Shown here in pieces: positions 1-36,688 of a stretch of 36,688 nt of DNA. Where the stretch lies: contig QIKW01000170.1 in assembly GCA_003231975.1 (NCBI GenBank), forward strand, positions 1-36,688. The letters are read 5' to 3'. Each line of letters begins with the position of its first letter. Position 1 is the stretch's first letter. The position numbers and the translations under genes were made by a program. The notes beneath the pieces were generated by a model. It had not been told where the DNA came from. It saw only the letters and a program-made list of their open reading frames with translations, and made no database searches. Origin of the DNA: Acidimicrobiia bacterium. Its GTDB lineage: Bacteria; Actinomycetota; Acidimicrobiia; Acidimicrobiales; SZUA-35.

Positions 1-1
1 C

Positions 2-270
2 GTGTTTCGCGTTGCCGACGGCGTCGGCACGCAGTTCGCTGGTGACTCGGATGGGCGGAGCCGGACCTGCGGGACCAGGTCCCAATGTGACTGTGTTTTG
101 CGTGGGTCGCCGTCGGCGACCAGCTTTGAGCTGTTTAGTCGGATGGGCGGAGCCGGACCTGCGGGAGCAGGTCCCAATGTGACTGTGTTTTGCGTGGGTC
201 GCCGTCGGCGACCAGCTTTGAGCCGTTTAGTCGGATGGGCGGAGCCGGACCTGCGGGAGCAGGTCCCAAT
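2..270. repeat. 92-bp tandem repeat, about 2.4 clear copies plus a degenerate one
   Basis: Two full units (47-138 and 139-230) are followed by a third that is cut after 40 bases (231-270). The first 45 bases of the window look like the diverged second half of another copy. Each full unit carries two perfect inverted repeats. One has arms GGACCTGC/GCAGGTCC around GGGA; in the first unit this stem is 7 bp, because of one C/G change. The other has arms GGTCGCCG/CGGCGACC around a single T; the diverged copy keeps a different but still self-complementary version, GCCGAC/GTCGGC around GGC. The third copy ends at the stop codon of the minus-strand HAD gene, so these hairpins form the start of that gene's 3' untranslated region and may act as a terminator or stability element. 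The array may continue to the left of the window. Confidence 0.85.
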
Positions 271-1031
271 CAAAAGAGCAGCCCGTTTAGCGCTGCGAGG
301 TCTGGCAGGCGGGCGTGGCTGTAGTGGGTGTGGTGATCGAACGGGTCAAGTTGGACCGACTGCATTCCGGCATTGGTGGCGCCAACAATGTCGGCATGCG
401 CGGTGTCTCCCACATAAAGAACAAGTTCGGGAGGCAAGCCAATTGCAGTGAGTGCGGGCGCCATGATTGCCGGGTCTGGTTTGGCCACGCCAACAAGGGC
501 GCTGTCGACGATCGCTTTCACAACGGGAAGCCCGGCGTCGGGGCGAACCCAACAAACTCCGTAGTCGCGCATCTGCTGAGGCGCGGTGCCGTCGTTGTTT
601 GACACAATTGCCAGGGGGATTCCGGTTGCGGCCAGCAGATGGAATTCGGCGATGTTTTGGTGGTGAAGCCAGCCCCAGGTGCCTCGAATGGATTGGCTGA
701 AGCGGTCAAGTAGTTCAGCGGGCACGCCAAGCGTTACGCCGTAGGCGTGGTCATAGATGGTCCAGAAGTCTTGGCGGTGTTCCTCAGTTGGCCGTTCGGC
801 TGCCGAGAGTGCAGCCACCCCGGCATGATGGGCTCGACGGAATTCTTCCGGGTCAGACACTGGCGGTAGGTCCATTTGGGCCAGCATCGAAGATGGGCGC
901 TCCCAGTCGGGATACGTGAACACGCCCCCGATGTCAAAGACCACAGCTTCGACTGTTTGTGGATCAAAGCGGGGCGATGCCAATGCCATCATCTGAAGGT
1001 ACCCGGAACGCGGCAGACTGAGGGTCGTCAT
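270..1031 (-). CDS. HAD-superfamily hydrolase (phosphatase-like)
   Basis: This is a cytoplasmic haloacid dehalogenase-type hydrolase, probably a small-molecule phosphatase; the substrate cannot be told from sequence. Motif I is VVFDIGGVF (nucleophile Asp present, the usual second Asp replaced by Gly, as in several HAD subgroups). Motif II is IVSNN, motif III the Lys of VAKPDP, and motif IV LYVGDTAHADI, so the active site looks complete with a helical cap between motifs I and II. The start is uncertain. ATG at 1031 has a good AGAGG Shine-Dalgarno (253 aa) but its start codon overlaps that of the divergent TerC gene. ATG at 989 (239 aa) lies six bases after TACCTT, the pattern of a leaderless start, and leaves room for promoters. 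ATG at 992 is also possible. The gene ends directly in the 92-bp repeat array. Confidence 0.85.
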   Translation of the reverse strand: MTTLSLPRSGYLQMMALASPRFDPQTVEAVVFDIGGVFTYPDWERPSSMLAQMDLPPVSDPEEFRRAHHAGVAALSAAERPTEEHRQDFWTIYDHAYGVTLGVPAELLDRFSQSIRGTWGWLHHQNIAEFHLLAATGIPLAIVSNNDGTAPQQMRDYGVCWVRPDAGLPVVKAIVDSALVGVAKPDPAIMAPALTAIGLPPELVLYVGDTAHADIVGATNAGMQSVQLDPFDHHTHYSHARLPDLAALNGLLF

Positions 1032-2019
1032 GCAGATTCCTCTCGTTGGAGTTCTGGCGCAGTCGACCAGAGGGAACCTGGTTGATCTCGACGTATCGCC
1101 AGCGTGGTGGGTCGGGCTGGTGGTAGCCATTGCCGTGATGCTTGCTGCTGATCTTTATCGGCATCGAGATGATCACGAGCCAACCCCTCGGGAGGCGGCG
1201 CTTGAGACTGCTGGGTGGGTCTCGATTGGGCTTGGGTTCTCGGTGGTGGTTTTTCTGGGATTTGGCAACGACGGGGGCGCTGCCTTCGGCGAGTACCTCT
1301 CGGGTTACCTCATCGAGAAATCATTGAGCATCGACAACGTCTTTGTGTGGGCGATCCTGTTTTCAACCATGAAGATCCCGCTCAAATACCAGCACCGAGT
1401 GCTGTTTTGGGGGATTTTTGGAGCTCTTCTGCTCCGCCTGCTCTTCATCCTTGTTGGAAGTGCTTTGATCAGCCGGTTCTCGTGGCTCTTGATTGTGTTC
1501 GGAGCGTTCCTGGTGTTCACAGGCATCAGAATCGTTCGTCATCGCGAGGGCGAGTCGGGGCCCTCTTCGTCCACTGGGTTGGGCCTGTTGAGGCGGCTGA
1601 TGCCGGTGAGTCAAGACTTTGACGGTCACAATTTCTTCACCCGGATCAACGGCAAGCGGGCGGCCACCCCCTTGTTGGCCGCCCTTGTGGTTATTGAGTT
1701 CACTGATGTGATCTTCGCCCTTGACTCGGTGCCTGCGGTTCTGGCCGTGTCGAACGAGCCGTTCATTGTCTTCGCATCGAACGCCTTTGCCATCCTTGGC
1801 CTCAGAGCCATGTACTTTCTGCTGGCCAATGCCCGTCAACGCTTTCACTACTTGTCGCAGGCGCTTGGGGGAATCCTCGTTTTTGTTGGCATCAAAATGG
1901 CGACGAGCGAATGGGTTCACATCAACACGTTCCTTAGCCTCGGTGTGATCGTGTTGATGTTGGCGGTGGCAGTAGTGCTGAGCGAATTGAAGTCCCGTAG
2001 AATTGGCCGTTTCCAGTAG
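1030..2019 (+). CDS. TerC/Alx-family integral membrane protein
   Basis: This is a 329-aa polytopic membrane protein of the TerC family, which is linked to metal ion (manganese, tellurite) handling at the cytoplasmic membrane. About eight or nine hydrophobic segments span the whole length. Family signatures are visible: EKSLSIDNVFV near residues 96-106 and EFTDVIFALDSVPA near 223-236, with the acidic residues E96, D102, E223, D226 and D232 expected to line the ion path. A charged cytoplasmic loop lies around residues 170-200. ATG at 1030 is preceded by GAGGG five bases upstream, and I see no better start before the first membrane segment. Its start codon overlaps the SD-supported start of the divergent HAD gene. 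The substrate ion is not known. A 12-bp palindrome (2036-2047) follows the stop codon. Confidence 0.92.
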   Translation: MQIPLVGVLAQSTRGNLVDLDVSPAWWVGLVVAIAVMLAADLYRHRDDHEPTPREAALETAGWVSIGLGFSVVVFLGFGNDGGAAFGEYLSGYLIEKSLSIDNVFVWAILFSTMKIPLKYQHRVLFWGIFGALLLRLLFILVGSALISRFSWLLIVFGAFLVFTGIRIVRHREGESGPSSSTGLGLLRRLMPVSQDFDGHNFFTRINGKRAATPLLAALVVIEFTDVIFALDSVPAVLAVSNEPFIVFASNAFAILGLRAMYFLLANARQRFHYLSQALGGILVFVGIKMATSEWVHINTFLSLGVIVLMLAVAVVLSELKSRRIGRFQ

Positions 2020-2165
2020 GGATCAGGGCGCGTTGGCGGCTAGCCGCACAGCCGGATCTAAACGGCAGCGCGAAAATCATGGAATTCCGGCGTTGGCCTA
2101 TGGCCCGAATCGGCTTAGTCTTAGCACTCGTCCATTGAGAGTGCTAACGCCCGGAGAGCCACTGC
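2020..2165 (+). promoter_or_regulatory. groESL promoter region
   Basis: This 146-bp gap between TerC and groES starts with a 12-bp perfect palindrome (2036-2047) that could fold at the end of the TerC transcript. It then holds a possible sigma-A promoter: TTGGCC (2093-2098), 17 bases, TAGTCT (2116-2121). The putative -10 box runs into the CIRCE operator, so a bound repressor would cover the transcription start. The promoter boxes are weak matches read by eye. The ribosome binding site for groES is GGAGAG at about 2152-2157. Confidence 0.5.
2121..2147. promoter_or_regulatory. CIRCE operator (HrcA binding site)
   Basis: The perfect consensus inverted repeat TTAGCACTC (2121-2129), nine bases, GAGTGCTAA (2139-2147) lies 18 bp upstream of the groES start. 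CIRCE is the established binding site of the heat-shock repressor HrcA, so groES-groEL is predicted to be repressed at normal temperature and released when misfolded protein occupies GroEL. No hrcA gene is in the window. Confidence 0.97.
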
Positions 2166-2453
2166 ATGAACCTGAAACCACTAGAGGATCGGATCGTCAT
2201 CCGTCCCAAAGACGCCGAGGCCACCACGGCCAGCGGCCTCGTAATTCCCGATACCGCCAAGGAGAAGCCCCAGCAGGGCGAAGTCCTTGCCATTGGAGCA
2301 GGCCGTCGTTCAGACACCGGCGACCTGATCCCAATGGATGTGGCAGTTGGCGACCTTGTCGTCTACTCCAAGTACGGGGGTACCGAAATCGCCAGTGATG
2401 GCGAAGACCTGCTCATCCTCAACGCTCGCGACGTTCTCGCGATTGTGAACTAG
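2166..2453 (+). CDS. groES: Co-chaperonin GroES (Cpn10)
   Basis: This 95-aa protein is the heptameric lid of the GroEL folding chamber in the cytoplasm. It starts with the typical [13 protein letters not shown] and ends with the usual ARDVLAIVN. The mobile loop that touches GroEL is the segment around residues 17-33 ([12 protein letters not shown]). Length and composition are normal for the family. The start is fixed by GGAGAG and by the conserved N-terminus. groEL follows nine bases after the stop codon, so both are one transcription unit under the CIRCE operator. Confidence 0.98.
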
Positions 2454-4106
<1,653 letters not shown>

Positions 4107-4152
4107 GTCGGTTGACTCCTGGTCAACCGAACCCAAAAGAGCCGAACTGAAA

Positions 4153-4177
4153 GAACCGGGGCCTTTGGCCCCGGTTC
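4153..4177. terminator. Bidirectional hairpin terminator after groEL
   Basis: A perfect 11-bp stem (GAACCGGGGCC / GGCCCCGGTTC) with a TTT loop sits 46 bp after the groEL stop codon and before the stop codon of the convergent membrane-protein gene. It lacks a strong T-run, which is common for hairpin terminators in high-GC actinobacteria, and it could serve both strands. Confidence 0.75.
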
Positions 4178-4192
4178 CTTCGCGTGTACCCC

Positions 4193-4786
4193 TCAGTGAG
4201 CGCGAGCCCGGCGCTCTTGTGAGATCCGGCCCAGAACCCCAATTGCGATCAGGCCGGCTGCGCCCGCCCCAAGCGCAGCGGCTGTTGCGTAGCCCAGGGC
4301 GCCAAGACCGTCTTCGGCCCTAAACGCCAGCACACCGAACAGTGCTGCGCTGAGGCTGGTGAAGCTGACCTGCACAAGCGAGGCAACCCAGCGAAGCGTG
4401 CGGACCGAGCGCATGTGGGTGAACCAGCCAACGGCGGCGAAGAGCCAGGCTGGCACGATCAGGACCCCAACCCCCTGCCACTCAGTCGGGTCAACCAACC
4501 ACAGTTCTGTTGCCGCGAACACTTCTGTGGCCATCAGTCCACCAAGGGCAGCTACTGCGGCCAGGCGGCTTGGCGACGGCAGAATCTTCAGGGTAAAGAA
4601 CGAGGCAACACCTAAGCCGCCGGCCGAAGCGAGGTATGCGAACGCACCAATCCGGGCCGTGCCGGATCCGGTGAAAGCCAGCGTTAGGAAACAGAGAGCC
4701 AGCAAGGCGCCAACGGCAACGTCGAGCTTCTTGCGGAGTGGTGTGGGCGATGCAGCAGCCTGATCCATGATTGGGAAGCCTGCCAC
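4193..4786 (-). CDS. Small polytopic membrane protein, unknown function
   Basis: I do not recognise this family. The protein has up to 197 aa and six hydrophobic stretches: roughly residues 25-42, 46-66, 74-92, 104-121, 133-152 and 160-184, joined by short polar loops, and ends in a basic tail (RISQERRARAH). It is the last gene of a three-gene operon, starting 11 bases after the stop codon of the CapK-like gene. The start is GTG at 4786, or ATG at 4768 seven codons later; neither has a convincing Shine-Dalgarno, so translational coupling is likely. By context it may support whatever the adenylating enzyme and the regulator upstream do, but this is only inference. Confidence 0.75.
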   Translation of the reverse strand: MAGFPIMDQAAASPTPLRKKLDVAVGALLALCFLTLAFTGSGTARIGAFAYLASAGGLGVASFFTLKILPSPSRLAAVAALGGLMATEVFAATELWLVDPTEWQGVGVLIVPAWLFAAVGWFTHMRSVRTLRWVASLVQVSFTSLSAALFGVLAFRAEDGLGALGYATAAALGAGAAGLIAIGVLGRISQERRARAH

Positions 4787-4797
4787 GAAATGGGGCG

Positions 4798-6159
4798 CTA
4801 GAACGTGCGGATCAACACCTTGTGTTTACCGCCTTTGGTTAGTTCCAGTGGTTGGTCGGTCACGATGTCGATTTTGATCTCATTGCCAATGAATGACCGC
4901 ACAGTGTCTTCGATCAGCGCCTGATGCTGCTGATCGAATCCTGGTCGGGTGCTCACCCTGATGATCAAATGGTTGACCGATGGCTGAACCATCTGCCACT
5001 GGCGGACGTAGTCGGCAATGTCGTTGAACACGGTGAAGAAGGTAACGGGCATGAATTCGCGCCCATCGGCCAGCAGCACGGCGTCGCCGGTTCGGCCGCT
5101 AACCCTGGCGATAGTGCGGCCCGGCCTGCCGCAATCGCATTGCTCGGGGCCCAGCGCACCAACATCACCTAATCGGTAGCGCAGGAACGGCAGGTGTTTG
5201 GCGGTGAAGTTCGTGATTACGATGTCGCCGTCGACGCCCTGCGAGCAGGGCGCGTTGGTGGGGTCCAGTACCTCAACTATCGACTGATTGTCTGCCAGAT
5301 GAAAGTTGCCAAGAGGGCACCGGTGAGAAATCACCCCTCCGTCGTTGGCGCCATATTCCTCGACCACGTTTGAGCCGGGAAATGCCGCTTCGATTGCCAT
5401 TTTCCATGAAGGCCACAGAGGCTCGGCCATTGTGACGATTAGCCGTGGGCCCTTGAGCGTCATCCCCTCGGCCAAAAGCGCCTCGGCCATGGCAGCGATG
5501 GTGCCCGCGTACCCATACCACAGCGCGGCGTTCTTCTTGACGGCCCGATGGGCTCGGTCGAGGCTGGTGACAGGATCGATTTCGAAGCTGCAAAGCTCGG
5601 TGTCTGTTCGCTCAACCAGCAGCCTCACCCGCTTGCTGAACGAAACATGCCCCAGCCCAAGCGAGGTTGGAAAACCAAGGGTCACTCTGTTCTCGCCGTA
5701 CCTCACTCCCATTTCTTCGAATCGAAGAAGCTGGATTCCGTAGGCGTCAGCCCATGCCACGCGATCCATCGGATAGTTCCAGGGATCTCCGGTTGAGCCA
5801 CCAGTGTGTTTCTGAATCACGGGCAGGGTTGGGGCCTCGTCGCTAAAGTAGCTGTCTCCGGCGGCGATGATTATCTGCTTGTCAACTACTGGCAGATCGG
5901 TCAGATCCACAATCCCGTTGGAGGGCAACTGATGGTAGGCGGGGACGTGTTTGGCCAGGTAAGCAATCAGGTTCGTGAGCTTTGCCTGTCGCCACTCTTC
6001 GCGACGCTCGGTTGGCCACGCTTCGAAAGTTCTGGTGAACTGGCCCGCCTCGAGGTATCGGGCCTTGATTGCGGGCTGGATAGCGACGCGGGCCAGAGCG
6101 TATAGAACCGGCGGATACCAGCGGTTTGGCGAAATCGCGGCGCCGAGGCCGTCTCTCAA
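4798..6159 (-). CDS. CapK/PaaK-like adenylate-forming enzyme
   Basis: This 453-aa protein belongs to the phenylacetate-CoA ligase-like branch (PaaK/CapK) of the ANL adenylate-forming enzymes, which activate a carboxylate with ATP. The phosphate-binding loop HTGGSTGDP is at residues 118-126. EEYGANDGG, YRLGDVG and the late SGRTGD segment match the A4-A8 region motifs, and a C-terminal lid domain ends with a Lys-rich KGGKHKVLIRTF. CapK-type members occur in capsule and polysaccharide loci, which fits the neighbouring locus at 7321. The start is TTG at 6159, which overlaps the stop codon of the BTAD gene in a TTGA, so it is translationally coupled; no ATG or GTG lies nearby. The acid substrate is unknown. 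A cysteine pair in CDCGRPG could bind a metal. Confidence 0.88.
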   Translation of the reverse strand: MRDGLGAAISPNRWYPPVLYALARVAIQPAIKARYLEAGQFTRTFEAWPTERREEWRQAKLTNLIAYLAKHVPAYHQLPSNGIVDLTDLPVVDKQIIIAAGDSYFSDEAPTLPVIQKHTGGSTGDPWNYPMDRVAWADAYGIQLLRFEEMGVRYGENRVTLGFPTSLGLGHVSFSKRVRLLVERTDTELCSFEIDPVTSLDRAHRAVKKNAALWYGYAGTIAAMAEALLAEGMTLKGPRLIVTMAEPLWPSWKMAIEAAFPGSNVVEEYGANDGGVISHRCPLGNFHLADNQSIVEVLDPTNAPCSQGVDGDIVITNFTAKHLPFLRYRLGDVGALGPEQCDCGRPGRTIARVSGRTGDAVLLADGREFMPVTFFTVFNDIADYVRQWQMVQPSVNHLIIRVSTRPGFDQQHQALIEDTVRSFIGNEIKIDIVTDQPLELTKGGKHKVLIRTF

Positions 6160-6950
6160 GGCCCGAAGGCCTCGGCCATCAACGCGGTCATGTGGGGGGA
6201 CGGTTCAACTCCCAGCTCGCGGTGGAGGCGATCCCTGTAGCGTCGGTGAACCTGAAGCGCCTCACTGAGATTGCCATCGGAGAGGTGGGCTGAGATCAGC
6301 ACTCTGTGGGCAGATTCCCGAAGGGGCTCGATTGATACTGCAACCCCAACCGCTTCAATGGCTAATGCCGATGAATTCCGCTGGATCAGTTGAGAGCCAA
6401 GGCTCTCAAGGGCGTGAAGACGCAGCTGTCGCCACCGTTCCCGATGGTCCAACGCCCAGTCGTCGTACCAGTCCGTAAGCAGATCGGTCGAGAGCGTTGC
6501 CACTATCGACGGCACTTCCTCGGCAGGCGGCACCCAGGTCTGAAGGTCGGCAGGAGCGGTGAGCAGTCGGGCCAGCCGCTGGGCTTCGTTGAGGTCTGAG
6601 CCCCAGTTAGGCGCTAGCTCAAGGCTGCTTGTGTTGCCGTCTATCAGTCGCGGGCTCGCTGAGTTTATTCGCCACAATGTGGTGCGAAGGTTCGCTGATG
6701 CTCTCTTGTCTGATGTGCCCGGCCACAACGTTGAGGCGGCCATGCCGCGCGAAAGCCGACCGTGCTCTAACACCAGGAGCGCGAGGAGCCGTGAGCCCGT
6801 GCTGCCAATTGCGCTCCCACCAATCAAATCGAAGGTTGGCATCAAACAGATCTTGCTCTGAGTGTCTGCCCAACCCTCTGCTGATGGATCGGCCCAATCG
6901 GGCGACCCCAAGGTGGAAAACGCTTCTTCTACTAGCCCTCGCTGAGACAC
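6156..6950 (-). CDS. AfsR/DnrI-type (BTAD) transcriptional regulator, short form
   Basis: This 264-aa protein has the layout of a minimal SARP-like activator. A winged-helix DNA-binding domain covers about residues 38-115 (LLALLVLEHGRLSRG, then RASANLRTTLWRINSA as the recognition-helix region). An alpha-helical bacterial transcriptional activation domain covers about 120-262 and ends with the typical ALQVHRRYRDRLHRELGVEP. No NB-ARC or TPR domain is attached. The start is GTG at 6950 with GGAGGG about eight bases upstream; the first 37 residues are variable and a later start cannot be excluded. It heads the operon with the CapK-like enzyme and is divergent from the polysaccharide locus, 370 bp away, so it is the obvious candidate regulator of that locus (inference from position). 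Confidence 0.88.
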   Translation of the reverse strand: MSQRGLVEEAFSTLGSPDWADPSAEGWADTQSKICLMPTFDLIGGSAIGSTGSRLLALLVLEHGRLSRGMAASTLWPGTSDKRASANLRTTLWRINSASPRLIDGNTSSLELAPNWGSDLNEAQRLARLLTAPADLQTWVPPAEEVPSIVATLSTDLLTDWYDDWALDHRERWRQLRLHALESLGSQLIQRNSSALAIEAVGVAVSIEPLRESAHRVLISAHLSDGNLSEALQVHRRYRDRLHRELGVEPSPHMTALMAEAFGP

Positions 6951-7320
6951 AAGGCACCCTCCGTGCCGTTCATAAACCGGAATCTGTGACTACCCAACAG
7001 CCGCCAACGAGGCAGCTACCCAAACAATTCCGTCTAACTGCCCCCAACTTCGGAGGCGATTCAGGCCAACGTAGTTCACAATCTAATCCCGATGCAAAAA
7101 ACAGACGGCAGTGTGACGCGTTTGAGACGTCTGAGCGTGTTCTTTCGCACACTTTTGGTGATAGTGATGCGATGAGAACGTGCCGCTGACAGGGTGTAAT
7201 CGAGACGAATCGTGGTCGACCTGGAGACTCCTTTCGTTGTACAACCACGGGGTAAGGATTTCTTAACCGAGTGGCGTCGTATGGGATGCACTTCGGAGCT
7301 CTGAGGGAGGGCATAAACAT
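6951..7320. promoter_or_regulatory. Divergent regulatory region of the polysaccharide locus
   Basis: This 370-bp gap separates the BTAD regulator (minus) from the first polysaccharide gene (plus). I see no gene in it. It holds a candidate BTAD/SARP operator (7200-7228, listed separately), the palindromes AGACGTCT (7125-7132) and GTTGTACAAC (7236-7245), and a CGTGGT/ACCACG pair (7211-7216 and 7244-7249). TTGTAC (7238-7243) and TCTTAA (7261-7266), 17 bases apart, could be a weak promoter. GGGAGG (7305-7310) is the ribosome binding site of the gene at 7321. The long spacing suggests regulated transcription. Confidence 0.5.
7200..7228 (+). promoter_or_regulatory. Candidate SARP-type heptamer repeats
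   Basis: Three seven-base words start exactly 11 bp apart: TCGAGAC (7200-7206), CGTGGTC (7211-7217) and TGGAGAC (7222-7228). The first matches the TCGAG core of heptamers bound by the Streptomyces activators ActII-ORF4 and DnrI, and one-helical-turn spacing is typical for that family. The middle word is a poor match. The short reach and loose consensus mean this could be chance; I list it because a BTAD regulator is encoded next to it. Confidence 0.3.
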
Positions 7321-8346
7321 ATGGCGCGAATTGCGGTCGTTGGCTGCGGTTATTGGGGTGTCAATCATGTCCGGGTCTACCGGAATCTGCTCGGCGCGGG
7401 CGCCGTTGTAGCGGTTGACCCCGATCAACAAGGACTCAACCGAATAAGGGATCTTTTCCCTGAGGTTGAAGTCTCAACCGATTATGCAAGCATCCTGGAC
7501 AAGGTGGACGCGGTGGTGCTGGCCACCCCACCCAAAACTCATGCCAGCTTGGCCGAGGCGGCGCTTCGAGCTGGGTGCCACGTGCTGGTCGAGAAGCCGC
7601 TGGCTTGCAGCACCGTCGAAGCCGAGGGCTTGATTGTGGCTGCCCACCGAGCGGGCGTGATCTTGATGACCGGCCACACCTTTGAATACAACCCAGCGGT
7701 TTGGAAGCTGCGTGACATCGTCCGGTCGGGGGAGCTTGGCCAGGTCTGTCACATAGATGCGGCCCGCCTCAACCTTGGGCGTTACCAAAGCGACGTGAAC
7801 GTGTTCTGGGATCTCGCCCCCCACGACATCTCCATAATGAACTACTTGCTCGATGCCGCTCCAACCTCGGTAATGGCGTGGGGCAGGCACAACGAGCCCG
7901 TGCCGTTGGAAGACATCGGCTGCCTCCGACTGGAGTATGGCGACATCGGGGTCAGTGGCCAGGTGCATGTAAGTTGGCTCGACCCCAGAAAGGTTCGGCG
8001 GGTAACGGTCGTTGGCACCAAGAAGATGGCTGTGTATGACGACCTTGATGTTGATGAGCGAATCAAAATTTATGACAAAAGCATCGAGTTCGGAAACGAC
8101 GAACCATGGTTTGGTGGCTCGGTTGACTATCACTATGGCGGCACCGAGGCTCCTTACATAGACTTTGACGAACCGCTGAAGTTGGAAGGCCAAGCTTTCC
8201 TGGCCGCAATCGCCACTGGCACGCCACCGCAATCTGACGGTTGGAACGGGCTCAATATTGTGCGGGTCCTTGAAGCAGCCGACGAGTCACTGCGCCTCAA
8301 ACGTCCGGTTGAGATAGCTGCTACCAGACCCTCGGTGGTGGTATGA
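7321..8346 (+). CDS. Gfo/Idh/MocA sugar-nucleotide dehydrogenase
   Basis: This 341-aa NAD(P)-dependent oxidoreductase probably oxidises a ring hydroxyl (often C3) of a sugar nucleotide. The Rossmann glycine motif VGCGYWGVNHV lies at residues 7-17, the catalytic EKP at 91-93, and the conserved WDLAPHDI further on; a C-terminal alpha/beta domain of the GFO/IDH/MOCA type follows. It is the first gene of the polysaccharide locus, with GGGAGG ten bases before the ATG. The next gene is a DegT aminotransferase that starts inside its stop codon (ATGA, 8343-8346). A 3-dehydrogenase followed by a PLP aminotransferase is the known WlbA-type route to 3-amino sugars, so I infer 3-keto formation followed by amination. 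The exact substrate is not shown. Confidence 0.9.
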   Translation: MARIAVVGCGYWGVNHVRVYRNLLGAGAVVAVDPDQQGLNRIRDLFPEVEVSTDYASILDKVDAVVLATPPKTHASLAEAALRAGCHVLVEKPLACSTVEAEGLIVAAHRAGVILMTGHTFEYNPAVWKLRDIVRSGELGQVCHIDAARLNLGRYQSDVNVFWDLAPHDISIMNYLLDAAPTSVMAWGRHNEPVPLEDIGCLRLEYGDIGVSGQVHVSWLDPRKVRRVTVVGTKKMAVYDDLDVDERIKIYDKSIEFGNDEPWFGGSVDYHYGGTEAPYIDFDEPLKLEGQAFLAAIATGTPPQSDGWNGLNIVRVLEAADESLRLKRPVEIAATRPSVVV

Positions 8347-9503
8347 GCCCTCGAACAGCAGCCGCCTCGGCTCCGGTCACAACTTCCAATGTGCCATTTT
8401 ACGATCTGGCACCCGCCCATGCTCCGCTACTTGATCAATTCGAGCGCACGTTCCGCGAGATCATAAAGAGCAGCGCTTTTATTGGCGGCCAGGCCGTTGA
8501 GGATTTCGAGGTCAGTTGGGCGGCGTATTGCGGGGTCAAACACGCGGTTGGGGTGGCCAATGGCACCGACAGTATTGAGCTGATTCTTCGGGGCCTTGGA
8601 ATCGGGCCGGGCGACGAGGTAATTGTTCCTGCCAACACCTTTGTGGCAACCGCCGAGGCCGTCCTTGCTGCCGGAGCGGTTCCCCGCTTTGTCGGGGTTG
8701 ATCCCGGAACGCTGCTGCTTACCGCAGACGAGGTCCGCACCGGGCTGCGAGCCAACACCGCTGCGATTATCGCGGTGCATTTGTACGGCCAGCCCGCCCC
8801 GATGGACGAACTTCACGCGGTCAGTACCGCGGCCGGGGTCGCCTTGATTGAAGATGCGGCCCAGGCCCACGGCGCAACCTGGGAAGGCAAGCCGGTTGGC
8901 GGCCTGGGAACCGCCGGGAGTTTCAGCTTTTACCCAGGCAAGAACCTTGGCGCATTGGGCGATGCGGGCATCGTGGTCACCAACGATGCGGCCCTGGCCA
9001 GCCGAGTGAGGATTCTGGCCAATCACGGAAGAGCCGCAGGCCATCACGACCACGCGGTGTGTGGCAGAAACAGCAGACTTGATGGCCTTCAGGCGGCCCT
9101 TCTCTCCTGCAAGCTGCCTCACCTTGACAGTTGGAATAGCGACCGTCGCCGTCTAGCGAAGCTTTACGAGCAGAGCCTGACAACTTCCGGAATCAGAATG
9201 GTCAAGCAAGACCCCCGAGCGGCTTCTGCATACCATCTGCTGGTTGGCCTTGTCGATGATCGAGACAACGTTCGTAAGAGCCTCGACCGGCGGGGCATCG
9301 GCACATCGATTCACTACCCGCTGCCGTGCCACCGCCAGCCCGCGTTTGGCGAGTTCTACGACGGCTACCTGCCAATCGTGGAGCGGGCCGCGGCTCGCAT
9401 TGTTTCGCTCCCGATCTATCCGGGAATGGCTGATAACGACGTAGGGCGCGTGTGCCAGGCCCTTCACGAGGTGATCGAGGGCGAAATCGAGGTGCAGCCA
9501 TGA
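8343..9503 (+). CDS. DegT/DnrJ/EryC1/StrS sugar aminotransferase
   Basis: This 386-aa PLP-dependent aminotransferase adds an amino group to a keto-sugar nucleotide. The PLP lysine is K200 in FYPGKNLGALGDAG. The cofactor-contact segment VGVANGTDSIELIL is near residues 66-79 and the Asp-containing LIEDAAQAHGA near 167-177. Length is normal for the family. Its ATG overlaps the stop codon of the Gfo/Idh/MocA gene and its own stop codon overlaps the next ATG, so it is translationally coupled on both sides. With the upstream dehydrogenase it most likely makes a 3-amino-3-deoxy sugar nucleotide, though C4 amination cannot be excluded. Confidence 0.93.
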   Translation: MSPRTAAASAPVTTSNVPFYDLAPAHAPLLDQFERTFREIIKSSAFIGGQAVEDFEVSWAAYCGVKHAVGVANGTDSIELILRGLGIGPGDEVIVPANTFVATAEAVLAAGAVPRFVGVDPGTLLLTADEVRTGLRANTAAIIAVHLYGQPAPMDELHAVSTAAGVALIEDAAQAHGATWEGKPVGGLGTAGSFSFYPGKNLGALGDAGIVVTNDAALASRVRILANHGRAAGHHDHAVCGRNSRLDGLQAALLSCKLPHLDSWNSDRRRLAKLYEQSLTTSGIRMVKQDPRAASAYHLLVGLVDDRDNVRKSLDRRGIGTSIHYPLPCHRQPAFGEFYDGYLPIVERAAARIVSLPIYPGMADNDVGRVCQALHEVIEGEIEVQP

Positions 9504-10810
9504 AGCTTGCGGTTTATGGCCTTGGGTATGTGGGGTCCGTCACTGCCGCCTGCCTCGCGTCTGGTGGTCACAACGTCTACGGGATCGACCTGGATCCCAC
9601 AAAGGTTGCCGGGATCCTGGCAGGCAAGAGCCCTGTCCTAGAACCGGGGCTTGACCAAATAATTGCCGCTTGCGTCGCTGATGGTTCGCTGAGCGCGTCC
9701 GACTCGGCGACAGACGTTCCCGTCGATACCGACCTGCACATGGTGTGCGTTGGCACTCCCAGCAATCCAAACGGGTCTCTCAACATCGACCAGGTGATGG
9801 CAGTAGCAGCCGAGATTGGCTCTCGGTTGGGAGACCACCCCTTCCCGGTGGTGGTGCTGAGGTCAACCATGCTGCCTGGTTCTGCCGAGGCCGAGATCGG
9901 CCCAATTGTGGAAGCCGCTTCCGGCCGGGTCATCGGTAAGAACCTCGGCTTGGCGTCCTGCCCCGAGTTTCTTCGGGAAACCTCCGCCATTGACGACTTC
10001 TTCACCCCGCCGTTCACCGTCGCCGGGGTAACCGATGACCAAACCCTCGGTCGGCTGAAAGAGTTGTTCTCCTTCACCGACGCTCCTTTTCACGCAACGG
10101 ATCTGCGCACGGCTGAGCTGATCAAGTACGCCTGCAACGCATTCCACGCCGTCAAGGTCGGCTTTGCCAACGAGATTGGCCGTTTCGCCAGGGCGGCTGG
10201 AGCCGACGGTCGCCAGGTCATGGAGATCTTCTGCGAAGACACCCAACTGAACATTTCACCTGCCTATCTCACCCCCGGGTTCGCCTTTGGCGGCTCTTGC
10301 CTTCCAAAGGACGTTCGCGCCCTCGTCCATCGCAGCCGAAGTCTTGACCTCGATCTTCCTCTGCTTGGCAGCGTGCTCGCCAGCAACGAACAGCATCTTT
10401 CCGGCGCGGTAGATCAGGTGCTTAGCACCGGCGCAGGCACGGTTGCCCTCCTCGGGCTGGCTTTCAAAACCGGCACGGATGACCTAAGAGAGAGCCCGTA
10501 CGTACGCCTCGCCGAGCAGCTGATTGGCAAGGGAATCGACCTCCGGGTGTGGGATCCTGATCTCAGGCGCGAGAGGCTGATTGGGCAGAACCTCAGCTTC
10601 GTCGATGAGACGCTGCCTCACTTGGCTCGGCTGTTGAAACCAGCTCCGGCCGATGCCATCGCCGGCGCCGAACTGGTTGTGGTAGGCACGAAACATCCAG
10701 ACGCCAGAGCGGCTGTGATTGAGGCCGACGTTCCGGTAATCGATCTGCGAGGAGATCTGGGGCTCTCTGATGATTGTGTTGACGGCGGATACGAAGGGGT
10801 GGCCTGGTGA
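9500..10810 (+). CDS. UDP-glucose/GDP-mannose 6-dehydrogenase family (AlgD-like)
   Basis: This 436-aa NAD-dependent enzyme oxidises the C6 hydroxyl of a nucleotide hexose to a carboxylate, giving a uronic acid. The N-terminal Rossmann motif is VYGLGYVG (residues 4-11), with VCVGTPS and CPEFLRE further in. The catalytic Cys is C267 in FAFGGSCLPKDVRAL, and TDDLRESP lies in the C-terminal domain. These features and the length agree better with GDP-mannose dehydrogenase AlgD than with UDP-N-acetylhexosamine dehydrogenases, which have GGHCIP. I cannot exclude UDP-glucose as substrate. ATG at 9500 is chosen because it overlaps the previous stop (ATGA) and starts directly at the Rossmann fold; an upstream in-frame start would add 16 unrelated residues. 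Confidence 0.92.
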   Translation: MKLAVYGLGYVGSVTAACLASGGHNVYGIDLDPTKVAGILAGKSPVLEPGLDQIIAACVADGSLSASDSATDVPVDTDLHMVCVGTPSNPNGSLNIDQVMAVAAEIGSRLGDHPFPVVVLRSTMLPGSAEAEIGPIVEAASGRVIGKNLGLASCPEFLRETSAIDDFFTPPFTVAGVTDDQTLGRLKELFSFTDAPFHATDLRTAELIKYACNAFHAVKVGFANEIGRFARAAGADGRQVMEIFCEDTQLNISPAYLTPGFAFGGSCLPKDVRALVHRSRSLDLDLPLLGSVLASNEQHLSGAVDQVLSTGAGTVALLGLAFKTGTDDLRESPYVRLAEQLIGKGIDLRVWDPDLRRERLIGQNLSFVDETLPHLARLLKPAPADAIAGAELVVVGTKHPDARAAVIEADVPVIDLRGDLGLSDDCVDGGYEGVAW

Positions 10811-12084
10811 CCAGGTCAAACAGTCAACCGCACGTTGTGATCCTGTTGGAGAACCTCCCGGTTTCTCGAGACCGCCGAGTATGGCGCGAGGCCGAGGCCT
10901 TGAGAGACGCAGGCTTCTTGGTCACAACCATCTGCCCTGCTGACGGCAACCGCCGGTCGGTAGAAGTTGTTGACGGCATCGAAGTGCGGTCTTTCAAACC
11001 GGCTCCAGAACCATCCACTGCTGCTGGGTTTGTTCGAGAGTACGGCACTGCTTTTGTTCGGATGAGCGCCGAGCTTCTGCAAGTGATGAGGGCGGGCCCA
11101 ATCCATGCCGTCCAGGCGTGCAATCCGCCCGACATCTTCTTTCCGCTTGCGGCCCTTCTGAAGCTCCGCGGGATTCCCTTCGTATTCGATCAGCACGATC
11201 TGACCCCAGAGCTATACGAAACCAGGTTTGGGCGCAAAGGCCTCACCTACTGGGTGCTTCAGAAGTGCGAACGATTGACCTATCTATTCTCGGCCAGGGT
11301 TGTATCAACCAACGCCTCGTATCGGTCGGTTGCCATCTCTCGGGGTTCCTTGAAACCCGAAAATGTTGTAGTTGTTCGAAACGGCCCAGAGCCTGTTTCG
11401 ATGCAGGCGGGCCCCGCCAATGCTGCCCTGAAAGGCAAGTTCGCACATCTGGTGGTGTGGATGGGAAACATGGGCCCTCAGGACGGTGTCGATCAGGCAC
11501 TCGAGGCTGTGCGCTATCTGGTGCACGACCTGGGTCGAACCGATTGTCGTTTTGTGTTTATTGGCAAGGGCGACGTGCTTGATGACCTGCGGTCAATGAG
11601 CTTCGGGCTCGGGATTGACGAATGGGTGCACTTCACAGGTTGGATCCCCGATGCCGAGGCGTTCTTGTACTTGTCAACAGCAACGCTTGGGCTAAGTGCT
11701 GACCCCCCTGGGCCCCTTAACGACAAGTCCACGATGAACAAGACTCTCGAATACATGTCTTTCGGGCTGGCAGTGGTTGCCCACGACCTAACCGAAACCA
11801 GGGCTTCGGCCGGCGATAGCGCCCTCTATGCCGACACAGGCGATCCGGCCGGCTTGGCCCGAGCAGTTTACCAACTGCTTGACGAGCCAGAGCGGCGGGA
11901 AGCGATGGGTCGCATCGGAAGGCAGCGAATTGTTGAAAGGCTCAGCTGGCCCCATCAACGGCAGGGGTATGTGGCCATGTATAAACGTCTGCTGGCCTTC
12001 AAGGGATCGGATCGGATACAGGCGGGTGCCGAAACAGAATCGACCAATCGGCCTAGCCAGGAAAGGCAGCCGGAGTTGACATGA
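10807..12084 (+). CDS. Glycosyltransferase family 4
   Basis: This 425-aa GT-B enzyme transfers a sugar from a nucleotide donor onto the growing lipid-linked repeat unit at the inner face of the membrane. The N-terminal half has the acceptor-side motif ENLPVSRDRRVWREAEALRDAG. The C-terminal half has the GT4 donor-site pattern: VWMGNMGPQDGVDQALEA, FIGKGD, VHFTGWIPDAEAFLYLSTA and the EX7E-like KTLEYMSFGLAVVAHDLTETR. The last 25 residues are variable and polar. The start is GTG at 10807, overlapping the upstream stop as GTGA, and its stop overlaps the next ATG. It is the only recognisable non-initiating glycosyltransferase in the locus, so either the repeat unit is very short or other transferases are encoded elsewhere. 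Confidence 0.92.
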   Translation: MTRSNSQPHVVILLENLPVSRDRRVWREAEALRDAGFLVTTICPADGNRRSVEVVDGIEVRSFKPAPEPSTAAGFVREYGTAFVRMSAELLQVMRAGPIHAVQACNPPDIFFPLAALLKLRGIPFVFDQHDLTPELYETRFGRKGLTYWVLQKCERLTYLFSARVVSTNASYRSVAISRGSLKPENVVVVRNGPEPVSMQAGPANAALKGKFAHLVVWMGNMGPQDGVDQALEAVRYLVHDLGRTDCRFVFIGKGDVLDDLRSMSFGLGIDEWVHFTGWIPDAEAFLYLSTATLGLSADPPGPLNDKSTMNKTLEYMSFGLAVVAHDLTETRASAGDSALYADTGDPAGLARAVYQLLDEPERREAMGRIGRQRIVERLSWPHQRQGYVAMYKRLLAFKGSDRIQAGAETESTNRPSQERQPELT

Positions 12085-13829
12085 GTAAACGCGGAAGACC
12101 GAGTGAGCGATCCAAGAAAAAGTCCGGAACTGCACTGAGAGAGGCGACCTTGACCGAGAATGTGGTAAGCGAGCGTAGGGCCAAACGAGCAAATGTTTCA
12201 GCGGCTGACGACAACGACGATGTTGTGGATTTGACCGATTCAAACGGGTCAGCCGCCGCAAAGTCCCAGAACGTCGACCGTAAGCAGCCAGCAGCGGACG
12301 GTACTCAAAATCCGGGAACCGCCAAGAAGACGACCACCCCAAAGGGGCCAGCCCCGAAGCTGGCCAACAGTAAGGCTCCCGCCAAGAAGGGGCCAGCGGA
12401 GAAGTCGCCGCCTAGAACCAAGGCCGATAGCCGCTCAGCTTCGAAACCACCTGTCACTAACCCGGAACGGCCAGCTTCGGCAAAGCGCTCGCCGTCCACC
12501 CAGGAATCGTCTACCGATAGGCGGCCGTCGGCCAACTCCTTGAACGGCTCAGCCGAACCAGTCAAAACCAAGGCTGGGTCACCCAAGGCAGACACATCTG
12601 GGTCGAGCAGTGAGAAATCATCCGGGGCCGCCCCCAAGGCCCTCCCCGCGGTCAGACGACAGCGAACCGATCCCTCCCCAACGATGTCTCCCCAGGCCCG
12701 GCGGGCCCGGCTCAAGCGGGATTCTCAAACCGCGTCGTGGGCCGATGCCGATTCGGTTGTCGAAGAGGCTCTTGTCTCGACCAAACCAACAAAGCGGCGT
12801 CCCATTCCTGCTCGGCTGGAGTCTGCCGTTGGCCGAACCGAGGTCGACACTCGAACTGATCTTGAGGCCGAGGAGACGACCGACACAGATGATCTGGCTT
12901 TGAAAGCTCGGTCGAGGGAAGACCTCGAGACCCTCCCAGACGACGACACTCAAGCGGTCGAGGCTGTTCAGCCAACTACGCCCGCGCTGCTCGACCAGAA
13001 GGCGCTCGATTCGTGGCCTTACCGCGGTGTTTCCCAGACCCCCAAGCCCAGGTCGATGAAACAGGTGATCGCTGCCATGGCCTTCGCTGGATTGCTAGGC
13101 ATCATCGGCGGGCTTGCTGGCTACTTCTACGCAGAGTCACAGCCCGACATGTACGGAGCCGAAGCTGAGGTAGTGCTCGAAACAGCGCGATCCCAGATCG
13201 ACAGGTTCCTGCAAACCCAGATTGCTGTGGCAGAAAGCCGGGCCGTTGCGGAAGAAACCTCGGCCGCAACGGGTATCCCAATTGAAGACCTCATCGAGGA
13301 GATGTCTGTCGACACAATCGCGGGAAGCCAGGTGATGTTGTTCAGGATTTCTGACGTTGATCGCACCGTCGCGATCGACGCTGTCAACGCGTGGGTCGAC
13401 GCCTACTTGTCTCGACTCACAATTGACAACTCGCCTGTGATTCGCCGAGTCTACGACAATAGGATTTCCCAGCTTCGTGAGGCCAGGGCTCTGATAGAGG
13501 ATGATCTCACCGTCTATGAACTGGCGAACGCCAGGGCAGACGTTCTCAGCCAAGTTCCTCCCTTTCCCAGCGAAGAGCGGCGCCTAAGCCTTGAATCTGC
13601 CGACCTTCAGAATCAGATTTCTGGGCTGGAGGCCCAAATCATCAATCTCGACGTCGCAACTCTGAACGAAGCTGAAGCGAAGATCCTGTCTCCCGGCTAC
13701 AGCCTGCCAGACCGGGTGGCTCCTGCGCCTATGCCAATGACCGCCCTCGGCATCCTGGCCGGGCTGGCAATCGCGGCGCTCGCCATATTTGGCCTTGGGC
13801 TTGTTCGCTCCAGCAGGGAGGCCGGATAA
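12081..13829 (+). CDS. Wzz-like polysaccharide co-polymerase with long disordered N-terminus
   Basis: This 582-aa protein has two membrane helices, about residues 329-349 and 553-575, enclosing a roughly 200-residue extracytoplasmic domain with a coiled-coil-like helix around 455-530. That is the topology of Wzz/PCP chain-length regulators. The extracytoplasmic start (GYFYAESQPDMYGAEAEVVL) is typical. Unusually, about 325 residues precede the first helix: residues 1-250 are rich in Lys, Arg, Pro, Ser and Ala with no recognisable fold, then about 255-305 is strongly acidic. There is no Walker-type kinase domain after the second helix. It overlaps the GT4 gene by ATGA; the polymerase starts four bases after its stop codon. 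Its role is to set chain length in a Wzx/Wzy pathway (inference from topology and context). Confidence 0.82.
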   Translation: MSKRGRPSERSKKKSGTALREATLTENVVSERRAKRANVSAADDNDDVVDLTDSNGSAAAKSQNVDRKQPAADGTQNPGTAKKTTTPKGPAPKLANSKAPAKKGPAEKSPPRTKADSRSASKPPVTNPERPASAKRSPSTQESSTDRRPSANSLNGSAEPVKTKAGSPKADTSGSSSEKSSGAAPKALPAVRRQRTDPSPTMSPQARRARLKRDSQTASWADADSVVEEALVSTKPTKRRPIPARLESAVGRTEVDTRTDLEAEETTDTDDLALKARSREDLETLPDDDTQAVEAVQPTTPALLDQKALDSWPYRGVSQTPKPRSMKQVIAAMAFAGLLGIIGGLAGYFYAESQPDMYGAEAEVVLETARSQIDRFLQTQIAVAESRAVAEETSAATGIPIEDLIEEMSVDTIAGSQVMLFRISDVDRTVAIDAVNAWVDAYLSRLTIDNSPVIRRVYDNRISQLREARALIEDDLTVYELANARADVLSQVPPFPSEERRLSLESADLQNQISGLEAQIINLDVATLNEAEAKILSPGYSLPDRVAPAPMPMTALGILAGLAIAALAIFGLGLVRSSREAG

Positions 13830-13833
13830 ACCG

Positions 13834-15264
13834 ATGGCGGCCACTGTTGGGGTTGGCCAATCTGAAGTAGTTGTCCCTTCGGCTGATCGCGCCCGAAGGG
13901 CTCTTGAGATTCTCATCGTCCTTGGGGCCGTAGTTGGTGCGGTTGGGGCTGGGTTTGCCGTGGTTCTGGTGCCGTTGGTAGCCCCCCTGCTTGTGGCGCT
14001 GGTTATCTTTGCCGCCGTTGTTGCCGAACCGGTTCGGGCCGCCTACCTGTTTGTTGCTCTCACTCCTGTGGTCGTCGGCTTTGACCGCGGCTCGTTAGTG
14101 CCGATTGTGCGCCCAAGCGAAGGTCTTTTGGCGCTTCTTTTGTTGGCCGTGTTCACCAGGATGCTGATTGAGGGTTTGGCTGGTAACGCCCCGTCGTATC
14201 GCTTGACCCGCCTTGACATCTCAATCCTGATCATGGCAGTTTTCGGTTCCATTGTGCCGCTGCTGTGGCGGATGGCCCGAGGTTTCACGCTCGAACTTGA
14301 CGACATCCTCTACGCCACGATTCTGTGGAAGTACTTCCTGGTCTTTGCCCTCTTCCGCCTAGTGGTTCACAAAGAGCGAGACGTAAATCGGTGCCTGTGG
14401 ATGATGTTGAGCGTTGGCGTCATTGTGGCTGTTGTTGCCATTCTCCAGTCGATGCGGATTGCGGGTGTGCCAGAACTGCTCGGCGCGGTCTACAACCAGG
14501 AACTACGAGTGGTTACCGCCAACCGCGGCACATCCACAATCGGGAACTCTCATGCCGTCGCCGACGTGATGGCAATGAACCTGGCAATAAGCGTTGGCTT
14601 TCTATACAAGGGTCACCCCAAACGACGCACCCTCATTGCCCTTTCCTGGCTCTTCGCGCTTGGCTGCCTGGCCTCGGGGCAGTTCTCGGCGTTCTTCGCC
14701 ATTATCACAGTTGTGATTCTTCTTGGTTGGCTGACAGGGCGCACGAAGTCCACCCTTGCCACCGCCATTCCCGGTTTCGCCGTTTCCCTCGTGCTTCTTC
14801 GGCCCGTTCTCGATGCCAGGTTTGCATCAACTGCTGCCAGCGGTGTTCCATCCAGCTGGGAAGCCCGGCTGATGAATCTGCAAAACTACTTTTGGCCAGA
14901 GTTGCGCCGCAGCCAGAACTGGATCCTCGGGGTTCGCCCGGCAGCTCGGCTGCCGTCGTTCGAACCGTGGCGGGAATGGGTTGTTATCGAAAGCGGCCAG
15001 ACCTGGTTGTTGTGGACCGGTGGCATCCCATTCCTCTTGGCATACCTATGGTTCTCGTGGATGGCATGGACAACCACCCGGCCGCTGGCCAACAGCGACG
15101 GGGTAATGGGGGTTCTTGGGATAGGCGCCGCATCGGCCTTCGCTGTGATCTTTGTGCTTATGAGCTTCGATGTGCACCTCACACTGCGCGGCGCAGCTGA
15201 CGCGCTCTTTCCGCTATTGGCCATGGCTACGATTCCGGTAGTTACCGGAAGGCTCTCTAGATGA
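13834..15264 (+). CDS. O-antigen polymerase/ligase-like membrane protein (Wzy type)
   Basis: This 476-aa protein has about eleven to twelve hydrophobic helices and a longer extracytoplasmic loop near residues 330-395 (from SGVPSSWEARLMNLQNYFW to EPWREWVVIESGQTW). This resembles the O-antigen ligase/Wzy_C family, whose large periplasmic loop joins lipid-linked repeat units. In the locus it is the natural polymerase partner of the Wzz-like protein upstream and of the flippase at 20058. I chose ATG at 13834, four bases after the preceding stop, because the open frame before it lies inside the Wzz-like gene; GGGAGG at 13815-13820 may help initiation. The stop overlaps the next ATG. A ligase rather than a polymerase remains possible. 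Confidence 0.82.
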   Translation: MAATVGVGQSEVVVPSADRARRALEILIVLGAVVGAVGAGFAVVLVPLVAPLLVALVIFAAVVAEPVRAAYLFVALTPVVVGFDRGSLVPIVRPSEGLLALLLLAVFTRMLIEGLAGNAPSYRLTRLDISILIMAVFGSIVPLLWRMARGFTLELDDILYATILWKYFLVFALFRLVVHKERDVNRCLWMMLSVGVIVAVVAILQSMRIAGVPELLGAVYNQELRVVTANRGTSTIGNSHAVADVMAMNLAISVGFLYKGHPKRRTLIALSWLFALGCLASGQFSAFFAIITVVILLGWLTGRTKSTLATAIPGFAVSLVLLRPVLDARFASTAASGVPSSWEARLMNLQNYFWPELRRSQNWILGVRPAARLPSFEPWREWVVIESGQTWLLWTGGIPFLLAYLWFSWMAWTTTRPLANSDGVMGVLGIGAASAFAVIFVLMSFDVHLTLRGAADALFPLLAMATIPVVTGRLSR

Positions 15265-17351
15265 CTTTTTCACGTCGAGTTGCAGCAGGAACGGTTCTCG
15301 CGGGGGTGATCGGGCTGTTCGCAGCCTTTTGGTGGTATCCCTCGGATGCTCCCGACTCCGCATCAGCTACGCCGGCTTCCCGGGGCGAGCGCACCTCCAC
15401 CAGCTCAACGACTCCACTGCCAACAACCGAACGCCCGTCACCACCGGTCACCGTTGGCCAGGCAGACGGGCAAGACCCGTTGGCCGCCCCGGTTCATCCA
15501 ATTGCCGCGCAAGGGCCATTCGCGGAAGCTGAAAGGTACGTGCTGGTTACGTGGGACTATTCTGCCCTCGACGCCACTGCCTATGAGATCGAGCGAGACG
15601 GCGAAATCGTCGGAACAGTGGAGATAGATGACCAGCCGTGGGACGACATGGCGTGGCGAGATGACTCGGCAGCTCCGGGGAGTCGCGAGTATCGCGTTAG
15701 AGCCGTTTCTGGTTCTGACAGCGGGCCCTGGTCAGCAACGGCCTCGCTGATTGTTCGATCTGAAAGCGACGTCGGCCAGACCTACCTGGTCGACAGCTAC
15801 ACCGGCACCGACCTGCAACGGGCGGAGGCTGCGGTTGAGGCGGCGTCGACCGCGGGCGGAGGCATTGTGGCCTTCGGTGCCCGTACCTATGTGTTCAACA
15901 ACCCGCTTCAGGTTTGGGGCAGCAACGTGGTGCTCCAGGGCGCCGGAAGAGACCAAACCATTCTGGCCATAGGTTTCGAAAACGGCACAGAGTCTTGTGG
16001 CGCCGTGGCACCCTTGATTCAGTTTAGAGGAGAGCTGGAGCCTGTGGCCGGGGCCCTTCTGATGGCTCCTGTACTTGCGGGCCAGCGAACCGCGCTGATC
16101 TCGAATGCGAGCCTGCTGGCCGTCGGCGACGTAATTGCGCTTGACGCCGTTATCGGTCAGAGGCCAACGGGCTTCTTTGAACAAGAAGGGATCGTGCAGG
16201 ACCCCGGGGCGGGGATTGACCAGCGAAACCCCTGGGACGCCAACGAGGTTGTGTCAATCTCAGGAGACGAGGTCACCTTCGCATCAATGTTTGTCCGGGA
16301 GATCCCCCAAGAAGCAGAGATCTGGCGTTACCAAAACGGTCGAGGCAACGGGATAGAGCTTCTGACTGTCCAAGGAATCGGACCAGATGACCTCAGCTAC
16401 CACCGGCTGGTCGACGTGATCGACCAGGTCGAGTGGCGCCTGGCTGACGTCACCGCTCGGTGGGCCAACCGAACCTTCATCGATGCCAGCGGTTACGACA
16501 TCCGGTTGGTTGGGTTCACCGGAATTGAGGGAGGGGCCAACGGCTATCAACTTGAGGCCTGCAAGTACAAGTTGGGTTTCGCCACCGCCGCTGACGTTTA
16601 TGTGCTCGATGCCCAGTTGGGCTCGATGGAAAACGATCTGATCATGAGCTTGCTCACCGTTCAGTTGACGAATCGGATGGTCGTGCGGAATTCAACCTTC
16701 GGCGGCAGCCGTACTTACGGTTTCAACGAGCACGGTGGGGGCAGCATTGGCTTGGTCGTTGAGAACAATTTCTTCTCCACCGGGCCGAATGGTTGGGCCG
16801 GAATCCTTCTCGGCAACGACACTTGGGGATTCGGTGGCGACACCGCCATTCGCAACAATAGGTTCGATGGCAATGTGAACGATGTCCTAATGCTTGAGAA
16901 TCCGTTCAACGTCTCAATCGTCAACAATCAAAGCAATGGCTGCCTTGAGGCCTGCATAGTTTGGTCCGGCTGGGGAGGATTTTGGAGCGGTTACACGCCG
17001 ATTGAAGACCCAACTTTGTGGGGGTCGGCTCGCCTGCTTCTCCAGGGCAACGTGTTCACCCAGGCGGCACGGGGCCTGGATCTGGGGAACGAAGAGAGCT
17101 CTGGCTACCCCTACACCGGCATCCGCGATGTTGTGATTCTTGACAACATCGTTCAGAGCGGGGGCGACGCCTTGAAGATTTATGGCGACGAGGCAACCAC
17201 CAGCCGGGTAGTTGTAAACGGAAACGAATTCGGCGGCGCCGTCGACTGGCCATCTGACGCCCCCGAGTTTGTGTGGGCGCAGAATCCCTCAGATCCGAGA
17301 CCGGAAATCCCAGGCTGGGCGTCGCCGTATCAGGACTGGGAACGCCCGTGA
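15261..17351 (+). CDS. Exported FN3 plus right-handed beta-helix protein
   Basis: This 696-aa protein starts with a basic stretch and a hydrophobic segment (about residues 6-25), which is a signal peptide or membrane anchor. A Ser/Thr/Pro linker (about 28-66) follows. A fibronectin-III-like domain covers about 80-170 (VLVTWDYSALDATAYEIERDG, YRVRAVSGSDSGPWS). The rest is a pectate-lyase-like beta-helix, with Asn-rich turns such as VVENNFFSTG, IRNNRFDGN and VVNGNEFGG. Such folds cut, epimerise or bind polysaccharides. Next to an AlgD-like dehydrogenase it recalls the periplasmic mannuronan epimerase AlgG, but I cannot identify catalytic residues. It sits between polymerase and initiating transferase and overlaps both (ATGA 15261, GTGA 17348), so it is an integral part of the pathway: a lyase, epimerase or binding protein acting outside the membrane. 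Confidence 0.85.
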   Translation: MTFSRRVAAGTVLAGVIGLFAAFWWYPSDAPDSASATPASRGERTSTSSTTPLPTTERPSPPVTVGQADGQDPLAAPVHPIAAQGPFAEAERYVLVTWDYSALDATAYEIERDGEIVGTVEIDDQPWDDMAWRDDSAAPGSREYRVRAVSGSDSGPWSATASLIVRSESDVGQTYLVDSYTGTDLQRAEAAVEAASTAGGGIVAFGARTYVFNNPLQVWGSNVVLQGAGRDQTILAIGFENGTESCGAVAPLIQFRGELEPVAGALLMAPVLAGQRTALISNASLLAVGDVIALDAVIGQRPTGFFEQEGIVQDPGAGIDQRNPWDANEVVSISGDEVTFASMFVREIPQEAEIWRYQNGRGNGIELLTVQGIGPDDLSYHRLVDVIDQVEWRLADVTARWANRTFIDASGYDIRLVGFTGIEGGANGYQLEACKYKLGFATAADVYVLDAQLGSMENDLIMSLLTVQLTNRMVVRNSTFGGSRTYGFNEHGGGSIGLVVENNFFSTGPNGWAGILLGNDTWGFGGDTAIRNNRFDGNVNDVLMLENPFNVSIVNNQSNGCLEACIVWSGWGGFWSGYTPIEDPTLWGSARLLLQGNVFTQAARGLDLGNEESSGYPYTGIRDVVILDNIVQSGGDALKIYGDEATTSRVVVNGNEFGGAVDWPSDAPEFVWAQNPSDPRPEIPGWASPYQDWERP

Positions 17352-18019
17352 CAGAAGCGTTCTCTTCCTCGGTGGGTCCAGCATCAATAGCCTCTGTCAC
17401 CCGGCAGAAGGGCATCGCCTTGCTGGTTAAGCGGGTCTTCGACGTTGTCGGGGCCAGCATTGCTTTGGTTGTTCTGTTCCCGTTGCTAGTCCTAGCAGCA
17501 ATTGCGGTCAAGGTTGACAGCCCCGGTCCCGTGCTCTTTCATCAGCGCCGGGTTGGGCGAAACGGGCGCCATTTTACGATTCACAAGTTTCGGTCCATGG
17601 TGGCCGACGCCGATCCGGCCGTTCACCAGGAATACCTCAAAGCTCAAGCCGCCGGGTCTCAAGAGCACTACAAGGTTGAAGACGACGATCGCATCACTCG
17701 GATCGGAGATCTCTTCCGGCGGCTCAGCATCGATGAGCTGCCCCAGCTGTGGAACGTGATCGTTGGCCAGATGAGCTTGGTCGGGCCCCGCCCCGACGTG
17801 CCCTACTCGCTTGAGCAGTACGAGGCGCACCATCATCGTCGCTTCGACGTTTTGCCCGGGCTCACCGGGCTGTGGCAGGTAAGTGGACGAAGCGAGCTTT
17901 CGCTTCAGGAAATGCTCGAGCTTGACATCAGGTATGTGGATGAATGGTCCTTTGCCATGGATCTTCGACTTCTGATGCGCACGATTCCGGAACTGTTGCG
18001 GCCGGAGCGTGCCGGTTAG
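17348..18019 (+). CDS. Initiating sugar transferase (monotopic phosphoglycosyl transferase)
   Basis: This 223-aa protein is of the bacterial sugar transferase family (WcaJ/PglC-like catalytic core without the large N-terminal membrane domain). It moves a sugar phosphate from a nucleotide onto undecaprenyl phosphate and so starts the repeat unit. A hydrophobic re-entrant helix lies near residues 28-52 and is followed by SPGPVLFHQRRVGRNG, KFRSM, the catalytic-region DELPQLWNVI, SLVGPRP and LPGLTGLWQVSGRS. The GTG at 17348 overlaps the previous stop (GTGA); an open frame reaches further upstream but lies inside the beta-helix gene. The next gene follows after 39 bp, the widest gap so far in the locus. 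Confidence 0.93.
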   Translation: MTEAFSSSVGPASIASVTRQKGIALLVKRVFDVVGASIALVVLFPLLVLAAIAVKVDSPGPVLFHQRRVGRNGRHFTIHKFRSMVADADPAVHQEYLKAQAAGSQEHYKVEDDDRITRIGDLFRRLSIDELPQLWNVIVGQMSLVGPRPDVPYSLEQYEAHHHRRFDVLPGLTGLWQVSGRSELSLQEMLELDIRYVDEWSFAMDLRLLMRTIPELLRPERAG

Positions 18020-18058
18020 AGCAGATCTTGGAAGGCCGTTTATTGACTGGAGGGGTTC

Positions 18059-19057
18059 ATGAAGTTGGAAAACAAGAGGGTCATCGTGACCGGAGGGGCT
18101 GGCTTCATCGGCAGCCACGTTGTTGATGTGCTGGTCGAACAAGAAAATCAGGTTGTCGTAATTGATGACTTCAGCGTTGGCTCGATCGGCAACCTGTCAC
18201 GCCACGAAGGCAGTGACGCGGTGATCGTACACACCGCTGATATCTGCGACCGAGACGCAATGGATGAGTTGGTAACAGACGCAGATCTAGTCCTCCACAT
18301 GGCGGTTGCCTGCCTGCGGACCTCGTTGAACGAGCCTGTGGCGGTTCACGAGGTGAACGCAACCGGCACCCTCAACGTCTGTCTGGCCGCGGCCAGAAAC
18401 GACGTTGGTCGCCTGGTGTATGTGTCTTCGTCCGAAGCTTACGGTTCAGCTCAGTTTGTGCCAATGGACGAGAATCACCCCCAGGACCCAACCACTGTTT
18501 ATGGCGCAACCAAACTGGTCGGTGAGGGTTACGCCCTGGCAATGATGCACACCTACGGCCTCGAAACAACGGTCATTCGGCCGTTCAACAGTTACGGCCC
18601 GCGGGAGCACCACACCGGAAAGAGGGCAGAGGTGATCCCAAAGTTTGTGCTCAGAACCATGGCTGGTGGGCGTCCAGTCATCTTTGGAGATGGTTCGCAA
18701 ACTAGAGACTTCACCTGGGTGCCAGACACCGCGCGCGGAATCGTTGCTGTGTGTGAGTCTGACAAGCTGGTTGGCGAGCGGGTGAACGTGGCCAGGGGCC
18801 AAGAGGTGTCAATCGCCCGAATCGCCAGGCTGGTTCTCGACGCGCTTGGCCTGCCAGACGATCAGCCCGAATTCAGCGACCCCCGCCCCGGAGACGTAGA
18901 CCGGCACTATGCCGACACCACCAAAGTTGAGGGTTCAACCGGCTGGAGTTCATTGGTCTCAATCGAGGACGGGCTGCGGCGCTATATCGAGTGGGTGAAG
19001 TGCCAGGAGATCGATCCGGCTGCCTGGTTAGAAGCAGAACAGCTTCGCAATTGGTGA
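18059..19057 (+). CDS. NAD-dependent sugar epimerase/dehydratase (extended SDR), first copy
   Basis: This 332-aa extended short-chain dehydrogenase acts on a nucleotide sugar. TGGAGFIGSHVVD (residues 11-23) binds NAD. The Ser/Tyr/Lys triad is visible as SSSEAYG and YGATK, and VIRPFNSYGPRE is typical of the family. It could be a 4-epimerase, 4,6-dehydratase or decarboxylase; sequence reading alone does not decide. A start at ATG 18059 is supported by a strong GGAGGGG shortly upstream, and the 39-bp gap makes this the most likely place for independent translation or an internal promoter. The C-terminal tail (residues 312-332) extends slightly beyond the usual end. Confidence 0.9.
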   Translation: MKLENKRVIVTGGAGFIGSHVVDVLVEQENQVVVIDDFSVGSIGNLSRHEGSDAVIVHTADICDRDAMDELVTDADLVLHMAVACLRTSLNEPVAVHEVNATGTLNVCLAAARNDVGRLVYVSSSEAYGSAQFVPMDENHPQDPTTVYGATKLVGEGYALAMMHTYGLETTVIRPFNSYGPREHHTGKRAEVIPKFVLRTMAGGRPVIFGDGSQTRDFTWVPDTARGIVAVCESDKLVGERVNVARGQEVSIARIARLVLDALGLPDDQPEFSDPRPGDVDRHYADTTKVEGSTGWSSLVSIEDGLRRYIEWVKCQEIDPAAWLEAEQLRNW

Positions 19058-19089
19058 AAAGCACTATGGCTTACGAGCGGGAGACGGGT

Positions 19090-20061
19090 ATGGATCTGGA
19101 AGGTCGAGTGATTGCGGTCACCGGCGCGGCCGGGTTCATTGGTTCCCACGTGGTTGCCTGCTTGGCTCAGCGAGGGGCAACGGTGGTGGCGGTAGATCCC
19201 GGCCCCGGCTGGCGAACCCACTTTCATCAGACCCTTAGTCGTGCAAACGTAACCCTCGTCCCAACCGACCAACCGTGGCCAAGCGCCAGCTTTCATTCGG
19301 CTATCAGTGACGAAATAGACAGCGTGGTCCACCTCGCCTACGCCGAGCCCCGGTCCAGCAACGATCTGCAGGTGGCTCATGATGAGTATCTGCACAACGT
19401 TCTTGGCACTATCGCGTTGTTGGAATCCTTGCCCTCCTCTGTGCACACCATGGTGTTTGCCAGTTCGGCTCTGGTGTACGGCGCGGGTGGAGGGTCCGCC
19501 TTCTTTGAGTCCGGACCAACTGCCCCGGTGAACGATTATTCAATGGGGAAGCTGGCGATCGAGCGAGTGCTGACCGACTGGGTTGACCGTTCGCGAACAG
19601 CTGTGGCCCTTCGCCTCTCAACCGTTTATGGACCAGGCGAAACAGTGGCCCGTGCCATCCCGAACTTCATCAGGAGGTCGCTGGCTGGCCAGGCCTGCCA
19701 GGTTGGAATTGGGGGAGACATGCGAGACTACGTTGCCGTTCAAGACGTCGCGGCGGCCGTTGCCTGCGCGGTGGGGAACCGAAACCCATCCGCCCCTTTC
19801 CTCGTCGCCAACGTCGGCACCGGCATCGGCACCCGCACCGACGATTTGGCTGAACTAACCAAGGCTGCTGTCGGCAGCACGGTTCCAGTTGAGGTTGGGA
19901 CTGGCGGGCGGGATCCGATCGAGATCGTCTGCAATCCAGATCGGGCTGCAGCCGAGCTTGGCTTTCGGGCAGAGATTTCCCTTTCGGCAGGGATTCAGGA
20001 CGAGATCAACTGGTTCCGCCAGCACCCCGAACTGTGGCAGAAGGAGTCGGCTGCCTCATGA
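19090..20061 (+). CDS. NAD-dependent sugar epimerase/dehydratase (extended SDR), second copy
   Basis: This is a second extended SDR of 323 aa directly after the first. It has TGAAGFIGSHVV near residues 9-20, SSALVYG, the YxxxK pair in DYSMGK, and LRLSTVYGPGE. The two copies are clearly different, so this is not a recent duplication and they probably catalyse different steps. I chose ATG at 19090 because GGGAG lies about six bases upstream and the conserved fold starts there; ATG at 19066 would add eight residues, and a frame open to 18991 lies inside the first SDR gene. The stop overlaps the flippase start (ATGA, 20058-20061). Its Gly-rich loop and substrate region give no clear substrate clue. 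Confidence 0.88.
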   Translation: MDLEGRVIAVTGAAGFIGSHVVACLAQRGATVVAVDPGPGWRTHFHQTLSRANVTLVPTDQPWPSASFHSAISDEIDSVVHLAYAEPRSSNDLQVAHDEYLHNVLGTIALLESLPSSVHTMVFASSALVYGAGGGSAFFESGPTAPVNDYSMGKLAIERVLTDWVDRSRTAVALRLSTVYGPGETVARAIPNFIRRSLAGQACQVGIGGDMRDYVAVQDVAAAVACAVGNRNPSAPFLVANVGTGIGTRTDDLAELTKAAVGSTVPVEVGTGGRDPIEIVCNPDRAAAELGFRAEISLSAGIQDEINWFRQHPELWQKESAAS

Positions 20062-21395
20062 GTAACCAGATGCGAGACATCCCGCCTCGCCCCTCGATCA
20101 TTCGAACCAGGCGCTCGATGAAGGAGAACACGCTCTGGAGCATGTCAGGAGAAGGGGTACGAATGATCTCGGGGCTGGGGGTGTTCGTAATTCTCAGTCG
20201 TCTTTACGAGCCGGCACAGTTCGGAGCCCTGGTGGCGGTAACGGCTCTGTTTGAGTTCTTGCTTCCCCAATCCAGCCTTGGTTCTGGATGGCTGTTGCTC
20301 AAGCGGGTCTCGGGCGATGGTTGGGACCCAGAGAGGGCCATGGCCCGAGCGACGGGCTCGGTGCTTGCCGGTGGATCGATTGTGTTCGTTGTGATGCTTC
20401 TGCTCCATCCGTATGTGTTGCCTCAGGTTTCCCTTGGGCTGTTCGCCGCGGTTGGTCTGATCGAACTGTTCCTCGTTGGTATTACCGAAGCCGCCTTGTT
20501 CTCGGCCCAGGCCATGGAGAACCTGAAGGTGAAGGCCGTTGTGTGGAGTGCTCACGGGATTGGGCGCCTCACTGCCGCAATTGGGCTGTTGTTGTTCACC
20601 GAGGAACCGTCGATGGAGCTTTGGGTTCTGATGCTCGGCATCGTTGCATTTGGGGTTGCAGTTCTGGCCAACGTCTCAGCGTTCGGTCGCCTGGTCGTGC
20701 CGGTGCCCCCGAAGTGGTCTGACTTTCGGCTGGGCCTCCCCTTTTCCATCGGTTTTGGGGCTGACCGTCTGCGTGAAACGGCCGACAACGTGATGTTGGT
20801 CAATGCCGACAAGGGCCTCGATGCCGGTTTGTACGCAGCCGGACGGCGCCTGATCAACGTGTTCAGCGTGCCAATTGTTGCCCTCACCCACGCGATGAAC
20901 GGGCGGTTCTTCGAGCTTGGGGCCAAATCTCGGCGAGCCACCGCCCGGCTAGCTGTGAAGGTCTGTGCCCTTGCAAGCGCCTACGGCTTGGTTGCTGCGC
21001 TGCTGTTGTGGTCTCTCTCAGACCAGATTTCATTGGTGCTGCCCGGAAGCTACCGAGAAACCAGTTCGGTTATAGCTCTGGCGGCGCTGCTGCCGTTGCT
21101 CTATGCACTCGAAGTGTTCCCGGCTACTGCCCTTACCGCCTCTGGCCTCCACCCGGTCCGCATCGTTCTCAACTTCGCAACTACGGGCCTGAACGTCTTT
21201 CTCAACATCTTATGGATCCCGACCTACGGGTGGGAGGGGGCCATCGGAGCCACGTTCGTCAGCGGCGGCCTGTATGCCGTTGCCCTCTGGACGGCGTTGG
21301 GAATAGCGGCGAGGCGAGAGCAGTCGGGCGATCCCGAAACGGGGCTGTCTCAGGCCGAAGGCAAGCCGACCCTGGAAGAGGTGGTGCCGTCATGA
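20058..21395 (+). CDS. Polysaccharide flippase (Wzx/MATE-like)
   Basis: This 445-aa protein has about twelve hydrophobic helices and the layout of polysaccharide biosynthesis exporters of the MOP superfamily. It would flip the lipid-linked repeat unit to the outer face for the Wzy-type polymerase. The N-terminus (residues 1-30) is polar and basic, then the first helix begins near MSGEGVRMISGLGVFVILSRLYEPAQFG, a typical opening for this family. ATG 20058 overlaps the preceding stop codon and its own stop overlaps the next ATG (21392). An alternative upstream start at 20034 lies in the SDR gene and is unlikely. Confidence 0.9.
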   Translation: MSNQMRDIPPRPSIIRTRRSMKENTLWSMSGEGVRMISGLGVFVILSRLYEPAQFGALVAVTALFEFLLPQSSLGSGWLLLKRVSGDGWDPERAMARATGSVLAGGSIVFVVMLLLHPYVLPQVSLGLFAAVGLIELFLVGITEAALFSAQAMENLKVKAVVWSAHGIGRLTAAIGLLLFTEEPSMELWVLMLGIVAFGVAVLANVSAFGRLVVPVPPKWSDFRLGLPFSIGFGADRLRETADNVMLVNADKGLDAGLYAAGRRLINVFSVPIVALTHAMNGRFFELGAKSRRATARLAVKVCALASAYGLVAALLLWSLSDQISLVLPGSYRETSSVIALAALLPLLYALEVFPATALTASGLHPVRIVLNFATTGLNVFLNILWIPTYGWEGAIGATFVSGGLYAVALWTALGIAARREQSGDPETGLSQAEGKPTLEEVVPS

Positions 21396-22459
21396 GAACT
21401 GATGCTGTTAGCAACGAAGAGTGGGACGAGTTTGTGGGCTCCCAACCCGACGGCGATGTGGTTCAAACATCGGGCTGGGCTCAGGTTAAGTCTTCGGCAA
21501 TGGCAAGTGAGGTTGTTACCCTCCGCCGTGGCGGCAAGATTGTGGCAGGTGGCCAGGTCGCAGCCAGGAAGTTTGGGCCGCTGGCCGGGTTCGCCTACGT
21601 GCCATACGGCCCTCTCGGGTCTGTTCCCGCCGACCGGATAAACCTGATTGGGGATCTGGAGAAAGCGGCGAGGCGAATGGGCGCCCATGCACTGTTGGTG
21701 CAACCAGGCAGGCAGGACAACGAGCTTCCGGCTGCCCTTGCCGCCCGCGGTTATCGCGTTTCCAGAATGGATGTTGCAACCCCGGCTTCGGTGGTGATCG
21801 ATCTAACGCTCTCCAGCGACGTGCTACGGGGCAATCTGAACCGCAGTCGGAAGAAGAACCTCAAGAAGGCAACGAAGGCGGGGGTTAAGGTTCGGCGGGG
21901 CGACCGGGACGATCTGACAGTCTTTGCCGAACTTCACGAGCAATCAGCCAAGCGAAACGGGTTTGTGCCGATGTCGCTTGACTACCTTCACCGCCAGTGG
22001 GATGCACTTGAACCCAGCGGCAACCTGTTTGTTCTCTTTGCTGAGTTCGAAGGTGTGCCTGAAGCCGCTGGCCTTTTCATCGGGCTTGGGCCCAGGGTCG
22101 AGTTCAAACTGACGGGCTGGCGAGCCAACCAGGCCAGCTCGCGTCGCTGCCCGAACGACGCGCTTCAGTGGGATGCGCTGCTTAGAGCCAAGGAAGACGG
22201 CTACCTCGAATTCGACATGGGGGGTATGCCCCGCAATCACGCCGAGGCGGTACTTGCAGCAGGAGGCCAAGTGCCGACTGAGTTGGCCGAGACCGGCACA
22301 ACATTCAAGCTTGGATACGGGGGCGAGGTCCGAGTGTTTCCTCACTGCTACGAACGAATTCTAACCCCGCTTGGCCAACTGACCTACCGACTGCCGTCGC
22401 GCTTGCTCAGCGACGACGGAATCGGCGGCAAGGTCATCAACCTGCTTCGGAGATCCTGA
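21392..22459 (+). CDS. FemAB/FemX-like aminoacyl- or acyltransferase, first of pair
   Basis: This 355-aa protein resembles FemABX/GNAT-type transferases, which move amino acids from tRNA onto peptidoglycan precursors or acyl groups onto sugars. Visible signs are WAQVKSSAM near residues 29-37, the basic NRSRKKNLKKATKAGV before the second GNAT-like domain (FemX-like), and the late GYLEFDMGGMPRNHAEA. In polysaccharide loci such enzymes may add an amino acid or acyl group to an amino sugar, which would fit the DegT aminotransferase here; that link is inference. ATG 21392 overlaps the flippase stop (ATGA). A frame open back to 21008 is antiparallel in logic to the flippase and is not used. A peptidoglycan role is the alternative. 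Confidence 0.83.
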   Translation: MRTDAVSNEEWDEFVGSQPDGDVVQTSGWAQVKSSAMASEVVTLRRGGKIVAGGQVAARKFGPLAGFAYVPYGPLGSVPADRINLIGDLEKAARRMGAHALLVQPGRQDNELPAALAARGYRVSRMDVATPASVVIDLTLSSDVLRGNLNRSRKKNLKKATKAGVKVRRGDRDDLTVFAELHEQSAKRNGFVPMSLDYLHRQWDALEPSGNLFVLFAEFEGVPEAAGLFIGLGPRVEFKLTGWRANQASSRRCPNDALQWDALLRAKEDGYLEFDMGGMPRNHAEAVLAAGGQVPTELAETGTTFKLGYGGEVRVFPHCYERILTPLGQLTYRLPSRLLSDDGIGGKVINLLRRS

Positions 22460-22460
22460 C

Positions 22461-23561
22461 GTGTGCGCAACCGAGCCCACCTTGAAGCTGCTGCAAGACC
22501 ACAGCCCTGAAGCTGGCCCGCAGCCTGAGTTGGTGAACCCAACCAATGATCCTCGGTGGCACGATCTGGTCGAGAGTGGCGGTGGATTCTATTCCTCACC
22601 TCCCTGGCTGTCTGCCCTTGCCGACGGCTACAGGCTCCGGCCGCAGGGCCTGTTGCTGTCTGAGGCCGGTTCGCCCGCGGCCGGTGTGGCGTTCTGCTCG
22701 ATCAAGGACGGCAAGGGCAGGCGAACATCTGCTTTGCCGTTCAGCGACGCTGGCGATCCCCTGGGCCTGGCGACTCCCGAGCGTGCCGCCGAACTTCTTG
22801 GCCCGCTCCTTGAGCCAGGCGTCCCCTTCTCGATCAGGGTGGCCGATTCGCTGGTGCCTTCGGTTGCCAACGCGGGGCTGGGTCTCCTGGAACAGGGAAG
22901 GTTGGCATGGCATCGCGCCGAGCTGCCAGAAACCGGAGAGGAACTGTGGAGCCAGATAGCTTCGGGGGCTAGGCAAAACATCCGGAAGGCCCGAAAGGCC
23001 GATCTTGAGATCGAGGTTGGCAACGATGTCGCCACCTTGCTGGCGTTTAGGGATCTCCACGTTTCGCTACGGAAACGCAAGTATTCGATGTTGGCCCAGC
23101 CGACTGGGTTCTTCGAGGCGATCGGAAAGCACTTCGGCACAGAGGGCCTGCGTGTCGTGCTGGCCCGGCTTGACGGCGTGCCGGTTGCCGGTGTTGTGCT
23201 GCTCCGGTTCGCCGGCATCGCTACATACAAATTCAATGCATCAACCGAGCAGGCGAACCGAATTCGGGCCAACGATCTGGTGATGTGGCACAGCCTTGTC
23301 GAGGCTGTTGGGTGGGGTTGCCAAACATTTGACTTCGGCGTCAGCGATCTTGATCAGCCCGGCCTGATTCGCTACAAGCGAAAGTACGCGACCGATGAGG
23401 CGGCCATAGTTTCGTTAAGCAACGGGGTTACGCTTGACACACGGCGGGCCCGCAGTTTTGACGCCGTGCTTCCCAAACTCACCAAGGCCCTCACCTCGGA
23501 GCGATGCCCAACGGCTTTGACCTCTCGGGGTGGCGATCTCCTCTACCGATATTTCTGCTAG
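22461..23561 (+). CDS. GNAT/FemAB-like acyltransferase (CelD/BcsL type), second of pair
   Basis: This 366-aa protein is related in layout to the preceding gene and to the GNAT_6 acetyltransferases found in cellulose and exopolysaccharide clusters. Signs are WHDLVESGGGFYSSPPWLSAL near the N-terminus, ASGARQNIRKARKADLEIEV in the middle, and the final QTFDFGVSDLDQPGLIRYKRKYATDEA. GTG at 22461 lies one base after the previous stop codon, so it is coupled. It is the last gene of the polysaccharide locus; a weak 6-bp hairpin (TCAGCT/AGCTGA) follows before the convergent gene. Substrate unknown; it may tailor the same polymer as its neighbour. Confidence 0.82.
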   Translation: MCATEPTLKLLQDHSPEAGPQPELVNPTNDPRWHDLVESGGGFYSSPPWLSALADGYRLRPQGLLLSEAGSPAAGVAFCSIKDGKGRRTSALPFSDAGDPLGLATPERAAELLGPLLEPGVPFSIRVADSLVPSVANAGLGLLEQGRLAWHRAELPETGEELWSQIASGARQNIRKARKADLEIEVGNDVATLLAFRDLHVSLRKRKYSMLAQPTGFFEAIGKHFGTEGLRVVLARLDGVPVAGVVLLRFAGIATYKFNASTEQANRIRANDLVMWHSLVEAVGWGCQTFDFGVSDLDQPGLIRYKRKYATDEAAIVSLSNGVTLDTRRARSFDAVLPKLTKALTSERCPTALTSRGGDLLYRYFC

Positions 23562-23589
23562 CCCGCTCAGCTGACCAGCTGACCGCTGA

Positions 23590-24327
23590 TCACAACGGAA
23601 GCCTTGTGCCGTGAGGGGTTTGTCTCTCGCTATTGGTCCGCTGCTCAAAGGCGGCGGCTCCGGCAACCACATCGGTGTTCGAACAGCCCCCGTCGGCCAC
23701 TGTCTGGTAGGAAACGATCAGCGCGCTCGGCTGCACTTGCTTACCACCCGCCGTGATTGCCGCCAGGTTGGACCATCTGACACCAACTAACGGTTGGTCG
23801 CAATCGGCGAACACCTCAGACCAGACAATGGGCGTTGTGAGTCGGTCGGCGTCGACATAGAGATCTCTCACGACAGTTTCAACCAAAGTGCTGAGGTTGA
23901 TGATCGACCCCCGCCAATGGCCGGTTCCGGCCTGGGCGATCCTCAGCCGATACTTTGTGTTTGAGACCCAAGAATAGTTGAAGGTGTTGGCATTGCCAAG
24001 GGCCGAGATGAGCGGCGACCCAGAGCCGTTTAGCTCTCCGCCGCCGTCTGCTGGAGCGTTGTAGCCACCCCAGTTGGCTGCACCGTTCCCGGGGTAAGAG
24101 GGATGGTGCTGCAAGCCCAGGTGGCCCGCCCCCTTTGGCCTGGAGCCCTTCACGAATCCCGCTTGGAGGGCCCAGAAGTAGAGCTTTGGAACCCGAGGGG
24201 GCTTTGAAATTTCCAGGTCGGCGCTAACGACGACGAACTCAACGCTTGGCATCTCCCAGCGCAGATGAAACGAAGAGGCGCCGTTGCTTGAAGTTGGTTG
24301 GCCGGTGTTGCGGACTGGCTGTGCCAT
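23590..24327 (-). CDS. Hypothetical protein, Trp/Gly/Asn-rich
   Basis: I do not recognise this 245-aa protein with confidence. It has no signal peptide or membrane helix. The central part (about residues 40-130) is rich in aromatic residues, Gly and Asn, with GHLGLQHHPSYPG, NWGGYN and FNYSWVSNTKYRLRI, which reads like beta-strands of an all-beta domain and faintly recalls DUF3472-type proteins. The last 25 residues are polar and probably disordered. It converges on the polysaccharide locus with 28 bp between stop codons and is divergent from the small gene at 24367. A leaderless start is possible: CACGAT (24339-24334) lies six bases before the ATG. Coding is supported by length and codon use; function is open. 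Confidence 0.72.
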   Translation of the reverse strand: MAQPVRNTGQPTSSNGASSFHLRWEMPSVEFVVVSADLEISKPPRVPKLYFWALQAGFVKGSRPKGAGHLGLQHHPSYPGNGAANWGGYNAPADGGGELNGSGSPLISALGNANTFNYSWVSNTKYRLRIAQAGTGHWRGSIINLSTLVETVVRDLYVDADRLTTPIVWSEVFADCDQPLVGVRWSNLAAITAGGKQVQPSALIVSYQTVADGGCSNTDVVAGAAAFEQRTNSERQTPHGTRLPL

Positions 24328-24366
24328 GGCTCAATCGTGACACGTCTTGGCCGGTAGCCTCGCGCC

Positions 24367-24525
24367 ATGGACAAACCGCCAACCGACCCGTCAAAACTGC
24401 TTGGCTTCTGGATGGAATGGGAGCGAGGCGACACAAGCCCTGGAACGGTGCTCAAGAACCTGAAGAATGGTGGGATGAAGGATCTCCTGGAGGCAGCGGC
24501 GAGTGCTGCTGGCACGGTCTCCTGA
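24367..24525 (+). CDS. Small 52-aa protein, unknown function
   Basis: This short gene encodes 52 residues, from MDKPPTDPSKLLGFWMEWER through the middle PGTVLKNLKNGGMKDLLEAA to a TVS end. The pattern, a Trp-rich amphipathic start (FWMEWERGD) followed by a helix ending in GGMKDLLE, looks like a conserved small actinobacterial protein type, though I cannot name it. TAGCCT (24355-24360) stands exactly six bases before the ATG, the pattern of a leaderless transcript. Its stop codon overlaps a CTG that may start the Nudix gene (CTGA, 24522-24525), so the two are probably co-transcribed. Its frame differs from the Nudix frame. Confidence 0.65.
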   Translation: MDKPPTDPSKLLGFWMEWERGDTSPGTVLKNLKNGGMKDLLEAAASAAGTVS

Positions 24526-25217
24526 ACTTTCAACCCCCTCCTGGCAGGGGCGGACCCCAGCCAATACCCCGGCCCCGCCGGGCCTCGCTTGGTTCGCAGG
24601 CTCCCTGGGCCAACCGGCCAGATGTACTGCATCCCACTACCGACGAGTTGTTGGGTTTGCTTGATCCCGTAGGGTCATCCGAGGCTTCCAGTTCTGTCGC
24701 AGGCAAACCCCCCTCAGCCGTTCTGGCCTTGCTGTACGACGAGGGCGCAGGCCCAACCCTTGTCTTCACCCGCAGGTCTTGGAATCTGAGAAACCATGCG
24801 GGAGAGATCTGCTTTCCAGGAGGTCGACGGGATTCTGCCGATCCAGATCTTCTCGAGACGGCCCTCAGGGAGGCCGAGGAAGAGGTGGCTCTGCAGCGTG
24901 ACCAAGTCCGTATTGTTGGAGAGTTGCCGCACCTCACCACGGTTTCCAGCCCGGCCCCGATCGTGCCCTTTGTCGGGTTGGTCGAGCAGAAGCCTCTGCT
25001 GGTCCCCTCGGCCGACGAGGTGGATGCCATCCTGCACGTTCGCGTTGGTGAGTTGCTGCGCCCCAGCATCTATCGTGAAGAGTTGTGGCCCATTGATGGC
25101 GAGGTAAGACCCCTTGTCTTCTTTGAATTGGCCAACGACACACTGTGGGGTGCTACCGCGAGGATTCTGAGTAGCTGGCTAGAGAGGTTGGTTGTCAGCC
25201 GGGTCCAATCAGAGTAA
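24522..25217 (+). CDS. Nudix hydrolase, CoA-pyrophosphatase type (NUDT7/8, NudL-like)
   Basis: This enzyme probably hydrolyses CoA or acyl-CoA to phosphopantetheine and 3',5'-ADP. The family-specific motif WNLRNHAGEICFPGG precedes a Nudix box GRRDSADPDLLETALREAEEEVAL; the REAEEE metal-binding core is intact, but the Gly near the end of the box is Ala. The start is unclear. The conserved-looking GGPQPIPRP stretch (from about 24552) must be coding, yet there is no in-frame ATG, GTG or TTG between it and the small gene. CTG at 24522 overlaps the small gene's stop as CTGA and would give 231 aa. ATG at 24417 (266 aa) would add 35 residues read in a second frame of the small gene. The 3' end overlaps the convergent hypothetical gene by 23 bp. 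Confidence 0.85.
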   Translation: MNFQPPPGRGGPQPIPRPRRASLGSQAPWANRPDVLHPTTDELLGLLDPVGSSEASSSVAGKPPSAVLALLYDEGAGPTLVFTRRSWNLRNHAGEICFPGGRRDSADPDLLETALREAEEEVALQRDQVRIVGELPHLTTVSSPAPIVPFVGLVEQKPLLVPSADEVDAILHVRVGELLRPSIYREELWPIDGEVRPLVFFELANDTLWGATARILSSWLERLVVSRVQSE

Positions 25218-25704
25218 TGCCGTCAGCGATTATCGAGCCGGTTGGGTTGCCCCAGTCCATCTGACCCCAAACCGATGGCCAGTTCTCGAGGGCAACCATC
25301 ACTACCGAAGAAGGCATGGTCAAGCGATCCACTGCTTCGGGGTCACTGGTTCCGAGATCAATCATGAGATCCAGCCAGCCCCTTTCCACCACCAACGTGA
25401 TGGGGTTGCCTGCCCAAACAACGATCAGCACCCCGATGTGGCGGTATGGAGACAGCAGGGCTCGAACCATTTCTGGGAGCCTGCCGAAAGCCTCGATGTA
25501 GCGCGGTTCGTGGAGATCAACCCGCACGGTCTGTTTGATCAGAGGGGCTTTGTTTTGGAGGTCATTCCATCCTCCACCTGATGTCCCCATGGACCACCAT
25601 TGTGGCCCATGGAATGTGATTCGCACCAATCCAGAGGGAAATGTCTTCCACTGTGATGAAACCGGCCCTGTTGGGCGCGTCGTGATTCGGCTAACTGGCC
25701 TCAA
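25195..25704 (-). CDS. Hypothetical protein encoded after the DM13 gene
   Basis: I do not recognise this protein of up to 169 aa. It is Trp- and Pro-rich with a hydrophobic stretch HIGVLIVVWAG in the middle, probably buried beta-strands and not a membrane helix, and ends in WGQMDWGNPTGSIIADGITLIGPG. The start is uncertain: TTG at 25704 overlaps the stop codon of the DM13 gene (TTGA), while GTG 25626 and ATG 25590 are alternatives without clear Shine-Dalgarno sites. Its end overlaps the 3' end of the convergent Nudix gene by 23 bp. Position suggests an operon with the DM13 gene. The opposite-strand frame at 25192-25581 reads as low-complexity shadow and I prefer this strand. Confidence 0.62.
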   Translation of the reverse strand: MRPVSRITTRPTGPVSSQWKTFPSGLVRITFHGPQWWSMGTSGGGWNDLQNKAPLIKQTVRVDLHEPRYIEAFGRLPEMVRALLSPYRHIGVLIVVWAGNPITLVVERGWLDLMIDLGTSDPEAVDRLTMPSSVVMVALENWPSVWGQMDWGNPTGSIIADGITLIGPG

Positions 25705-26306
25705 GGGGAAAGAACCGCACCACCGAAACTTACGCCGAATCTGACACACCAAACGTCAACAGTGTCATAGATTGACAAATCAATGTCTGACGACAACTCG
25801 TAGTTCTGATCGCCGATGTTGCCTTTCAGATCACCAAGGTCGATGTAGTCATCGGGATTCGCAGAAGACCGAAGCCAGACGTTGAGATCTGGTCCGTTGT
25901 CTGTTTCGAAATTCTCGAATCGGAGAAAGCGCGTCTGGGACCCGTCTGTGATCACCGTTGCCACACCGCTGGTTGGGTGGTCGGCGTCGAAGAAGTCGCC
26001 CATTGCGAGCGTTGTGAGCGCTGGGGAATCGACAGGCTCAGCCGGGCTGCTGTCAGAGCCCGTGTCGGCAGGCGCGGCATCGGCCTCGGCGTCGGTTGCT
26101 GGCGCCGCAGGAGGCTCTTCGGATAGCTCTTCGACTGTGGTTGCGGCTTGGCTTGTCGGTTCCGAGGTTTCGGCGAAAGGGTTGGCTTCGTCAACCTCGT
26201 CATCGATGAACAGGGTTTGCACCCCGAAAACGGCGACTGCGAGGTACAGGATCACGCCAACCGCAGCTAGGCCGCCGCCAATCACGAGAGTCTTTTTGTT
26301 GGTCAT
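25701..26306 (-). CDS. Membrane-anchored DM13-domain protein
   Basis: This 201-aa protein has an N-terminal membrane anchor (about residues 7-28), an acidic Pro/Ala/Thr-rich linker (about 38-95) and a C-terminal DM13 domain (about 100-200). The domain shows GDFFDADHPTSGVATVI, FLRFENFETDNGPDLNVWLR and the terminal VDVWCVRFGVSFGGAVL with the single conserved Cys. DM13 domains are proposed to take part in electron transfer through this Cys, mostly from comparative work, so the biochemical role is uncertain. The domain would lie outside the membrane. A GAGG is only two bases from the ATG; TACGTT nine bases upstream may be a -10 box with a very short leader. A hypothetical gene is likely coupled downstream. 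Confidence 0.86.
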   Translation of the reverse strand: MTNKKTLVIGGGLAAVGVILYLAVAVFGVQTLFIDDEVDEANPFAETSEPTSQAATTVEELSEEPPAAPATDAEADAAPADTGSDSSPAEPVDSPALTTLAMGDFFDADHPTSGVATVITDGSQTRFLRFENFETDNGPDLNVWLRSSANPDDYIDLGDLKGNIGDQNYELSSDIDLSIYDTVDVWCVRFGVSFGGAVLSP

Positions 26307-26396
26307 GGCCTCATCAACGTAGATCGCTCGGTTCGGTTTCCCCGCGCCTGTGGCGTTTCCGGCTTGTTCACGATTTCGTGGCCCGCCAAGTGGAGC

Positions 26397-27215
26397 CTAC
26401 GCGATGTCGCGCTGCTGGAACACAAGTGCCGAGAGAACAAGCGCGCCCAGTACCCAGGCTAAGAGAATTAGGCCGGCCGCGGCGGGGCCGTGGCTGACGA
26501 TCGTTTCTGCGTTACCCGTGAATACGCTCCCGCTGAGCCGTTCAACGCTGCTTCCGTTGGCGAAGGCTGTGGCGTTGGTGATTGGCGAAAACACCGAGAG
26601 CCGCGGGAGAAACACGCCGATGAGGCTGTCGATAATGAACCAATAGATGATGAAACCAACGATCGAGGCCAGCGAGTTGTTGGTCAGCACAGTAACTCCC
26701 ATGCCGAAGGCGCCAAAGAGGCCGCCCGCAACGGCTAGGCGCAAAACGGCCCCAGCCACGTTGGTCCAGAACTCGGCGTTTGTGCCGTCGGTTGTGCCAA
26801 CCAACGTGGCCAGAACGAAGGTTAAAATCACATACAGCACCGCTAGAAGCGCTACCAGGAAAGCCACACCGACAAAAGCAGAAACCAATCGGGCGGCCAA
26901 AAGCCGCGCCCGGCGGGGCTCCCAGGTGAGAATCTGTTCGATGGTGCCGGTTTTGACATCTGCTCCGAAATACGAAGCTCCGATCACAAAAGCCATAAGC
27001 GGGAGCAGCGCTGCTATTGGCAGGAAGTAGCTGTCGAGCCCCGTTCCACCGGCGATGTCTTGCACCAGATCGGGTGTGTCGTTGGCATCGGCGCTGATCA
27101 CGAAGTAAGCGATAGCAATGCCGCCAACCATTAGTGCAGCAAGCCCAGCTGGGAAAGCTAGCGTCATGCGGCGCAACATGAGGCGCTTGAATTCGGTGAG
27201 GGTGAGCAGCATCAT
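26397..27215 (-). CDS. ABC transporter permease (ABC-2 type)
   Basis: This 272-aa protein has six hydrophobic helices and the layout of ABC-2 type permeases. A short cytoplasmic N-terminus (MLLTLTEFKRLMLRR) precedes the first helix, a characteristic GADVKTGTIEQILTWEPRRARLLAARL loop follows the second, and a final helix ends near the C-terminus. Its ATG overlaps the stop codon of the ATPase gene (ATGA, 27212-27215), so the two form one transporter in the usual ATPase-permease order. With no substrate-binding protein nearby it is likely an exporter or a resistance-type transporter. The substrate cannot be told. Confidence 0.9.
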   Translation of the reverse strand: MMLLTLTEFKRLMLRRMTLAFPAGLAALMVGGIAIAYFVISADANDTPDLVQDIAGGTGLDSYFLPIAALLPLMAFVIGASYFGADVKTGTIEQILTWEPRRARLLAARLVSAFVGVAFLVALLAVLYVILTFVLATLVGTTDGTNAEFWTNVAGAVLRLAVAGGLFGAFGMGVTVLTNNSLASIVGFIIYWFIIDSLIGVFLPRLSVFSPITNATAFANGSSVERLSGSVFTGNAETIVSHGPAAAGLILLAWVLGALVLSALVFQQRDIA

Positions 27216-28216
27216 TGCTGGCCCCCAACTTCAGTCTGGTTGCCACTAGGAGGCGGGTTTGGGGGCCCTGGAGGCGCTATTGGCCCGTCGGGCGGTGGTG
27301 GCGCACCAGTAAGGTTAAGAAAAGCTGCTTCCAAGGTGGGACGCTCTGAGCGCAGCCCGCTTAGGTAGAGGCCCTTCGCGGCCAGAACCTCGGTAACCTC
27401 GCTGGTTCGTTCGGCGGCCACATCAACGAGGAGTTCGCCTGGTTTAGGGCGCCTGTGGGCAACAATTCGGGCCTGTTCCAACGCGACCAAAGCTGCTTCA
27501 GTGTCTGCGATTGTCAACACCACGTTGTCTCCTCCGGCGAAACTTCGGATGTGGTCGAGAGTGCCGCTTTCGATGAGCCTCCCATTGCTGATGATCGTGA
27601 CGTCGTCGCAAACTATTTCGATCTCAGCCAGTTGATGGCTTGAGACCAGCACGGCTTTTCCCTGATCCGCGATGTTTCGGATTAGCACCCGCATTTCGGC
27701 GATGCCAGCCGGATCAAGCCCGTTTCCCGGTTCATCGAGTATCAGAAGATCAGGGTTCTTCAACAACGCGGCGGCTATGGCCAGCCGCTGTTTCATCCCG
27801 AGCGAGTAGGAACCAAAGTTGTCCTTGGCGCGGTCAGTGAGGCCAACAACGCCGAGCACCCGGTCGACCTCGTTAGTTGGGATCCCACTGATTCCCGCTA
27901 GCAGGCTGAGATTTCGTTTGCCCGAAAAGTTCGGGAACATCTTGGGGTTCTCAACGATGGCCCCCACCCGACCGGCAACCTCGTGGTATCGAGACGAGTC
28001 GACCCCGAATACTGTTGTGGTCCCCGAAGTCGGGCGGATGAGGCCGAGAAGGCAGCGGATGGTGGTGGTTTTGCCAGAGCCGTTGGGTCCCAAGTAGCCG
28101 TGCACGGCTCCTGGCCGCCCTAGAGCCAGATCAAAACCTTCAACAGCAACCACGTCATCGCCACGGCGCTTTGAGTAGACCTTCCGAAGGCCATTGAGTT
28201 CAATGATTGCTGACAC
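27212..28216 (-). CDS. ABC transporter ATP-binding protein
   Basis: This 334-aa ATPase energises the adjacent permease. Walker A is GPNGSGKTT near residues 43-51, the signature is SYSLGMKQRL, Walker B is LLILDEPGNGLDP and the switch His is in VLVSSHQLAE. The domain layout is that of CcmA/drug-exporter ATPases, with a C-terminal regulatory part. The last 30 residues are a Pro/Gly tail (GAPPPPDGPIAPPGPPNPPP), unusual and probably disordered. GTG at 28216 is preceded by TAGGTT exactly six bases upstream, so the mRNA may be leaderless. It is divergent from the YcaQ-like gene across only 33 bp. Confidence 0.92.
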   Translation of the reverse strand: MSAIIELNGLRKVYSKRRGDDVVAVEGFDLALGRPGAVHGYLGPNGSGKTTTIRCLLGLIRPTSGTTTVFGVDSSRYHEVAGRVGAIVENPKMFPNFSGKRNLSLLAGISGIPTNEVDRVLGVVGLTDRAKDNFGSYSLGMKQRLAIAAALLKNPDLLILDEPGNGLDPAGIAEMRVLIRNIADQGKAVLVSSHQLAEIEIVCDDVTIISNGRLIESGTLDHIRSFAGGDNVVLTIADTEAALVALEQARIVAHRRPKPGELLVDVAAERTSEVTEVLAAKGLYLSGLRSERPTLEAAFLNLTGAPPPPDGPIAPPGPPNPPPSGNQTEVGGQQ

Positions 28217-28249
28217 AGCAACAACCTAGCGGAGTCCTGATCGGGCAGA

Positions 28250-29440
28250 ATGTTGGCGATGAGGCATCTTTCTTCTTCTCAGGCAAGGCGGTTCGCCCTT
28301 GGAGCCCAAGGCTTCGCCCGTTCAAGGCCAAACGGCAGGGTTGACGCCCGTCACTTCCGACGAGCCCTGACCGACATGACCATTCTTCAGCTCGATTCGG
28401 TAAATGTTCTCTGCCGTTCGCACTTCCTGCCAGTCTTTGCCCGCCTCGGCTCCTACGACCGGGATCAGTTGGATCGATGGATCTGGAACTCGGGAGAGAA
28501 CCATGAGTACCTGGCCCACGAGGCTTCGATCACCTCCATGGGCCACCAGATTCTGTTGCGACCCCGAATGGCAACGCGGCGGTGGAAGGCAGGCGTCGAG
28601 TTGGAGCGCCGCAAGCCGGACTACGTGGCCGAAGTTCTACGCGAGGTAGAAGAGACGGGCCCGTTGTCGGTGAAGGACCTCTCGGATCCTGGCGGTCGAA
28701 CCGGGCCGTGGTGGGGCTTGTCAAAGGGCAAGCTCTGTCTTGAACATCTCTATGTCAGCGGCAGGCTGTCCATCCAGGAAAGGACCAAGACATTCCTGAC
28801 TCTTTATGATCTGCCGTCTCGTGTGGTTCCCTCAGATGTGCTGGCCCTGGCCGATCTTGACGATCACGAAGTTGAGCGCCGAATGCTGCTGCTTGGCGCC
28901 AAAAGTCACGGCGTTGGCACCGCAGCCGACCTGGCCGACTACTTCCGGCTGCGTATGCCCGCGGCTCGGCCTCGGCTGGCCGAACTGGTTGAGCGGGGCC
29001 ACCTGGAAGAGGTGGTGGTTGAGGGGTGGGACGAAGCGGCCTACCTTCATCCAGAGGCAAAGTTGCCTCGGCAGGTCAAGGCCAGGGCCCTCTTAAGCCC
29101 CTTTGATCCGGTGGTGTGGTTTCGGCCTCGGGCCGAGCGGCTGTTCGGGTTCAGGTATCGGATCGAGATATATGTGCCAGAACCCAAGCGGGTGCACGGC
29201 TACTACGTGTTGCCGTTTCTGCTTGGCGACAAGCTGGTCGCCAGGGTTGACCTGAAAGCCGACCGCAAATCCGGTCGGTTGCTGGCGAAAGGGGCGTTTC
29301 TGGAAGCGGGAGCAGACGCCGACGAGGTTGCCCCCGCTATGGCTGAATCGCTGCGCGAGATGGCCGGCTGGCTTGGTCTGAGCGAAGTTAGTGTTGGCAG
29401 GCGGGGCAACCTGGCCAAGGCGCTGGCTGAGGCACAATGA
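28250..29440 (+). CDS. YcaQ/AlkZ-like winged-helix DNA glycosylase
   Basis: This 396-aa protein belongs to the HTH_42 family (AlkZ, YcaQ/AlkX), which removes bulky alkylated bases and unhooks DNA crosslinks. The catalytic QxD signature is present as LQLDSVNVLCRSH (Q-L-D near residues 47-49). Winged-helix modules and the late family motif LLSPFDPVVWFRPRAERLFGFRYRIEIYVPEPKR are visible, along with YYVLPFLLGDKLVARVDLKADRK. Length fits the family. The start may be ATG 28250 or ATG 28259; neither has a good Shine-Dalgarno, and CAGAAT upstream of 28259 hints at a leaderless start there. It probably acts in base-excision repair of alkylated or crosslinked DNA. Confidence 0.88.
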   Translation: MLAMRHLSSSQARRFALGAQGFARSRPNGRVDARHFRRALTDMTILQLDSVNVLCRSHFLPVFARLGSYDRDQLDRWIWNSGENHEYLAHEASITSMGHQILLRPRMATRRWKAGVELERRKPDYVAEVLREVEETGPLSVKDLSDPGGRTGPWWGLSKGKLCLEHLYVSGRLSIQERTKTFLTLYDLPSRVVPSDVLALADLDDHEVERRMLLLGAKSHGVGTAADLADYFRLRMPAARPRLAELVERGHLEEVVVEGWDEAAYLHPEAKLPRQVKARALLSPFDPVVWFRPRAERLFGFRYRIEIYVPEPKRVHGYYVLPFLLGDKLVARVDLKADRKSGRLLAKGAFLEAGADADEVAPAMAESLREMAGWLGLSEVSVGRRGNLAKALAEAQ

Positions 29441-29453
29441 CGGTGGACCAGTA

Positions 29454-29855
29454 ATGAGGGGGCGCAAGGCCCTGGCGTTCGCTGCGTTGGCCGGATGCGT
29501 GGCGGTGCCCTTCTTCCCGTGGATCCGAACGGGTGAGGCAACCCGAAACAGCTACGAAGCCCTTCGGTCGGCCCAGCGTCTGGGGCTAGACCAGCTAACA
29601 CCGTTCCGAGTGGTCTGGTTTCTGGTGCCAGTTGTTGCCGTGGCTGCCGCCATGGCAGTAGCGGCAAAGCTGACACGCACCGGTGGGGTCCTCACCCTCG
29701 TCGTTGGAACCGTGGTTGCCGCCGCTGGGACATCGGTTCTACTGGTTGATGTAAGCGCCGCACTTGGTTTGTACTTGGCAATTGCGGTAGGTCTTTTGGC
29801 TGCGGCCCTGGGGCTACTTCTTGTCTTCGGTACTCAAGAAGACGTTGAGATCTGA
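29454..29855 (+). CDS. Small four-helix membrane protein
   Basis: This 133-aa protein of unknown function has four hydrophobic helices: about residues 5-23, 50-70, 77-98 and 103-124. The loop between helices 1 and 2 (RTGEATRNSYEALRSAQRLGLDQLTPF) is polar and probably extracytoplasmic. I chose ATG 29454 because GGTGG lies upstream and the first helix follows it; the preceding codons lie in the glycosylase gene. It precedes the large membrane-anchored protein by 48 bp on the same strand and may be co-transcribed with it. Confidence 0.75.
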   Translation: MRGRKALAFAALAGCVAVPFFPWIRTGEATRNSYEALRSAQRLGLDQLTPFRVVWFLVPVVAVAAAMAVAAKLTRTGGVLTLVVGTVVAAAGTSVLLVDVSAALGLYLAIAVGLLAAALGLLLVFGTQEDVEI

Positions 29856-29903
29856 CGATCCAATGGATTCACCAGTCTGCCGCTAGCGAGAGACCGAGTT
29901 CAA

Positions 29904-31889
29904 ATGACCTTCCCGAACCCCCCAAGTGATCCGCGCCGGGGATCTCAAGACCCAGCGCCCCATGACTCGGAGCTGTTTGGCGGCCACGCTCCAGCAGGCC
30001 CCCCGCCTGCTGGCCCTCCAGCCGTCGCTGAAATTGGGAACCCCACCCTGGCTGCTGGGGTTGGTCAGCCCGCCCTGCTTGACGACGTGAATGCCCTAAG
30101 CACAACGTTCGAGGCAAAGAAGGCGCCGTCTCTGTTTGGCCGGATGGGCCTTGTCGGAGCTGCGGTTGTGCTGGCCGGTGGGGCCGCGTTTGCCGTTACC
30201 CAAGCCCTGGAAGAGCCGACAGGTCCGGCGACGCCTGATGACGCTGTTGCTCAGTGGTTCGAAGCGCTCGACCAGGAAGACTTTCTTGGCATGACCGAAG
30301 TGTTGCTGCCAAGTGAGCGTGAAAGCCTCGTCGAGCCAACCTTGGAGTTGCTGACCGAGTTGCAGCGGCTTGAGGTGCTTGACTCGGAGATGGACCTTGG
30401 CCAGTTGAGCGGAGTTGATTTCAGCGTCAGCGGGATTCAGACCGTCAGTAGTGAGATTGGTCAAGGAGTGGCCGAGGTTCGGGTAGTTAACGGAACGCTT
30501 TCGAGTGCGGTGGATCTGGCCGAATTGCCCATTGGAGATCTGGTCCTGGATCGGTTCGACGACAATGGGATTTCCTGGGAAACAGTTCTTGGGGATGAGG
30601 AAGTAGTTGACTTCAGCGAAGACGAGTTCTCGTTGGTGGTGGTTGAGGAGGACGGTTCTTGGTATGTGAGTATCTGGTACGGGGCGGCAGAGATGCTTCG
30701 TGAATGGGCTGATGCCCCGGTTCCTGATTTTGGCAACGGGGTGGTTCCCGTTGGCGCCGCCAGCCCTGAGGCAGTGATTGAAGAGATTTTGAACGACATG
30801 CTTAGCCTTGATCCTGAAGGGGTCATCGCGCTGCTGGATCCCGAGGAGTTCCGGGCGATCTATGACTACGCGCCGCTCTTTCTCCCCGATCTCAAGGTGG
30901 GCGCTGACGAGTTGCTTGAAGAGCAGAATCAGGCAGGCAATTCCTGGTCCATCGATCGCCTTGATCTGCGAACAGTTGAAAGTGATGGCCGCACGACGGT
31001 TGTGATTGATGGCGTGGCCGCAAGCGCCACGTTGTACGGAGACACCGTCTCGGTTGAGGTAGTTGGCGACTGCACGTCGGTCACCGTCAATGGTGATCTT
31101 GAGGAATGGTGCGGGGCGGAAGGTGCGGAAGCCCTTAGCGAACCAGATTTGTTGCCGCTACTCGCCATGCAGGAGAGCCTGGCGGATCTAGATCTGGCCA
31201 TGGTCGTCATTGAACGCGATGGGCGCTGGTACTTGAGCTTCATGCCAACCGTGCTGAACGGCTACACCGAAATGCTCCGCCAGTTCGAGAGGTCAGACAT
31301 AGACGAAACTATCGACGGACTCACCGGCCTTCTTACCGGCGACATGTTCTTTGGCGGATCGGAGTCCAGTGAATTCGCACCGATCGGCGAGTCAATAGAT
31401 GGCCCGGTCGTCGAAGAAGAAGCCTCAAGTGAGGTAGAGGTTCCGAGCGACGAGTTCACACCTGACGCTGATGATGAGTCGATCACCGACGACTACGGGA
31501 TCGGCGTCCTTGATGAGAGGCAAGCTGCGCTCGTTCCTAGCGGATTGCTAGCAGTGACGTCGGACCCGACGTATTTGGCCATTGACGGAATTGGAATCCC
31601 AGAATCGTTCATCCAGATTCTGGATGACGAGGCTGTGATCAACCTAGTTGAGTACAGCGAGGGCAGCGGCCCAGCCGTGTTGGACTCGCTCGCCTCCGAT
31701 CCCGAGCTAGAACCCTTTGACTTGCCTGGGCTACCACCTGGGGCGGCTGCCTACAGCTTCGCAAGCTTTGAGTACACCGTTGTTTATCAGGACTTCCTGG
31801 TGATTGGATACGCATTCGAGGGCGACGGCCTTGATCCCGAAACTTCGGCCCTGATGCTTCGTCAAGTGGAACATCTGGCCGGTCTGTAG
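29904..31889 (+). CDS. Large membrane-anchored extracytoplasmic protein with two repeated domains
   Basis: This 661-aa protein of unknown function has a Pro/Ala/Gly-rich N-terminal cytoplasmic tail (about 1-75), one membrane helix (about 80-100) and a large acidic extracytoplasmic region. Two units look alike, beginning TPDDAVAQWFEALDQEDFLGMTEVLLPSERESL near 110 and SPEAVIEEILNDMLSLDPEGVIALLDPEEFRAI near 290; both alternate helix with beta strands (DGSWYVSIW and DGRWYLSFM), in the manner of NTF2-like or DUF4878-like domains. An acidic linker near 480-530 leads to a C-terminal domain (about 540-661). Codon use is like its neighbours. A surface sensor or binding protein is possible, but no function can be assigned. 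Confidence 0.8.
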   Translation: MTFPNPPSDPRRGSQDPAPHDSELFGGHAPAGPPPAGPPAVAEIGNPTLAAGVGQPALLDDVNALSTTFEAKKAPSLFGRMGLVGAAVVLAGGAAFAVTQALEEPTGPATPDDAVAQWFEALDQEDFLGMTEVLLPSERESLVEPTLELLTELQRLEVLDSEMDLGQLSGVDFSVSGIQTVSSEIGQGVAEVRVVNGTLSSAVDLAELPIGDLVLDRFDDNGISWETVLGDEEVVDFSEDEFSLVVVEEDGSWYVSIWYGAAEMLREWADAPVPDFGNGVVPVGAASPEAVIEEILNDMLSLDPEGVIALLDPEEFRAIYDYAPLFLPDLKVGADELLEEQNQAGNSWSIDRLDLRTVESDGRTTVVIDGVAASATLYGDTVSVEVVGDCTSVTVNGDLEEWCGAEGAEALSEPDLLPLLAMQESLADLDLAMVVIERDGRWYLSFMPTVLNGYTEMLRQFERSDIDETIDGLTGLLTGDMFFGGSESSEFAPIGESIDGPVVEEEASSEVEVPSDEFTPDADDESITDDYGIGVLDERQAALVPSGLLAVTSDPTYLAIDGIGIPESFIQILDDEAVINLVEYSEGSGPAVLDSLASDPELEPFDLPGLPPGAAAYSFASFEYTVVYQDFLVIGYAFEGDGLDPETSALMLRQVEHLAGL

Positions 31890-31895
31890 TTGGCC

Positions 31896-31907
31896 TAAAC
31901 TTGGGGA
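31896..31907 (+). promoter_or_regulatory. Candidate leaderless promoter (TAAACT, six bases, ATG)
   Basis: TAAACT (31896-31901) stands exactly six bases before the ATG at 31908. In actinobacteria a TANNNT box at this distance places the transcription start on the start codon, giving a leaderless mRNA. There is no convincing Shine-Dalgarno at this gene, which agrees. No clear -35 box is seen. It lies only 7 bp after the stop codon of the preceding gene, so it would give the small gene its own promoter. Confidence 0.5.
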
Positions 31908-32300
31908 ATGGCTTCGCTTTCCTTTGACGGACAAACCCATGACGAGATTGTTCAGAAGGTGCGGCGCTGGCTTGCCTCGGTTGATGGTGAAGCCGTAGAT
32001 CAGATGGGTGTGGCAGACGTTGTGAATCAGTCTGCTGAGCTAACAAAGGACGCACTGCGGGTGGTTGCCCAGTCTGCACCTGGCAGTGTGGCCGAGAGCG
32101 ATCTGATGAAGGCGCTCACAACCATGGGATACAAGGCAACCGACCAAACCAGAGAAGCCGCGCTTGGAGCCTTAGACGCCATTGAAACCGCAACCGGCGG
32201 CTCGGTTGTGCGCAAGGTTGCAGAAGTCGGCACCAAAGGCGTGTTCCAAATGAACTCGGCCCTTGCCAAGCAGTTCCTGAAGGCTGTGGTAAAGGACTGA
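31908..32300 (+). CDS. Small helical protein of unknown function
   Basis: This 130-aa cytoplasmic protein is predicted mostly alpha-helical, without membrane segments or recognisable catalytic motifs. Features are DEIVQKVRRWLASVDGEAVDQ in the first third, SVAESDLMKALTTMGYKATDQTR in the middle, and a hydrophobic basic helix (SALAKQFLKAVVKD) at the end. A helix-turn-helix-like spacing in the middle is possible but too weak to call. It sits between the large anchored protein and the purine genes. Codon use is like its neighbours and the frame is clean, so I take it as real. Confidence 0.72.
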   Translation: MASLSFDGQTHDEIVQKVRRWLASVDGEAVDQMGVADVVNQSAELTKDALRVVAQSAPGSVAESDLMKALTTMGYKATDQTREAALGALDAIETATGGSVVRKVAEVGTKGVFQMNSALAKQFLKAVVKD

Positions 32301-32361
32301 GCATTCCCGCTCTTGGTCATTTGGCGGTACTAGCCTGTTCTCTTCCCAAGGGAGCAGCACC

Positions 32362-33468
32362 GTGGCAGAGATCAACATTGGGCTTGGCAAAACGGCGAGA
32401 CCGGCCTACACCCTTGATCAGCTTGCCCTGCTGCCTTCCAAACGAACCAGGGAACCCGAGCTGGTTGATCTTGGCTGGCAGCTAGATGCCTACAGCCTCG
32501 ACTTTCCAGTGCTCAGCTCGGCAATGGACAGCGTCACCAGCCCAGCAACTGCAATTCAGTTGGACCGCCTGGGCGGCCTTGGTGTGCTTGACCTTGAAGG
32601 GGTTTGGACTCGTCACGCCGACCCTGGGCCCGCCCTTGCCGAGCTTGCCGGGCTGGATGCCACCGAAGTTCTTGCCAGCCTGCGTCAATTGTATCTGGCC
32701 CCGGTAGACCCCGACCTTGTTTCTCAGCGCATCGCCGAACTACACGCCGCAGGGGGATATGCCGCAGGCGCAGTGTCGCCCCGTCGGGTTGCCTCGCTGG
32801 CCGCCACCTTGCTGAAGGCCGAGCTTGATTTGTTGGTCATCCAGGGAACGGTGATCTCAGCCGAGCACGTATCAACAGTTGAGGCTCCGTTGAACCTCAA
32901 ACAGTTCGTTCGAGAGCTGGAAACTCCTGTCGTTGTTGGCGGCTGCGCCAGCTATCAGGCGGCCCTGCATCTGATGCGAACCGGGGCGGCGGCCGTGCTC
33001 GTTGGTGTTGACGGTGGCCGCACATCGACAACAGGTTCGGTTACCGGAATCGGCTCCGGGTTGGCAACAGCTGTGGCCGACGTTCGCGCCGCCAGGATGC
33101 GCCACCTCGACGAAACGGGTGTGTACGTTCACGTCATTGCCGACGGCGGAATCCGAACCGGGGGAGACATCGCAAAGGCGGTTGCCTGCGGGGCCGACGC
33201 GGTGATGCTGGGGTCTGCTCTGGCCAGAGCAACCGAAGCACCAGGCCAGGGCTGGCACTGGGGTCGGTCTGTTGCCCACCCTGAGCTGCCACAGGGAGAA
33301 GTGGTGCAACTAGACCAGGCTGGCTCCCTCGAAGAGATCCTTTTGGGGCCCGCCACCTCCGCCGATGGGCGCACCAACATCATCGGGGCCCTCCGCCAGT
33401 CAATGGCAACGCTTGGTTATGAAAAGCTGAAAGACCTCCAGAAGGCCGATCTGTTGGTAAGCCAATGA
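32362..33468 (+). CDS. IMP dehydrogenase-like protein (GuaB3-type, actinobacterial)
   Basis: This 368-aa TIM-barrel protein belongs to the IMPDH-related family found in high-GC Gram-positive bacteria (TIGR01304-like). The barrel signatures are [17 protein letters not shown] and [19 protein letters not shown]. There is no CBS pair, which agrees with the short length. The loop that carries the catalytic Cys in IMP dehydrogenase (SICTTR) reads GGRTSTTGS here, with Ser at residue 222, so the usual covalent chemistry is not expected; whether the family is catalytic is not settled by this. The start is GTG 32362 with AGGGAG upstream. The stop overlaps guaA by ATGA, so guanine nucleotide metabolism is the likely setting, perhaps as a regulator. 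Confidence 0.88.
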
Positions 33469-35036
33469 CAAACGCCGACAACACGGGCGCCGCGGCGCCA
33501 GACCAGGTTGTTCTAGTTGTTGACTTCGGGGCTCAATACGCCCAACTGATTGCTCGCCGGGTCCGAGAGCTGAGGGTGTATTCAGAAATTGTTCCTCACA
33601 GCATCAGCGCAGACGAGGTTGCCAGTAGAAAGCCCGCCGCAGTGATCCTTTCTGGCGGGCCTGCCAGTGTTCACGTAGAGGGCGCCCCCCGGCTGGACCC
33701 TGAGATCTACGATCTTGGCATTCCCATTCTGGGAATTTGTTATGGGGCCCAACTGATCCCGCACCAGCTTGGCGGCGAGGTAGGCCGCAATGAGCGGGGC
33801 GAGTACGGGCGAACGGTGCTGAACCGCATTGCTGGATCCTCGTCTTCTCTCCTCCACGACGGGATTCCCTCCGAGCAGGTTGTTTGGATGAGTCACTTTG
33901 ATGCCATAACCGAAGTGCCGGAAGGTTTCGAGGCAACGGCCTCAACCCCTAACGCCCCGGTGGCCGCTTTCGAGTCCAGGGAGCGGAAGATCTACGGAGT
34001 TCAGTATCACCCCGAGGTTGCCCACACTCCCCATGGCATGGCCGCCATGGAACAGTTCCTACTGCGGGAATCCTTGTGTCGCCCTGACTGGACGATGGGC
34101 TCCGTGATCGACTCTTCGGTTCAGGCCATCCGCGCTCAGATCGGATCGGAGAAAGTCATTTGTGCCCTAAGCGGCGGGGTCGACTCGGCAGTAGCGGCGG
34201 CAATGGTGCACAAGGCGGTTGGCGACCAACTCACGTGCATCTATGTCGACACGGGCTTAATGCGGCTGAACGAGTCAGACCAGGTGGTCGAGACGTTTCA
34301 GAAACATCAGGGAATCGAACTCATTCACGTCGACGCTGGTGAGCGTTACTTTGAGCGCCTGGCCGGAGTGACCGAGCCCGAGACGAAACGCAAGATCATT
34401 GGCGAGTTGTTCATCCGGATTTTCGAAGACTTTGCCAGGGGTCTGGACGATGCCAAATTCCTGGTGCAAGGGACTCTGTATCCAGATGTAATTGAGTCTG
34501 GAACCAAAGACGCCGCCAAGATCAAGAGCCATCACAATGTTGGTGGCCTGCCAGATGATCTGAAGTTCGAACTGGTCGAGCCGCTTCGGAATCTGTTCAA
34601 AGACGAGGTGCGCAAAGTTGGGTCCGAGCTTGGCCTGCCAGACGACATCGTGCTGCGCCAACCGTTCCCGGGCCCCGGTCTGGGGGTGCGGATCATCGGC
34701 GAAGTCACTCCAGACAAGGTGGCGATTCTCCAGCACGCTGACGCCATTGTTCGAGAAGAGATTGCAGCCGCCGGGCTAGAACGTGATCTCTGGCAGTCGT
34801 TTGCCGTGTTGGCCGACATTCGCACCGTCGGGGTGATGGGCGACGAGCGCACGTACGCCCACCCAATAATCATCCGTGCCGTCACCTCTGATGATGCAAT
34901 GACCGCCGACTGGGCCCGCTTGCCGTATGAACTGCTAGAGCGGATGAGCAACCGGGTGATCAACGAGGTTGATGGCGTGAACCGGGTGGCATACGACATC
35001 ACGTCGAAGCCCCCGGGCACCATCGAGTGGGAGTAG
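33465..35036 (+). CDS. guaA: GMP synthase (glutamine-hydrolysing)
   Basis: This 523-aa enzyme converts XMP to GMP with ATP and glutamine, the last step of guanine nucleotide synthesis. The class I glutamine amidotransferase domain (about 10-205) shows [18 protein letters not shown], the nucleophile Cys in LGICYGAQ (C92), and the His/Glu pair in YGVQYHPEV. The PP-loop ATPase domain has [16 protein letters not shown]. The C-terminal dimerisation domain has [17 protein letters not shown] and ends [14 protein letters not shown]. Length is normal for the family. ATG 33465 overlaps the preceding stop (ATGA), so it is coupled to the IMPDH-like protein. A hairpin terminator follows. Confidence 0.98.
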
Positions 35037-35052
35037 GTCTGAAAAACGTGAC

Positions 35053-35077
35053 GGGCCGGGGCGTAATGCCCCGGCCC
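35053..35077. terminator. Bidirectional hairpin terminator after guaA
   Basis: A perfect 10-bp stem (GGGCCGGGGC / GCCCCGGCCC) with a GTAAT loop lies 16 bp after the guaA stop codon and 22 bp before the stop of the convergent Spondin-type gene. It lacks a T-run on the plus strand and probably serves both genes. Confidence 0.75.
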
Positions 35078-35099
35078 ATCTCGTAGTCGTTTGACGGTT

Positions 35100-36440
35100 C
35101 TAGTTGCTGTAGTTCCGGGTGATGGTGACCGTCGCCACCGGGCCCTTCCAGTCAAACTCTGGACCGAGATCGCCAACTCCACGAATGGTGCGATGACGAC
35201 GAATGACGCCGTTCTCGGCCAGCTCGGGGTTCGTTTCCCCGGTGCCAACTCCATCTCCGCCACAGAACGGAGCTGGTACCAAGTCGGTGTACCGCTCGGT
35301 GTTGATTTCGGTGCCAGCGTCGTAGGCCCGAACTCTGAAGCTCCGGGTCTGGCCTTCCTTCAGGTTAAACCTCTTGCTGTCAATGCCAGCAAACCCGTCA
35401 TTGGTGCAGATCAGCATCGAAACCATGCTCAGCCTGTTTCCGTCTGCTGTCAGCTGGAACGTTGCGGATTCGCCAGGTGCAATCGGTCCGTCACCCCCAA
35501 CCGTGCTGGCCCCAAGCCCGGCATCGTCGATGGCTGCTTTCAGGGCACCGGCCAAAACAGGAACGCCACCGTTCTCAGCAACTGCCTGAACCGCAGGGCT
35601 AGCGGCGCTGCCTCGTGAGAACACATCAACGCTGCGCTCATGAATAGCCACATTCGGCGGAGTCAAATACTGGCCTCCTGTCATGTTTTCAACAGTGATG
35701 GTGTAGGTGGGGGCTGGATCGTTGCGGGTAACAACGATTTCTGCTACTCGGCCTTTCCAGTCGAACTCTGGGCCAAGGTCTCCAACTCCACGGATGGTGC
35801 GGTGGATGCGGATTCTGCCGTTCTCTGCCAGCTCGGGGTCGGACTCGCCGCTGCCTTCGCCTTCGCCGCAGAATGGAGCAGGAACCAGATCAGCCCGAAG
35901 TTCGGTGTTGATCTCGGTGCCTGCGTCGTAGGCACGAAGGCGGGTGCGCTTGGTCTGGTCGTCTTTCAGCGGAAGCTGCCAAGTGTTCAGGCCAGCGAAG
36001 CCGTCGTTTGTGCAGATCAGCATCGAAACAATGCTTAGCCGTGGCTCGTCGGTTGTGAATTCAAAAGTTACTTCACCGCCGGGAGGTATCGGTGCGTCGG
36101 CTCCGACTCCGGTCAGGCCAAGCCCTTGATCATCGACGGCTGCCTGAAGCTCGGCGACAAGAGCGGGTACGTTGCCGTTCTCGGCTACGGCCTGGACACC
36201 AGGGCTAGCCGAGCGGTTTCGGCGGAACACCGAAACGTCTCTGTCGTGGGCAACAAAGACCGGAGGCGTCTGGTACTGACCCTCAGTCAAGTTTCTGTAT
36301 GTAACGGTATACGTCGGGGCGCTTTCGGTTGGGGCCGTACCATTCTCGGCCGAATCACTTTCCGCGCCGGCGGCTGGTGCCGCTAACGCTGGAATCAATA
36401 GCGCTGCGGCTACTGCCGCCGCTAGTCGAGTCCGCTTCAT
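35100..36440 (-). CDS. Secreted protein with two tandem Spondin_N-like domains
   Basis: This 446-aa protein has a classical signal peptide (MKRTRLAAAVAAALLIPALAAPAAGA, cut near residue 26), a short acidic linker, and two copies of a roughly 197-residue domain (about 44-240 and 247-443). Each copy reads like the Spondin_N domain: YTVT.RN-type start followed by Q-x-x-TPP, a Ser-rich SASP/AASP motif, SMLICTNDGFAG, YDAGTEINTE, DLVPAPFCG and GVGDLGPEFDWKG. Two Cys per copy could form a disulfide. The C-terminal halves are nearly identical, at the DNA level too, which suggests a fairly recent duplication or conversion. AGGAGG just before the ATG is strong. It is probably a cell-surface or matrix protein; partners are unknown. 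Confidence 0.88.
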   Translation of the reverse strand: MKRTRLAAAVAAALLIPALAAPAAGAESDSAENGTAPTESAPTYTVTYRNLTEGQYQTPPVFVAHDRDVSVFRRNRSASPGVQAVAENGNVPALVAELQAAVDDQGLGLTGVGADAPIPPGGEVTFEFTTDEPRLSIVSMLICTNDGFAGLNTWQLPLKDDQTKRTRLRAYDAGTEINTELRADLVPAPFCGEGEGSGESDPELAENGRIRIHRTIRGVGDLGPEFDWKGRVAEIVVTRNDPAPTYTITVENMTGGQYLTPPNVAIHERSVDVFSRGSAASPAVQAVAENGGVPVLAGALKAAIDDAGLGASTVGGDGPIAPGESATFQLTADGNRLSMVSMLICTNDGFAGIDSKRFNLKEGQTRSFRVRAYDAGTEINTERYTDLVPAPFCGGDGVGTGETNPELAENGVIRRHRTIRGVGDLGPEFDWKGPVATVTITRNYSN

Positions 36441-36456
36441 TCCTACCTCCTGTTTG

Positions 36457-36498
36457 CCCGGTCCAATGCCGGGGTCTGTTCACCCGGTCAGATGCCGG
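36457..36498. repeat. Direct repeat upstream of the Spondin-type gene
   Basis: CCCGGTC-two bases-ATGCCGG occurs at 36457-36472 and again at 36483-36498, 26 bp apart; only the two central bases differ. It lies 17-58 bp upstream of the Spondin-type start codon (minus strand), a fitting place for a pair of operators. Each half-site is also partly self-complementary (CCGG...CCGG). Binding factor unknown. Confidence 0.55.
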
Positions 36499-36554
36499 AT
36501 GCCTCAATCGAATCGGGAACTGGGCCAAGGCATGCCATTGGTCACAGCAGTTAC

Positions 36555-36582
36555 GTGGATGTTCAGACTGGTGAACATCCAC
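36555..36582. promoter_or_regulatory. Perfect 11-bp inverted repeat
   Basis: GTGGATGTTCA (36555-36565) and TGAACATCCAC (36572-36582) are perfectly complementary around a six-base loop. This is either a dyad operator for a dimeric repressor or a transcript hairpin; no T-run follows on either strand, so an operator or processing site is a bit more likely. It lies 115 bp upstream of the Spondin-type gene. Confidence 0.6.
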
Positions 36583-36634
36583 ATTAGTTCGGCTATTGCC
36601 TCACGCCTTCGGCCGATCTGGGTTGTCAGCTCAC

Positions 36635-36660
36635 CGCTTGTCGGCTCTGCCGACCAAGCG
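36635..36660. repeat. Hairpin near the right edge
   Basis: CGCTTGTCGGC and GCCGAC-C-AAGCG pair over 11 bp with one bulged C and a TCT loop. It could belong to the end of a gene beyond the window. The rest of 36441-36688 holds no open frame I can support. Confidence 0.45.
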
Positions 36661-36688
36661 AGACTGCTGTTTCATTGGTTCGGCTGTC

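Follow-up and report, generated by a model that had tools for sequence, protein, structure and literature searches.

An AlgD-type dehydrogenase, a beta-helix protein related to mannuronan C5-epimerases and FemAB-type proteins in a Wzx/Wzy-type exopolysaccharide operon of Acidimicrobiales

Gene content and conservation of the operon

The window, which is the whole stretch of 36,688 nucleotides analyzed from an Acidimicrobiales MAG, contains 13 intact genes on the same strand (+) at positions 7321-23561, and these genes constitute a single Wzx/Wzy-type exopolysaccharide operon. The reading frames were uninterrupted, most adjacent genes overlapped by 1-79 nt, and the sole gaps were 39 nt and 1 nt long. 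Searches with Pfam and NCBIfam identified Gfo/Idh/MocA, DegT, UDPG/MGDP dehydrogenase, GT4, Beta_helix and Bac_transf proteins in the operon, together with two epimerase-type SDRs, a Polysacc_synt (Wzx) protein and two FemAB/Acetyltransf_6 proteins. No Rfam or tRNA features were found in the whole window. The operon gene order was found again in three complete relatives (L036, L037 and L054) and in two truncated ones (L035 and L053), with protein identities of 33-66%. Synteny had been set beforehand as the test of the proposal in the preliminary description that these genes serve one pathway, and the proposal passed it. All of the genes listed in that description were present on the + strand; its gene set requires one correction, namely that SDR2 (18991..20061, +), an NDP-sugar SDR of the epimerase type by Pfam/NCBIfam, is the only optional gene, being present in L053 and L054 and absent from L036 and L037, and does not belong to the core.

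The conserved unit reaches left to position 4798 and takes in two divergently oriented genes. A BTAD/SARP-type transcriptional activator (6156..6950, -; PF03704, 70.7 bits) is kept in this position in L035-L037 and L054 and is probably a regulator of the locus. The adjoining CapK/PaaK-like adenylate-forming ligase (4798..6159, -) gave partial NCBIfam DVU_1553/PaaK-type matches, and its orthologue (49-53% identity) occupies the same place in L035, L036 and L037; in L070, the ligase orthologue adjoins the GT4/beta-helix genes.

Sugar-nucleotide and assembly genes

The operon begins with a UDP-GlcNAc 3-dehydrogenase-like enzyme of the Gfo/Idh/MocA family (7321..8346, +; PF01408/PF22725). Its best NCBIfam match was the UDP-GlcNAc 3-dehydrogenase model NF040723, an archaeal equivalog of which it is not a member, the score of 187.5 bits lying far under the cut-off of 450. 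The following gene encodes a DegT-family aminotransferase of the sugar 3-aminotransferase class (8343..9503, +; PF01041, 361 bits), which matched QdtB (303 bits), 2oga (290 bits) and WbpE (248 bits) in the PDB and 2fn6 at just 80 bits. SDR1 (18059..19057, +), an extended NDP-sugar SDR resembling LegB, UXS and epimerases, was found in every relative copy extending that far. Its SSSEAYG motif carries a Glu at the place of Ala/Ser in the 4-epimerases of the PDB, and for this reason a role as a plain 4-epimerase is doubtful; a dehydratase and a decarboxylase are the candidate activities.

The third gene (9500..10810, +; corrected start at ATG 9500) encodes a dehydrogenase for which the preliminary description had proposed an AlgD-like identity. 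In the PDB, it matched the GDP-mannose dehydrogenase 1mfz with 386 bits and the best UDP-glucose dehydrogenase with 223 bits. Against TviB, it scored only 31 bits. In the tree, it grouped with Pseudomonas aeruginosa AlgD, and the UDP-glucose dehydrogenases split off with a support of 1.0. Moreover, the active-site blocks LN(I/L/V)S..Y..PG..FGGSCLPKD(V/L)RA and N..HA.K were common to this protein and P. aeruginosa AlgD and absent from the UDP-glucose dehydrogenases. A UDP-glucose dehydrogenase, which the preliminary description had named as a refuting outcome, was therefore rejected on both the PDB scores and the clade, and the AlgD-type assignment is supported, with GDP-mannose as the predicted substrate. 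Separate UDP-glucose dehydrogenase-type genes lie on contigs C17 and C35, the latter of which also carries a GDP-mannose pyrophosphorylase-like gene.

The AlgD-type gene adjoins, here and in most relatives, the gene of the sole ordinary glycosyltransferase, a GT4 enzyme (10807..12084, +; PF13692/PF13579). The initiating sugar transferase is represented by a phosphoglycosyl transferase (PGT) catalytic domain (17273..18019, +; PF02397, 222 bits), which matches only the C-terminal half of TIGR03025. Every complete copy of the locus has one PGT and one GT4, in agreement with the simple repeat unit expected in the preliminary description. The Wzx-like flippase (20034..21395, +) is conserved in relatives, and its PF01943 match is marginal, with 28.3 bits against a cut-off of 28.2. 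The Wzy-like polymerase (13789..15264, +) belongs to the conserved family A4 and has at least eight transmembrane-like segments in a crude scan; the window protein had no Wzy family match in Pfam, and one relative matched Wzy_C at an E-value of 0.0084. The Wzz-like chain-length or co-polymerase protein (12081..13829, +) has two transmembrane segments and a long disordered N-terminus and lacks a kinase domain; the window protein had no Wzz family match, and two relatives matched Wzz/GNVR at E-values of 0.03-0.06. The designations Wzy-like and Wzz-like thus reflect membrane topology, position and the weak matches of relatives. No GT2 mannuronan synthase (Alg8/Alg44) was detected among the operon genes with Pfam/NCBIfam, and the locus was consequently not filed as an alginate system.

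The beta-helix and FemAB proteins

A secreted or membrane-anchored protein (15261..17351, +; PF13229) combines an Fn3-like domain with a mannuronan C5-epimerase-like right-handed beta-helix. An AF2 model of the beta-helix built from seven sequences reached a pLDDT of 80; a model from three sequences (pLDDT 52) was useless. VIA-align of the predicted structure placed AlgE6/AlgE4 on top (Z of 26.5 to AlgE6, rmsd of 2.5 over 338 residues), and the first five rows were epimerases or an epimerase/lyase, so that the predicted fold is an AlgE-type right-handed beta-helix. Furthermore, hhalign matched the protein to a YG.DPH epimerase family with a probability of 94.7% (E of 6e-8) and the motif in register, and with 87% when the motif was masked; among the controls, five unrelated beta-helix proteins did not exceed 4%, and profiles that had been reversed or shuffled did not exceed 1.2%. 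The residues Y486-G-F-N-E-H491, whose codons lie at 16716..16733 (+), are in register with the epimerase motif YG(F/I)DPH (PMC8824271). The sequence YGFNEHG departs from YG(F/I)DPH(D/E) by N for D, E for P and G for D/E, and the Tyr and His are kept. Judged from its length, the structural alignment with AlgE is displaced by about one turn, and therefore superposition alone does not place H491 on H154. A phmmer search of the PDB gave no match, and the matches of a profile search, AlgE4 and one pectin-lyase-like protein, were no better than an E-value of 0.001. By profile and model, the protein is a divergent relative of the mannuronan C5-epimerases with a predicted activity at C5, which bears out the earlier suggestion of alginate-like logic on a Wzx/Wzy export route. 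Counting against the pathway proposed below, beta-helix relatives occur in two genomes (G298 and G346; 71-85% complete) without an AlgD-clade gene. The Foldseek order, with tailspikes first, is generic for beta-helices.

The last two genes encode GNAT-fold proteins. FemAB1 (21392..22459, +; corrected start at ATG 21392; PF02388, 70.9 bits) is a FemX-like aminoacyltransferase homologue whose profile matched Staphylococcus aureus FemX (6snr) with 99.9 bits. Its F305-K306 aligned to F304-K305 of FemX, and this FK pair is invariant. Both the profile and the catalytic Phe-Lys place FemAB1 in the FemABX family, with aminoacyl-tRNA as the predicted donor. FemAB2 (22461..23561, +) is a double-GNAT protein of the BioF2/Acetyltransf_6 type (PF13480, 60.1 bits; TIGR03019, 57 bits) and matches the FemX profile at an E-value of 4e-5. 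A hexapeptide (LbH) acetyltransferase was present in none of the five FemAB1 loci versus approximately 20 of the 26 other Gfo-DegT pairs, and no WbpD-like acetyltransferase was found in this genome. A strict exchange of FemAB for LbH was rejected for FemAB2, since FemAB2-like proteins stand alongside LbH in L038, L112, L114, L118, L121 and L124, and was retained for FemAB1 only. Since a single locus type accounts for four of the five FemAB1 loci, the exchange argument rests on two lineages.

Proposed pathway, alternatives and relation to known systems

On balance, we favor an exported heteropolysaccharide of probably just two sugars per repeat, in which a 3-amino-GlcNAc, perhaps aminoacylated by FemAB, would alternate with mannuronic acid, and which would be polymerized by Wzy and modified at C5 outside the cell. 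We infer the enzyme activities, substrates and step order as follows. UDP-GlcNAc, or a close NDP-HexNAc, would be converted into a 3-amino sugar by the Gfo and DegT enzymes and then N-acylated; in this variant, the acyl group would most likely be an amino acid that FemAB1 takes from aminoacyl-tRNA. The PGT would put the amino sugar, possibly reshaped by SDR1, onto undecaprenyl phosphate. GDP-mannose, supplied from elsewhere in the genome, would be oxidized to GDP-mannuronic acid by the AlgD-type enzyme, and the uronic acid would be added by the adjoining GT4. The lipid-linked disaccharide would be flipped by Wzx, and Wzy would polymerize it together with the Wzz-like protein. Once the chain is complete, its uronic acids may be modified at C5 by the secreted beta-helix protein, via Tyr486/His491, in the manner of an epimerase or a lyase. 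The full combination, namely a Wzy-made polymer in which a FemX-type enzyme of the assembly line aminoacylates the amino sugar from aminoacyl-tRNA and mannuronate is C5-epimerized extracellularly without alginate synthase, is rather unlikely to hold in every part.

A serious possibility is that FemAB1 and FemAB2 are N-acetyltransferases that use acyl-CoA, or that they anchor the polymer by acting on peptidoglycan, with no aminoacyl-tRNA involved. Members of the family serve varied functions, no donor is known for the FemX-like HfsK, which works in holdfast polysaccharide (PMC5362036), and FemAB2-like proteins adjoin LbH acetyltransferases; against this, FemAB1 is closest to FemX, the Phe-Lys pair is kept, and FemAB1 occurs in only 19 of the 397 genomes of the order, a rarity that misfits a housekeeping role in peptidoglycan. 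It is somewhat unlikely that the beta-helix protein is a polysaccharide lyase/depolymerase or a structural, tailspike-like adhesin instead of an epimerase: the best Foldseek E-values fell to capsule lyases and tailspikes, the RbmB lyase reached a Z of 24.7 in VIA-align, one active site can serve both lyase and epimerase (AlgE7; PMC8824271), and the motif is degenerate, but the highest Z values in VIA-align belong to epimerases, and the YG.DPH family is specifically picked out by the profile match. A single WbpA/WbpB/WbpE-like pathway, in which Gfo, DegT and the 6-dehydrogenase would make one 2,3-diamino-2,3-dideoxy-uronic acid and no mannuronic acid, appears improbable. These genes lie side by side in every window-type copy, and WbpE is among the close matches of DegT in the PDB; however, the dehydrogenase lies in the AlgD clade and scores only 31 bits against TviB, elsewhere AlgD goes with GT4 and not with Gfo-DegT and can be on the opposite strand (L048, L050 and L051), and L112-L120 have Gfo-DegT pairs without AlgD.

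The preliminary description knew of no system with exactly this set of genes, a statement that needs to be changed, as the locus is a rare form within a family of EPS loci that is common among Acidimicrobiales and no isolated oddity, and a comparable cluster, wps-3 of Actinoplanes missouriensis, has been described (PMC13390465). That predicted cluster, whose mutant forms normal sporangia, shares Wzx/Wzy/Wzz, a single GT4, DegT and a BioF2-like plus another GNAT-fold protein; it differs in having a deacetylase and aromatic-degradation-type enzymes, and neither a Gfo nor an AlgD-type enzyme, a beta-helix or SDRs are reported for it. Alginate biosynthesis in Pseudomonas and Azotobacter (AlgD, Alg8/44, AlgG/AlgE) likewise joins an AlgD-clade dehydrogenase to an exported beta-helix of the C5-epimerase kind, whereas the present locus has PGT, GT4, Wzx, Wzy and Wzz-like genes in place of a GT2 synthase and Alg44, as well as amino-sugar genes and an altered epimerase motif. 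The 3-dehydrogenase and 3-aminotransferase pair recalls the WbpA/B/D/E and GnnA/GnnB pathways, but the locus encodes neither a WbpD-type acetyltransferase nor a 2-epimerase, and its dehydrogenase is of the AlgD type. Caulobacter HfsK offers a precedent as a FemX-like double-GNAT protein of exopolysaccharide biogenesis, although it is a single, c-di-GMP-regulated protein acting on another polymer. A further precedent is Orf11 of BD-12, a FemABX-type enzyme that glycylates an amino sugar from Gly-tRNA (reviewed in PMC12945691); its product, however, is a small-molecule antibiotic and not a polymer. Literature searches combining FemAB, exopolysaccharide and aminoacyl-tRNA, or C5-epimerase, Wzx and mannuronic acid, found no paper.

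If the favored pathway is true, mannuronate chemistry, comprising GDP-mannuronic acid supply and C5 modification of the polymer, would reach beyond synthase-type alginate and be grafted on Wzx/Wzy in actinobacteria. Moreover, the FemAB proteins that recur in EPS loci without a known function would gain a role that can be tested, namely the donation of aminoacyl groups to amino sugars. The locus may also bear on the origin of the alginate genes of brown algae, since the bacterial enzymes closest to the brown-algal alginate C5-epimerases are actinobacterial (PMC11468063).

Conserved gene content of the operon

The source genome (3.7 Mb in 275 contigs; the window is contig C11) carries at 7321-23561 thirteen plus-strand genes that probably form a single transcription unit, because neighbouring genes overlap or almost touch. 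Their families are Gfo/Idh/MocA dehydrogenase (Gfo), DegT, UDPG/MGDP dehydrogenase, GT4, Wzz-like, Wzy-like, Fn3-like plus beta-helix, phosphoglycosyl transferase (PGT), two SDRs, Wzx, FemAB1 and FemAB2, with Wzy and Wzz being the least secure assignments. A BTAD/SARP activator and a CapK/PaaK-like adenylate-forming ligase (4798-6950, minus strand) lie divergently and are conserved along with the operon. To the right, a 245-aa open frame (23590-24327, minus strand) had no family match in family-model searches and may not be a gene.

The named relatives were mostly Acidimicrobiia/Acidimicrobiales MAGs. The loci of JAOTVU (L036) and JAHDFR (L037) have the identical order of BTAD and ligase on the minus strand, then Gfo-DegT-AlgD-GT4-Wzz-Wzy-beta-helix-PGT-SDR1-Wzx-FemAB1-FemAB2, and CAMYLA (L054) has the same gene order from the regulator rightward. 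Together with JAHEJM (L035) and JAAETH (L053), which contig ends cut on the right and left, respectively, this synteny bore out the claim of the preliminary description that the locus is one pathway. Since protein identities were 33-66%, the shared order is read as conservation rather than recent copying. SDR2 (18991-20061) was limited to the window, L053 and L054. The distribution is patchy, because the congener G001 contained no beta-helix match at a meaningful score and no AlgD-clade gene. Judged by its genes, the locus is a Wzx/Wzy-type EPS locus and a rare variant within a lineage-wide family.

The beta-helix protein and its relation to C5-epimerases

An AF2 model of the beta-helix protein (15261-17351) from seven homologues reached pLDDT 80. 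The top VIA-align ranks were AlgE6, AlgE4 and an alginate epimerase/lyase (Z 26.5-25.1), and the epimerase lead in this model is small because other beta-helix enzymes reached Z 24.9. A scan of the retrieved loci for the epimerase motif turned up a protein with YYGLDPHD in L052, as well as relatives. When the seven-member family was compared with this epimerase family, hhalign gave 94.7% (E 6e-8) and placed RTYGFNEHGGGS opposite the YG.DPHD segment; with the motif masked, the value was 87% and the register was unchanged. Controls gave 0.4-4.0% (five motif-less beta-helix proteins), 0.9% (reversed) and at most 1.2% (twenty column shuffles). L060 and L061, which had been chosen as weak homologues of the family and are not controls, matched other parts of it at 95-96%, in alignments that do not extend to the motif. 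Taken one by one, six of eight epimerases aligned in register and two did not.

Y486, N489, E490 and H491 were kept in all seven family members. In AlgE7, H154 is the proposed base and Y149 the acid, and D152N leaves some activity (PMC8824271). The VIA-align superposition appears offset by about one turn, because its alignments of 334-338 residues exceed the roughly 320 (arithmetic on ranges) that the motif-to-motif register allows; because of this offset, the proposed active-site homology rests on the profile match and not on the superposition. With its altered motif, the protein is not a mannuronan C5-epimerase in the strict sense. A strict link to mannuronate is weakened by G298 and G346, since these genomes have family members and no AlgD-clade gene.

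Predicted precursors, assembly and acylation

The dehydrogenase at 9500-10810 had been described as AlgD-like, which the present comparisons support over identity as a UDP-glucose dehydrogenase. Its closest solved structure was P. aeruginosa GDP-mannose dehydrogenase (386 bits), followed by a UDP-glucose dehydrogenase (223 bits); UDP-glucose dehydrogenases of the same order split off in the tree with support 1.0; and the AlgD blocks LNIS..Y..PGFAFGGSCLPKDVRAL and N.FHA.K were present. Use of GDP-mannose is predicted. The source genome also holds a mannose-1-phosphate guanylyltransferase-like gene and two further UDP-glucose dehydrogenase-type genes.

The nearest family of Gfo was UDP-GlcNAc 3-dehydrogenase (187 bits, below the cut-off), and DegT was nearer to 3-aminotransferases (QdtB, 2oga, WbpE) than to 4-aminotransferases. 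In the proposed model, the PGT would charge undecaprenyl phosphate with a 3-amino sugar phosphate, GT4 would transfer mannuronate from GDP-ManA, Wzx/Wzy/Wzz would export and polymerise the product, and the anchored beta-helix protein would alter C5 of the uronate. Because every complete copy has one PGT and one GT4, a disaccharide repeat is predicted, unless glycosyltransferases elsewhere contribute. SDR1 (18059-19057) carries Glu in SSSEAYG where aligned PDB 4-epimerases have Ala/Ser, which makes a 4,6-dehydratase-type or decarboxylase-type enzyme more likely.

In other Acidimicrobiales, a left-handed beta-helix hexapeptide acetyltransferase (LbH) is usual beside Gfo-DegT pairs; PGT, MurJ-family flippase and Wzy genes are often present too, and AlgD-GT4 adjoins some of these loci. 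A common EPS locus family of the order (L046, L047, L048, L050, L051, L038, L121) has AlgD-GT4 next to Gfo-DegT-PGT-LbH, often Wzy and, in place of Wzx, a MurJ-family flippase, and sometimes FemAB2. LbH occurred in none of five loci with FemAB1 versus about 20 of 26 other Gfo-DegT loci (hypergeometric p about 0.003, overstated because four of the five are one locus type; tallied by hand), and an LbH query gave only a partial 44.8-bit match in the source genome. FemAB1 (21392-22459) is likely the N-acylating enzyme. It matched FemX at 99.9 bits in a profile search and retains the FemX Phe-Lys pair, located by position after the D-GG block since the HMMER alignment ended short of it; the FemX residue matched to its Phe is Phe304. 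FemX-like HfsK functions in holdfast EPS (PMC5362036). L053 has neither FemAB beside Wzx; a formyltransferase-family gene there (9804-10463, minus strand), convergent with Wzx, may provide alternative N-acylation. FemAB2 (22461-23561) occurs together with LbH in other loci and must have another role. FemAB-type genes also adjoin DegT aminotransferases in the otherwise different loci L104:8521-10718 and L105:5738-9633, which fits amino-sugar acylation.

Known systems and candidate synthase-type loci

The locus resembles alginate production in precursor and polymer tailoring, but it lies outside alginate systems because it has no GT2 synthase. In the nearest described cluster found, wps-3 of Actinoplanes missouriensis (PMC13390465), GT4, DegT, Wzx/Wzy/Wzz and two GNAT-fold proteins recur, whereas Gfo, AlgD and the beta-helix are not in common.

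Four other Acidimicrobiales loci (L052:9142-19419 on G052:C230; L163:7287-14122; L164:369-4406; L165:8474-12510) combine a processive GT2, a C5-epimerase-like beta-helix with strict YG.DPHD and a nearby NDP-sugar dehydrogenase, which is AlgD-clade in L052 and divergent in the other three; in L165, a single 1061-aa frame holds GT2 and epimerase. These are candidate alginate-type synthase loci in actinobacteria. The closest bacterial relatives of brown-algal C5-epimerases are actinobacterial, according to a study of brown-algal alginate genes (PMC11468063).
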